Below, one piece after another: positions 1-64,000 of a DNA stretch of 64,000 nucleotides. The notes under the pieces were generated by a model, which worked only from the letters and a program-made list of their open reading frames with translations, was not told where the DNA came from and did no database searches. This stretch comes from Ryuthela nishihirai (Eukaryota; Arthropoda; Arachnida; Araneae; Heptathelidae). Within the stretch, counting starts at the first letter, position 1. Every line of letters begins with the position of its first letter. The stretch spans positions 62,001-126,000 of the forward strand of contig JAWZYU010000126.1 of NCBI GenBank assembly GCA_038380435.1, given 5' to 3'. The translations under genes were made by a program, and so were the position numbers.

Positions 1-486
1 TTACGATATTTTTATGTAAAAAAAAGTTTTCTTCAGGAATTAATATTAATATTTAGGTATTTTTAAAAAGACGTCATTACGTGCAGGCAAATGCATTATT
101 TACGGCTGTGAGCAGTAGGAGGTTGCTCACAGGAAACGTTATGCAACATCCCAACTCTTCTTTTGCATTTCTCGGAAAGAAAACTCCCCATCTTCCGCTG
201 CTGACGTCGTTTTTCCTTCCCCCTCATAATAAGTCTGTTCGTGGAAAGCTCAGAAAGGGAATTATCCCTATTTTAGGGAGTCGTTCTTCATATCAGCTGG
301 TCCTGTCAAACCAGATTAAACTAGGAAGGGATGACAAGTAGAGAGAGGAGTTGTTTCTTAAATACATCATGCTTGTGGGGGCGGGGGGGGGGGTGAGGTT
401 CTAGTGCTTGGAAGAAGAGAGGGCAAGACGATTAGCAGACAGTAGTGCAATCGAGAGGAGTAGGGATTGAAGAGGTACAGTCCACG
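1..486. other. Unique sequence at the window edge
   Basis: No gene or family recognised. A G-rich run lies at about 375-396. Confidence 0.5.
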
Positions 487-500
487 TTTCTTTCGGAGAG

Positions 501-1274
501 TTGGGTTGTTTTACCTCTGAGCTGCACTTTTTTGTACACCATGGGCTAAATGGCCAGGTCACAAGGACCCCGAAAGCTCAGAGAGGGTTGGGGGAGAGAC
601 CCACTGGAACAGCTGTTGGGAGACAGATGGTAGCCTCCCGTCAAGGCCATCCAGCGTGTTCTTTAACGTTGGGTTGTTTTATCTCTGAGCGGCACTTTTT
701 TGCACACCATGGGCTAAATGGCCAGGTCATATGGACCCCGAAGGCTCAGAGAAGGTTGAAGGAGGCGACCCACTGGAACAGCTGTTGGGAGACAGATGGT
801 AGCCTCCCGTCAAGGCCATCCAGCGTGTTCTTTAACGTTGGGTTGTTTTACCTCTGAGCTGCACTTTTTTGCACATCATGAGCTAAATGGCCAGGTCACA
901 TGGACCCCGAAGGCTCGGAGAAGGTTCGAGGAGGCGACCCACTGGAACAGATTTTGGGAAACAAATAGTAACCTCCCGTCAAGGCCATCCAGCGTGTTCT
1001 TTAACGTGCACAGGGTATGGCTCTCCCGCACACGGGCCACTGCTTAACGTCCCATCTGACGAATCGCGGCCTTTCGAAGACCCATCTGTGTCCCCTACTG
1101 CCCTGATGGGCGGGGAATTTTGAGAAGATAAATCTCAACGCTGACCCAGGTGGGATTCGAACCTGGGAACTGCAGAGTGACCAGGTGGGATTCGAACCTG
1201 GGAACTGCAGAGTGACCAGGTTCGAGTCTCACCATTACAAGCCTTGCGCGCTACCGACTGAGCCACTCCCACCC
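501..1274 (-). mobile_element. SINE-A with three tandem 3' modules and a 14-bp TSD
   Basis: The minus-strand copy has module starts at 501, 669 and 838 (168-169 bp period), then the core and a tRNA head. It is flanked by the perfect duplication TTTCTTTCGGAGAG at 487-500 and 1275-1288. The head contains an extra tandem duplication of its B-box segment (about 1143-1213). Confidence 0.93.
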
Positions 1275-1353
1275 TTTCTTTCGGAGAGAAACTTCCGAAA
1301 GGAAGAAATCATTATTTATAATAATGTTTAGCTGAGAGCAAAGCGACTTTGAG

Positions 1354-1480
1354 GGAGGGGCTTGTGGCTCTGCCTGGTAGAGCACAAAGCACGTAACCAG
1401 CAGTTACCAGGTTCGAGTCCTGTCGGTGCCAACGTTGAAATTTATCTTCGCTAATTTCCCACCCTGACCTCGATCAGAAA
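1354..1480 (+). mobile_element. Diverged tRNA-headed SINE fragment
   Basis: TGGCTCTGCCTGGTAGAGCA resembles a tRNA A-box arm, and GGTTCGAGTCCTGTC is a B box. AACGTTGAAATTTATCTTCG and the following CCACCCTGACC align loosely with the SINE-A core. It is an older or separate subfamily, truncated before the 25-bp minisatellite. Confidence 0.6.
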
Positions 1481-1489
1481 GGGGACTGA

Positions 1490-2195
1490 GTGTTCACAAT
1501 CCGTTTTAATTCGCTGATTGTTCATGATTCCAATTTTATCTCTGATTGTTCACGACTTGACTTGATTCGCTGATTGTTCGCGATCCGTCTGAATTCGCTG
1601 ATTGTTCATGTTATACGTTTTAATTTGCTAATTGTTCACGATCCGTCTTAATTTGATGGTTGTTCACGAACTGTTTTACTTCGTTGATTGTTCACGATCC
1701 GTGCTTATTCGCCTCTTTTCGCCGATTGTTTTCGATTAGCCTTTATTCGCTGATTGTTTTCGATCAGCCTTTATTCGCTGATTATTCACGATGCGTCTTT
1801 ATTCGTTGATTATTCACGACCCGCCTTTATTCGCCGATTGTTTTCGATCAGCCTTTATTCGCTGATTATTCACGATGCGTCTTTATTCGCTGATTATTCA
1901 CGATGCGTCTTTATTCGCTGATTATTCACGATCCACCTTTTTCGCTGATTGTTTTCGATCAGCCTTTATTCGCTGATTGTTTTCGATCAGCCTTTATTCG
2001 CTGATTATTCACGATGCGTCTTTAATCGCTGATTATTCACGATACGTCTTTATTCGCTGATTATTCACGATGCGTCTTTATTCACTGATTGTTCACGATA
2101 CGTCTTTATTCGCTGATTGTTCACGATACGTCTTTATTCGCTGATTATTCACGATACGTCTTTATTCGCTGATTGTTCACGATCTGTCTTAAAGG
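1490..2195. repeat. 25-bp-class minisatellite, locus 1
   Basis: About 27 degenerate units of the form TTCGCTGATTGTTCACGATC plus CGTCTTTA. Variants include ATTATTCACGATGCG and TTGTTTTCGATCAGC. The reverse complement of the same family occurs at 23490-24735. Confidence 0.93.
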
Positions 2196-2217
2196 TTTAG
2201 AGTTAGGTAAGATATGG

Positions 2218-2340
2218 AGATTCCTGGACAGCTGTTAGGAGACAGATGGAAGCCTCTCGTCTAGATCACTAGAGAGTTCCTTAAAGCACACGGATTACGG
2301 CTCTCCTGTACAAGGCACCAGGCTTAACATCTCCTCCAAT
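2218..2340 (-). mobile_element. Old SINE-A remnant, left half
   Basis: Diverged module text (CAGCTGTTAGGAGACAGATG, then CTCTCGTC and GGCTTAACATCTCC) that resumes after 2902. The younger two-module SINE-A has inserted into it. Confidence 0.65.
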
Positions 2341-2901
2341 AGGTTGTTGGGTTGTTTTACCTCTGGACGGCACTTTCTTGCACACCATGGGCTAAATGGC
2401 CAGGTCACAAGGACCCCGAAGGCTCAGAGAAGGTTGTAGGAGGGGACCCACTGGAACAGCTGTTGGGAGACAGATGGTAGCCTCCAGTCAGGGTCATACA
2501 GCGTGTTCCTTAACGTTGGGTTGTTTTACCTCTGGACGGCACTTTCTTGCACACCATGGGCTAAATGGCCAGGTCACAAGGACCCCGAAGTCTCAGAGAA
2601 GGTTGGATGAGGGGACCCACTGGAACAGCTGTTAGGAGACAGATGGTAGCCTCCCGTCAAGGCCATCCAGCGTGTTCTTTAACGTGCACAGTGTATGGCT
2701 CTCTCCCGTACACGGACCAACGGCTTAACGTCCCATCCGACGAACGGCGGCCTTTCCAAGCCCATCGGTGTCCCCTACTGACCGTGGGCAGGGCGGGGGA
2801 ATTTTGCGGAGATAAATCTCAACGCTGACCCAGCTGGGACTCGAACCTGGGAACTACAGATTACGAGCCTGGCGCGCTACCGACAGAGCCACCCCCGCCC
2901 C
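2341..2901 (-). mobile_element. SINE-A with two modules and a 10-bp TSD
   Basis: Two 3' modules start at about 2348 and 2517, followed by core and head ending GCCACCCCCGCCC. CTCCTCCAAT is repeated at 2331-2340 and 2902-2911, inside an older SINE-A. Confidence 0.9.
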
Positions 2902-3196
2902 CTCCTCCAATGGACATTTACAAAGAGCTACCAACTAAGAGATTAACAACTGGTGGAGTGGCCTGCATTCTCCCAAGATCGATCGCATGTTCCGGGAAGA
3001 TGTATTGCCACTCTTCAGCTCCTTCCGAAACCCCCCAGGACTTCAAGAATTACTGCTCATTGCTCAGGTGATTTTATAACTCTCTCATTCTCTGGATTAT
3101 CTTATTGAGGGCGTGAATCGAAGTTGTCAGACCCGCATTGGTGCTAGAGGGCATTAACTATTAACAATATATCGATTTTGCATTTCTTCTTTTCAG

Positions 3197-3812
3197 TGCA
3201 AAATTTCCCACCCTGCCCACGGTCAGTAGGGAACACCGATGGACTTGGAAAGACCGCCGTCCGTCGGATGGGTTGGGTTGGGTTGTTTTACCTCTGAGCG
3301 GCACTTTTTTGCACACCATGGGCTAATGGCCAGGTCACATGGACCCCGAAGGCTCAGAGAAGGTTGGGGGAGGGGACCCACTGGAACAGCTGTTGGGAGA
3401 CAGATGGTAGCCTCCCGTCAAGGCCATCCAGCGTGTTCTTTAACGTGCACAGGGTATGGCTCTCCCGCACACTGGGCCACGGCTTAACGTCCCATCCGAC
3501 GGACGGCGGCCCTTCCAAGCCCATCGGTGTCCCCTACTGACCGTGGGCAGGGCGGGGAATTTTGCAGAGATAAATCTCGACGCCGACCCAGCTGGGACTC
3601 GAACCTGGGAACTACAGATTACGAGCCTGGCGCGCTACCGACTGACCCGTCGGATGGGACGTTAAGCCGTGGCCCCGTGTACGGGAGAGCCATACCGTGT
3701 GCACGTTAAAGAACACGCTGGATAGCCTTGAGGGGAAGCTTCTGTCTCCTAATAGCTGTCTAGTCAGTCCCCATTCCCCAACCTTCTTTGAACCTGTGGG
3801 GTCCTTGTGACC
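3197..3812 (+). mobile_element. SINE-A (+), 5'-truncated and split by a younger SINE-A (-)
   Basis: The core begins at 3197 (GCAAAATTTCCCACCC) and runs to 3272, then resumes at 3647 and runs to the module, cut off after GTGACCTGG. The interruption is the minus copy at 3273-3646. Confidence 0.85.
3273..3646 (-). mobile_element. SINE-A inserted in SINE-A
   Basis: A one-module minus copy that lacks the first bases of its tRNA head. CCGTCGGATGGG is duplicated at 3261-3272 and 3647-3658, and this sequence is itself part of the older SINE-A. Confidence 0.88.
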
Positions 3813-3814
3813 TG

Positions 3815-4414
3815 GGACGGCGGTGGCTCAGTCGGTAGCACGCCAGGCTGGTAATCTGCAGTTCCCAGGTTCGAGTTCCAGCTGGGTCGGCGCTGAGATT
3901 TATCTCCTGAAATCTCTCCGCCACTTCCCACGGTCAGTAGGGGACACCGCTGGGCTTGGAAATGCCGCCGTCCATCGGATGGGACTTTAAGCAGTGGTCG
4001 CGTGTACAGTCGCTCAAAAAAGTATCCGAACACTATGGTTGATTACAGAATTCAGAAAAAATATCTGGCAACACTTTTTTTTAGAAATTAGTGATCTGGC
4101 AACCTTCGTGTCACGTGACACGAAGATTGCCAGATCACTAATTTCTAAAAAAAGTGTTGCCAGATATTTTTTCTGAATAGTGTAATCAACCATAGTGTTC
4201 GGATACTTTTTTGAGCGACTGTACGGGAGAGCCATACTCTTGCACGTTAAAGAACACACTAGATGGCCTTGACGGGAGGCTACCATCTGTCTCCCAACAG
4301 CTGTTCCAGTGGGCCCCCTCCCCCAACTTTCTCTGAGCCTTCGGGGTCCTTGTGACCTGGTCATTTAGCCCATGGTGTGCAAAAAAGTGCCACTCAAAGG
4401 TAAAACAACCCAAA
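3815..4414 (+). mobile_element. SINE-A (+) split by a palindromic MITE
   Basis: Head (GGTGGCTCAGTCGGTAGCAC), core and one module, ending GGTAAAACAACCCAAA. The MITE occupies 4007-4221. Confidence 0.9.
4007..4221. mobile_element. Palindromic MITE with Tc1-like ends, copy 1
   Basis: The element is a 215-bp near-perfect inverted repeat. It starts CAGTCGCTCAAAAAAGTATC and ends with the reverse complement GAGCGACTG, with the centre at a CACGTG palindrome (about 4113-4118). TA flanks both sides (4005-4006 and 4222-4223). Removing the element and one TA restores the SINE-A text GTGTACGGGAGAGCC, which also occurs intact at 24955. It has no coding capacity. Confidence 0.92.
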
Positions 4415-4604
4415 TCTTTTCAGCAATTTTTCTTATTCGATTTTTAGAGTATATTTAAATAACTTTCGCCCAAATTTTCATGACTGATGGCAACATTATC
4501 TTTGTATCTTCTCGTGAAATTTGATTGAATATGTCCGACTCTATTTCCAGATATGGGCATTTCACTGATCAGTGCTTAACATATGAAGAGCGGTTTACGT
4601 GCTT

Positions 4605-5790
4605 TTTTCTAGGTTCTAGTGAAAAACATTTTGTTAGCTTTCCTCAAGGTCCTAGTGAAAAAGCAGTTTATATGCTTTTCTCCAGGTTTTAGCGAAAAAG
4701 CAGTTTATACGTTTTTCACTAGATCCCCGCCCACACACACACACATGGTTCTAGTGAAAAAGAGGTTAATTTCTTTCTTTCCATGGTTTTAGTGAAAATA
4801 AGGTTCATTTCTTTCTTTTTTTTCGTGGTTCCAGTGAAAAAGATGTTCATTTCTTTTTTTCCCCGTGGTTCTAGTGAAAAAGATGTTCATTTCTTTTTTC
4901 CCATGGTTCTATTGAAAAAGAGGTTCGTTTCTTTTTTTCCATGGTTCTAGTGAAAAAGAGGTTCATTTCCTTTTTTATATTAAATAAATTTTTTACATAT
5001 TTTTATATATTTTTTATGGTTCTAGAGAAAAAGAGGTTTATTTCTTTTTTTTCCATGGCTCTAGTAAAAAAAGAGATTAATTTCTTTTTTCCCCCGTGGT
5101 TCTAGTGAAAAAGATGTTCATTTCTTTTTTCCCATGGTTCTATTGAAAAAGAGGTTCGTTTCTTTTTTTTCCATGGTTCTACTGAAAAAGAGGTTCATTT
5201 CCTTTTTTATATATTAAATAAAATTTTTTACATATCTTTATACATTTTTTATGGTTCTAGAGAAAAAGAGGTTCATTTCCTTTTTTTCATGGCTCTAGTA
5301 AAAAAAAAGATTCATTTCTTTTTTTTCCTCCGTGGTTCTAGTGAAAAAGATGTTAATTTCTTTTTTTTCCCCGTGGTTCTAGTGAAACAGATGTTCATTT
5401 CTTTTTTCCTATGGTTCTATTGAAAAACAGGTTCATTTCTTTCTTTCCATGGTTCTAGTGAACAGAGGTTCATTTCCTTTTTTATATATTAAATAATTTT
5501 TTTTATATATTTTTTATGGTTCTAGAGAAAAAGAGGTTTATTTATTTTTTTCCATGGCTATAGTAGAAAAAGAAATTCACTTTTTTTCGTGGTTCTAACG
5601 AAAAAGAGGTTCATTTCTTTTTTTCCATGGTTCTAACGAAAAAGAGGTTCATTTCTTTTTTTCCATGGTTCTAGTGAAAAAGAGGTTCATTTCTTTTTTT
5701 CCATGGTTCTAGTGAAAAAAGAGGTTCATTTCTTTTTTCCCCATGGTTCTAGTGAAAAAGAGGTTCATTTCTTTTTTTCCATGGTTCAAG
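4605..5790. repeat. 38-bp minisatellite
   Basis: Units of the form GGTTCTAGTGAAAAAGAGG plus TTCATTTCTTTTTTTCCAT, about 28 copies. AT-rich insertions of about 40 bp (near 4975, 5205, 5485) recur and suggest a larger unit of about 250 bp. Confidence 0.9.
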
Positions 5791-5987
5791 TATAAAAATA
5801 AGAATTTTTTTAATTTAAAATATATATATTTTATTTAAAAAAAAACAGGCAAACATAAGTTCCGGTTGTCAAATTTATTTAAGGTGGTTGTATGGATCTC
5901 TACTTACTTCTCTCTGGATTAGTTTTACTTTCTTACAAGAGTGAATGATTTCTCTCTGTAAATAACAATCTCCCCTCCGATCTTGAT

Positions 5988-7020
5988 AGGGGGCGGGGGT
6001 GACTCAGTCTGTAGCGCGCCAGGCTCGTAATCTGTAGTTCCCAGGTTCGAGTCCTAGCTGGGTCAGCGTTGAGTTTATCTCCGCAAAATTCCCCGTCCTG
6101 CCCACGGTCAGTAGGGGACACCGATGGGCTTGGAAAGGCCGCCGTCCGTCGGATGGGACGTTAAGCTGTGGCCCCGTGTGCGGGAGAGCCATACCCTGTG
6201 CACGTTAAAGAACACGCTGAATGGCCTTGACGGGAGGCTACCATCTGTCTCGCAACAGCTGTTCCAGTGGGTCTCCTCCCCCAACCTTCTCTGAGCCTTC
6301 GGGGTCCTTGTGACCTGGCCATTTAGCCCATGGTGTGCAAAAAAGTGGCGCTCAGAGGTCTCAACGTTAAAGAACACGCTGGATGGCCTTGACGGGAGGC
6401 TACCATCTGTCTCCCAACAGCTGTTCCAGTGGGTCCCCTCCCCCAACCTTCTCTGAGCCTTCGGGGTCCTTGTGACCTGGCCATTTAGCCCATGGTGTGC
6501 AAAAAAGTGGCGCTCAGAGGTCTCAACGTTAAAGAACACGCTGGATGGCCTTGACGGGAGGCTACCATCTGTCTCCCAACAGCTGTTCCAGTGGGTCCCC
6601 TCCCCCAACCTTCTCTGAGCCTTCGGGGTCCTTGTGACCTGGCCATTTAGCCCATGGTGTGCAAAAAAGTGGCGCTCAGAGGTCTCAACGTTAAAGAACA
6701 CGCTGGATGGCCTTGACGGGAGGCTACCATCTGTCTCCCAACAGCTGTTCCAGTGGGTCCCCTCCCCCAACCTTCTCTGAGCCTTCGGGGTCCTTGTGAC
6801 CTGGCCATTTAGCCCATGGTGTGCAAAAAAGTGGCGCTCAGAGGTCTCAACGTTAAAGAACACGCTGGATGGCCTTGACGGGAGGCTACCATCTGTTTCC
6901 CAACAGCTGTTCCAGTGGGTCCCCTTCCCCAACCTTCTCTGAGCCTTCAGGGTTCTTGTGACCTGGCCATTTAGCCCATGGTGTGCAAAAAAGTGCCGCT
7001 CAGAGGTAAAACAACCCAAC
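5988..7020 (+). mobile_element. SINE-A with five modules of exactly 162 bp and an 11-bp TSD
   Basis: Head and core run to 6201. Modules then start at 6202, 6364, 6526, 6688 and 6850, all 162 bp apart. Internal junctions read GAGGTCTCAACGTTAAAG, so each internal module lacks the usual AAACAACCC tail. The target duplication CCGATCTTGAT lies at 5977-5987 and 7021-7031. The minus-strand 308-codon frame here is open only because 162 is divisible by three. Confidence 0.93.
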
Positions 7021-7031
7021 CCGATCTTGAT

Positions 7032-7505
7032 CATCTTTGCTTTAGTGCCAGTGCTATAACAACAAGGTGGATGGGGGTGGCCGGTACATGCCTTAGTTGC
7101 CTCCAGCTCATACCTATATTCAACTTTCCTTGTTTATATCAACACAGTAAGACGACAAAAAAAAACTTTCCTATAAATTTTTTCACAACAATGTTATGAA
7201 GGAATTTCTCTAAGGGATTTCTTCCACCCCATCCCATGCTTTGGTGCCATATTCCCAGAGGGTGGGGGAGGGTTTTACTGAGAGAGAGGAGACGAGAGAT
7301 AACAACGGGAGGAACTGCAAGTTCCGGTCATGTCACCGAAGGAGAAGCTGTTGCCGTGTGATTAGGACATCTGGACGAAATTCCTCGTGGCCTAAAAGGG
7401 AGTGTCGTCATTGCTCGCTCGTTCCGATGACTCACATTCAGTGGGACAACCTGGAGAGAGGGGGGGAGTGAACTCGTTCTATAGCAACAAGCTATTACAG
7501 TGTTG
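7032..7505. other. Unique sequence
   Basis: No recognisable exon or repeat. Confidence 0.45.
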
Positions 7506-7510
7506 TGTTA

Positions 7511-8505
7511 GGTTGTTTTGTTTCTGAGCGACACTTTTTTGCACACCATGGGCTAAATGGCAAGGTCACAAGGACACCGAAGGCTCTGAGAAGGTTGAAA
7601 GAAGGGATTTGGGTTGGGTTGTTTTACCTCTGAGCGGCACTTTTTTGCACACCATGGGCTAAATGGCCAGGTCACAAGGACCCCGAAGGCTCAGAGAAGG
7701 TTGGTGGAGGGGTTGGGTTGTTTTACCTCTGAGCGGCACTTTTTTGCACACCATGGGCTAAATGGCTAGGTCACAAGGACACCGAAGGCTCTGAGAAGGT
7801 TGAGAGAAGGGATTTGGGTTGGGTTGTTTTACCTCTGAGCGGCACTTTTTTGCACACCATGGGCTAAATGGCCAGGTCACAAGGGCCCCGAAGGCTCAGA
7901 GAAGGTTGGTGGAGGGGTTGGGTTGTTTTACCTCTGAGCGGCACTTTTTTGCACACCATGGGCTAAATGGCTAGGTCACAAGGACACCGAAGGCTCTGAG
8001 AAGGTTGAGAGAAGCGATTTGGGTTGGGTTGTTTTACCTCTGAGCAGCACTTTTTTGCACACCATGGGCTAAATGGCCAGGTCACAAGGGCCCCGAAGGC
8101 TCAGAGAAGGTTGGTGGAGGGGTTGGGTTGTTTTACCTCTGAGCGGCACTTTTTTGCACACCATGGGCTAAATGGCCAGGTCACATGGACCCCGAAGGCT
8201 CAGAGAAGGTTGGGGGAGGGGACCCATTGGAACAGTTGTGGGGAGACAGATGGTAGCCTCCCGTCAAGGCCATCTAGTGTGTTCTTTAACGTGCACAGGG
8301 TATGGCTCTCCCACGCACGGATCCACAGCTTAACGTCCCATCCGACGGACGACGGTCTTTCCAAGCCCATCGGTGTCCCCTACTGACCGTGGGCAGGGCG
8401 GGGAATTTTGCGGAGATAAATCTCAACGCTGACCCAGTTGGGACTCGAACCTGGGAACTACAGATTACGAGCCAGGCGCGCTACCGATTGAGCCACCCCC
8501 GCTCC
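7511..8505 (-). mobile_element. SINE-A with seven modules, six of them truncated
   Basis: Module starts lie at about 7511, 7611, 7711, 7816, 7916, 8021 and 8121. Only the last continues into core and head. The truncated ones alternate between two types and form a 205-bp two-unit repeat (GAAGGGATTTGGGTTGGG against GGTGGAGGGGTTGGG junctions). Confidence 0.88.
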
Positions 8506-8828
8506 CAGGTCCATTGGAATAGTTGTTGGGAGACAAATGGTAGCCTCCCGTCAAGGCCATCCAGCATGTTCTTTAACGTGTACAGGTTATGGCTCTCCCG
8601 CACAAGGGGCCACGGCTTAACGTCCACGGCTTAACGGGGGGCTTAAGAGGCCACGACTTAACGTCCCATCCGACGGCGACCTTTCCAACACATCGGTGTC
8701 CCCTACTGACAGTGGGCAGGGCGGGGAATTTTCCGGAGATAAATCTCAACGCTGACCCAGTTGGGACTCGAACCTGGGAACTACAGATTAGGTGCATGGC
8801 GCGCTACCGACTGAGCCACCCCCGCCCC
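8506..8828 (-). mobile_element. SINE-A, 3'-truncated, with locally duplicated core
   Basis: It starts inside the module (CATTGGAATAGTTGTTGGG) and ends CCACCCCCGCCCC. CACGGCTTAACG text is repeated three times around 8612-8665. Confidence 0.85.
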
Positions 8829-8910
8829 AATTGTCTCCTAACAGCTGTCCAGTGGGTTTTAGCACATTGTGGGAAAAAAGTGCCTCTCAGAGATAAAGCA
8901 ACCCAACTCA
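8829..8910 (+). mobile_element. Old SINE-A tail fragment (+)
   Basis: TGTCTCCTAACAGCTGTCCA through GATAAAGCAACCCAAC is the plus-strand end of the module with many changes. Confidence 0.7.
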
Positions 8911-9529
8911 TTTAATTTATTTAGACGGTATTTAGACAGAAAATATTTTCGGAATGGTGCGAAAGGACGTGGGGGGGGGGGAGTCACATGAAATTTCGAG
9001 ATGGGTAAAAATGATAGTGGTCAACCTAGGAGGAATATTTTTAAGTTACAGAATATAAAAAAATGCATTTTTTAATTTTAAGAAATCTTTGTTTTACTAG
9101 TACTAAAATCACAAACTGTGCAAGTAAAATGAGCGATCGGTGAACTATAACCACCCCCTTCCCATGTTATGTCAATGGGATCTTCTAATCCGTATTTTAA
9201 AATTTTTTAAAAAAACTTTAAGCATTTTATGGGTAAAATGGTATTTAAGGTAAGCTAAGGATCTCAATTAATTCTACCTAAAAATCGATTTTCAACAATA
9301 TTGCTTTACTATTCAAAGAGTGGATGTTTGAACATTTAAAGAAGGATGTTTGAACATTTAATTAAAAGAAGGATGTTTGAACATTTAACAACAGCAATGC
9401 TAAACAAACGAATTTACCTTTGAAGTTAATTGAAACTGAAGAAGCGTTATTTTTTACGGAAAGAAATAACTAAGTATTTTGAAAGGGTGAATAAATAATT
9501 CCTTCAACTTTTTGATCAATTTCTTAGAC
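8911..9529. other. AT-rich unique sequence
   Basis: Only a local three-copy GGATGTTTGAACATTTAA duplication (9321-9388) was seen. Confidence 0.55.
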
Positions 9530-10290
9530 CAGTGTTTTTCGAACTTTTTTGACAGCGACCTACAATAAGAAATACATTTTACATCGTGTCCCAGACTCTT
9601 ATATTTTCTGCTCTATTTCATTAAAAAATGCTGCGATCCAAAAAAATGCTGCGATTTAAAAAATGCGATCCACTAATGTAGGGGTTCTCAACGTGGATTA
9701 CGTGGTAAAATTATTTCTGGTAAGCCGTGAGAGCTCAAAATCGCTAGATCTATGTTATATATATTTGTTTATTTTATTCCCATTGTTATACTATAACTAT
9801 AGTTTTATCTATCTATACAAGGGGTGCGCCAGTTACATACACATTTCAAGGGGGTATGTGAAGCATAAAAGGTTGAGAACCACGGATATACATGTTTTAT
9901 TTTGTTCACATTGTTATACTATAACTATAGTTTTATATATCTATACAAGGGGTACGCCAGTTACATACACATTTCCAGGGGGTACGTGAAGCATAAAATT
10001 TTGAGAACCACTGATATATGTTTTATTTTATTCCCATTGTTATAACTATAGTTTTATCTATCTATACAAGGGGTACGCCAGTTACATACACATTTCCCGG
10101 GGGTACGTGAAGCATAAAATTTTGAGGACCACTGATATATATGTTTTATTTTATTCCCATTGTTATATCATAACTATAGTTTTATCTATGTATACAAGGG
10201 GTACGCCAGTTACATACACATTTCCAGGGGGTACATGAAGCATAAAAGGTTGAGAACCACTGATATTTATGTTTTATTTTATCTAAAAGT
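9530..10290. repeat. Tandemly repeated end of a hAT-like element
   Basis: CAGTGTTTTTCGAACTTTTT at 9530 resembles the start of many hAT elements. Downstream, four units of about 121-128 bp each end with AGCATAAAAGGTTGAGAACC followed by ACTGAT, which is the reverse complement of a typical hAT end (CAGTGGTTCTCAACC). Each unit carries GGGGGTACGTGAAGC and a TATCTATACAAGGGGTACGC block. No transposase is present. Confidence 0.7.
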
Positions 10291-10486
10291 TCTTAGATTC
10301 ATTAATAAAATGCGCCTTAAAGGAGGATTATCGTCGCATTGCTATTGCAAATTGCTGCGGTGGTTCCCTCCGTAAAAGTTAAAATCGAAATTAACATAAA
10401 ACATGCCCATAAGAAGTTAGAACCCGAACAGAGTAACTCAGCGTTTGCAAAAAATTCCATAGAAATGGCTGTTATTGAAAGCAAAC

Positions 10487-10498
10487 TGCGCATGCGCG
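10487..10498. promoter_or_regulatory. NRF1-like palindrome
   Basis: TGCGCATGCGCG matches the (T/C)GCGCATGCGC(A/G) consensus in an AT-rich intron. A sequence match only. Confidence 0.3.
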
Positions 10499-10614
10499 AG
10501 TCTCTCATAGTGTTGCCAACTTGAAGTTTTAGTGTGCCACGAGAAACAAAAAATTTGAGAGACACTGAATTAGAATAATATAAAATTTGTGTTCTTTGAA
10601 GCTTCCACCAAGGG

Positions 10615-10991
10615 TTGGGTTGTTTTACCTCTGAGCGGCACTTTTTTGCACACCATGGGCTAAATGGCCAGGTCACATGGACCCCGAAGGCTCAGAGAAG
10701 GTTGGGGGAGTGGACCCACTGGCTGTTCGGAGACAGATGGTAGCCTCCCGTCAAGGCCATCCAGCGTGTTCTTTAACGTGCACAGGGTATGGCTCTCCCA
10801 CACACGGGGCCACGGCTTAACGTCCCATCCGAAGGACGGCGGCCTTTCCAAGCCCATCGGTGTCCCCTACTGACCGTGGGAAGGGCGGGGAATTTTGCGG
10901 AGATAAATCTCAACGCTGACCCAGCTGGGACTCGAACCTGGGAACTACAGATTACGAGCCTGGCGCGCTACCGACTGCGCCACCCCCGCCC
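10615..10991 (-). mobile_element. SINE-A, one module, 13-bp TSD
   Basis: Full-length minus copy flanked by CTTCCACCAAGGG at 10602-10614 and 10992-11004. The module lacks four bases of the AACAGCTGTT segment. Confidence 0.93.
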
Positions 10992-11178
10992 CTTCCACCA
11001 AGGGATTACATAACAAGTTCAATTTACGAAATGTGCTGGAAATGGTTCGGTCACGTTTCTAGGAGGGTGGCTCGATAACCTGGCCTCCACCTAGTTTTCT
11101 AAAAAATAAAGAAAGAATTAAGATTAAAGAAATGATTTTTTCTTTGTATTTTAGCTGTTTTTAATCCAGGGTCATAAA

Positions 11179-11357
11179 GGTTGGGTTGTTTTACCTCTGA
11201 GCGGCACTTTTTTTTCACACCATGGGCTAAATGGCCAGGTCACATGGACCCCGAAGGCTCAGAGAAGGTGGGGGAGGGGACCCACTTGAACAGCTTTGAG
11301 AGACAGATGGTAGCCTCCCGTCAAGGCCATCCAGCGTGTTCTTTAACGTGCACAGGG
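11179..11357 (-). mobile_element. SINE-A module fragment next to a MITE
   Basis: Only the 3' module (GGTTGGGTTGTTTTACC through CGTGCACAGGG) is present. Core and head are missing and MITE copy 3 follows directly. Confidence 0.88.
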
Positions 11358-11489
11358 TGATCTGGCAACCTTCGTGTCACGTAACACGAAAGTTGCCAGA
11401 TCACTAATTTCTAAAAAAAAATCGTCCCCAGATATTTTTTCTGAATTCTGTAATCAACCATAGTTTTGGGATACTTTTTTGAGCGACTG
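11358..11489. mobile_element. Palindromic MITE, copy 3, left arm mostly missing
   Basis: It begins inside the left arm (TGATCTGGCAACC), passes through the central palindrome and retains the whole right arm to GAGCGACTG followed by TA. It abuts a truncated SINE-A on its left. Confidence 0.85.
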
Positions 11490-11898
11490 TAACCCAACCT
11501 TATCGACATATTCTTAAGAATTAAGTAAAATTCAGTAGTCTGATCGCCTTTTCCATATTTCTAACGAGAAAATGAAAATGGTAAATATATTCAGTTTCCG
11601 TAATGAATCTCCGCCACTTTCTCAACTACCATACAACATATTCTTTCCAGATGTAAGAATGTGGCCCATTTGTGGCAGGAACTCTCCACCGGAAATATGT
11701 TCACGAATCTCACCACTTCCGTTTCTGCGACGGCCGGCGACTTGTGCAGCCCAACCCCACATAGCTCCCACCCCCCTCCCTGCACCACTCCGCAAGAGCA
11801 GGGAGGTATATTATCCGAGAGGAGGGGTTAAGTGCCGGGGTTAGGAAACGAGGACGTCACGGGGGAAGGTGCGGTCAGTCATCGAGTGCGTTTAATGA

Positions 11899-11913
11899 CC
11901 ACCAGATGGCGCC
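11899..11913 (+). promoter_or_regulatory. CTCF-type motif
   Basis: CCACCAGATGGCGCC matches the CTCF core (CCACNAG(G/A)(G/T)GGCGC) known from insects and vertebrates. It is a sequence match in a unique stretch. Confidence 0.45.
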
Positions 11914-11954
11914 GATATATCTTGCCTCATTACCAACGGTCAAGTGCCGTTTCG

Positions 11955-11968
11955 GTAACCATGGTAAC
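11955..11968. promoter_or_regulatory. RFX X-box
   Basis: GTAACC-AT-GGTAAC satisfies the full X-box pattern GTHRCC-N2-RGYAAC bound by RFX factors. It lies 41 bp after the CTCF-type site. Confidence 0.45.
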
Positions 11969-12254
11969 TAACGGGAGCCGGTCGGCGCGTGCTTGATCTT
12001 TTTATGGAGGTTGATACGTTAAGGGGATGTGATTGGTGTGATGGGGGATCGTGGGGGAGGTCCTGAAGGAGGATGGCGGAGACATGTGGTAGCAGTTTTG
12101 TCAGGTGGGATTAGTCCCAAGGGATGTGTATTCTTGGCATCAAGGTTGATTTTTGGTGCTTGTTAAAGCATATGCATCCTGAAGGTGAGAACGCAGAGAA
12201 AATGTAAATGTTTAGGTTTTTTGTTGTTGTTGTTTAGTTATTCTAGAAATAAAT

Positions 12255-12670
12255 GGGGCGGGGGTGGCTCAGTCGGTAGCGCGCCAGGCTCATAATCTGT
12301 AGATCCTAGGTTCGAGTCCCAGCTTGGTCAGCGTTGAGATTTATCTCCGTATAACTCCCCGCCCTGCCCACGGTCAGAGGGGACACCGATGGGCTTGGAA
12401 AGGCCGTCGTCCGTCGGATGAGGCGTTAAACCGTGGCCGTCTGATGGGATGTTAAACCGTGGCCCCGTGTGTGGGAGAGCCATACCCTGTGCAAGTTAAA
12501 GAACTCGCTGGATGGCCTTGACGGGAAGCTACCATCTGTCTCCCAACAGCTGTTCTAGTGGGTCCCTTCACCCAACCTTCTCTGAGCCTTCGGGGTCCTT
12601 GTGACCTGGTCATTTAGCCCATGGTGTGCACAAAAGTGCCGCTCAGAAGTAAAACAACTACAACCCAACA
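12255..12670 (+). mobile_element. SINE-A, one module
   Basis: Full plus copy from GGGGCGGGGGTGGCTCAGTC to ACAACCCAAC. Its anticodon-loop position reads CTCATAATC (CAT), where most copies have CGT. The block GATG...GTTAAACCGTGGCC is duplicated at 12417-12460. Confidence 0.9.
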
Positions 12671-12727
12671 CATAAATAACTGTTGGAAAAATACTTTAAA
12701 TTAGATTGAATATTTCTTTTTAGAGCG

Positions 12728-13265
12728 GGGTGGCTCAGTCGGTAGCGCGCCAGGCTCGTAATCTGTAGTTCCCAGGTTCGAGTCCCAGCTGGGTCAGCGT
12801 TGAGATTTATCTCCGCAAAATTCCCCGCCCTGCTCACGGTCAGTAGGGGACACCGATGGTCTTGGAAAGGCCGCCGTCCGTCGGATGGGACGTTAAGCCG
12901 TGGCCCCGTGTGCGGGAGAGACATACCCTGTGCACGTTAAAGAACACGCTGGATGGCCTTGACGGGAGGCTACCATCTGTCTCCGAACAGCCAGTGGGTC
13001 CCCTCCCCCAACCTTCTCTGAGCCTTCGGGGTCCATGTGACCTGGCCATTTAACTCATGGTGTCAAAAAAGTGCCGCTCAGAGGTAAAACAACCCAACGT
13101 TAAAGAACACGCTGAAGGACCTTGACGGGAGTCTATCATCTGTCTCCCAACAGCTGTTCCAGTGGGTCCCCTCCCCCAACCTTCTCTGAGCCTTCGGGGT
13201 CCATGTGACTTGGCCATTTAACTCATGGTGTCAAAAAAGTGCCGCTCAGAGGTAAAACAACCCAA
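12728..13265 (+). mobile_element. SINE-A with two modules and a 12-bp TSD
   Basis: Head, core and two modules joined at CAACCCAACGTTAAAG (about 13095). CTTTTTAGAGCG is repeated at 12716-12727 and 13266-13277. Both modules share the variants TAACTCATGGTGTC and missing GC before AAAAAAG, so the second was copied from the first locus or its source. Confidence 0.93.
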
Positions 13266-13277
13266 CTTTTTAGAGCG

Positions 13278-13690
13278 AGAGGTTGTCAAACCAATAAAAG
13301 ACGAAGAGTTATTTTTGGAAGTGCGAAAAACGATAAATTCCTAACAATAGCTTGAGATGAGGTTCTACCACCCCAACAAAAACATATATTAGAAAACAGA
13401 ATGGTATCAGCTAAAATTTTTGCCTTCCTACACTAATACGCGTAACATATATATACACAGTTATTTTTAAAAGAATAATAAATTTGTAGTCAAGCATCTT
13501 ACTTGCACAAAGGTATGAAAGAAAAAGAGTGCAGTGACCGTCGTAAAGGTTGTGTGTATGTGTGGAGTCAACTCACAAAGGCAAAGAGGGAAAACATTTC
13601 CAACTAATTACATCTCCCAGTTTTTCAATTACCCTGTTTTTTCTACAGTTGAGATGCACTGTGGAACAGCGTGAAGTATTGCCTTATCTT
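13278..13690. other. Unique AT-rich intron sequence
   Basis: No frame, RNA gene or repeat recognised. Only short TATATA runs. Confidence 0.6.
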
Positions 13691-13699
13691 CCTTGAAGA

Positions 13700-14085
13700 A
13701 GGTTGGGTTGTTTTACCTCTGAGCGGCACTTTTTTGCACACCATGGGCTAAATGGCCAGGTCACAAGGACCCCGAAGGCTCAGAGAAGGTTGGGGGAGGG
13801 GACCCACAGGAACAGCTGTTGGGAGACAGATGGTAGCCCCACGTCAAGGCCATCCAGCGTGTTCTTTAACGTGCACAGGCTATGACTCTCCCGTGCACGG
13901 GACCACGGCTTAACGTCCCATCCGACGGACGGCGGTCTTTCCAAGCCCATCGGTGTCCCCTACTGACCGTGGGCAGGGCGGGGAATTTTGCGGAGATAAA
14001 TCTCAACGCTGACCCAGCTGGGACTCGAACCTGGGAACTACAGATTACGAGCCTGGCGCGCTACCGACTGAGCCACCCCTGCCCC
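13700..14085 (-). mobile_element. SINE-A, one module, 10-bp TSD
   Basis: Full minus copy. TCCTTGAAGA occurs at 13690-13699 and 14086-14095. Confidence 0.92.
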
Positions 14086-14151
14086 TCCTTGAAGAGAGCG
14101 TGTTTATTGTGACTATTGTTGGGCAGAGCAAATGTCTATTCTTATACTTGT

Positions 14152-14725
14152 CAGCGTGGCCGAGTGGTTAATTCTTGACTACTAATCAAAGGTTGGGTTA
14201 TTTTACCTCTGAGCGGCACTTTTTGGCACACCATGGGCTAAATAGCCAGGTCACAAGGTCCCCGATGGTTCAGAGAATGTTGGGGGAGGACACCCAATGG
14301 AACAGCTGTTGGGAGACAGATGGTAGCCTGCCGTCAAGACCATCCAGCGTGTTCTTTTAACGTGCACAGAATATGGCTCTCCCGCACACGGACCACGGCT
14401 TAACATACCACCCGACGGACGACGGTCTTTCCAAGCCCATCGGTGTCCCCTCCTGACGGTAGGCAAGGCGGGTAGCTTTACGGAGATAAATCTCAACGCT
14501 GCCCAATTGGGACTCGAACCAGGGAACTGCAGATTACGAGACTGGCGCGCTACCGACTGAGCCACCCCTTCCCCATAGTAATCAAACGAACCCGGGAAAG
14601 GTATGGATGTTGCAGTTGTCTTTCTGATGAGGTCCTGCCATCCTCGCAGATTACTTATGCTATCTAACTGGAGACTGTCAGTTTATACTATGGCGTATAA
14701 ACTGACAGGTTCGTGTTCAGGGACG
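14152..14725 (+). mobile_element. SINE-B (+) split by SINE-A
   Basis: The tRNA-like start GCGTGGCCGAGTGGTTAATT, the B-box remnant CGAACCCGGG after the insertion, then GGTCCTGCCATCCTC and ATAAACTGACAGGTTCGTG are the parts of SINE-B in order. SINE-A occupies 14191-14575. Confidence 0.85.
14191..14575 (-). mobile_element. SINE-A inserted in SINE-B
   Basis: Full minus copy with 11-bp flanks TACTAATCAAA (14180-14190) and TAGTAATCAAA (14576-14586). Confidence 0.9.
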
Positions 14726-15186
14726 GACTGACACTTTTTCTTTTCAGGGTTTCTCCAATTCTGTGGAATTTTTAAAAAATAATTATTATTAATTTTTTTA
14801 TTTCAATATTTTAATGTTTCTAATGTAGAAAATTTATTGTAAGAAAACTAAGTTGTTTTATTATATATTGATGTTTACCACTGGACAGTAAACTGATGCT
14901 GCCGAAATTTACACATTGGAAATTTTTAGCAGAGCCTGGAAGGACAGTTGCCCCCTGGTTCACAATTGTAGAGACTACAATTATGTCTCTTTGAATTATT
15001 TTAATTTATTTTATTGTGGGTAGTCTTTGTGAATTGTTTTCTATATATGTTTTGTATTTATATAGTTATCTATTAAATTATTATTATTATGGAAAAAAAA
15101 TCCTGCATCTATGAGGTCCCAAGGGCACGGGATATTACAGTGCTCAGCGCTCTTTGCCAGTCCGTGCCTGTTCCTGTTAGATCTGG
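14726..15186. other. AT-rich unique sequence
   Basis: No gene or known repeat recognised. Confidence 0.55.
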
Positions 15187-16070
15187 GACGGGGGTGGCTC
15201 AGTCGGTAGCGCGCCAAGCTCGTAATCTGCAGTTCCCAGGTTCGAGTCCCAGCTGGGTCAGCGTTGAGATTTATCTCCGCAAAATTCCCCGCTCTGCCCA
15301 CGGTCAGTAGGGGACACCTATGGGCTTGGAAAGGCTGCAGCCCGTCGGATGGGACGTTAAGCCGTGGTCCCGTGTGCGAGAGAGCCATACCCTGTGCCCG
15401 TTAAAGAACACTCTGGATGGCCTTGACGGGAGGCTACCATCTGTCTCCCAACAGCTCTTCCAGTGGGTTCCCTCCTCCAAACTTCTCTGAGCCTTCGGGG
15501 TCCATGTGACCTGACCATTTAGCCCATGGTGTGCAAAAAAGTGCCGCTCAGAGGTAAAAGAAACCAACGTTAAAGAACACACTGGATGGTCTTGACGGGA
15601 GGCTACCATCTGTCTCCCAACAGCTGTTCCAATGGGTTTCCTCCCCCAAACTTCTCTGAGCCTTCGGGGTCCATATGACCTGGCCATTTAGCCCATGGTG
15701 TGCTAAAAAGTGCCGCTCAGAGGTAAAACAAACCAACGTTAAAGAACACACTGGATGGCCTTGACGGGAGGCTACCATCTGTCTCCCAACAGCTGTTCCA
15801 ATGGGTTCCCTCCCCCAAACTTCTCTGAGCCTTCGGGGTTCATATGACCTGGCCATTTAGCCCATGGTGTGCTAAAAAGTGCCGCTCAGAGGTAAAACAA
15901 CCCAACGTTAAAGAACACGCCGCATGGCCTTGACGGGAGGCTACCATCTGTCTCCCAACAGCTGTTCCAATGGGTTCCCTCCCCCAAACTTCTCCGAGCC
16001 TTCGGGGTTCATATGACCTGGCCATTTAGCCCATGGTGTGCTAAAAAGTGCAGCTCAGATGTAAAACAAG
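15187..16070 (+). mobile_element. SINE-A with four modules
   Basis: Head and core run to about 15398. Modules start at about 15399, 15568, 15737 and 15906 (169-bp period), joined at CAACGTTAAAG. Modules 2-4 share CCAATGGGTT and CATATGACCTGG variants not seen elsewhere, which indicates local copying. Confidence 0.9.
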
Positions 16071-16432
16071 CGAAACAAGCTTCTGAATTCAATTATCGCA
16101 TTGTAGATATAAGGTAGTAAAGAAGTCATGCTGAGTTTTTTATATATAATTTAATCATTAAAGTACCGTATTTCTTCGATTCTAAGAAGCACTTTTTCCC
16201 CATATAAACGTCTCTAAAAACGGGGTGCGTCTTAGAATCGACGACGCCTTAGAGACGCAGGTTTTTTTTTTTTTTATTTTTTTTCGAATTTTCCCGCGCT
16301 TTGCACACTGCACCACATGTTTAATTTTTATGCGGAAACCCCGCCTCCAAGTTTGACTGTTATCGCATTCTCCAATTCCATTGGAAAATGAAATGGCGAG
16401 TGTGTTTTCCCGCGCTTTTCAACTGTGATAAA

Positions 16433-16530
16433 AAAATAAATAAATACCCCCTCAAGCAGCTGCTTGCCACAGAGGTCTGACAGGAGCCTGTCAGTTTATA
16501 AGCCACAGTAGAAGGTCTGAGAAGCCACCA
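16433..16530 (-). mobile_element. SINE-B tail fragment
   Basis: ATACCCCCTCAAGCAGCTGC through GTCAGTTTATAAGCCACAG is the SINE-B tail on the minus strand, lying inside the pogo-like element. Confidence 0.85.
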
Positions 16531-16617
16531 TTATTTCATTATAGTGGAGCTCACTCAGCGACAACTAGGAAGTTGGAACCTGGCTGTTGACTGATCTCCT
16601 TCCGAAAAATTAAGAAA

Positions 16618-16882
16618 GCTCCGGCATCAAAATTGGTGGAATGGGTATCAACAGCGTGGAAGCTAATCCCAGAAAGAATACTGCAGCACTCATTTAAAAA
16701 ATGTGGCATCACCAACGCTCTCGATGGCTCAGAAGACGATATATTGGTGTGATAATGTAAATAAAGACGGTTCAGAAGAATCAGACTCTGAATGTGAAGT
16801 AGACTCTGCTATTGATTCAGATGCAGATACGAGGGCTCGGAAGAGTCACACTGATATTGATTCAGAAGGAAGAGATGAATAA
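16618..16882 (+). pseudogene. Pogo/Tigger-type transposase, C-terminal relic with frameshift
   Basis: One frame reads APASKLVEWVSTAWKLIPER followed by ILQHSFKKCGITNALDGSED and stops at TGA 16750-16752. W...AW..IP...I..SFKKCGI.NALDG.EDD is the familiar end of pogo/Tigger DDE transposases in animals. In the next frame an acidic Ser/Asp-rich tail (DGSEESDSECEVDSAIDSDA) runs to TAA at 16880-16882, as expected for these proteins after a one-base slip. The catalytic core is deleted. Confidence 0.7.
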
Positions 16883-17094
16883 CATACCTACTGATAAATA
16901 GATACTATTGTTGTTAGTAAATTGAATTCTATTATAACAAAATATTTGTTAGATAAATTTTAGCGTTTTATTTTTTTCTTAGAATCAAAGCTTTTTGTAT
17001 GTTGGTGGTGCTGAAATTTAGGTACGTCTTACAATTGATGGCGTCTTAAAATCGAAGAAATATGGCATATTAAATTTATACTCTGCTGGTTAGG

Positions 17095-17645
17095 GGCGGA
17101 GGTGGCTTAGTCGGTAGCGCGCCAGGCTCGTAATCTGTAGTTCCCAGGTTCGAGTCCCAGCTGGGTCAGCGCTGAGATTTATCTCTGCAAAACTCCCCGC
17201 CCTGCCCACGGTCGGTAGGGGACACCAATGGGTTTGGAAAGGGCTCCGTCCGCCGGATGGGACGTTAAGCCGTGGTCCCGTGTCCGGGAGAGCCATACCC
17301 TGTACACGTTAAGAAACGCGCTGGATGGCCTTGACGGGAGGCTACCATCTGTCTCTCAACAGCTGTTCCAGTGGGTCCCCTCCCCCAACCTTCTCTGAGC
17401 CTTCGGGGTCCATGTGACCTGGTCATTTAGCCCATGGTGTGCAAAAAAGTGCCGCTCAGAGGTAAAACAACCAACGTTAAAGAACACGGTGGATGGCCTT
17501 GACGGGAGGCTACCATCTGTCTCCCAACAGCTGTTCCAGTGGGTCCCCTCTCCCAACCTTCTCTGAGCCTTCGGGGTCCTTGTGACCTGGCTATTTAGCC
17601 CATTGTGTGCAAAAAAGTGCCGCTCAGAGGTAAAACAATCCAATC
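17095..17645 (+). mobile_element. SINE-A with two modules
   Basis: Head GGGGCGGAGGTGGCTTAGTC, core, and two modules joined at CAACCAACGTTAAAG (about 17470). Confidence 0.9.
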
Positions 17646-17854
17646 TATGGCCTCAAATTTCCCCCCTCTCACCAGAGTCGAAATTTCGCAAGTTTCTCAG
17701 ATCTACAACCACAATCAGACACCAAATTTTCTCCTTTATTTGACTTTGAAAGATATCTCGTAGATCAAATTTCAGATATTTTCCGAGATCTACGACCCAG
17801 TGAAAATTTTCAGAGCTCTTTCTGATCACAGTTTAAATCAGCGTGATTCCCTAT

Positions 17855-18416
17855 CAGTCCCACTGTAAGTCACTCAACCGTCAATCACGACGTCCATCTG
17901 ACGAATTGGATTGGATTGTTTTACCTCTGAGCGGTACTTTTTTGCACACCATGGGCTACATGGCCAGGCCACAAGGACCCCGAAGGCTCAGAAAAGGTTG
18001 GGGGAGGGGACCCACTGGAACAGCTGTTGGGACACAGATGGTAGCCTCCCGTCAAGGCCATCCAGCGTGTTCTTTAACGTGCAGAGGGTATGGCTCTCCC
18101 GCACACGGGGCCACGACTTAACGTCCCATCCGACGAACGGCGGCCATTTCAAGCCCATCGGTGTCCCCTACTGACCGTGGACAGGGCGGGGAAATTTTGC
18201 AGAGATAAATCTCAACGCTGACCCAGCTGGGACTCGAACCTGGGAACTGCAGATTACGAGCCTGACCCCTGACGAACAAGAGCTTCCTAGAGCCCATCGG
18301 TGCCCCCTTCCTTCCGCAGAAAAAAATTCTCAACGCTCGCAAAGTTACGAAACGAACTTGAGAACATCAGATAGCGAGCCCGGCGCGCTACCGTCTGAGC
18401 CCAACCTCCTCCCCAT
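17855..18416 (-). mobile_element. Old SINE-A (-) split by a younger SINE-A
   Basis: ACGTCCATCTGACGAA before 17906 continues after 18269 as CAAGAGC...GCCCATCGGTGCCCCC and ends GCGCGCTACCGTCTGAGCCC. This is the core and head of a diverged minus copy. Confidence 0.75.
17906..18268 (-). mobile_element. SINE-A inserted in an older SINE-A
   Basis: One-module minus copy lacking the 5' part of its head. CTGACGAA is repeated at 17898-17905 and 18269-18276. Confidence 0.82.
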
Positions 18417-18447
18417 TTAAGGAAAACGAGCAGAGTTCACGACACAC

Positions 18448-18624
18448 ATGAAAAAGAAAGTTTTTGCTACTGATTCCAGGCAAGAGAAAAAACGACACAA
18501 CCAAACCGAAAATGTCGAAGAGAGCGAGGTCTTACTTCCCCAGAGTACAGAGCCCAAAAATGAATTTGCTCCAGACTTTACCTACAACAAAAATAGAGTA
18601 CGTAAGCAGCGTTGTTTTCTTTGA
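18448..18624 (+). other. Short unrecognised frame or candidate exon
   Basis: A 58-codon hydrophilic frame (MKKKVFATDSRQEKKRHNQT then ENVEESEVLLPQSTEPKNEF) in unique sequence. TTACTTCCCCAG at 18534-18545 and GTAAGC at 18601-18606 could bound a mini-exon within it. There is no family match from memory. Confidence 0.18.
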
Positions 18625-18848
18625 GTATCTTCCATCTATTTTCAGGCGTCTTTTTACATCCTCGTTTCGTTCATTTTTTTTTCCTTTCGTTTACTTTTTT
18701 TCTCTTTCATTAGATCCTATCCTACATCCTCTCTATTCCAACTGCACGCGGAGGACTGATTTAGCCGACTGCAGACAATTTGATTTGACAGAAATGTCGC
18801 GCCTGGCAGACGCTTGCTTCCTCTGCGGCAAAAGTAAGTGGACGGGAA

Positions 18849-19395
18849 GTTGGGTTGTTTTACCTCTGAGCGGCACTTTTTTTTTGCACACCATGGGCTA
18901 AATGGCCAGGTCACATGGACCCAGAAGGCTCAGAGAAGGTTGGGGGAGGGGACCCACTGGAACAGATGTTAGGAGACAGATGGTAGCCTCCCGTCAAGGC
19001 CATCCAGAGTATTCTTTAAAGTTGGGTTGTTTTACCTCTGAGCGGCACTTTTTTGCACACCATGGGCTAAATGGCCAGGTCACGTGAACTCCGAAGGCTC
19101 AGAGAAGTTTGGGGGAGGGGACCCACTGGAACAGATGTTGGGAGACAGATCGTAGCCTCCCGTCAAGGCCATCCAGTGTGTTCTTTAACGTGCACAGGGT
19201 ATAGCTCTCCCGCACACGGGGCCACGGCTTAACGTCCCATCCGACGGACGGCGGCCTTTCCAAGCCCATCGGTGTCACCTACTGACCGTGGGCTGGGCGG
19301 GGAATTTTGCGGAGATAAATCTCAACGCCGACCCAGCTGGGACTCGAACCTGGGAACTACAGATTACGAGCGCGCTACCGACTGAGCCACCCCCG
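18849..19395 (-). mobile_element. SINE-A with two modules
   Basis: Minus copy. Modules start at about 18849 and 19023, then core and head end GCCACCCCCGCCCC. The head has a short deletion (GAGCGCGCTACC). Confidence 0.9.
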
Positions 19396-19610
19396 CCCCA
19401 AATAGTGTATGGACTACTTCATAGGTTAATATCTCCTTCCATGACGAGGGGCATTAGAAAAATAAATAGGGGTGCACTGGTAAATAACGATTCGGAACCA
19501 TAAGTTCAAAACAATGAAGTGTGCATAGAAGCAATTGAGACAATGAAGACTGCAAAGATACATCGAATAGATCAGTGATTTCCAAAGAGAGCGCTTCGTC
19601 CCCAAATGGA

Positions 19611-19996
19611 GAGGCGAGGGTGGCTCAGTCGGTAGCGCGCCAGGCTCGTAATCTGTAGTTCCCAGGTTCGAGTCCCAGCTGAGTCGGCGTTGAGATTTAT
19701 CTCCGCAAAATTCCCCGCCCTGCCCACGGTCAGTAGGAGACACCGATGGGCTTGGAAAGGCCGCCGTCCGTCGGATGGGACGTTAAGCCGTGGCCCCGTG
19801 TGCGGGAGAGCCATACCCTGTGCACATTAAAGAACATGCTGGATGGCCTTGACGGGATGCTACCATCTGTCTCCCAACAGCTGTTCCAGTGGGTCCCCTC
19901 CCTCAACCTTCTCTGAGTCTTCGGGGTCCATGTGACCCGGCCATTTAGCCCATGGTGTGCAAAAAAGTGCCGCTCAGAGGTAAAACAACCCAACAA
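19611..19996 (+). mobile_element. SINE-A, one module, 11-bp TSD
   Basis: Full plus copy with flanks CCCCAAATGGA (19600-19610) and CCCCAAGTGGA (19997-20007). Confidence 0.92.
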
Positions 19997-20074
19997 CCCC
20001 AAGTGGATTTGGTTTGTGGGACCGACAAAAGAGGTGCTATCGCCAACTAGTTTTATAAGGGAAAAATTGGTTTT

Positions 20075-21240
20075 ATTTTCCTGAAGGGTGCATTAAAAAA
20101 ATAATATTTGGTAACAGGGTTATTAGGAAATATTTGGTAAGGGGAATTAGGGAATAATATTTGGTAAAAGAAGCGTTAAAAATTTACATTTGGTAAAAGA
20201 GCCGTTAAGAAATAACATTTGGTAAATTACGTTTGGTAAAAGAGCCGTTAGGAAATAACATTTGGTAAAAGGGGACATTAGAAAATAACACTTTGTAAAA
20301 GGGGACATTAGAAAATAACACTTGGTAAAAGGGGACATTAGAAAATAACACTTGGTAAAATGGGACATAAGAAAATAACATTTGGTGAAAAATAAAAATA
20401 AAAAAAATAAATACCCCCTCAAGCAGCTGCTTGCCACAGAGGTCTGACAGGAGCCTGTCAGTTTATATGCCAAAGTAGTAGGTCTGTGAGGATGGCAGGA
20501 CCTCAGCAGAAAATTGGTGAAAAAAGGCATTAGAAAATATATTTGGTAAAAGGGCGTTAGAACTATATTTGGTAAAGAGGGCGTTGCAAACGCCCATCAT
20601 TGGATAAAATGGGATAAAATACATTGGATAAAATGGGCGTTAGGAAATAACATTTGTAAAAGGGGGCACTAGAAAATGTTAAACGGTGAAAACGGACATT
20701 GGAAAAAAATATTTGGTAAAAGGGTGTTAGAAATATATTTGGTAAAAGGGCCGTTAGGAAATAAAATTTGGTAAAAGGAGACATTAGAAAATAATATTTG
20801 ACAAAAGTGCGTTAGAAATATATTTGATAAAAGGGCCGTTATGAAATAGCATGTGGTAAAAGGGGTCATTAGAAGAAGGTACTTCCCTACACATGAACGG
20901 AGATAAGATATATTAGGCTTGTCCTGGTTTCTCTTACAACCAGTTACAAGAAAAAGTTACAAAGACGTCCCCGCCCGTCTTTGTAGTCAGGTACGCTATC
21001 AACTAGATCAGATAGGATTTATTAGGAAATAAATATTAATCAATAATTTAATATTAAAAAAATAATTTTTGGTAAAAGGATATTAGAAATACTTTTGCCA
21101 AAAGAGCCGTTAGGTAAAAATACATTTGGTAAAAGGGGGCATTAAAAATATTTGTTAAAGAGCTTGCATTTAGAAAATAATATTTAGTAAAAAGGGCATT
21201 AGAAACATCTTCGATAAAAGGGGCGTTAGGAAAAAATATT
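20075..21240. repeat. 28-bp-class minisatellite
   Basis: Degenerate units of AACATTTGGTAAAAGGGG plus (A)CATTAGAAAAT, about 35 copies, with GGCCGTTAGGAAATA and GGGCGTTAGAAATAT variants. A SINE-B fragment interrupts them at 20400-20515 and there is unique DNA at 20885-21050. Confidence 0.88.
20400..20515 (-). mobile_element. SINE-B fragment
   Basis: ATACCCCCTCAAGCAGCTGC through GGCAGGACCTCAGCAGAAAA. The tRNA head is missing. Confidence 0.88.
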
Positions 21241-21249
21241 TGGTTGGTT

Positions 21250-21636
21250 GGTTGGTTGTTTTACCTCTGAGCGCCACTTTTCTGCACACCATGGGCAAAG
21301 TGGCCAAGTCACAAGGACCCCGATGTCTTAGAGAAGGTTGGGGGAGGGGACCCACTGGAACAGCTGTTGGGAGATAGATGGTAGCCTCCCATCAAGACCA
21401 TCCAGCGTGTTCTTTAACGTCGACAGGGTACGACTCTCCCGCACTCGAGGCCACGGCTTAACGTCCCATCCGACGGCGGTGGTCTTTCCAAGCCCATCGG
21501 TGTCCCCTACTGACCGTGGGCATGGGATGGGGAATTTTGAGGTGATAAATCTAAACCTTGACCCAGATGGGACTCGAACCTGGGAACTACAGATTACGAG
21601 CCTGGCGCGCTACCGACTGAGCCACCCCCGCCCCAT
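21250..21636 (-). mobile_element. SINE-A, one module
   Basis: Full minus copy preceded by a GGTT run (21239-21258) and ending GCCACCCCCGCCCC. It ends about 200 bp before integrin exon A. Confidence 0.92.
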
Positions 21637-21837
21637 TGTCCTTTCTGTGTCCTTCGATTGTTTTGCTCCTTTATTGTCATTGACTATTCGCTTTTTGTGC
21701 CATTTTTTGATTAATTTCCCCTTTCTCTGTATCTTTGACTATTTGCTTCTTTCGTGTGCTCTTGACTACTTGCTAATTTCTCTATCCTAGTATAAATATC
21801 GCAAATTAATTAAAATGATAACTATTTTTATGTCTAG

Positions 21838-21959
21838 GGTAATAATAGGAGCTCCAAAAGCCCAAACGAATCAACCTAATGTCACTACTGGAGGCGGTGT
21901 CTATAGATGTAGCACGGACGCACCTACTGGATGTTTTCAACTTCCGTTTGACAGAACAG
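21838..21959 (+). CDS. Integrin alpha subunit, internal exon A (FG-GAP repeat 1 region)
   Basis: This internal exon encodes part of the extracellular beta-propeller of an integrin alpha chain, a cell-surface adhesion receptor that pairs with a beta subunit. It starts after a TGTCTAG acceptor and ends at a GTAAG donor. It contributes 1 nt, 40 codons and 1 nt, so the upstream intron is phase 2 and the downstream intron phase 1. The reading frame contains VIIGAPKAQTNQPNVTTGGG, then VYRCSTDAPTGC and FQLPFDRTG. The order GAPKA..T.QP, GG.V..C, C, FD.TG is the conserved pattern of the first blade in alpha-V/alpha-PS2-type integrins. Frame and phase join exactly to the exon at 26202. No exon for the signal peptide or the first strands was found upstream, so more than 21 kb of intron precedes it. 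The family call is from remembered conservation, not a search. Clade assignment is less certain than the family. Confidence 0.93.
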
Positions 21960-22084
21960 GTAAGATCTTGAACTCTCTTAAATAATCTTTTTCCATTCAG
22001 AGATTTCTTTCGTATCTTACTAGTCTTGATGATACTGCGTCAAATCTATTCGAGATCTCTACTTTGGTGGATATAAAATAAATA

Positions 22085-22680
22085 AAATAAATACCACCTC
22101 AAGCAGCTGCTTGCCACAGAGGTCTGACAGGAGCCTGTCAGTTTATATCCCACAGTAGGGTTGGGTTGTTTTACCTCTGAGCGGCACTTTTTTTGCACAC
22201 CATGGGATAAATGGCCAGGTCACAAGGACCCCGAAGGCTCAGAGAAGGTTGGGGGAGGAGACCCACTGGAACAGCTGTTGGGAGACAGATGGTAGCCTCC
22301 CGTCAAGGCCATGTAGTGTGTTCTTTAAAGTGCACAGGGTCTGGCTCTCCCGCACACGGGACCACGGCTTAACGTCCCGTCCGACGGACGGCGGCCTTTC
22401 CAAGCCCATCGGTGTCCCCTACTGACCGTGGGCAGGGCGGGGAATTTTGCGGAGATAAATCTCAAAGCTGACCCAGTTGGGACTAGAACCTGGGAATATA
22501 GATTACGAGCCTGGCGCGCTACCGACTGAGCCACCCCCGCCCCCAACAATGCCACAGTAGGAGATCTGAGAGGATGGCAGGACCTCAGCAGAAAAACGAC
22601 ACACACACACCCATGCCTAATCCGGGGTTCGAACCCAGGTCCCTTAGATCAGTAGCCAAGCGTGCTAACCACTCGGCATA
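22085..22680 (-). mobile_element. SINE-B (-), near full length, split by SINE-A
   Basis: The tail ATACCACCTCAAGCAGCTGC precedes the insertion. After it come GATGGCAGGACCTCAGCAG, CCATGCCTAATCCGGGG and the reverse complement of the tRNA head (GTTCGAACCC, then GCTAACCACTCGGCATAGC). Confidence 0.9.
22159..22551 (-). mobile_element. SINE-A inserted in SINE-B
   Basis: Full minus copy with CCACAGTAG at 22150-22158 and 22552-22560. Confidence 0.92.
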
Positions 22681-22722
22681 GCGAGAGTTAATTAACATCA
22701 TTTCGGTTTTTCCTTTTGGGTA

Positions 22723-22937
22723 CAGTCGCTCAAAAAAATATCTGAACACTATGGTTGATTACAGAATTCAGAAAAAATATCTGGCAACGATTTTTTTAGA
22801 AATTAGTGATCTGCAAACCATCACGTACAGTACACGAAAGTTGCCAGGTCACTGATTTCTGAAAAAAAATCGTTGCTAGATATTTTTTCTGAATTCTGTA
22901 ATCAACCATAATGTTCGGATATATTTTTGGGCGACTG
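22723..22937. mobile_element. Palindromic MITE, copy 2
   Basis: This is a 215-bp inverted repeat of the same family, preceded by TA. The right flank now reads TG. The centre is mutated (TCACGTACAGTACACG). Confidence 0.88.
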
Positions 22938-23012
22938 TGCATTTTACGAGATGCACAAACAAGCAATTATCTAATATATATATAGACGATTGTGAATGAG
23001 TGATTGACTGAT

Positions 23013-23360
23013 AGGGGTTGTGTTGTTTTACCTCTGAGCGGCACTTTTTTGCAGACCATGGGCTAAATGGCCAGGTCACAAGGACCCCGAAGGCTCAGAG
23101 AAGGTTGGGGGAGGGGACCCACTGGAACAAATGTTGGGAGACAGATGGTAGCCTCCCGTCAAGGCCATCCAGCGTGTTCTTTAACGTGCACAGGGTATGG
23201 CTCTCCCGCACACGGGGATACGGCTTAACGTCCCATCCGACGGACGGCGGCCTTTCTAAGCCCATCGGTGTCCCCTACTGACGTGGGCAGGGCGGTGAGT
23301 TTTGCGGAGATAAATCTCAACGCTGACCCAGCTGAGACTCGAATTGTTACGAGCCATTGT
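23013..23360 (-). mobile_element. SINE-A, head truncated
   Basis: Module and core are complete. The tRNA head breaks off after GAGACTCGAA. Confidence 0.9.
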
Positions 23361-23374
23361 AATATTGTATTGAT

Positions 23375-23430
23375 AGTCTCCTGTGAGAGGTGGCAAGCAA
23401 CCTGCTTGAGGGCTGATTAATAAATTTATT
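23375..23430 (+). mobile_element. SINE-B tail relic
   Basis: GTGGCAAGCAACCTGCTTGA followed by GGGC matches the SINE-B tail on the plus strand. Confidence 0.6.
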
Positions 23431-23489
23431 TCATTATGTGACTAATTGGTTCTGTCACGAACGTATTTGATAGAGCCCGGAACCCCATA

Positions 23490-24735
23490 TAACGGGGATG
23501 ATCAGAATCGCTGATCGTGAACAATCAGCGAATTAGAAAGGATTGTGAACAATCAGCGAACTAAGATGGTCGTGAACAATCAGCGAATTAAGACGGGAAT
23601 CTTGAACAATCAGGGAATAAAGTCGGATCGTGAACAATCAGCGTTTAAAGACGTATCGTGAATAATCAGCGAAGTACGACAGTTCGTGAACAATAAACAA
23701 TTTAAGATGGTTCGTGAACTATCAGCGAATAAAGGTGGATCGTGAACAATCAGCGAATTAAGGCTGATCGTGAACAATCAGCGAATAAAGGTGGATCGTG
23801 AACAATCAGTGAATAAAGACAGATCATGAACAATCAGGGAATAAAGTCGGATAGTGACAATAAGCGAAAAAAAATATATCATGAATCATCAGCGAATAAA
23901 GGTGGATCGTGACAATAAGCGAATAAAGATATATCATGAATCATCAGCGAATAAAGGCGGATCGTGACAATAAGCGAATAAAGATATATCATGAATCATC
24001 AGCGAATAAAGGCGGATCGTGACAATAAGCGAATAAAGATACACCATGAATCATCAGCGAATAAAGCGGATCGTGACAATAAGCGAATAAAGATATATCA
24101 TGAATCATCAGAGAATAAGCACGAATCGTGAACAATCAGAGAATAAACACGGATCGTGAACAATCAACGAAGTAAGACAGTTCGTGAACAATCAGCGAAT
24201 AAAAGCGGATGGTGAACAATCAGCGAATAAAAGCGGATGGTGAACAATCAGCGAATTCAGACGGATCGCGAATAATCAGCGAATAAAAACGGATCGTGAA
24301 TAATCAGCGAATAAAAACGGATCGTGAATAATCAGCGAATAAAAACGGATCGTGAACAATCAGCGAATAAATACGTATCGTGAACAATCAGCGAAGACGT
24401 TCATGAACAATTAGCAAATTAAGACGAATCGTGAACAATCAGCGAATTAAGAGACGGATCCGTGAAAAATGAGGGAAAGACGGATTGTCAGCAATCAGTT
24501 AAGATGGATCAGCAAATTAGGACGGATTGTAAGTTATCAGTAAATTAAGACGGATCATGACAAACAGCGAAAAAAACGTATTGTGAACGATTAACGAATA
24601 AGCATGAATCGTGAACTATCAGCAAATTAAGATGGATCGTGAACAATTAGTGAATAAAGAAGGATCGTGAACAATGAACTAATTAAGGTGGATCGTGAAA
24701 AATCAGCGAATTAAGACTTCGTGAACAATCAACTT
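23490..24735. repeat. 25-bp-class minisatellite, locus 2
   Basis: About 48 units of GGATCGTGAACAATCAGCGA plus ATAAAGGC. This is the same family as 1490-2195 in the opposite orientation. Around 23840-24110 a two-unit form alternates (GTGACAATAAGCGAATAAAG, then ATATATCATGAATCATCAGC). Confidence 0.93.
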
Positions 24736-24768
24736 TGTTTACCTTACTAGAAATTCCTGTCCTTGCTG

Positions 24769-25150
24769 GGGCGGGGGTGGCTCAGTCGGTAGCGCGCCAG
24801 GCTAGTAATCTGTAGTTCCCATGTTCGAGTCCCAGCTGGGTCAGCGTTGAGATTTATCTCCGCAAAGTTCCCCGCCCTGCCCACGGTCAGTAGGGGACAC
24901 CGATGGGCTTGGAAAGGCCGCCGTCCGTCGGATGGGACGTTAAGCCGTGGCCCCGTGTACGGGAGAGCCATACCCTGTGTACGTTAAAGAACACGCTGGA
25001 TGGCCTTGACGGGAGGCTACCTTCTGTCTCCCAACAGCTGTTCCAGTGGGTCCCCTCCCTCAACCTTCTCTGACCCTTCGGGATCCATGTACCTGGCCAT
25101 TTAGCCCATGGTGTGCAAAAAAGTGCCGCTCAGAGGTAAAACAACCCAAC
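24769..25150 (+). mobile_element. SINE-A, one module, 13-bp TSD
   Basis: Full plus copy flanked by CCTGTCCTTGCTG at 24756-24768 and 25151-25163. Confidence 0.94.
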
Positions 25151-25163
25151 CCTGTCCTTGCTG

Positions 25164-25547
25164 CCTGTGAGCCAGAACTCGTTTCCTCAAAGATTTTCCT
25201 TTGTTCTCTAACAAATAAAATTTATACAATATGATTAACTTTTCGATAAGTGTTTTATAGGCATTTAGTATATGTATAAGATTAAGGTAATCATTTGAAC
25301 TCAAACGCATACATTTGTATTTTATGCAGGACAATGTGATAATTTTGGTACGCAAAATATCTGTGAATTTTAAACTTTAAATTATTAAAAACTCCTAAAA
25401 ATCTTCAAAGTTATTCTTATAAAGTCTAATTATAAAACTTCAGAAATTGAATGATAATGATTGATAGTCTTTTTGTTGCTAGCTCGTATCAACTAAAATA
25501 TATGATTATTTTCATTTCGTCACTCATCCATTAGTTCGAATTTCCGA
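25164..25547. other. AT-rich intron sequence
   Basis: No coding or repeat signal recognised. Confidence 0.55.
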
Positions 25548-25998
25548 TGGGTTGGGTTTTACCTCTGAGCATCACTTTTTTTGCACACCATGGATTAATG
25601 GCCAGGTCACAAGGGTTGGGTTGTTTTACCTCTGAGCGGCACTTTTTTGCACACCATGGGCTAAATGGCCAGGTCACATGGACCCCGAAGGCTCAGAGAA
25701 GGTTGGGGGAGGGGACCCACTGGAACAGCTGTTGGGAGACAGATGGTAGCCTCTCGTCAAGGCCATCCAGCGTGTTCTTTGACGTGCACAGGCTATGGCT
25801 CTCTCACACACGGAGTAACAGCTTAACGTCCCATCCGACGGACGGCGGCCTTTCCAAGCCCATTGTATCCCCTACTGACCGTGAGCAGGGCGGGGAATTT
25901 TGCGGAGAAAAATCTCAACGCTGACCCAGCTGGGACTGGAACCTGGGAACTACAAATTACGAACCTGGCGCGCTACCGACTGAGCCACCCCCGCCCCA
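25548..25998 (-). mobile_element. SINE-A with one short and one full module
   Basis: A 65-bp partial module (25548-25612, ending GGTCACAAGG) joins GGTTGGGTTG of a full minus copy that ends GCCACCCCCGCCCC. It lies about 200 bp before integrin exon B. Confidence 0.88.
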
Positions 25999-26201
25999 TT
26001 AAAGGCAAAGAAGTTTAATATCTGCAGACAGACGACAAAGTGAAAACAATAGCCCGTTTTTTCTGAAAACGAATACAACTGGAGGATATGTTCAGAAACG
26101 TTCAATTTTGTTTCGTGTTTGATATCTAATATCAAGTGTACCCAACATAATAAAAAATATTTTTTTAAATAGATTAATTTTTCCTTTTTTTTGTTTTTTA
26201 G

Positions 26202-26308
26202 GTTCAAAGATTGTTACATTAGGAAATAGGAGAGAATACACAGAAAATAAAACCAATCAGTGGTTTGGAGCTACAGTAGTGAGCTCAGGAGAAAATGGAC
26301 CCATTGTG
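26202..26308 (+). CDS. Integrin alpha subunit, internal exon B
   Basis: This is the second recognisable exon of the same integrin alpha gene. A long pyrimidine tract and TTTTTTAG precede it. It completes the split glycine codon from the previous exon (phase 1), then encodes 35 codons and ends in phase 0 at a GTTAGT donor, which is a weaker match to the consensus than the other donors. The peptide includes the integrin signature NQWFGATVVSSGENGPIV. Family members have NQWFGA(T/S)V, followed by a short acidic turn before ACAP. The segment between the FD.TG motif and NQWFGA is variable in the family and here reads SKIVTLGNRREYTENKT, with a possible N-glycosylation site at NKT. The following intron is about 21.2 kb and consists almost wholly of repeats. 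Confidence 0.93.
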
Positions 26309-26524
26309 GTTAGTATTCATAGCGAATAAAATATATGCAAATAGTAATACCATAATATATTGTGTATTCGTAAATGTTTTGAATCGCGTGGATGCTGCAC
26401 TGTGCACAAAATTGCTTCAGTTCACAATGACTGAGTTAATTGAAAGTGGATTCTCCACAGTGGCTGAGTGATTTAAAAATGTGTTCTCCACAATGGCTGA
26501 GTGAATTGAAATATTCCGCACGTT

Positions 26525-26720
26525 TGGCCCAGTTGGCTCTCCCTCACACGGTTCCACGGCTTAACGTTCCATCCCGAGGACGGCCGTCTTTCCAAGCCCA
26601 TTGATGCCCTTATTGACCGAGAGCAGTTAGGGGAGTTTTGCGGAGATAAATCTCGACGCTGGCCCAACTGGGACTCGAACCTGGAAACTGCAGATTACCA
26701 GCTTGGATAGCTATCGATTC
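26525..26720 (-). mobile_element. Old SINE-A core and head
   Basis: TTGGCTCTCCCTCACACGG through GACTCGAACCTGGAAAC, heavily diverged, followed by GATAAAGCAACTCAAC. Confidence 0.75.
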
Positions 26721-27361
26721 AGAGATAAAGCAACTCAACTTTCTTTTAGGTCTTCCAGGACATAAACTTCCAGTTCCTTGCGATTAATCTGATCTACGAA
26801 CCATCCTTAATACGAGTCATCCAGATCATTCGTCCATTTCCCCTCTCATTGCCGACACCGAGCCGCGACAGGATGACGGATGGATGATGTGAATTAAAAG
26901 AGGAAGAAGAGAGTTCATCTCGAAGGGAATGGCCTAGCGGTGTTTATATCCGCAGCCGTTATTTTCACTTGAAGTTTAAAGGGAGTCGGTGGCACAACCC
27001 TCAGAATTTCTTTTTCCTCTCGTTGCACAGGGTTACTGAGAGTATTTATAGCAAGACGACTTCCTGTGACGAGGGCGGGCGGCCTCGCCCTCCGATCCGC
27101 CAAACGAGGACGGGGAAAATGTGAAAAATGTCAACTCGAGCTTCCGTTTCAAGAGATCTTTGTATACTGAGGAGATCTGTGCCATTGAAGCTGTGGTCAT
27201 CGCATTACAGAGACGGATTACTCATCTTCTTGAATAAGGACAACCCTCTGTCATTAACAGCTGTCCTGTTTCTTTATTCCGGCCTTGGTTCTTGTCCAGC
27301 CAAAGAACTACTGATTGACGGAAGTACAACCATAACCCATTCCTCTCACCGAAGGAGGTGG
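26721..27361. other. Unique intron sequence
   Basis: Moderately GC-rich in 26850-27120, including a GACGACTTCCTGTGACG stretch with an ETS-like core. No exon boundaries with a recognisable peptide were found. Confidence 0.4.
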
Positions 27362-27772
27362 AAGTGGGGGTGGTTCAGTCGGTAGCCCGCCAGGCTCGTA
27401 ATCTGTATTTCGCAGGTTCGAGTCCCAGCTGGGTCAGCGTTGAGATTTGTCTCCGCAAAATTCCCCGCCCTTCCCTCGGTCAGTAGGAGGGGACACCGAA
27501 GGGCTTGGAAAGGCTGCCGTCCCTGGTATGGGACGTTAAACCGTGGCCTCTTGTGTGGGAGAGTCGTGGCCTCTTGTGTGGGAGAGTCATACCCTATGCA
27601 CCTTAAAGAACACGCTGGATGGCCTTGACAGGAGGCTTACCATCTGTCTCCCAACAGCTCTTCCAGTGGTCCCCTCCCCCAACCTTCTCTAAGCCTTCGG
27701 GGTTCATGTAACCTGGCCATTTAGCCCATGGTGTGCAAAAAAAGTACCGCTCAGAGGTAAAACAACCCAACC
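27362..27772 (+). mobile_element. SINE-A, one module
   Basis: Full plus copy with a local duplication (CGTGGCCTCTTGTGTGGGAG repeated at about 27542-27585). The imperfect flanks CCGAAGGAGGTGG and CCGAAAGAGATGG may be its TSD. Confidence 0.9.
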
Positions 27773-27904
27773 CGAAAGAGATGGATACAGATGAGCTGAT
27801 GGTAGATCCAATTCGAAACGCGAGAACTGTAGATAGGGCAAGCACAAAACGTTTCGCCGTGCGAAACGACTAGCTTTCGCGTCTCCTTTAAAGAACTATT
27901 GCCA

Positions 27905-30900
27905 CCCCTAAAGAATATTTTCACAGCCACTTTGCGAGTTTCCTTTTTTTCTGGCTCAAAAGAGTTCTTTCTACAGCCACTTTGCGAGTTTCCTTTTTTC
28001 CTGACTCAAAAGAATTCCTTCTATAGCCACTTTGCGAGTTTCCTTTTTTTCTGGCTCAAAAGAGTTCTTTCTACAGCCACTTTGCGAGTTTCCTTTTTTT
28101 CTGACTCAAAAATTCTTTCTATAGCCACTTTGCGAGTTTCCTTTTTTTCTCGATCAAAAGAGTTCTTTCTACAGCCACTTTGCGAGTTTCCTTTTTTCTG
28201 GCTCAAAAGAGTTCTTTCCATAGCCACTTTGTGAGTTTCCTTTTTTTGTGGCTCAAAAGAATTCTTTCTACAGCCACTTTGCGAGTTACTAATTTTTCTG
28301 GCTCAAAAGAATTCTTTCTACAGCCACTTTGAGAGTTACTAATTTTTCTGGCTCAAAAGAATTCTTTCTACAGCCACTTTGCGAGTTACTAATTTTTCTG
28401 GCTCAAAAGAATTCTTTCTACAGCCACTTTGCGAGTTACTAATTTTTCTGGCTCAAAAGAGTTCTTTCTACAGCCATTTTGCGAGTTTCCTTTTTTTCTG
28501 ACTCAAAAATTCTTTCTATAGCCACTTTGCGAGTTTCCTTTTTTTCTGGATCAAAAGAGTTCTTTCTACAGCCACTTTGCGAGTTTCCTTTTTTCTGGCT
28601 CAAAAGAGTTCTTTCCATAGCCACTTTGTGAGTTTCCTTTTTTTCTGGCTCAAAAGAATTCTTTCTACAGCCACTTTGCGAGTTACTAATTTTTCTGGCT
28701 CAAAAGAATTCTTTCTACAGCCACTTTGAGAGTTACTAATTTTTCTGGCTCAAAAGAATTCTTTCTACAGCCACTTTGCGAGTTACTAATTTTTCTGGCT
28801 CGAAAGAATTCTTTCTACAGCCACTTTGCGAGTTACTAATTTTTCTGGCTCAAAAGAGTTCTTTCTACAGCCATTTTGCGAGTTTCCTTTTTTTCTGGTT
28901 CAAAAGAATTCTTTCTACAGCCACTTTGCGAGTTACTAATTTTTCTGGCTCAAAAGAGTTCTTTCTACAGCCATTTTGCGAGTTTCCTTTTTTTCTGGTT
29001 CAAAAGAATTCTTTCTACAGCCACTTTGCGAGTTACTAATTTTTCTGGCTCAAAAGAGTTCTTTCTACAGCCATTTTGCGAGTTTCCTTTTTTTCTGGTT
29101 AAAAAGAATTCTTTCTACAGCCACTTTGCGAGTTTCCTTTTTTTCTGGCTCAAAAGAGTTCTTTCTACAGCCTTTTTGCGAGTTTCCTTTTTTTCTGGCT
29201 CAAAATAATTCTTTCTACAGCCACTTTGCGAGTTTCCTTTTTTTCTGGCTCAAAAGAGTTCTTTCTACAGCCACTTTGCGAGTTTCCTTTTTTCCTGACT
29301 CAAAAGAATTCCTTCTATAGCCACTTTGCGAGTTTCCTTTTTTTCTGGCTCAAAAGAGTTCTTTCTACAGCCACTTTGCGAGTTTCCTTTTTTTCTGACA
29401 CAAAAATTCTTTCTATAGCCACTTTGCGAGTTTCCTTTTTTTCTGGATCAAAATAATTCTTTCTACAGCCACTTTGCGAGTTTCCTTTTTTTCTGGCTCA
29501 AAAGAGTTCTTTCTACAGCCACTTTGCGAGTTTCCGTTTTTTCTGGCTCAAAAGAGTTCTTTCTACAGCCACTTTGCGAGTTTCCTTTTTTTCTGGCTCA
29601 AAAGAGTTCTTTCTACAGCCATTTTGCGAGTTTCCTTTTTTTCTGGTTCAAAAGAATTCTTTCTACAGCCACTTTGCGAGTTACTAATTTTTCTGGCTCA
29701 AAAGAGTTCTTTCTACAGCCATTTTGCGAGTTTCCTTTTTTTCTGACTCAAAAATTCTTTCTATAGCCACTTTGCGAGTTTCCTTTTTTTCTGGATCAAA
29801 AGAGTTCTTTCTACAGCCACTTTGCGAGTTTCCTTTTTTCTGGCTCAAAAGAGTTCTTTCCATAGCCACTTTGTGAGTTTCCTTTTTTTGTGGCTCAAAA
29901 GAATTCTTTCTACAGCCACTTTGCGAGTTACTAATTTTTCTGGCTCAAAAGAATTCTTTCTACAGCCACTTTGCGATTTACTAATTTTTCTGGCTCAAAA
30001 GAGTTCTTTCTACAGCCATTTTGCGAGTTTGCTTTTTTTCTGGTTCAAAAGAATTCTTTCTACAGCCACTTTGCGAGTTACTAATTTTTCTGGCTCAAAA
30101 GAGTTCTTTCTACAGCCATTTTGCGAGTTTCCTTTTTTTCTGGTTCAAAAGAATTCTTTCTACAGCCACTTTGCGAGTTTCCTTTTTTTCTGGCTCAAAA
30201 TAATTCTTTCTACAGCCACTTTGCGAGTTTCCTTTTTTTCTGGCTCAAAAGAGTTCTTTCTACAGCCACTTTGCGAGTTTCCTTTTTTCCTGACTCAAAA
30301 GAATTCCTTCTATAGCCACTTTGCGAGTTTCCTTTTTTTCTGGCTCAAAAGAGTTCTTTCTACAGCCACTTTGCGAGTTTCCTTTTTTTCTGGCTCAAAA
30401 ATTCTTTCTATAGCCACTTTGCGAGTTTCCTTTTTTTCTGGATCAAAATAATTCTTTCTACAGCCACTTTGCGAGTTTCCTTTTTTCTGGCTCAAAAGAG
30501 TTCTTTCCATAGCCACTTTGCGAGTTTCCTTTTTTTCTGGCTCAAAAGAATTCTTTCTACAGCCACTTTGCGAGTTTCCGTTTTTTCTGGCTAAAATGAA
30601 TTCTTTCTACAGCCACTTTGCGAGTATCATTTTTTCTGGCTCAAAAGAGTTCTTTCTACAGCCACTTTGCGAGTTTCCTTTTTTTCTGGCTCAAAAGAGT
30701 TCTTTCTACAGCCACTTTGCGAGTTTCCTTTTTTCCTGACTCAAAAGAATTCTTTCTATAGCCACTTTGCAAGTTTCCTTTTTTTTTCTGGCTCAAAAGA
30801 GTTCTTTCTACAGCCACTTTCCTTTTTTTTGGCTCAAATGAATTCTTTCTACAGCCACTTTGCGAGTTTCCTTTTTTCTGGCTCAAAAGAGTTCTTTCCA

Positions 30901-32935
30901 TAGCCACTTTGTGAGTTTCCTTTTTTTCTGGCTCAAAAGAATTCTTTCTACAGCCACTTTGCGAGTTACTAATTTTTCTGGCTCAAAAGAATTCTTTCTA
31001 CAGCCACTTTGCGAGTTACTAATTTTTCTGGCTCAAAAGAATTCTTTCTACAGCCACTTTGCGAGTTACTAATTTTTCTGGCTCAAAAGAATTCTTTCTA
31101 CAGCCATTTTGCGAGTTTGCTTTTTTTCTGGTTCAAAAGAATTCTTTCTACAGCCACTTTGCGAGTTACTAATTTTTCTGGCTCAAAAGAGTTCTTTCTA
31201 CAGCCATTTTGCGAGTTTCCTTTTTTTCTGGTTCAAAAGAATTCTTTCTACAGCCACTTTGCGAGTTACTAATTTTTCTGGCTCAAAAGAGTTCTTTCTA
31301 CAGCCATTTTGCGAGTTTTCTTTTTTTCTGGTTCAAAAGAATTCTTTCTATAGCCACTTTGCGAGTTTCCTTTTTTTTTCTGGCTCAAAAGAGTTCTTTC
31401 TACAGCCACTTTCCTTTTTTTTGGCTCAAATGAATTCTTTCTACAGCCACTTTGCGAGTTTCCTTTTTTCTGGCTCAAAAGAGTTCTTTCCATAGCCACT
31501 TTGTGAGTTTCCTTTTTTTGTGGCTCAAAAGAATTCTTTCTACAGCCACTTTGCGAGTTACTAATTTTTCTGGCTCAAAAGAATTCTTTCTACAGCCACT
31601 TTGCGAGTTACTAATTTTTCTGGCTCAAAAGAATTCTTTCTACAGCCACTTTGCGAGTTACTAATTTTTCTAGCTCAAAAGAGTTCTTTCTACAGCCATT
31701 TTGCGAGTTTCCTTTTTTTCTGACTCAAAAATTCTTTCTATAGCCACTTTGCGAGTTTCCTTTTTTTCTGGATCAAAAGAGTTCTTTCTACAGCCACTTT
31801 GCGAGTTTCCTTTTTTCTGGCTCAAAAGAGTTCTTTCCATAGCCACTTTGTGAGTTTCCTTTTTTTCTGGCTCAAAAGAATTCTTTCTACAGCCACTTTG
31901 CGAGTTACTAATTTTTCTGGCTCAAAAGAGTTCTTTCTACAGCCATTTTGCGAGTTTCCTTTTTTTCTGGTTCAAAAGAATTCTTTCTACAGCCACTTTG
32001 CGAGTTACTAATTTTTCTGGCTCAAAAGAGTTCTTTCTACAGCCATTTTGCGAGTTTCCTTTTTTTCTGGTTCAAAAGAATTCTTTCTGCAGCCACTTTG
32101 CGAGTTACTAATTTTTCTGGCTCAAAAGAGTTCTTTCTACAGCCATTTTGCGAGTTTCCTTTTTTTCTGGTTCAAAAGAATTCTTTCTACAGCCACTTTG
32201 CGAGTTTCCTTTTTTTCTGGCTCAAAAAGAGTTCTTTCTACAGCCACTTTGCGAGTTTCCTTTTTTCCTGACTCAAAAGAATTCCTTCTATAGCCACTTT
32301 GCGAGTTTCCTTTTTTTCTGGCTCAAAAGAGTTCTTTCTACAGCCACTTTGCGAGTTTCCTTTTTTTCTGGCTCAAAAATTCTTTCTATAGCCACTTTGC
32401 GAGTTTCCTTTTTTTCTGGATCAAAATAATTCTTTCTACAGCCACTTTGCGAGTTTCCTTTTTTCTGGCTCAAAAGAGTTCTTTCCATAGCCACTTTGCG
32501 AGTTTCCTTTTTTTCTGGCTCAAAAGAATTCTTTCTACAGCCACTTTGCGAGTTTCCGTTTTTTCTGGCTAAAATGAATTCTTTCTACAGCCACTTTGCG
32601 AGTATCATTTTTTCTGGCTCAAAAGAGTTCTTTCTACAGCCACTTTGCGAGTTTCCTTTTTTTCTGGCTCAAAAGAGTTCTTTCTACAGCCACTTTGCGA
32701 GTTTCCTTTTTTCCTGACTCAAAAGAATTCTTTCTATAGCCACTTTGCGAGTTTCCTTTTTTTTTCTGGCTCAAAAGAGTTCTTTCTACAGCCACTTTCC
32801 TTTTTTTTGGCTCAAATGAATTCTTTCTACAGCCACTTTGCGAGTTTCCTTTTTTTTCTGGCTCAAAAGAATTCTTTCTATAGCCTTTTTGCGAGTTAAC
32901 TTTTTTTCTGGCTCAAAAGAGTTCTTTCTACAGCC
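27905..32935. repeat. 50-bp minisatellite array, about 100 copies
   Basis: The unit is CTTTGCGAGTTTCCTTTTTT, TCTGGCTCAAAAGAGTTCTT, TCTACAGCCA. Main variants are TTACTAATTTTTCTGG in place of TTTCCTTTTTTTCTGG, GAATTC for GAGTTC, and short units. Open frames on both strands are by-products of the near-regular period. Larger blocks are duplicated, for example about 30225-30840 and 32203-32818 (offset 1,978). Confidence 0.95.
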
Positions 32936-34200
32936 ACGGGTCACTTTACTTTTTTTGCTGGCTTGAAACAGTAATTTTCTTCACTCTAAGAGAATCGGTT
33001 TCGCAGCCACTAGAGAGTTTTTTTTCCGGATTAAAGAGTACCTTTCTTCAGCCCAAGAGAGTACTGTTTGGAAATCCTGGTCGATTTACTTTTTTCTGGC
33101 TTAAAAGAGCACTTTTTTGCAACCCCTGTGAGTTCACTTCTTTTTTTTGGCTCAAAAGAGTAGTTTTTGCCACTGGAAGAGAGTATTTTTTTTTAACCCT
33201 AAAGCGAGTTTACTTTTTTTTTTCGCTAACTCAAAGTAATTCCTTTGGCCATCCCCGAAAAACATACTTTTTTGCGGCCGCTAGTGATTTTATTTTTTCC
33301 TGATTCAAAACAGTACTTTTTTTCTGCAGGCCCTGATGAGTTTTTTTACTCAAAAGAGTTTCTTTTGCCATTCCAAAAGGGTATATTTTTTTTGCAGCGC
33401 CTACCCAGAGTATTTTGTTTTGCTAGTTCACAAGAGAGTACTGTTAGCCACTTCAATAGAATACTTTTGCAGGCCTAGGAAGTTTACTTTTTTTGCTGAC
33501 TCAAAGTAATTCTTCTGGTAATCATCCCCCCCCCCCCCCCGAAAAAAAAGTGCTTTTTGCAGTACCTAGCGATTTTACTTTTTCTTGACTCAAAAGGGTA
33601 CTTTTCGTCACTTCAAGAGCATTTCACACCCAAACGAGATTACATTTTTTGTCCACTTAAACGCGTTCTTTTCGTCCCACCAAAAGATTTTTTCGTTTTG
33701 AAGGCTTAGTGAGACTTTTTTCTTTGATGACACAAGAATACTTTTCAACACCACAAGAATACTTTTCAACACCACAAGAGAGAAGTTTTTGCCAAACCTC
33801 TATAATTCCCTATTTACCGTCTCAAAATCATTTCCAACACGTAGAGAGATCAATTTTTGTAACCCCCTAAGTTCACTTTCTGCTGCCGTCAAAAAAGTGC
33901 TTTTTACAACCCTTAGGCAACAAATTTCTTTTGCTGACTCAAAAGACCAGGTTTCATCGCCCCAAAGAATACTTTTCGCAGGCTGTCGACAGTTTCCTAT
34001 CTCCCTCTCTCCTCAACAGTATTTTTTTCTTTTGGAACTCTAAAGATTTCACTTTTTTGTTGGGGCTCGAAAGTTTCGTATTTACCGTTTCGAATACTTT
34101 TTTTCTCTTGCAACCCTAAAGAGTTAACTTTATTCTTCTGGCACTCTAAAGTTTTCACTTAGCTTTTGAACAGTCCTTTTTTCTGTTGCAACTCCAATAG
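32936..34200. repeat. Decayed minisatellite flank
   Basis: Irregular units still show TTTACTTTTTTTGCTGGCTC, AAAAGAGTAC and TTTTTGCA blocks at 60-80 bp spacing. It bridges the 50-bp and 77-bp arrays. A C14 run lies at about 33527-33540. Confidence 0.7.
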
Positions 34201-35965
34201 TTCACTTTTTGCTGGCCCTCGAGAGTTTCCATTTACCACCTCAAGACTACTATTTTCTCTTGCAATTCTAAAAAAAGCTCATTTTTTGCTGACCCTCGAG
34301 AGTTTCCATTTACCAACTCAAGACTATTTTCCCTTGCAATTCTGAAAATAGCTCACTTTTTGTTGACACTCGAGAGTTTCCATTTACCACCTCAAGACTA
34401 CTATTTTCTCTTGCAATTCTAAAAAAAAATTCACTTTTTGCTGACTCTCGAGAGTTTCCATTTACTACCTCAAGACTACTATTTTCCCTTGCAATTCTAA
34501 AAAAAAAAACACTTTTTGCTGACCCTCGAGAGTTTCCATTTACCACCTCAAGACTACTATTTTCCCAGGCAATTCTAAAAAAACTCACTTTTTGTTGACC
34601 TTCGAGAGTTTCCATTTACCACCTCAAGACTACTATTTTCTCTTGCAATTCTAAAAAAAAACTCGCTTTTTGCTGACCCTCGAGAGTTTCCATTTACCAC
34701 CTCAAGACTACTATTTTCCCTTGCAATTCTAAAAAAAACCCACTTTTTGTTGACCCTCGAGAGTTTCCATTTACCACCTCAAGACTACTATTTTCCCTTG
34801 CAATTCTAAAAAAACCCCACTTTTTGTTGACCCTCGAGAGTTTCCATTTACCACCTCAAGACTGTTTTCTCTTGCAATTCTAAAAAAACCCCACTTTTTG
34901 TTGACCCTCGAGAGTTTCCATTTACCACCTCAAGACTGTTTTCTCTTGCAATTCTAAAGAGCTCACTTTTTGCTAACCTCGAGAGTTTCCATTTACCACC
35001 TCAAGACTACTATTTTCTCTTGCAATTCTAAAAAAAACTCGCTTTTTGCTGACCCTCGAGAGTTTCCATTTACCACCTCAAGACTACTATTTTCCCTTGC
35101 AATTCTAAAAAAAACTCGCTTTTTGCTGACCCTCGAGAGTTTCCATTTACCACCTCAAGACTACTATTTTCCCTTGCAATTCTAAAAAAAAACCCACTTT
35201 TTGTTGACCCTCGAGAGTTTCCATTTACCACCTCAAGACTTTTCTCTTGCAATTCTAAAGAGCTCACTTTTTGCTAACCTCGAGAGTTTCCATTTACCAC
35301 CTCAAGACTACTATTTTCTCTTGCAATTCTAAAAAAGCTCACTTTTTGCTGAACCCTCGAGTTTCCAATTACTACCTGAAGACTACTATTTTCTCTTGCA
35401 ATTCTAAAGAGCTCACTTTTTGCTGGCCCTCGAGAGTTTCCATTTACCACCTCCTCAAGACTATTTTCTCTTGGAATTCTAAAAAAAAAACTAACTTTTT
35501 GCTGACCCTCGAGAGTTTCCATTTACCACCTCAAGACTACTATTTTCTCTTGCAATTCTAAAAAAAAAGCTCTTTTTTCTGAACCCTCGAGTTTCCATTT
35601 ACCACCTGAAGACTACTATTTTTCTCTTGCAATTCTAAAGAGCTCATTTTTGCGGGCCCTCGAGAGTTTCCATTTACCACCTCAGGACTACTATTTTCTC
35701 TTGCAATTCTAAAAAAAGCTCACTTTTTTCTGAACCCTCGAGTTTCATTTACCACCTGAAGACTACTATTTTCTCTTGCAATTCTAAAGAGCTCATTTTT
35801 GCTGGCCCTCGAGAGTTTCCATTTACCACCTCAAGACTACTATTTTCTCTTGCAATTCTAAAGAGCTCACTTTTTGCTGACCTCGCGAGTTTCCATTTAC
35901 CACCTCAAGACTATTCTTTTCTCTTGCAATTCTAAAAAAAGCTCACTTTTTTGCTGGCCCTCGAG
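34200..35965. repeat. 77-bp minisatellite array
   Basis: About 22 units of CTCACTTTTTGCTGACCCTC, GAGAGTTTCCATTTACCACC, TCAAGACTACTATTTTCTCT, TGCAATTCTAAAAAA. Unit length varies with the A-run and with loss of ACTACTA. Confidence 0.93.
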
Positions 35966-36370
35966 AGTTTCCTATCTATCGCATAACCAGTACTTTTTTC
36001 TCTTGCAATCCATAAGAGTTCGCTTTTTTTATGGCTCTCTAAAGTTTCCACCTACTGTCCCAAGATTACTTTTTCTTTTCTTGCTACTCTAAAGAGTTTA
36101 CTTTTTGCTGGCTCTAGAGAATTTCCCATCTACCGCCTCGTGTATTTCTTTCGCTTGCAAACCTAAGTGTTAACTTGTTTTCCTTGGCCCTCTAAAGTTT
36201 CCATCTCCTACCTAAAGAGTATTTTTTTTCTTCTGCAATTCTAAAGTGTACAGTTTTTTGCTGGCCCTCGAGAGTTTCCTATCTACTGGCTCAAGAGTAA
36301 CTTTTTCTCTCTTAGAACCATAAAGAGTTTTCTTTTAGCCAACGTCTAAAGTCTCCATCTACCGCCTCAA
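35966..36370. repeat. Decayed edge of the 77-bp array
   Basis: Diverged units (CTCTAAAGTTTCCA, CTGGCCCTCGAGAGTTTCC) up to a SINE-A insertion. Confidence 0.75.
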
Positions 36371-36378
36371 GTTGTTTT

Positions 36379-36782
36379 GGGTTGTTTTACCTCTGAGCGG
36401 CACTTTTTTGCACACCATGGGCTAAATGGCCAGGTCACATGGACCCCGAAGGCTCAGAGAAGGTTGGGGGAGGGGACCCACTGGAACAGCTGTTGGGAGA
36501 CAGATGGTAGCCTCCCGTCAAGGCCATCCAGCGTGATTTTTAACGTGCACAGGGTATGTCTCTCCCGCACACGGAACCACGGCTTAACGTCTCATTAGAC
36601 GGACGGCGGACTTAGAAAGGCCGCCGTCCTTATAACTGACCGTGAGTAGGGTGGTACCGACTGACTGCGGGCAAGGCGGGGAATTTTGCGGAGATAAATC
36701 TCAACGCTGACCCAGCTGGGACTCAAACCTAGGAACTACAGATTACGAGCCTGGCGCGCTACCGACTGAGCCACCCCGCCCC
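36379..36782 (-). mobile_element. SINE-A, one module
   Basis: Minus copy with a rearranged core (GAAAGGCCGCCGTCC reads in the opposite sense at about 36614). The head ends GCCACCCCGCCCC. Confidence 0.9.
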
Positions 36783-36788
36783 ACATCT

Positions 36789-37059
36789 ATGAGTCACATC
36801 CCCAAAGTAGCATTTCTGAAAACACACTTAATATATAAAAATATTTACGACAACAAAAATAAAATAAAAATAAATAAATTTGAGGGACATGACAGTATTT
36901 CAACTGGTTCAATACCAACTGAGCTTAAAACGGCAATTCTGCGACCAATATTCAAAGGAGGAACAAAGTCATTTGTAACTAATTACAGGTCCATTGCTAT
37001 TTTATCTTCTGTATAAAATTCTATTCTTCTAAAATTCTATATAAAATATTGGAAATATA
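36789..37059 (+). pseudogene. LINE reverse-transcriptase relic, 5' part
   Basis: The frame contains IPTELKTAILRPIFKGGTKS followed by FVTNYRSIAILSSV. This matches the conserved fingers region of non-LTR retrotransposon reverse transcriptases (P.E.K.A...PI.KGG....NYRPI..L). A stop follows SSV, but the homologous text KILE can still be read just before position 37058 in another frame. A Tc1-type element interrupts the relic there, and it resumes at 38959. It is a dead fragment, and its clade cannot be decided from this length. Confidence 0.75.
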
Positions 37060-37121
37060 AGCTCACCAGACAAAAAATTAGTCACCCCTGTCTGAATGTC
37101 ATTTAACACAGTGTAACACTT

Positions 37122-37694
37122 CGGTAGCCGTCCCGTGGCCGAGTGGTTAGCACGGACTACTGATCTAAGGGACCTGGGTTCGAGCCCCAGGTAAGGCATG
37201 GATGTGTGTGTCGTTTTTCTGCTGAGGGTTGGGTTGTTTTACCTCTGAGCGGCACTTTTTTTGCACACCATGGGCTAAATGGCCAAGTCACATGGACCCC
37301 GAAGGCTCAGAGAAGGTTGGGTGAGGGGACCCACTGGAACAGCTGTTGGGAGACAGATGGTAGCCTCCCGTCAAGGCCATCCAGCGTGTTGTTTAACGTG
37401 CACAGGGTATGGCTCTCCCGCACACGGGGCCACGGCTTAACGTCCCATCCGACGGACGGCGGCCTGTTCAAGCCTATCGGTGTCCCCTACTGACCGTGGG
37501 AAGGGCGGGGAATTTTGCGGAAATAAATCTCAACGCTGACCCAGCTGGGACTCGAACCTGGGAACTACAGATTTTTCTGCTGAGGACCTGCCAACCTGTC
37601 AGATTTTCTACTATGGCATATAAACTGACAGGTTCCTGTCAGACCTCTGTGGCAAGCAGCTGCTTGAGAGGGTATATATTTTTTATTTTTTTTA
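37122..37694 (+). mobile_element. SINE-B (+), full, split by a SINE-A
   Basis: The head CCGTGGCCGAGTGGTTAGCA with B box GGGTTCGAGCCCCAGG, GGCATGGATGTGTGTG, and the tail GTGGCAAGCAGCTGCTTGAG. AACACTT lies on both sides (37115-37121 and about 37695-37701). It is inserted in the Tc1 element. Confidence 0.9.
37227..37571 (-). mobile_element. SINE-A, 5'-truncated, 13-bp TSD
   Basis: The minus copy breaks off at GGAACTACAGA, so the A box and first half of the tRNA head are missing. TTTTTCTGCTGAG flanks it exactly (37214-37226 and 37572-37584). Confidence 0.94.
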
Positions 37695-38178
37695 AACACT
37701 TACGTACAACCGAAATCCTGTCGTTGAACCGAAATCCTGAACCGAAATCCTGTCGTTACGTACAACCGAAATCCTGTTCGAGCCCTCTGCATGGATGTCA
37801 CTAGTGTGCTGATGTAGTGCATATCAATATTCATCCACTCTTCCAGCAGCAAATGCCGCAGTTCGACCAGAATGGCCGGATGGCTGGGACGGTGCTTCAC
37901 TCGTTGCCCCAAATAATCCCACAAGATTTCTATGGGATTCAAATCCGGGGATTTCTTGGGCCAGTTGAGATGTTCGAAGGCTTCCTAATGCTCGTCGTGT
38001 CAATCTGACAAACTTCGAGCCCTCTGCACAGGACAATTTCATCTTGGAAGACTGGGGTGTTCTTCTGGTGTTCACTGTGGACATGCTGCACAAAAGACAA
38101 CATGTGGTAGTCCAGTAGCTCCATATAACCCTTCTGGTTCAAATGTGACGTCACTACAACCAAAGGACCCATTTCCTT

Positions 38179-38580
38179 GGGCGGGGGTGGCTCAGTCGGT
38201 AGCGCACCAGGCTCGTAATCTGTAGTTCCCAGGTTCGAGTCCCAGTTGGGACAGCATTTAGATTTATCTCCGCAAAATTCCACCGTCCTGCCCACGGTCA
38301 GTAGGGGACACCAATGGGCTTGGAAAGCCCGCCGTCCGTCGGATGGGACGTTAAGCCGTGGCCCCGTGTGCGGGAGAGCCATACCCTGTGCACGTTAAAG
38401 AACACGCTGGATGGCCTTGACGGAGGCTACCATCTGTCTCCCAACAGCTGTTCCAGTGGGTCCCCTCCCCCAACCTTCTCTGAGCCTTCGGGGTCCTTGT
38501 GACATGGCCATTTAGCCCATGGTATCCAAAAAAGTGCCGCTCAGAGGTAAAACAACCCAACCCAACCTATTGATTAGCAC
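38179..38580 (+). mobile_element. SINE-A, one module, inside the Tc1 element
   Basis: Plus copy from GGGCGGGGGTGGCTCAG to CAACCCAACCCAACC. It splits the transposase relic from the 5' part of the Tc1 element. Confidence 0.9.
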
Positions 38581-38958
38581 AATCTTTCTGCTGCAATTCT
38601 GGCGACGAAGAGTGGTGGGCTGCGATGTACGCCACTGCTAGAAGATTCTTTGGACAGTACGTTTCGACACACCTGCAAAGACAGCAACTTCTTGTACACA
38701 AAGCACTTTGACTTACCCAAACGCAATAACAACTTTTTACCACTCATTCACATCTTTGGCACGATCTGTTTCACAGAGTGACTAACACACACGTGGCACA
38801 CAACCACTTCTTGTCACTGTATGAACCCAGTAGCGCACGGCACAGCTATTTATTAAACACAGGACGCGTTTATTACTGGTGCGCCCTCTGTTGCTGTCGA
38901 ACGAACCTGTAACCCTCTTACGGTGAGAGATGACTAATTTTTTTGTCCAGTGAGCTTA

Positions 38959-39131
38959 TGTTTACAATACCTTATATAAATTTATTAGTAAATAGAACTT
39001 TCTCAGTGAAAATCAATATGGGTTCGAAAAGGGGAAAAGTACAGTGAAATTAACGAAGTTTATTGATTTAGCCTACATGTCACTAAATAGAGGTGACAGG
39101 GCAGTTACAGTGTTTTTAGACTTACAGAAAG
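38959..39131 (+). pseudogene. LINE reverse-transcriptase relic, continuation after the Tc1 insertion
   Basis: When the Tc1 element and one TA are removed, the frame from before 37058 continues as YVYNTLYKF, a stop, then NFLSENQYGFEKGKSTVKLT and later DRAVTVFLDLQKA. LSE.Q.GF.KG.ST and the palm motif VFLDL.KA are diagnostic of LINE reverse transcriptase. A SINE-A copy on the minus strand interrupts it at about 39132. Confidence 0.8.
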
Positions 39132-39530
39132 CTTGGGTTGGGTTGTTTTACCTCTGAGCGGCACTTTTTTGCACACCATGGGCTAGGTCACATGGACCCC
39201 GAAGGCTCGGAGGTGGTTGGGGGAGGGGACCCACTGGAACAGCTGTTGGGAGACAGATGGTAACCTCCCGTCAAGGCCATCCAGCGTGTTCTTTAAAGTG
39301 CACAGGGTATGGCTCTCCCGCACACGGGGCCACGACTTAACGTCCCATCCTTTTCAAGCCCATCGGTGCATCGCGGCCTTTTCAAGCCCATCGGTGTCCC
39401 CTACGGACCGTGGGCAGGGCGGGGAAATTTTGCGGAGAAAAATCTCAACATTGACCCAACTGGGACTCGAACCTGGGAACTAGAGATTACAAGCCTGGCG
39501 CACAACCGACTAAGCCACCCCCGCCCCCCA
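39132..39530 (-). mobile_element. SINE-A interrupting the LINE relic
   Basis: One-module minus copy with CCATCCTTTTCAAGCCC and GCGGCCTTTTCAAGCCC duplicated in the core (39346-39390). Confidence 0.9.
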
Positions 39531-39669
39531 TCGGCCTTAGAAAAGCTGGTTTCTCGTATAGAGATGTGACGATCTTGTTGGCCGCAATCCCACCAACCAT
39601 CGTACACATATGGCCCCAGTGGGTTCAAGAAGGATCTGGCCTTGTGGCTCTAATGCTAAGATCTGGCCT

Positions 39670-39905
39670 TGGCGTTCCGAAAGCCACGGGTTAACGTCCA
39701 CGGAACGTTAACGGAGCCACGGATTAACGTCCCATCAGAAGGACGGCGACCGTTTCAAGCCCATCGGTATCCCCTACTGACCGTGGGCAGAGCAGGGAGT
39801 TTTGCGGAGACAAATCTCAACGCTGACCCAGCTGGGACACCAACCTGAGAACTGCAAATTACAAGCCTGGCGCGCTACCGACTGAGCCCCCCCCCACCCC
39901 CGCCC
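39670..39905 (-). mobile_element. SINE-A core and head only
   Basis: CCACGGGTTAACGTCC repeated, then GACGGCGACCGTTTCAAGC through GCGCGCTACCGACTGAGC and a C-rich end. Confidence 0.82.
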
Positions 39906-40115
39906 CAATCCCATGAGACTTCTCTAGGAAGCTCTTACGTCTCTTTAGAATTTTTGAAACTTTTCCTTTTTTTTTAACTTTATTATATTTTTTATACGAG
40001 GATTCTTTTACATTTAGAACGGCGAGGAAACACTTGTCACTATTAAAATTTTGTCACTGGCTCAGAGATCTGGTTTCAATTTTTATAATAATTCTTCAGT
40101 CAGCCACCCCCTAAA

Positions 40116-40391
40116 AATGCCTGCCCACGGTCAGTAGGGGACACCGATGGGCTTGGAAAGGCCGCCGTCCGTCTGATGGGACTTTAAGCCCGTGTGCCGA
40201 GAGCCATACCCTGTGCACGTTAAAGAACACGCTGGATGGCCTTGACGGGAGGCTTTCATCCATCTGTCTCCCAACAGCAGTTCCAGTGGGTCCCCTCCCC
40301 CAACCTTCTCTGAGCCTTCGGGGTCCATGTGACCTGGCCATTTAGCCCATTGTGTGCAAAAAAGTGCTGCTCAGAGGTAAAACAACCCAAC
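40116..40391 (+). mobile_element. SINE-A, 5'-truncated, short TSD
   Basis: It starts in the core (TGCCCACGGTCAGTAGGGG) and runs through one module. CCCCTAAAA occurs on both sides (about 40107-40115 and 40391-40399). Confidence 0.88.
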
Positions 40392-40546
40392 CCCTAAAAT
40401 TGCTAAATTCTCCCCCCCCCCCACTTCCTTTCAGCTGGTTGCTGGCCTGAATTCAATCTATTGCCATTGATATATTTCTTATCAAACCAAAAAGTGGATC
40501 CCTCTGCATCTTCCTCTAAAGTCCCATAAAATGATGGATAACACAC

Positions 40547-40735
40547 CTAGCCCTTCTGCTTCTTTTGCACGAGTCGGCATGACTTATAGGAGCATCCCTC
40601 TGGCAGCCAGCACTGACACACGATCCTGCCGCCGTAAGTGTAACCTCCGTCTAGGGTAAATGGCCTCCGGGAGCCGTACAACGCAAGGACCCGACATTTG
40701 GCTATTTCTGTCAGTTCCCGCATAAATGATGCCAA
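40547..40735 (-). CDS. Unrecognised short Cys-rich ORF, possible terminal exon on the minus strand
   Basis: The open frame of about 62 codons on the minus strand lies in unique sequence and is GC-richer than its surroundings. It contains ELTEIAKCRVLALYGSRRPF, then a Gly/Tyr-rich turn (LDGGYTYGGR), then CQCWLPEGCSYKSC, and ends in a lysine-rich tail before TAG. The closely spaced cysteines (C-x-C-x6-C-x4-C) and the lack of SINE sequence make it unlike the other ORFs here. An in-frame stop lies just upstream of the TTG codon, so if real it should start at a splice acceptor, for example ACAG or ATAG near 40702-40708. I do not recognise the family. It could be a last exon of a small intron-nested gene or a chance frame. 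Confidence 0.22.
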   Translation of the reverse strand: MASFMRELTEIAKCRVLALYGSRRPFTLDGGYTYGGRIVCQCWLPEGCSYKSCRLVQKKQKG

Positions 40736-40839
40736 GGTTCAGTTGTGTGAAAGAGTCTGCAGTTGAACTACTTCAATAGACAGCAAGAATTGTCTCAAAA
40801 GATAGGATATCGTTGTTGCTTGGGAAGTTAGCCCTGGGA

Positions 40840-41831
40840 TGGGTTGGGTTGTTTTACCTCTGAGCGGCACTTTTTTTGCACACCATGGGCTAAATGGCCA
40901 GGTCACATGGACCCCGAAGACTCAGAGAAGGTTGGGGGAGGGGACCCACTGGAACAGCTGTTGTGAGACAGATGGTTGCCTCCCGTCAAGGCCATCCAGC
41001 GTGTTCTTTAACGTTGGGTTGTTTTACCTCTGAGCGGCACTTTTTTGCACACCATGGGCTAAATGGCCAGGTCACATGGACCCCGAAGACTCAGAGAAGG
41101 TTGGGGGAGGGGACCCACAGGAAAAGCTGTTGTGAGACAGATGGTTGCCTCCCTTCAAGGCCATCCAGCGTGTTCTTTAACGTTGGGTTGTTTTACCTCT
41201 GAGCGGCACTTTTTTGCACACCATGAGCTAAATGGCCAGGTCACATGGACCCCGAAGACTCAGAGAAGGTTGGGGGAGGGGACCCATTGGAACAGCTGTT
41301 GTGAGACAGATGGTTGCCTCCCGTCAAGGCCATCCAGCGTGATCTTTAACGTTGGGTTGTTTTCCCTCTGAGCAGCACTTTTTTGCACACCATGGGCTAA
41401 ATGGCCAAGTCCCATGAACCCCGAAAGCTCAGAGAAGGTTGGGGGAGAGGTTGTTTTACCTCTGAGCGGCACTTTTTTGCACACCATGGGCTAAATGGCC
41501 AGGTCACATGGACCCCGAAGGCTCAGAGAAGGTTGGGGGAGGGGACCCACTGGAACAGCTGTTGGGAGACAGATGGTTGCCTCCCGTCAATGCCATCCAT
41601 CGTGATCTTTAACGTGCACAGGTTATGGCTCTCCCGCACACGGAGCCACGGATTAACATCCCGTCCGACGGACGGCGGCCTTTCCAAACCCATCGGTGTC
41701 CCCCTACTGACCGTGGGCAGGGCGGGAAATTTTTGCGGAGATAAATCTCAACGTTGACCCAGCTGGGACTCGAACCTAGGAACTACAGATTACGAGCCTG
41801 GCGCGCTACCGACTGAGCCACCCCCGCCCCA
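40840..41831 (-). mobile_element. SINE-A with five modules and a 10-bp TSD
   Basis: Modules start at about 40845, 41014, 41183, 41352 and 41450 (the fourth is short), then core and head. AGCCCTGGGA flanks it (40830-40839 and 41832-41841). The first three modules share CGAAGACTCAGAG and TTGTGAGACAGATGGTTGCC. Confidence 0.93.
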
Positions 41832-41841
41832 AGCCCTGGGA

Positions 41842-42249
41842 AGTTAGCGATTTGTATTTCACTTTCAGGCTAGAGGATTGTTGATGAGCTGCAAGCGTAA
41901 TACGAATTTTTTGCTAAGCTGCTTATAGAGAGAGCAGTACTAAACTCTTAGGGTAAATCTTTTCAGTTTTCATCGAACAAAGCCATAAACTGGGTCTTTT
42001 TTTAACTTCTAGTTGAGCCCTGTTGTTTAAAAAAAAACTATTGAACAATACAAGGCTATGCAGTAGTAAACAGGAAATCACTCTTCTTTAAATAATCAGA
42101 TTAGGCAGCTAAAAATTTCCAAATTTAGTAATGGAGTAAATTGTTCTTGAATATGCAGATTTTTGCATAAACCGGTTGCTAAAATTTCTTAATATGGGTT
42201 GAAGGTGTATTAAAAAATTAACGAAGTAATTCGATTGTAAAGAACCTTT
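41842..42249. other. AT-rich unique sequence
   Basis: Nothing recognised. Confidence 0.5.
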
Positions 42250-42490
42250 CCTCAGTCGGCAATTTGCCAGGCTCGTAATCTGCACTTCTGAGGTTCTAGT
42301 TCCAGCACTAAGGTATATCCTGTGCACATTACAGAATATTAGATGGTCTTGACGCGATACTTCTGCGTGTCCCCTAATAACTGTCCAGTGGGTCCTTTTC
42401 TCCAACCTTCTCGGAGCCCTTGGGGTTCTTGTGACCTAGCCATTCAGTTCACTGTGCGCATAAAAAGTACAGCTCAGAGGTAAAACAAAA
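42250..42490 (+). mobile_element. Old SINE-A, internally deleted
   Basis: CCTCAGTCGGCAATTTGCCA, then CTCGTAATCTGCACTTC and a strongly diverged module ending GGTAAAACAAAAACCC. The core is missing. Confidence 0.75.
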
Positions 42491-42676
42491 ACCCTCCTGC
42501 CTTTTCTAACGTTATAAAGGTTTTGTAAGGAAGAAGGGCATGCACCTTCTCTTCCACGACAAAAGGTTTTGCGAAAAGGAAAAGAATAATTATCTAGGTT
42601 ATTTCTTTAAGTAGGGAAGAAAGTTGTAGGCGTATACTAGACCCGGAACTAGCAAACAAGCTCTTAGAGTCTGGCT

Positions 42677-43060
42677 GTTTGGGTTGTTTTACCTCTGAAC
42701 AGCACTCTTTTGCACACCATGGGCTAAATGGCCAGGTCACATGGACCCCGAAGGCTCAGAAAAGGTTGGGGGAGGGTACTCACTGGAACAGCTGTTGGGA
42801 GACAGATGGTAGCCTCCCATCAAGGCCATCCAGCGTGTTCTTTAACGTGCACAGGGTATGACTCTCCCGCACACGGGGCCACGGCTTAACGTCTCATCCG
42901 ACGGACGGCGGCCTTTTCAAGACCATCGGTGTCCCCTACTGACCGTGGGCAGGGCGGGGAAATTTTGCGGAGATAAATCTCAACGCTGACCCAGCTGGGA
43001 CTCGAACATGGCAACTACAGATTACGAGCCTGGCGCGCTACCGACTGAGCCACTCCCACC
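42677..43060 (-). mobile_element. SINE-A flanked by an unusually long direct repeat
   Basis: Full minus copy. The 38 bp from AGACCCGGAACTAGC to AGAGTCTGGCT are repeated exactly at 42639-42676 and 43061-43098. Confidence 0.93.
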
Positions 43061-43098
43061 AGACCCGGAACTAGCAAACAAGCTCTTAGAGTCTGGCT

Positions 43099-43384
43099 CC
43101 AGACGAAATTCTACAAAAGTAAACAAATTTAGTTTAAGAATCGAGATATGAATATTTAGCATCTCGTTGTTTTTAAGCTATTTATTGATGTATTACTTAA
43201 ACCTACGCTAAAAGTTTCGCGCGAAAGACATGTCAGCTGAAAACTCTTCCCATAGATAAGTTAATTTACATCTTTCCACCGTTAACGTACTACTCCAGTC
43301 AAAACATTCGTCAATAATATATTATTCCATTGAAAGGTAGCCGACGGCAGCGTCCTCAGAAATTTCGGACACTTTTCGAGGGAT
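43099..43384. other. Unique sequence before the satellite
   Basis: No gene recognised. Confidence 0.5.
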
Positions 43385-43397
43385 CACTCCCGACACA

Positions 43398-46345
43398 GAG
43401 CAGCTACGAAGCCGATCTGTTCCCACAAGGCTAAAACTAAGTGCTGGGGACCGGATCTCTTACCACAAGGCCAGAGCTAAGTGCTGGGATCCCTATCTGT
43501 TATCACAATAAGACTACAACTAAGTGTTAAGAACTCGATCTGTTACCCCAACAGGGTCAAAACTAAGTGCTGGGAACCGGATCTGTTACCTCAAGGCCAC
43601 AGCTAAATGCTGGGAACCCGATCTGTTATCACAATAAGACTATAACTAAGTGTTAAGAACCCGATCTGTTACCCCAACAGGGCCAAAACTAAGTGCTGGG
43701 AACCGTATATGTTACCACAAGGCCAGAGCTAAGTGCTGGGAACCCTATCTGCTATCACAATAAGACTACAACTAAGTGTTAAGAACCCGATCTGTTACCC
43801 CAACAGGGCCAAAACTAAGTGCTGGGGACCGGATCTCTTACCACAAGGCCAGAGCTAAGTGCTGGGATCCCTATCTGTTGTCACAATAAGACTACAACTA
43901 AGTGTTAAGAACCCGATCTGTTACCCCAACAGGGTCAAAACTAAGTGCTGGGAACCGGATCTGTTACCTCAAGGCCACAGCTAAATGCTGGGAACCCGAT
44001 CTGTTATCACAATAAGACTATAACTAAGTGTTAAGAACCCGATCTGTTACCCCAACAGGGCCAAAACTAAGTGCTGGGAACCGTATATGTTACCACAAGG
44101 CCAGAGCTAAGTGCTGGGAACCCTATCTGCTATCACAATAAGACTACAACTAAGTGTTAAGAACCCGATCTGTTACCCCAACAGGGCCAAAACTAAGTGC
44201 TGGGGACCGGATCTCTTACCACAAGGCCAGAGCTAAGTGCTGGGATCCCTATCTGTTATCACAATAAGACTACAACTAAGTGTAAAGAACCCGATCTGTT
44301 ACCCCAACAGGGTCAAAACTAAGTGCTGGGAACCGGATCTGTTACCTCAAGGCCACAGCTAAATGCTGGGAACCCGATCTGTTATCACAATAAGACTATA
44401 ACTAAGTGTTAAGAACCCGATCTGTTACCCCAACAGGGCCAAAACTAAGTGCTGGGAACCGTATATGTTACCACAAGGCCAGAGCTAAGTGCTGGGAACC
44501 CTATCTGCTATCACAATAAGACTACAACTAAGTGTTAAGAACCCGATCTGTTACCCCAACAGGGCCAAAACTAAGTGCTGGGGACCGGATCTCTTACCAC
44601 AAGGCCAGAGCTAAGTGCTGGGATCCCTATCTGTTATCACAATAAGACTACAACTAAGTGTTAAGAACCCGATCTGTTACCCCAACAGGGTCAAAACTAA
44701 GTGCTGGGAACCGGATCTGTTACCTCAAGGCCACAGCTAAATGCTGGGAACCCGATCTGTTATCACAATAAGACTACAACTAAGTGTTAAGAACCCGATC
44801 TGTTACCCCAACAGGGTCAAAACTAAGTGCTGGGGACCGGATCTGTTACCTCAAGGCCACAGCTAAATGCTGGGAACCCGATCTGTTATCACAATAAGAC
44901 TATAACTAAGTGTTAAGAACCCGATCTGTTACCCCAACAGGGCCAAAACTAAGTGCTGGGAACCGTATATGTTACCACAAGGCCAGAGCTAAGTGCTGGG
45001 AACCCTATCTGCTATCACAATAAGACTACAACTAAGTGTTAAGAACCCGATCTGTTACCCCAACAGGGCCAAAACTAAGTGCTGGGGACCGGATCTCTTA
45101 CCACAAGGCCAGAGCTAAGTGCTGGGATCCCTATCTGTTATCACAATAAGACTACAACTAAGTGTTAAGAACCCGATCTGTTACCCCAACAGGGTCAAAA
45201 CTAAGTGCTGGGAACCGGATCTGTTACCTCAAGGCCACAGCTAAATGCTGGGAACCCGATCTGTTATCACAATAAGACTACAACTAAGTGTAAAGAACCC
45301 GATCTGTTACCCCAACAGGGTCAAAACTAAGTGCTGGGAACCGGATCTGTTACCTCAAGGCCACAGCTAAATGCTGGGAACCCGATCTGTTATCACAATA
45401 AGACTATAACTAAGTGTTAAGAACCCGATCTGTTACCCCAACAGGGCCAAAACTAAGTGCTGGGAACCGTATATGTTACCACAAGGCCAGAGCTAAGTGC
45501 TGGGAACCCTATCTGCTATCACAATAAGACTACAACTAAGTGTTAAGAACCCGATCTGTTACCCCAACAGGGCCAAAACTAAGTGCTGGGGACCGGATCT
45601 CTTACCACAAGGCCAGAGCTAAGTGCTGGGATCCCTATCTGTTATCACAATAAGACTACAACTAAGTGTTAAGAACCCGATCTGTTACCCCAACAGGGTC
45701 AAAACTAAGTGCTGGGAACCGGATCTGTTACCTCAAGGCCACAGCTAAATGCTGGGAACCCGATCTGTTATCACAATAAGACTACAACTAAGTGTTAAGA
45801 ACCCGATCTGTTACCCCAACAGGGTCAAAACTAAGTGCTGGAGACCGGATCTGTTACCACAAGGCCAGAGCTAAGTGCTGGGATCCCTATCTGTTATCAC
45901 AATAAGACTACAACTAAGTGTTAAGAACCCGATCTGTTACCCCAACAGGGTTAAAACTAAGTGCTGGGGACCGGATCTGTTACCTCAAGGCCAGAGCTAA
46001 GTGCTGGGAACCCTATCTGTTATCACAATAAGACTACAACTAAGTGTTAAGAACCCGATCTTTTACGCCAACAGCGCCAAACCTAAGTGCCGGGGACCGG
46101 ATCTGTTACCACAAGGCCAGTGCTAAGTGCTGGGAACCTTATCTATTATCACAATAAGACTACAAGTAAGTGTTAAGAACCCGGATCTGTTACCACAGCA
46201 AGGGTCAGAACGTACTCTTTAAGCCCCTGCTGTAATTTTGCTAGTTCCCTACCCCTTTCACTGGAAACATTATCTTACTGGAACCGATCTGCTGGGAACC
46301 CGATCTGTTACCACAACAGGTTCAGAACTAAATGCTGGGAACCGG
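43398..46345. repeat. 42-bp satellite with 126-bp trimers and a higher-order period
   Basis: Three 42-bp monomers follow one another: GTGCTGGGAACCGGATCTGT..., GCTGGGAACCCGATCTGTTA... and TGTTAAGAACCCGATCTGTT.... Each carries GATCTGTTA and CTAA(G/A). The marker GGGGACCGGATCTCTTACC recurs at spacings of 378, 378, 378, 504 and 504 bp (43441, 43819, 44197, 44575, 45079, 45583), that is three or four trimers. Units decay after about 45900. Confidence 0.95.
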
Positions 46346-46490
46346 AAAAGGAGTAGAACCAAATGGAATCACAGCACGAAATTTGGGATCCATCGCTCAA
46401 ATACCGGCGGAACCACAGGGAAACCGAGAATTTCCGCCACCAAATGTCTTCCGCCCGCCTGTCAGGGAAATACTGCTATTACATAATTTG

Positions 46491-46700
46491 ATGACCCGTG
46501 GCCGAGTGGTTAGCACGCTTGGCTTGTGATCTACGGACCGGGTTCGAGCCCCGGGTAAGGCATGGATGTGTGTGTGGTTTTTCTGCTGAGGTCCTGCCAT
46601 CCTCTCAGACCTTCTACTACTATGGCATATAAACTGACAGGCTCCTGTTAGACCTCTGTGGCAAGCAGCTGCTTGAGGGGGTATTTTTTTTATAGTATAT
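46491..46700 (+). mobile_element. SINE-B (+), intact full-length copy
   Basis: CCGTGGCCGAGTGGTTAGCA is a Ser/Leu-type A-box arm, and GGGTTCGAGCCCCGGG the B box. They are followed by GGTCCTGCCATCCTCTCAG, ATGGCATATAAACTGACAGG and GTGGCAAGCAGCTGCTTGAG, ending in a T/AT-rich tail. This is the only uninterrupted copy in the window. Confidence 0.92.
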
Positions 46701-47050
46701 ATATGTACTTCACCAGGAATTTAAAGATATTTCATTCGCATAGGAGCTTTTCCAACTATCGTCCTACCTTTAAGCCCCTGCTGTAATTTTCCTAGTTCCC
46801 TACCCCTTTTACCGGAAACATTATCTTACTACAGTGCAGTATATTGCAAATAAAAAAATAATATTTTCTGAAAACGATCACTACAGCGGAAGAGATGGTA
46901 ATGATATTAAATTAGTAATAATAAGTAGCTTTATGTATAATCGCATATTTCTGATTTTTGTATATGTTATATGTATATTCGCACATTCCTGATTTGTATA
47001 TGTTTGTGTATGATTTTTTTATGATCTATATTTTTTTATGATATATATTT
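46701..47050. other. AT-rich intron sequence
   Basis: It includes a second copy of a 60-bp segment from 46217-46276 (at 46768-46827). No gene recognised. Confidence 0.6.
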
Positions 47051-47063
47051 TATGATAATATGA

Positions 47064-47437
47064 GTTGTTGGGTTGTTTTACCTCTGAGCGGCACTTTTTT
47101 GCACACCATGGGCTAAATGTCCAGGTCACAAGGACACCGAAGGCTGAGAGAACCCACTGGAACAGCTGTTGGGAGACAGATGGTAGCCCCCCGTCAAGGC
47201 CATCCAGCGTGTTCTTTAACGTGCACAGGGTATGGCTCTCCCGCACACGGTGCCACGGCTTAACGTCCCATCCGACGGACGGTGGTCTTTCCAAGCCCAT
47301 CGGTGTCCCCTACTGACCGTGGGCAGGGCGGGGAATTTTGCGGAGATAAATCTCAACGCTGACCCAGCTGGGACTCGAACCTGGGAACTACAGATTACGA
47401 GCCTGGCGCCCGCTACCGACTGAGCTATCCCCGCCCC
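47064..47437 (-). mobile_element. SINE-A, one module, 13-bp TSD
   Basis: Minus copy just before integrin exon C. TATGATAATATGA lies at 47051-47063 and 47438-47450. Confidence 0.93.
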
Positions 47438-47530
47438 TATGATAATATGATTATTCCTATTTGTGTATGATTTTTTGTATATGTTTATGTATATTCGTAT
47501 ATTCTTGATTTTTATTTTCTCTATTTTCAG

Positions 47531-47651
47531 GCATGTGCTCCACGCTACGTTTACTTTTCCATCAATATGCAGCGGCGGGAACCTGTTGGCACCTGTTGGA
47601 TTGCACGCAACAATATGGGAAATTTTGAAGAATATTCCCCATGTCGGACAT
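47531..47651 (+). CDS. Integrin alpha subunit, internal exon C
   Basis: This is the third exon of the integrin alpha gene. It follows CTATTTTCAG and ends at a consensus GTGAGT donor. It starts in phase 0 and carries 40 codons plus one nucleotide (T), so the next exon should begin by completing a codon starting with T. Trp would fit, because alpha-PS2-type proteins continue with N-W-G-Y after CRT. The peptide reads ACAPRYVYFS, INMQRREPVGTC, WIARNNMGNFEEYSPCRT. ACAP, (R/D)EPVGTC and EY(A/S)PCR(T/S) are hallmarks of the RGD-binding alpha clade (alpha-V, alpha-5, alpha-IIb, Drosophila inflated). The first ACAP cysteine and those in GTC and PCR probably form conserved propeller disulphides. No downstream exon is seen in the remaining 16.3 kb. 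Confidence 0.94.
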
Positions 47652-47713
47652 GTGAGTATATTTATACACATTTAAATACTTTGTAATTTGCTCTCTTAAT
47701 CCCAGGGACATTC

Positions 47714-48093
47714 GAGGCGGGGGTGGCTCAGTCGGTAGCGCGCCAGACTCGTGATCTGTAGTTCCCACGTTCGAGTCCCAGTTGGGTCAGCGTTGAGATT
47801 TATCTCCGCAAAATTCCCCGCCCTGCCCACGGTCAGTAGGGGACACCGATGGGCTTGGAAAGGCCGCCGTCCGTCGGATGGGACGTTAAGCCGTGGCCCC
47901 GTGTGTGGGAGAGCCATACCCTGTGCACATTAAAGAACACGCTGGATGGCCGGATGACGGGAGGCTACCATCTGTCTCCCAACAGCTGTTCCAGTGGGTC
48001 CCCTCCGCCAACCTTCTCTGAGCCTTCGGGGTCCATGTGACCTGGCCATTTAGCCCATGATGTGCAAAAAAGAGCCGCTCAGAGGTAACCCAA
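47714..48093 (+). mobile_element. SINE-A, one module, 13-bp TSD
   Basis: Plus copy only 62 bp after the exon C donor. CCCAGGGACATTC lies at 47701-47713 and 48094-48106. Confidence 0.94.
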
Positions 48094-48191
48094 CCCAGGG
48101 ACATTCATTACTTCGAATTTCTATTGCTAGAGGGTGCTAAAGTCGGTAAAATAAAAAAAAAAACTTCCTTCTCTTTCACAAAACGCGATTA

Positions 48192-48367
48192 CAGTCGTTC
48201 AAAAAAATATCCGAACACTGTGATTGATTACAAAAATCAGAAAAAATATCTGGCAACGATTTTTTTTTAAATTAGTGATCTGGCAACCTTCGTGTACGTA
48301 CAAGAAGGTTGCCAGATCACTAATTTCTAAAAAAAAAATCGTTGCCAAATATTTTTTCTGAATTCTG
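48192..48367. mobile_element. Palindromic MITE, copy 4, right end lost
   Basis: It starts TA-CAGTCGTTCAAAAAAATA and loses its last roughly 40 bp after GAATTCTG, where the 91-bp satellite begins. The centre reads TCGTGTACGTACAAGA. Confidence 0.85.
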
Positions 48368-48377
48368 TTCAAATTTC

Positions 48378-49352
48378 GACCAAATTATAAAAAAGCCTCC
48401 AAAACTAAATAATCTCATTGGAAACAACACATACCAAAAAGCATGAAAATCGGAAACCGTGCACTGCCGACCAAATTATAAAAAAGCCTCCAAAATTAAA
48501 TAATCTCATTGGAGACAACACATAGCAAAAAGCATGAAAATCGGAAACAGTGCACTGCCGACCAAATTATAAAAAAGCCTCCAAAACTAAATAATCTCAT
48601 TGGAGACAACACATAGCAAAAAGCATGAAAATCGGAAACAGTGCACTGCCGACCAAATTATAAAAAAGCCTCCATAACTAAATAATCTCATTGTAGACAA
48701 CACATACCAAAAAGCATTAAAATCGGAAACCGTGCACTGCCGACCAAATTATAAAAAAGCCTCCAAAACTAAATAATCTCATTGGAGACAACACATAGCA
48801 AAAAGGATGAAAATCGGAAACAGTGCACTGCCGACCAAATTATAAAAAAGCCTCCATAACTAAGTAATCTCATTGGAGACAACACATACCAAAAAGCATG
48901 AAAATCGGAAACAGTGCACTGCCGACCAAATTATAAAAAAGCCTCCATAACTAAATAATCCCATTGGAGAAAACACATACCAAAAAGCATTAAAATCGGA
49001 CACCGTGCACTGCCGACCAAATTATAAAAAAGCCTCCAAAATTAAATAATCTCATTGGAGACAACACATAGCAAAAAGCATGAAAATCGGAAACAGTGCA
49101 CTGCCGACCAAATTATAAAAAAGCCTCCATAACTAAATAATCCCATTGGAGAAAACACATACCAAAAAGCATTAAAATCGGACACCGTGCACTGCCGACC
49201 AAATTATAAAAAAGCCTCCAAAACTAAATAATCTCATTGGAGACAACACATACCAAAAATCATGAAAATCGGAAACAGTACACTGCCGACCAAATTATAA
49301 AAAAGCCTCCATAACTAAATAATCTCATTGGAGACAACACATACCAAAAAGC
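48378..49352. repeat. 91-bp satellite, about 10.7 units
   Basis: The unit is GACCAAATTATAAAAAAGCC, TCCAAAACTAAATAATCTCA, TTGGAGACAACACATACCAA, AAAGCATGAAAATCGGAAAC, CGTGCACTGCC. Variants alternate (AAAACT against ATAACT, CATACC against CATAGC), so there is some higher-order order. The array starts inside MITE copy 4 and is cut by a SINE-A. Confidence 0.93.
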
Positions 49353-49558
49353 AGCCATACCCTATGCACGTACCCTATGCACGTTAAAGAACACGCTGGA
49401 TGGCCTTGACGGAGGCTACCATCTGTCTCCCAACAGCTGTTTCAGTGGGTCCCCTCCCCCAACCTTCTCCGAGCTCTTCGGGGTCCATGTAACCTGGCCA
49501 TTTAGCCCATGGTGTGCAAAAAAAGTGCCGCTCAGAGGTAAAACAACCCAACCCAACC
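49353..49558 (+). mobile_element. SINE-A module, 5'-truncated
   Basis: It begins GCCATACCCTATGCACG, with that short piece duplicated, and runs through one module to CAACCCAACCC. It is embedded in the satellite. Confidence 0.88.
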
Positions 49559-49770
49559 TTGTTCCCATACTGAAAAAAATCTCCAAAAATAAATAATCTC
49601 ATTAAAAGATTTCATTAACAACGCTTATAGCTAAATAATAGAACCTCGTTTCGCACATAAAAAAAGCCCCTAAAATATCAAAAATAATTTTCCTTAATAA
49701 ACTCATCGCTAAAGAATCAACTTAAGAAAAGCCCCGAAAACAAATAATCTCATTATAGAGAACTATTCTA
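49559..49770. repeat. Diverged satellite remnant
   Basis: AAATCTCCAAAAATAAATAA, TCTCATTA and CCGAAAACAAATAATCTCAT show weak relation to the 91-bp unit beyond the SINE-A. Confidence 0.55.
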
Positions 49771-50806
49771 AACAACATAATATCAGTCATAAACATTCGA
49801 TGGATATCACACTGCAACTCAACGTTAGTCCTGTGGAAACATTCTGGAAAAAAGTACAACATGGCGGCTGAGGACCCAATACTGCGTGGTAGCCCTCTTT
49901 TGTTTCATATGCATGTTTTTCGGCAATTTTTAATGACATTCAACCAAATAAATTATTTATTATTAAAATGTAATCGGAACAGTGTATTAAAGCATAAAAC
50001 ATTAAACTTTTTCAAAAAATTTAAATCGATTCCTTCGCAACTCAATCCAGTCACTTGACCACATTTAATGTTTTCCCTATTTTTTTTTCCTTATCCATTC
50101 TCGAATGTTTTATACCGTTAACCTGTTTCATATTACAAGATTCTCTGTCTACAGCAAGAAGCAAATGGTCTTACAAATCCCAAGTGATTTTAAAGTATGC
50201 TTCTACTTGGTAATCTCAAGACGTTCATTTTAGGGCATTAACACGGCACAGTATAATAATAACATTTGCACAAACATGACGCAAAACTGAATACATGAAA
50301 CAACTTACCAGAGAATGTCTCTAAATAAATAATCGTTAAGACATTATTCGAACATTACAAACGCTACAGTTCTGTTCAAAAAGCGAAACTTGTCAGCAAC
50401 AGATGACATTACGTTATCGTAATAGCTAAGCGAATCTTGCGTTTTTTTTTTAGCTAACCGTGGCTTATCAGAAGAATAAAATAAACCGCCTTGGACATTA
50501 ATAAATTCTTGTTTTTGCAAAGTGAATCTCATGGCAAAAAATTAAGTTGCTAATGGCTGTAATGACACCTCTCTGACATTGGCCTTCACAATCACAGCAT
50601 CAGAATTCTTGGTTTCGTGTTACCGAAAGATGCAAACATCTTGTGAGGTCACGCTTGACAAAAACGACGGGACGGGTCATTTTACTTTTTTATTTTTGGG
50701 AAAATGCAGACCTAGAATGGAGGCTTTTAGCTTATCGTACAACTGCAATGAGAAATCCAATTGTTTGGCACAGTATCATGTTTCATTATTTACTGTTTAC
50801 AAGGTT
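49771..50806. other. Unique AT-rich intron sequence
   Basis: No repeat or convincing exon. ACAACATGGCGGCTGAGGAC at 49857 has a start-like context, but the frame is short and has no recognisable domain. Confidence 0.45.
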
Positions 50807-51198
50807 GTTGGGTTGGGTTGTTTTACCTCTGAGCGGCACTTTTTTGCACACCATGGGCTAAATGGCCAGGTCACATGGACCCCGAAGGCTCAGAGAAGGT
50901 TGGGGGAGGACACACTACACTGGAACAGCTGTTGGGAGACAGATGGTAGCCTCCCGTCAAGGCCATCCAGCGTGTTGTTTAAAGTGCACAGAGTATGGCA
51001 CTTCCCCCACACGGGGACACGGCTTAACGTCCCATGCGACGGACGGCGGCCTTTCCAAGCCCATCGGTGTTCACTACTGACCGTCGGCAGGGCGGGGAAT
51101 TTTTGCGGAGATAAATCTCAACGCTGACCCAGCTGGGACTCGAACCTGGGAACTACAGATTACGAGCCTGGCGCGCTACCGACTGAGCCACCCCCGCT
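50807..51198 (-). mobile_element. SINE-A, one module
   Basis: Full minus copy. GTTTACA occurs just outside both ends and may be part of the TSD. Confidence 0.9.
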
Positions 51199-51284
51199 TC
51201 GCCGTTTACAGGGAGTAATTTTTTTCATTCAAATAAAAATTCAGGAAAGTGAAGGCAGTTAAAATTATTTATAAGTTTTTTAAT

Positions 51285-51740
51285 GTGTTGGGATGTTTCA
51301 CTTCTGAACAACACTTTTTTTTTTTGCAGAAAATGGGCTAAATGGCCAGGTCACAAGGACCATGAGGACTCGGAGAAAGTTGGGGGAGGGGACCTACTGG
51401 AACAGCTGTTGGGAGACAGATATTAGCCTCCCGTCAAGGTCATCCAGCGTGTTCTTTATCGTGCACAGGGTATGGCTCTCTCGCACACTAGGCCTCGGCT
51501 TAACGTCCCATCCAACGGACTGCGGCCTTTCCAAGCCCATCGGTGTTCTCTACTGACCGTGAGCAGGGTGGGGAGTTTTGCGGAGATAAATCTCAACGCT
51601 CACCCAGCTGGGACTCGAACCTTGGAACTAGAGATTACGAGCCTGGCGCGCTACCGACTGAACCACCCCCGTCCCTCTCGAATTTGGGAACTGTAGATTA
51701 CAATCCTGACGCGCTAGAGACAGCGCCACTCCCAAACACT
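51285..51740 (-). mobile_element. Diverged SINE-A with an extra head fragment
   Basis: Old minus copy (GTTGGGATGTTTCACTTCTG onward) to CCACCCCCGTCCC. It is followed by a second, more diverged head remnant (CTCGAATTTGGGAACTGTAG to GCGCCACTCCC). Confidence 0.85.
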
Positions 51741-51798
51741 ACCCGCGTCACTAAACTTTAATGAATTCAAACTTAAAGCTAAGTTTATCATGATGCTT

Positions 51799-52186
51799 GG
51801 GGCGGGGGTGGCTCAGTCGGTAGCGCGTCAGGCTCGTAATCTGTAGTTCCCAGGTTCGAGTCCCAGCTGGGTTAGCGTTGAGATTTATCTCCGCAAAATT
51901 CCTCACCCTGCCCACGGTCAGTAGCGGACACTGATTTGCTTGGAAAGACCGCCGTCTGTCGGATGGGACGTTAAGCCGTGGCCCAGTGTGTGGTAGAGCC
52001 ATACCCTGTGCACGTTAAAGAACACACTGGATGGCCTTGACGGGAGGCTACCATCTGTCTCCCAACAGCTGTTCCAGTGGATCCCCTCCCCCAACCTTCT
52101 CTGAGCCTTCGGGGTCCATGTGACCTGGCCATTTAGCCCATGATGTGCAAAAAAGTGCCGCTCAGAGGTAAAACAACCCAACCCAA
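51799..52186 (+). mobile_element. SINE-A, one module, 12-bp TSD
   Basis: Full plus copy with ATCATGATGCTT at 51787-51798 and 52187-52198. Confidence 0.94.
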
Positions 52187-52458
52187 ATCATGATGCTTAA
52201 TAAAATTTTATTACTTCGACATGAAAGATCATTGGAAACTACAATTTCTGCGGTTAGAGACGTGAAAAGGTCTTCAATTGTTTTGTTTGCAAGTTATATT
52301 GTGACTGTATCACACTAGCGTAAGCAATTAAGACCATGAGATTCCATTGTTGGCGAGACGACAGCGGAGAAGGAAGAAACTCATGAAGAAATGCAAAATC
52401 GGATCATAAAAAAATCAAGCTGAAACAACAGTTACTTAATATATTATTGTATATGGAT

Positions 52459-53755
52459 TGGGTTGTTTTACCTCTGAGCGGCACTTTTTTACACACCATT
52501 GGCTAAATGGCCAGGTCACAAGGACCCGAAGGCTTAGAGAAGGTTGGGGGAGGGGACCCACTGGAATAGCTATTGGGAGACAGATGGTAGCCTCCCGTCA
52601 AGGCTGTCCAGTGTGTTCTTTAACGTGCTCAGAATTGGATTGTTTTACCTCTGAGCGGCACTTTTTTACACACCATGGGCTAAATGGCCAGGTCACAAGG
52701 ACCCGAAGGCTCAGAGAAGGTTGGGGGAGGGGACCCACTGAAACTGCTGTTGGGAGACAGATGGTAGCCTCCCGTCAAGGCTATCCAGTGTGTTCTTTAA
52801 CGTGCACAGAATTGGGTTGTTTTACCTCTGAGCGGCACTTTTTTACACACCATGGGCTAAATGGCCAGGTCACAAGGACCCGAAGGCTCAGAGAAGGTTG
52901 GGGGAGGGGACCCACTGAAACTGCTGTTGGGAGACAGATGGTAGCCTCCCGTCAAGGCTATCCAGTGTGTTCTTTAACGTGCACAGAATTGGGTTGTTTT
53001 ACCTCTGAGCGGCACTTTTTTACACACCATGGGCTAAATGGCCAGGTCACAAGGACCCGAAGGCTCAGAGAAGGTTGGGAGAGGGGACCCACTGAAACTG
53101 CTGTTGGGAGACAGATCATAGCCTCCCGTCAAGGCTATCCGGTGTGTTCTTTAACGTGCAGATAATTGGGTTGTTTTACCTCTGAGCGGCACTTTTTTAC
53201 ACACCATGGGCTAAATGGCCAGGTCACAAGGACCCGAAGGCTCAGAGAAGGTTGGGGGAGGGGACCCACTGAAACTGCTGTTGGGAGACAGATGGTAGCC
53301 TCCCGTCAAGGCTATCCAGTGTGTTCTTTAACGTGCACAGAATTGGGTTGTTTTACCTCTGAGCGGCACTTTTTTACACACCATGGGCTAAATGGCCAGG
53401 TCACAAGGACCCGAAGGCTCAGAGAAGGTTGGGGGAGGGGACCCACTGAAACTGCTGTTGGGAGACAGATCATAGCCTCCCGTCAAGGCTATCCGGTGTG
53501 TTCTTTAACGTGCAGATAATTAGGTTGTTTTACCTCTGAGCGGCACTTTTTTACACACCATGGGCTAAATGGCCAGGTCACAAGGACCCGAAGGCTCAGA
53601 GAAGGTTGGGGGAGGGGACCCACTGAAACTGCTGTTGGGAGACAGATCATAGCCTCCCGTCAAGGCTATCCAGTGTGTTCTTTAACGTGCAAAGAATTGG
53701 GTTGTTTTATCTCTGACCGGCAGTTTTTTGCACATCATCGGCTAAATGGCCAGGT
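52459..53755 (-). repeat. Headless tandem array of SINE-A modules, 177-bp unit
   Basis: Seven full units and one partial unit start at about 52459, 52635, 52812, 52989, 53166, 53343, 53520 and 53697. Each runs from TTGGGTTGTTTTACC to CGTGCACAGAA, so the junction differs from that in the other arrays. Locus-specific changes (TTTTTTACACACC, AAGGACCCGAAGG, ACTGAAACTGC) are shared by nearly all units. No core or head is present. Because 177 is divisible by three, a 235-codon frame stays open by chance. Confidence 0.94.
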
Positions 53756-53927
53756 TATAAAGAATCAAGTAGTCTACGGTACTACTTGAGAACTCGTACT
53801 CTACACTGGCGGCATTTCCTACTCATTTCCAGAACGATGTTTTCGCCAAAAATGTCGGCACTTGCATCTTCTGCCAGATTATTTTTTCTCAATAATCGCA
53901 CGTCTTCAGATTCTCCCAGATTGTTAG

Positions 53928-54232
53928 GGGCGAGGGTATCTCAAGCGGCAGCGAGCCAGGCTCGTAATCTGCACTTCCCAGGTTTGAGTACGAGCTGGGT
54001 CAGCGTTGAGACTTATCTCCGCAAAATTCCCCGCCCTGCCCACGGTCAGTAGGGGACACCGATGGGCTTGAAAACGTCGTCGTCCGTCGGATGGTACATT
54101 AAGCCGTGGCACTATGTATAATAGAGCCATATCCTGTGCACATTAAAGAACACGCTGGATGACCTTGACGGGATGTTATCATCCATTTCCCAACAGCTGT
54201 ATCTCCCAACCACTGGTTCCCTTCCCCCAGAC
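53928..54232 (+). mobile_element. Diverged SINE-A, module truncated
   Basis: GGGGCGAGGGTATCTCAAGC, AGGCTCGTAATCTGCAC, core, and the start of a module that breaks off after CTGTATCTCCCAACC. Confidence 0.85.
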
Positions 54233-54480
54233 TAGTAATCTGTAGTTCCCAGGTTCGAGTCCCAGCTGGGTCAGCGTTAAGATTTATCTCCGCAAAATTC
54301 TCCTTCCTGCCCACAGTCAGTAGGGGACACCGATGGGCTTGGATAGGCCGCCGTCCGTCGGATGGGACGTTAAGCCGTGGCCACGTGTGCGAAAGAACAA
54401 TTCCCTGTGCCCGATAAAGAACACACTGGATTGCCTTGACGGGAGACTACCATCTGTCTCCTAACAGTTGTTACAATGAA
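54233..54480 (+). mobile_element. SINE-A, both ends truncated
   Basis: It starts in the head (CTAGTAATCTGTAGTTCCC) and ends in the module (CTCCTAACAGTTGTTACA). Confidence 0.85.
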
Positions 54481-54807
54481 TCTCTTTTGTTGCGATCTTA
54501 TGCAACCACGGCAATTCCCGGTTCCGCTTGTACAGCACTACCTGGTTATGAAAAGCCGTGCTTATCTAGAGCCGGGGGCAAGGAATACGCCATATAGGCG
54601 CACCTCAACCCCAGCCTCACATGGCAGCAGTCCTATAGAAGGAAAGCTGACCACCGGAAGAAACCATACTTTAATCTATTCCCCGGTTTGCAAATGTGCA
54701 AGGATATATAGATCCAAGCTCGATCGGCACCCGGGGTGGAGACTCTTAGTAGGACCCGGACTTTTGAAAGGTCTCTGGCTTACTAGGAGCCAATCCCGTT
54801 CTGTAAC
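54481..54807 (+). other. Unique segment with a possible LINE C-terminal finger relic
   Basis: One plus frame reads RNHTLIYSPVCKCARIYRSK then LDRHPG. C-x-C-x-R-x-(C/Y)-R-S-x4-(L/D)-x-x-H resembles the C-terminal Cys/His finger found after some LINE-type reverse transcriptases. The match is weak and the remaining sequence is not recognised. Confidence 0.25.
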
Positions 54808-55932
54808 AGTGGGTCCCCTCTCCCAACCTTCTCTGAGTCTATGGGGTCCTTGTGACCTGGCCATGTAGCCCGTGGTGTGCAAAAAAAGTGCCGCTCAAAG
54901 GTAAAACAACCCAACGTTAAAGAACACGCTGGATGGCCTTGACGGGAGGCTACCATCTGTCTCCTAACAGCTGTTCCAGTGGGTCCCCTCTCTCACCTTC
55001 TCTGAGCCTACGGGGTCCTTGTGACCTGGCCATTTAGCCCGTGGTGTGCAAAAAAGTGCCGCTCAGAGGTAAAACAACCCAACGTTAAAGAACATGCTGG
55101 ATGGCCTTGACAGGAGGCTACCATCTATCTCCTAACAGCTGTTCCAGTGGGTCCCCTCTCCCAACCTTCTCTGAGCCTACGGGGTCCTTGTGACCTGGCC
55201 ATTTAGCCCGTGATGTGCAAAAAAAGTGCCGCTCAGAGGTAAAACAAGCCAACGTTAAAGAACATGCTGGATGGCCTTGACGGGAGGCTACCATCTGTCT
55301 CCTAATAGCTGTTCCAGTGGGTCCCCTCTCCCAACCTTCTCTGAGCCTACGGGGTCCTTGTGACCTGGCCATTTAGCCCGTGGTGTGCAAAAAAAGTGCC
55401 GCTCAAAGGTAAAACAACCCAACGTTAAAGAACACGCTGGATGGCCTTGACGGGAGGCTACCATCTGTCTCCTAACAGCTGTTCCAGTGGGTCCCCTCTC
55501 CCAACCTTCTCTGAGCCTACGGGGTCCTTGTGACCTGGCCATTTAGCCCGTGGTATGCAAAAAAAGTGCCGCTCAAAGGTAAAACAACCCAACGTTAAAG
55601 AACACGCTGGATGGCCTTGACGGGAGGCTACCATCTGTCTCCTAACAGCTGTTCCAGTGGGTCCCCTCTCCCAACCTTCTCTGAGCTTACGGGGTCCTTG
55701 TGAGCTGGCCATTTAGCCCGTGGTGTGCAAAAAAGTGCCGCTCAGAGGTAAAACAACCCAACGTTAAAGAACACGCTGCATGGCCGTGACGGGAGGCTAC
55801 CATCTGTCTCCTAACAGCTGTTCCAGTGGGTCCCCTCTCTCAACCTTCTCTGAGCCTACGAGGTCCTTGTGACCTGGCCATTTAGCCCGTGGTGTGCAAA
55901 AAAAGTGCCGCTCAGAGGTAAAACAACCCAAA
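54808..55932 (+). repeat. Headless tandem array of SINE-A modules, 169-170-bp unit
   Basis: A partial module is followed by six units starting at about 54914, 55083, 55253, 55423, 55593 and 55761, joined at CAACCCAACGTTAAAG. All share GAGCCTACGGGG, TTTAGCCCGTGG and CTCCTAACAGC. Neither core nor tRNA head is present. Confidence 0.94.
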
Positions 55933-57431
55933 TTAGTAAACTGTCACTGTTTTACTCGATGTGTATTTAATCAATTTAGGGAAGAAAATTACATCTAAAC
56001 TCCCTCTGTGCCTCTTTTTTTTTACACCGTTATCACGTGATGAGTGGGTGCTATGTCGTGCTACCGTCTACACCTTCACTGCACGTAGGAGGGAGGTAGC
56101 AACGAGAGCGAGTAGATATTTTTAGAGCAGTCTTAAAGAAATTCAAGCACAGAGCCCAAATTTGTGTTTTCTACCTGCTCCTGGATGCTGAGATAGAGGC
56201 GTGGGTGCTCCGTGAGAGACAGAAAACGTTAAGAGAGTATGATCGGTTGAATGAAAAAACTTACATGTAATGTAGATGAGGAAACTTGACATCATGTGGT
56301 AGATGTCATTTATGACTGTCGCTTGTAAATCTTAAAGCTATCAGACAACCTTAAATGGTTCGCGATTCCAAGAATCACGTTTTTTGCGTAGGTGTTAGTG
56401 GTTTATTTATTTACGTTAACCTGTTGAATGTTAATTCATCTGTTTATCTCTGTCGTAGGTTTTTACGTGTGTCTTAATCTTAGCAAAGTTCTTTCAGTCT
56501 ATTTGGCCAGTGGGTTCTCGCAACAGGGCAGTCCCTATGGAAAGCTTTTGGAATTTTGGGAGCTTTTGATTTGACAAAACGATGTGGGAGTGGAGAGGGC
56601 AAGATCACCTTGAAAAATCCCCTTGATCAAAAGGAGGGAAAGAAGAGATATTAAATAAATATATTAAAATGATTTATTAATTACGATTTTTTAAATTATG
56701 ATAAAGTGATTACGAATTTTTTTATAAATTAATAACTACCGGTAATTTTATTAGCAAATAGAATTCAAATAAAAGCAGATATATGTTTCAAAAATCAATC
56801 AATTCTTCTATTATTGCACTGTACAAGCCTAATATGATATAAAAGGTTTCGGAAATTTTTTGGTTGTCGGGGGGAGGGTGGGGCTTCAGTCATCTGGTTT
56901 CTGATGGTTTTATGCAGGAAAAATTAGACCTTTCTTGGATAGGGTATTCGGAAATAGTCATTAATAAAAGGAAGCGTTAGGAAAACATACAATCAACAAG
57001 GCCCGAATGTAGAAAAAAAAATGTGGGGAAACTGGATTTCGGTTATACTGAAATATTCCCCCCCCCCCTCTTTTAGAAATATAAATTTTTTTTTAAAAAT
57101 GCAATGAAAAATTACTAAGTTTTATAATTTTTGCATTATTTTCTTTACAATTATTCTGAAAGGGGGATAGGGGAGACATGTCCCCTCCACTACTTAGATC
57201 CGCACCACTTCGATTCGAACTCTCAATTAACAGGGATGTTGGGAGACGGTGAACGAGGTCAGGGATAACCCAAAATGACGGTTAACTAAAACGAGCCACA
57301 ATATGGTACAAAATGGATTTAATGTAAACCTATTAATTTAAAATTGCGTCCATTGTTTAGGAACACATTTATCTTACTAAGACATCACAAAAAAGTTTAA
57401 AAATAATAAAAGATAATGGTTCAGTAAAGGG
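55933..57431. other. Unique AT-rich sequence, 1.5 kb
   Basis: No exon, RNA gene or repeat recognised. A C10 run lies at about 57059-57068. Confidence 0.5.
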
Positions 57432-58149
57432 TTGGGTTGTTTTACTCTGAGCGGCACTTTTTTGCACACCATGGGCTAAATGGCCAGGTCACATGGACCC
57501 CGAAGGCTCAGAGAAGGTTGGGGGAGGGGACCCACTGGAACAGCTGTTGGGAGACAGATGGTAGCCTCCCGTCAAGGCCATCCAGCGTGTTCTTTAACGT
57601 TGGGTTGTTTTACCTCTCAGCGGAACTTGTTTGCACACCATGGGCTAAATGGCCAGGTCACAAGGACCCCGTAAGCTCAGAGAAGGTTGGCAGAGGGAAC
57701 ACTGGAACAGCTGTTAGGAGACAGATGGTAGCCTCCTGTCAAGGCCATCCAGCGTGTTCTCTAACGTTGGGTTGTTTTACCTCTGAGCGGCACTTTTTTT
57801 TCACGCAATGGACTAAATGGCCAGGTCACAAGGACCCCGAAGGCTCAGAGAAGGTTGGGGGAGGGGATCCAATGGAACAGCTGTTGGGAGACACATGGTA
57901 GCCTCCCGTCAAGGCCATCCAGTGTGTTATTTAACGTGCACAGGGTATGGCTCTCCCGCACACGGGGCCACGGCTTAACGTCCCATCCGACGGACGGCGG
58001 CCTTTCCAAGCCCATCGGTGTCCCCTACTGACCGTGGGCAGGCGGGAAATTTTTGCGGAGATAAATCTCAACCCTGACCCAGCTGGGACTCGAACCTGGG
58101 AACTACAGATTACGAGCCTGGCGCGCTACCGATTGAGCCACCCCGCCCC
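57432..58149 (-). mobile_element. SINE-A with three modules and an 11-bp TSD
   Basis: Modules start at about 57432, 57600 and 57768, then core and head. The flanks are TCAGTAAAGGG (57421-57431) and TCAGGAAAGGG (58150-58160). The three modules differ from one another more than those in the homogeneous arrays. Confidence 0.93.
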
Positions 58150-58160
58150 TCAGGAAAGGG

Positions 58161-58725
58161 AAACATCGCATGTATTGTTTAACTGTCGAAAGGTTAGATA
58201 TTTCGGGTTGCTGATCTCGGAAATGCTACAAAATTTCGCCTCGGAGGGGGAGGGTTGTCCCTTAAGGTCATTGGTCAAATATAAATTTATTCAGCTAAGA
58301 ATTGCTGCTTTGGCGCATTTTGGAACGTAGATCTAAAATACAGTATGTTGCGAAATTATCGGTCCGATGGGTTCTCCGAGGTCAGCTTTTGGTGGAGAAC
58401 TAAAAATTGGTGCCTCTCGCAGTATATCCGATCGTTGATGATCGGAAACGTAATATTCAGATGCTTCGAGGTCAAAGGTCAAATTTCTATATAACGTTGC
58501 TAGAGAGCTAAAAATTAGCAAATAGATCTATTTCGAGCGATAGAACTCAGAAATGTTAAGAATGTTCAGATATGGTGTCGCTTTCAAGTCAAACAGGGGT
58601 TCTAGTAACGTTCAAAAATCAAGAATTGTCGAAGATATAAGTTTTTCAGAATAATTGTTTAGAGCAATTGGAAGTAAAATTCACGAATTTTTTCGCCCCT
58701 AAACTATGATCTGGTCAAGATTTCC
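58161..58725. other. Unique sequence
   Basis: Nothing recognised. GAGGTCA motifs recur (58379, 58467) without clear order. Confidence 0.45.
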
Positions 58726-58736
58726 ACTAGGACGGG

Positions 58737-59132
58737 GGGCGGGGGTGGCTCAGTCAGGCTCGTAAATCGTCGCGTCAGGCTCGTAATCTGTAGTTCGCAG
58801 GTTCGAGTCCCAGCTGGGTCAACGTTGAGGTTTACCTCCGCAAAAATTCCCCACCCTGCCCACGGTCAGTAGGGGACACCGATGGGCTTGGAAAGGCCGC
58901 CGTCCGTCGGATGGGACCTTAAGCCGTGGCCCCGTGTGCGAGAGAGCCATACCCTGTGCACGTTAAAGAACACGCTGGATGGCCTTGACGGGAGGCTACC
59001 ATCTGTCTCCCAACAGCTGTTCCAGTGGATCCCCTCCCCCAACCTTCTCTGAGCCTTCGGGGTCCATGTGACCTGGCCATTTAGCCCATGGTGTGCAAAA
59101 AAGTGCCGCTCAGAGGTAAAACAACCCAACCT
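58737..59132 (+). mobile_element. SINE-A, one module, 11-bp TSD
   Basis: Plus copy whose head carries a partial duplication (CAGGCTCGTAA twice). ACTAGGACGGG lies at 58726-58736 and 59133-59143. Confidence 0.93.
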
Positions 59133-59367
59133 ACTAGGACGGGCTCTAAAAGGAGGTATGTATTTTCTTTGTTATTTTATAACACAGAATCATGGCATAA
59201 AATTTGAAACAAAGACCATGTAGTCAGCTGACTGGAATTCAACGATTTGATATCGGAAGCCAGTCAACATCAGTGTCAACAATTGATGTTTAAGTAGAAG
59301 ACAAAAATTTGTCTGCCATGTACATATTAACACAGATCTTGCTACAATGATTTCCATAAATTAAGGA

Positions 59368-59758
59368 TTTGGGTTGGGTTGTTTTTTACCTCCGAGCGGC
59401 ACTTTTTTGCACACCATGGGCTAAATGGCCAGGTCACATGGACCCCGAAGGTTCAGAGAAGGTTGGGGGAGGGGACCCACTGGAACAGCTATTGGGAGAC
59501 AGATGGTAGCCTCCCGTCAAGGCCATCCAGCGTGTTCTTTAACGTGCACAGGGTATGGCTCTCCCGCACACGGGGCCACGGCTTAAGGTCCCCTCCGACG
59601 GACGGCGGCCTTTCCAAGCCCATCGGTGTCCCCTACTGACCGTGGGCAGGGCGAGGAATTTTGCGGAGATAAATCTCAACGCTGACCCAGCTGGGACTCG
59701 AACCTGGGAACTACAGATTACGAGCCTGGCGCGCTACCGACTGAGCCACCCCCGCCCC
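59368..59758 (-). mobile_element. SINE-A, one module
   Basis: Full minus copy ending GCCACCCCCGCCCC. Confidence 0.92.
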
Positions 59759-59950
59759 TGTATCGATCAGTACATGGGACCACGGCTAAACCTCCCATCC
59801 AACTGACGGCGACTCTTCTAAGCGACTGTTCCAAGCCAATCGATGCCCCCATTCTACCGAGGGCAAGGTTTGGGTTTAGCAAAGATAATGGAACCCGAAC
59901 CTGGTAATTGTAGATTACGAACTTGACACACTACCCACTTAGTCATGCTT
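59759..59950 (-). mobile_element. Old SINE-A-related core and head
   Basis: CACGGCTAAACCTCCCATCC through GAACCTGGTAATTGTAG, strongly diverged. Confidence 0.7.
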
Positions 59951-60090
59951 CAAATTAAATAGGTTTAAGGCAGCTAATAAGTTAGTCTTTGTCGAAAAGC
60001 TATTTTCAGTTTACGCTGAAAACAATCAGACACAAGAGCTGTAGCAACAAGAGATTGTATTTCTGCTCTTGGGTTATACTTCTGGAGGAC

Positions 60091-61126
60091 GCCCAGTTGG
60101 GTCAGCGTTGAGATTTATCTCTGCAAAATTTCTCGCCCTGCCCACGGTCAGTAGGGGACACCGATGGGCTTGGAAAGGCCAGGGCGGGGTTGGCGCAGTC
60201 GGTAGCGCGCCACGCTCGTAATCTGCAGTTCCCAGGTTCGAGTCCCAGCTGTGTCAGCGTTGAGATTTATGTCCGCAAAATTCCCCGCCTTGTCCACGGT
60301 CAGTAGGGGACACCGATGGGATTGGAAAGGCCGGGGCGGGGGTGGCGCAGTCGGTAGCGCGCCAGGCTGGTAATCTGTAGTTCCCAGGTTCGAGTCCCAG
60401 CTGGGTCAGCGTTGAGATTTATCTCCGCAAAATTCCCCGCCCTGCCCACGGTCAGTAGGGGACACCGATGGGCTTGGAAAGGCCGGGGCGGGGGTGGCGC
60501 AGTCGGTAGCGCGCCAGGCTCGTAATCTGTAGTTCCCAGGTGGGTCAGCGTTGAGATTTATCTCCGCAAAATTCCCCGCCCTGCCCACGGTCAGTAGGGG
60601 ACACCAATGGGCTTGGAAAGGCCGGGGCGGGGGTGGCGCAGTCGGTAGCGCGCCAGGCTCGTAATCTGCAGTTCCCAGGTTGAGATTTATCTCCGCAAAA
60701 TTCCCCGCCCTGCCCACGGTCAGTAGGGGACACCAATGGGCTTGGAAAGGCCGGGGCGGGGGTGGCGCAGTCGGTAGCGCGCCAGGCTCGTAATCTGTAG
60801 TTCCCAGCTGGGTCAGCGTTGAGATTTATCTCCGCAAAATTCCCCGCCCTCCCCACGGTCAGTAGGGGACACCGATGGGCTTGAAAAGGCCGCCGTCCGT
60901 CGGATGGGACGTTAAGCCGTGGCCCCGTGTGCAGGAGAGCAATGCCCTGTGCACGTTAAAGAACACGCTGGATGGCCTTGACGGGAGGCTACCATCTGTC
61001 TCCCAACAGCTGTTCCAGTGGGTCCCCTCCCCCAACATTCTCTGAGCCTTCGGGGTCCATGTGACCTGGCCATTTAGCCCATGGTGTGCAAAAAAAGTGC
61101 CGCTCAGTGGAAAACAACCCAACCCT
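60091..61126 (+). mobile_element. SINE-A with a tandem array of tRNA heads
   Basis: A partial core (60091-60180) is followed by five head-plus-core units starting at about 60181, 60333, 60484, 60624 and 60753. Each unit except the last ends at GGCTTGGAAAGGCC or a one-base variant of it. Only the last continues into a complete core and module. Every head has GGCGCAGTCGG where the family has GGCTCAGTCGG. Units 3 to 5 have deletions in or around the B box. Confidence 0.94.
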
Positions 61127-61619
61127 GGAGGAAGCCTTTACGACAAGATGTCTGCTTCGAACAGTCAGAGTATGCGTCACTACTCCATGATTCGGCCAAG
61201 TCGGCCATGGACCCACTTACCTTTCCTTGGCAGATCTGCAGAAGCGAAAGTTGCCAAAAAGCTAATTCACACCAAGGACAAGAGGTTGAAGAATAACTCT
61301 CAGTTAGGTGATATAAAAAGCAACAAGGTTTCAGAGACTTCCCTCAAGTGTTTGTAATGCACTGAATGAATTACCCCACGATTCACCCCGTTTGTTATTC
61401 CAAGCAATCTTTATCGCTATTCCTGAGTTTATATAATTTGTCCTTTGCCAAAAAACCGAAGCCAAGAAGCATTGACTTATTCTATTTCTTACTCTAATTA
61501 AATATGTTAGTCAGTCAGTTTTTCTCCATGTCTTTAAATGTTGTATTAGCTGTAGAAGTTTCCAAAGTCAATAATTATATTTAACGCTCAGATATGTAAC
61601 GATAGCCTTTCCAAGCCCA
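61127..61619. other. Unique sequence
   Basis: Moderate GC content at 61140-61330, but no recognisable exon. Confidence 0.45.
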
Positions 61620-62012
61620 TTGGGGCGGGGGTGGCTCAGTCGGTAGCGCGCCAGGCTCGTAATCTGTAGTTCCCAGGTTCGAGTTCCAGCTGGGTCAGCG
61701 TTGAGATTTATCTCCGCAAAATTTCCCGCCCTGCCCACGGTCAGTAGGGGACACCGATGGGCTTGGTAAAGGCCGCCGTCCGTCGGATGGGACGTTAAGC
61801 CGTGGCCCCGTGTACGAGAGAGCCATACTCTGTGCACGTTAAAAAACACGCTGGATGGCCTTGACGGAGGCAACCATCTGTCTCCCAATAGCTATTCCAG
61901 TGGGTCCCCTCCCCCAACCTTCTCTGAGCCTTCGGGGTTATAGTGACGTGGCCATTTAGCCCATGGTGTGCAAAAAAGTGCTGCTCAGAGGTAAAACAAC
62001 CCAACCCAACTA
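61620..62012 (+). mobile_element. SINE-A, one module
   Basis: Full plus copy from GGGGCGGGGGTGGCTCAGTC to CAACCCAACCCAAC. CCTTTCCAAGCCCATT just before it is a scrap of another core. Confidence 0.93.
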
Positions 62013-62683
62013 AAAATTTCTCCATTATAATTTTCTTTTCGTTTGTAGGGAAAAATAACAAGAAATAATTAAAATTATTTTTCTTAATAAAAGCTTATTT
62101 CGTAAAACATGTAGTAGCTGTGCTCAAGAAGATATTTTTAATATTTTAAACACTAATATATTTGGTATATTATAATATATTGAGATTTATGTGTCACTGC
62201 ACGATAACATGTTTTAAACAATTATATTTGATACAATTATAATAAAAACAAATAGAGTTTCTTACTTGTATAAACCGTCAACAGATGGCAGCAGGCACTT
62301 CTGGTATCAACCATAAATAAGAACGTTACTATTAGAAGAAAGTGCAAACACCTATATACATCGATATACTCCAGGAAACAAAACTGCAACAAACATTGAC
62401 TTCCATGTTCTCAAGATGATTAAATGTATTAATTTACATATTAATTTCAAAAATTCTGCAAAAGTACTAAAAAGAAAAATCATACAACAGTTCCTCCAGA
62501 GATCGTAAAATGCACTCTTGAAAGGGATAAACTATTCATTGAATAACTTCAGGATCAGCTACCACTGTATGCAAATAGCCATGGGTGTTAGACAGTTTGA
62601 AACGCTAATTAAATCACATTAAATATTTGAAGAGTAAGGCAAACCACAGCTAGAGGAGGCTACGATGGACAAAAATGATTGCA

Positions 62684-62697
62684 CTGCGCATGCGCAG
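62684..62697. promoter_or_regulatory. NRF1-like perfect palindrome
   Basis: CTGCGCATGCGCAG is a 14-bp perfect palindrome matching the NRF1 core. Confidence 0.35.
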
Positions 62698-63337
62698 ATC
62701 GCCCCTTAGATTTGTTTCTGTGCCTTCCCACCAATGATTATAAATATTTGAAACGGAATCTTGTAATAAATCTAAATGTTCAGATACGATATAAATCAAA
62801 TAATTAATGCATGTAATCAAAGGAGCATAATGCTGAATCTGTTCTAATTCAATATAGAGTTTACTTCCGTTTCATTTATAGTGCAAAGAAAGTATTAATT
62901 GTATTGTTCACTTTAATTATCAAATCTTCTTCTTTGAAAACTTCTACTATCTAGAATGTATCCAACGGATACAAAATTTATATTGATAGGAAAGGTGTCG
63001 GTTGGTTATATCCAGCGTACGTATGTTTTTAAAATATCAATATCCTAAAACCCTGGGCTTATGAATTGAGAAATCGAAATTAAGAAAGCAGAATTTCGAG
63101 AAGACATAGTGAATGTCACTCTTTTAAATACACGTATAATAGTAATGATCACCGTACTAAACAAGGAAGCTTATGGTTTCCATGGTTACGTGTTTTGTTT
63201 ATATAAATAAAAATATTCCCTTACAAATGTTTTTGTGTCTGCACACCAATTTGCCACGTTCCGCAGTGTGGCGCCACTTAAGCTTGTGCGAAGCTGGAAT
63301 TCTTCTTAGAACTTCTTTGAGTATAGGAGGTTTTGGC

Positions 63338-63401
63338 CGTACTCTCTAAATATGCTATATAAATATACATGCTAAACTTAAGGGGATATTTAGAGAGTAC
63401 G
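63338..63401. repeat. Inverted repeat with 16-bp arms
   Basis: CGTACTCTCTAAATAT at 63338-63353 and its exact reverse complement at 63386-63401, with a 32-nt AT-rich loop. Confidence 0.8.
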
Positions 63402-63411
63402 CTTGGCTACT

Positions 63412-63708
63412 GAGCAAAATTCCCCGCCCTGCACACTGTCAGTAGGGGACACCGATGGGCTTGGAAAGACCAGCGTCCGTCGGATGGGACGTTAAGCCAC
63501 GGCTCCGTGTGTGGGAGAGCCATACCCTGTGTACGTTAAAGAACACACTGGATGGCCTTGACGGGAGGCTACCATATGTCTCCCAACAGCTGTTCCAGTG
63601 GGTCTCCTCCCCCAACCTTCTCTGAGCCTTCGGGGTCAATGTGACCTGGTCATTTAGCCCATGGTGTGCAAAAAAGTGCCGCTCAGAGGTAAAAAACACA
63701 ACAACACA
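63412..63708 (+). mobile_element. SINE-A, 5'-truncated
   Basis: It starts in the core (GCAAAATTCCCCGCCCTGC) and runs through one module. The tail is altered to AAAAAACACAACAACACAAC. Confidence 0.9.
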
Positions 63709-64000
63709 ACCTTATTTTATACTATACAGGGTTGCATACATAAAGCCGTGTGTACTGTACTTTATGGGCGATTTAAAAGATTTTCAAAGGGTATTTTAAC
63801 GCGATTTTCGTTTTACCTGAAAACCTGACTCCCTCACAATCGAGATTTAAATGTAAGAGAGTGTGGTCTTGAAATTATCATCAGCTCATTGGCAAAACAT
63901 GCTGTGGGAGAAGTTCATACACTCCGCTATGTGTCCTGGATTATTCACTAAACTGTTCATTAAATTACATTATACGAATAAAAAAAATAATCAGTGTCAT
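63709..64000. other. Unique AT-rich window edge
   Basis: Nothing recognised. Confidence 0.45.

What the first reader, a model, noticed from the sequence alone, without database searches (positions are those of the whole stretch)
501..58149. A modular SINE whose 3' domain exists as monomer to heptamer, with several multimers inside one TSD pair
Seen: SINE-A copies with 2, 3 or 5 tandem modules are each enclosed by one target duplication (501-1274, 2341-2901, 5988-7020, 12728-13265, 40840-41831, 57432-58149). At many unrelated loci the junction is the same (CAACCCA|ACGTTAAAG). Inference: a dimeric or multimeric master may be retrotransposed as such, or the reverse transcriptase may jump templates at a fixed point. 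Variants shared only within a locus (15399-16070, 40845-41450) show that local expansion also happens. I know of no SINE with this degree of domain-number polymorphism, but that was not searched.
Basis: partly seen in the sequence, partly recalled or inferred. Interest (0 to 1): 0.8.

Follow-up and report, generated by a model that had tools for sequence, protein, structure and literature searches.

The report
SINE with a repeatable tail domain
A very abundant short mobile element in this large genome carries one to eight tandem copies of its tail half behind a single promoter half, and the multi-tailed forms seem to jump as ready-made units, which suggests one way in which satellite DNA arrays could be seeded.

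Summary
The window is packed with a tRNA-headed SINE (213-bp head, 169-bp 3' module). Of 44 head-bearing copies in the window, 11 have two or more module segments; in 264 kb, 49 of 151. Multi-module copies carry target-site duplications as often as one-module copies (19 of 36; 34 of 66; null 0.5%). The junction CCCA|ACGTTAAAG has 42,870 exact copies genome-wide, against 68 with one more tail repeat, although 28 of 134 outer 3' ends have that repeat: probably one founding junction, copied since. In 22 of 33 dimers the modules share no derived variant (8.4 expected if duplication were spread over the copy's life), so most dimers arrived as dimers. Some arrays grew in place: the pentamer's variant junction was found nowhere else. 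Recurrent template jumping at a fixed point is disfavoured. Spread by gene conversion is not excluded, and multimers are unevenly distributed. No positional signature of masters was found. Best reading: a new variant of a known kind, a SINE transposing with a variable number of promoterless 3' domains, between SINE and satellite.

The parts
500..1274 (-). SINE-A copy, head (with a 35-bp internal duplication) + 3 modules, 14-bp TSD
2346..2903 (-). SINE-A dimer, 10-bp TSD; the modules share 4 derived variants
5988..7020 (+). SINE-A pentamer, 11-bp TSD; four internal junctions GAGGTCTCA|ACG with no other exact match in the genome: expanded in place
7507..8506 (-). SINE-A head + full module + six half modules (starts at about module 71-81); no TSD found
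12727..13265 (+). SINE-A dimer, TSD CTTTTTAGAGCG; module 1 shares a 5-nt deletion with the copy at 10616-10779, 2 kb away (likely local gene conversion)
15185..16069 (+). SINE-A head + 4 modules, 3' end cut, no TSD found; modules 2-4 share variants
17093..17642 (+). SINE-A dimer, no TSD found; modules not closer to each other than to other loci
18851..19399 (-). SINE-A dimer, no TSD found
25548..25997 (-). SINE-A head + module + partial module from about position 105; no TSD found
40843..41831 (-). SINE-A head + module + half module + 3 modules, 10-bp TSD; modules share locus variants
52457..53763 (-). headless array of about 7.4 modules, period 177, junction with 8-nt spacer (CCCAATTCTGTGC|ACG); each full module nearest to its own locus
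54801..55931 (+). headless array of about 6.6 modules, period 170; each full module nearest to its own locus
57431..58149 (-). SINE-A trimer, 11-bp TSD with one mismatch; modules of two marker types (T,T,A at module position 107)
60092..61121 (+). tandem array of the head (about 152-bp unit: one partial, four complete) ending in one full SINE-A; 8-bp TSD CTGGAGGA
24768..25148 (+). typical one-module SINE-A copy with 13-bp TSD (reference anatomy: head 213 bp, module 169 bp)

Best explanation
SINE-A is a tRNA-headed SINE whose 169-bp 3' module became tandem once, or very few times, when the element's own 3' end (...CCCAAC) was joined to an internal site (ACGTTAAAG) over a 2-nt overlap (AC). Copies with this junction remain transcribable: one internal pol III promoter in the head, no TTTT in the head or module consensus. 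They are retrotransposed as whole multi-module RNAs, each insertion making one TSD and a fresh variable tail. Module number then changes by unequal exchange or slippage between near-identical modules, in the source copies or in place; some loci go on into satellite-like arrays. Shown: anatomy, TSDs, single dominant junction, age pattern, in-place growth at some loci. Inferred: that the template is a multimeric RNA, that the founding event was single, and the exchange mechanism.
For: TSDs at equal rates in multi- and one-module copies with intact ends, 19 of 36 and 34 of 66, null 0.5%; on another contig, C1, 14 of 22 multimers (same score, no separate null; one of the 14, L021, is an AT-rich low-complexity match with mismatches). 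One exact junction: 42,870 against 68 with an extra tail repeat, while 28 of 134 outer 3' ends carry that repeat and TSD-delimited tails are diverse. 22 of 33 dimers have no shared derived variant, 8.4 expected under duplication at a uniform time after insertion; pooled and corrected, about 12% of module history is shared. Young TSD-bounded dimers: L037 0.6% and L031 0.9% from consensus, the latter with different marker bases in its two modules. 5'-truncated multimers with TSDs: L050 (head from 42, three modules, 12 bp) and L049 (head from 104, five modules, 11 bp), two of six 5'-truncated multimers. Head divergence does not differ between mono- and multimers (P = 0.54). No TTTT and an intact B box in the consensus. 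Module numbers from two upward are close to geometric, p = 0.51.
Against: No positional signature of masters: position test P = 0.86, shared rare variants at the same index 21 of 56 against 16.7 expected. Strong regional unevenness: J1 / head exact matches 31/36 in 264 kb, 42,870/216,285 genome-wide, 7/100 in the first 6.6 Mb of C1; transposition alone would predict an even ratio. Adjacent modules agree at marker 107 more often than chance (AA 50, TT 30, AT 8, TA 9, CA 1, headless arrays included), so homogenisation or common descent within a copy is common. 11 of 33 dimers do share derived variants. The share of multimers rises slightly with age tercile (12/37, 15/41, 13/31), not significantly. 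The age test covers dimers only, and not every dimer in it has a TSD. No transcript was seen.
Confidence: 0.68

Rival explanations
1. Template jumping at each insertion: the LINE reverse transcriptase stalls at the hairpin just 5' of ACGTTAAAG and jumps to the 3' end of another SINE RNA, adding modules each time.
For: The junction lies at the base of a predicted hairpin (-12.5 kcal/mol) and has an AC overlap with the 3' end; rare other junctions (module positions 24, 40, 71-81, 87-89, 105, 112) also join a complete 3' end to an internal site; the take-offs near 71-75 and 105 lie near predicted structure peaks at one setting; seven or eight headless copies keep only the last stretch of the head, so reverse transcription may often stop in that area (30 nt of flank read); markers are mixed within a young copy (L031).
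Against: The structure test is not robust: P = 0.02 to 0.34 over 12 settings. 5' truncations of 37 head-bearing copies are spread over head positions 14-178, and none of 27 headless copies clearly starts at the junction (one, at region position 263428, is ambiguous). The junction lacks the tail variants that 28 of 134 outer 3' ends have (68 against 42,870). Copies whose only extra modules are partial carry no TSD (0 of 6), the rest do (19 of 30) (split by me after seeing it).
Confidence: 0.1
2. In-place expansion only: monomers or dimers insert and grow by unequal crossing-over or slippage.
For: Clear at 5988-7020 (variant junction only there) and at 52457-53763 and 54801-55931 (each full module nearest to its own locus); likely at 40843-41831 (3 of 4 modules); homogeneity at marker 107; 11 of 33 dimers share derived variants.
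Against: Cannot easily make the same exact junction at tens of thousands of places from monomers; 22 of 33 dimers lack shared variants; young multimers exist; no significant dependence on age (P = 0.54).
Confidence: 0.1
3. Interlocus exchange: the junction spreads into resident monomers by gene conversion or unequal exchange between dispersed copies, leaving the old TSD in place.
For: Multimers are concentrated in some stretches, among them SINE-rich C126; one likely local conversion: a 5-nt deletion shared by 12934-13096 and a copy 2 kb away and by no other of 249 modules in 264 kb; mixed markers.
Against: Rare variants shared by exactly two loci are not significantly enriched among neighbours under 5 kb: modules 6.7% against 3.7%, P = 0.16; heads P = 0.37. 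TSD-bounded dimers occur where the 3-kb locus holds no other SINE-A (L028, L048). 5'-truncated multimers with TSDs.
Confidence: 0.12

Closest known systems
PcH-sat of the limpet Patella caerulea, a satellite from the 3' part of a Nin-SINE (PMC11121367; passages and one stretch, part 2 of 6)
   Same: A 179-bp unit made of the 3' end of a tRNA-headed SINE with a short stretch (26 bp) of the Nin domain at its 5' end; tandem; interspersed SINE pieces as well.
   Different: Described as pericentromeric satellite lacking the pol III boxes; no TSD-bounded head-bearing multimers are described in the parts I read. Letters of PcH-sat were not available, so homology to this module was not tested.
SINE-derived satellites of squamates, sSat (PMC10702118; outline, passages, background and discussion seen)
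   Same: Tandem arrays of part of a SINE, mostly with a longer terminal unit that reaches the SINE's end.
   Different: Described as satellite-like loci linked to subtelomeres; 'TSD' and 'target site duplication' do not occur in the main text; the authors report no true dimeric Squam SINEs.
Multimers of whole SINEs: Dip of Allactaga, B2 of mouse (PMC8466645, passages)
   Same: Head-to-tail SINE tandems, up to eight units in Dip, holding almost half of Dip copies.
   Different: Units are whole SINEs (Dip, B1, B2); here only the promoterless 3' domain repeats behind one head.
Dimeric SINEs such as Alu (named in PMC10702118 discussion) and cockroach Sbg9 (PMC9191728 passages)
   Same: A composite is transposed as one unit.
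   Different: Composed of two units in a fixed arrangement; here the number of 3' units varies.

Membership tests
tRNA-derived SINE | tRNA-like head with pol III boxes | tested here: met
   nine Rfam tRNA matches at gathering score, all within heads; three ARAGORN hits in heads; B box GGTTCGAGTCC. My A-box pattern found nothing because it was one position too short; by eye TGGCTCAGTCGG fits TRGYNNARNNGG (recalled)
tRNA-derived SINE | target-site duplications and short simple tail | tested here: met
   (53 of 102 copies with intact ends)
tRNA-derived SINE | 3' end shared with a partner LINE | tested here: inconclusive
   one RT fragment was looked at (L012:5946-6968, RVT_1); a GATGAT-rich stretch follows it and nothing links it to the module
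Nin-DC SINE superfamily | conserved Nin central domain | not tested
   resemblance of GGACGTTAA...GCACGTTAAAGAAC is recalled; no reference sequence was available
satellite DNA | long, homogenised head-to-tail arrays | tested here: not met
   most copies have 1-3 modules; approached only by rare long arrays such as C1 189.8-194.0 kb
SINE transposed as a multimer | multimer enclosed by one TSD pair, with modules not younger than the insertion | tested here: met
   (for most dimers, not for every multimer)
SINE transposed as a multimer | multimeric transcript | not testable with these tools
   no RNA data

The most novel reading that the evidence does not exclude
The number of 3' domains (presumably the part the LINE machinery recognises) is a variable, heritable trait of the transposing RNA itself. 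Retrotransposition scatters ready-made tandem arrays across the genome, some of which then grow into satellites. This would solve the 'first duplication' step of satellite birth without any new illegitimate event at each locus.
Probability: 0.45. Interest if true: 0.72.

Novelty: new variant of a known kind. Interest (0 to 1): 0.55.

Why it matters
How a satellite gets its first tandem duplication is an open question. Here one junction, with more than 40,000 exact copies, links a mobile SINE to tandem arrays from two modules to about twenty, so seeding by transposition can be separated from growth in place locus by locus. It also asks whether extra copies of a 3' domain help or hinder a SINE in using the LINE machinery.

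Tried and rejected
RNA-stall model: a predicted-structure barrier profile looked good at one setting, but P ranged from 0.02 to 0.34 over 12 settings; not used as evidence. The 5-nt deletion in module 1 of 12727-13264 first looked like proof of mixing between RNAs; only that copy and one 2 kb away carry it among 249 modules, and a 22-nt string with it has one exact match genome-wide (the neighbour differs by one base, so other carriers could be missed): local conversion is likelier. Position-specific clustering was looked for twice and not found. Partner LINE: a shared 215-bp repeat around module positions 27-169 at region positions 102164 and 170444 continues past the SINE end and was not identified. 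IMG/VR contigs hold no exact match to the junction or module string, GTDB contigs none to the module string. The dna= form of the genome search gave nothing; the tool says that common words are skipped. Whole-genome counts not obtained because the machine stayed busy: junction of 52457-53763, head-array junction (91, 102, 105, 109), short-tail junction (89, 94, 110).

Rows dropped before counts: one search uses only copies with both ends intact (102); only modules that start at position 5 or before and reach 157 (249); one search leaves the C1 stretch L022-L026 (at locus edges) out of its totals; one search uses 33 head-bearing dimers with two near-full modules (19 of the 26 two-module copies in 264 kb, and 14 from C1), with CpG and two subfamily sites masked; one search counts junctions only where the upstream module reaches position 160, which leaves out the pentamer's four.
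Full report
What is there. The window belongs to a 3.11-Gb genome of 1680 contigs (G000, contig C126). My guess of a gastropod mollusc rests on recall of Nin-type SINEs and on the contig numbers with positions of tens of Mb (up to C34), and is untested. About 38% of the window and 32% of the 264 kb that I could read (window plus L001-L020) is one SINE, here SINE-A. Its head is 213 bp, tRNA-like with a B box. Its module is 169 bp, from ACGTTAAAG to AACAACCCA, followed by a short variable tail.

In the window 44 copies have a head and at least one module, 11 of them with two or more module segments. In 264 kb the numbers are 102 with one, 26 with two, 11 with three, 4 with four, 4 with five, 1 with six, 2 with seven and 1 with eight; 78 segments were head only and 27 had no head. 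From two modules upward the counts are close to geometric.

TSDs. I scored TSDs in the 102 copies with both ends intact. One-module copies: 34 of 66. Multi-module copies: 19 of 36. Flanks of different copies paired at random reach the score in 0.5% of 3000 draws. On contig C1, in loci fetched only because they hold the junction, 14 of 22 multimers away from the locus edges score as TSD-bounded; one of these, L021, is an AT-rich low-complexity match. Six of the 22 are 5'-truncated in the head; two of the six have TSDs and are still multimeric, L050 with three modules and L049 with five.

The junction. Of 122 module-to-module junctions in the sample whose upstream module reaches position 160, 108 restart at module position 1-5; 7 of those 108 are the spacer type of 52457-53763. 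The other 14 restart at positions 24, 40, 71-81, 87, 89, 105 and 112. The main junction occurs 42,870 times exactly in the genome, the head-to-module boundary 216,285 times. The same junction with one more tail repeat occurs 68 times, although 28 of 134 outer 3' ends in the sample have that extra repeat. If junctions were made anew by jumping onto 3' ends, the tail variety should show in them. It hardly does. I conclude one founding junction, or very few.

Ages. For 33 head-bearing dimers I counted derived variants, with CpG sites and two subfamily sites left out: 20 shared, 253 private. 22 dimers share none, 11 share at least one; duplication at a uniformly random time after insertion would leave 8.4 without. 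Modules of unrelated dimers share 0.07 per pair. So in most dimers the two modules have been separate for about as long as the copy has existed. Heads of mono- and multimers are equally diverged (P = 0.54). Young examples: L037 (0.6% from consensus, 13-bp TSD) and L031 (0.9%, 12-bp TSD, modules with A and T at marker 107).

Growth in place also happens. The pentamer at 5988-7020 has a junction variant with four exact matches in the genome, all inside it. In the arrays at 52457-53763 and 54801-55931 each full module is nearest to another of its own locus (7 of 7 and 6 of 6), at 40843-41831 3 of 4 are. A stretch of C1 (189.8-194.0 kb) holds up to 20 module segments in one 3-kb locus.

What speaks against a simple story. 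Modules do not cluster by position (P = 0.86; 21 of 56 against 16.7 expected). Multimers are unevenly spread: 31 junctions to 36 heads in 264 kb, 0.20 genome-wide, 7 to 100 in the first 6.6 Mb of C1. I cannot explain this by transposition alone; exchange in SINE-rich stretches, or loss of extra modules in recombining arms, may add to it. Rare variants shared between two loci are not significantly enriched among neighbours (P = 0.16 for modules, 0.37 for heads), so conversion between neighbours is not shown to be general, although one case is likely. The structure-based stall model gave P = 0.02-0.34 depending on settings and is not used. 5' truncations do not fall on the junction, but seven or eight of 27 headless copies keep only the last stretch of the head, so some stopping in that area is possible.

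Mechanism. Most likely: one illegitimate joining of the element's 3' end to ACGTTAAAG made a two-module SINE that is still a legal pol III unit (no TTTT in the consensus). It has been retrotransposed since, side by side with the one-module form, and exchange between near-identical modules changes the number in source copies and in place.

Known relatives. SINE multimers and SINE-derived satellites are in print: Dip and B2 tandems (PMC8466645, passages), squamate sSats (PMC10702118, outline, passages, background and discussion), PcH-sat of limpets from a Nin-SINE 3' part (PMC11121367, passages and one stretch of text), dimeric Sbg9 (PMC9191728, passages). In nine answered searches of the held library I saw no description of a SINE transposed with a variable number of 3' domains; most listed papers were seen as listings only. 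The key paper on Nin-DC SINEs (Piskurek and Jackson 2011) was seen only as a reference in PMC11121367, and a DOI that I recalled for a 2016 paper on mollusc SINEs was not held. Hence: a new variant of a known kind.

Noticed in passing
60092-61121: The head (about 152 bp) is itself tandem, one partial and four complete units, ending in a full SINE, within an 8-bp TSD; its junction was not counted genome-wide (tool busy).
   Followed up: partly
10616-10779 and 12934-13096: Two modules 2 kb apart on opposite strands share a 5-nt deletion and a substitution seen together in no other of 249 modules in 264 kb: likely gene conversion between neighbours.
   Followed up: yes
region positions 102164-102301 and 170444-170580 (region = window followed by L001-L020): Another repeat carries module positions 27-169 between its own upstream (GCATCTATGTTGATGGTG) and downstream sequence; about 215 bp, 95% alike; family unknown.
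   Followed up: partly
L022-L026 (C1 189,799-194,046): A long array near the start of contig C1, up to 20 module segments per 3-kb locus, with a recurring irregular unit (1-40 then 8-169), perhaps subtelomeric.
   Followed up: no
L012:5946-6968: Reverse transcriptase fragment (RVT_1, E 3.4e-31) followed by a GATGAT-rich stretch; no link to SINE-A found.
   Followed up: partly
L005:4095-9062 (minus strand): A 1656-residue open frame; its start looks like a retroelement polyprotein (by eye), left unread.
   Followed up: no
27910-32937, 34176-36313, 43408-46194: Other long tandem arrays (periods 50, 77 and 126 bp) make up about 10 kb of the window.
   Followed up: no
C1 first 6.6 Mb against C126: The ratio of junction to head exact matches varies about twelvefold between regions (7/100 and 31/36).
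   Followed up: partly
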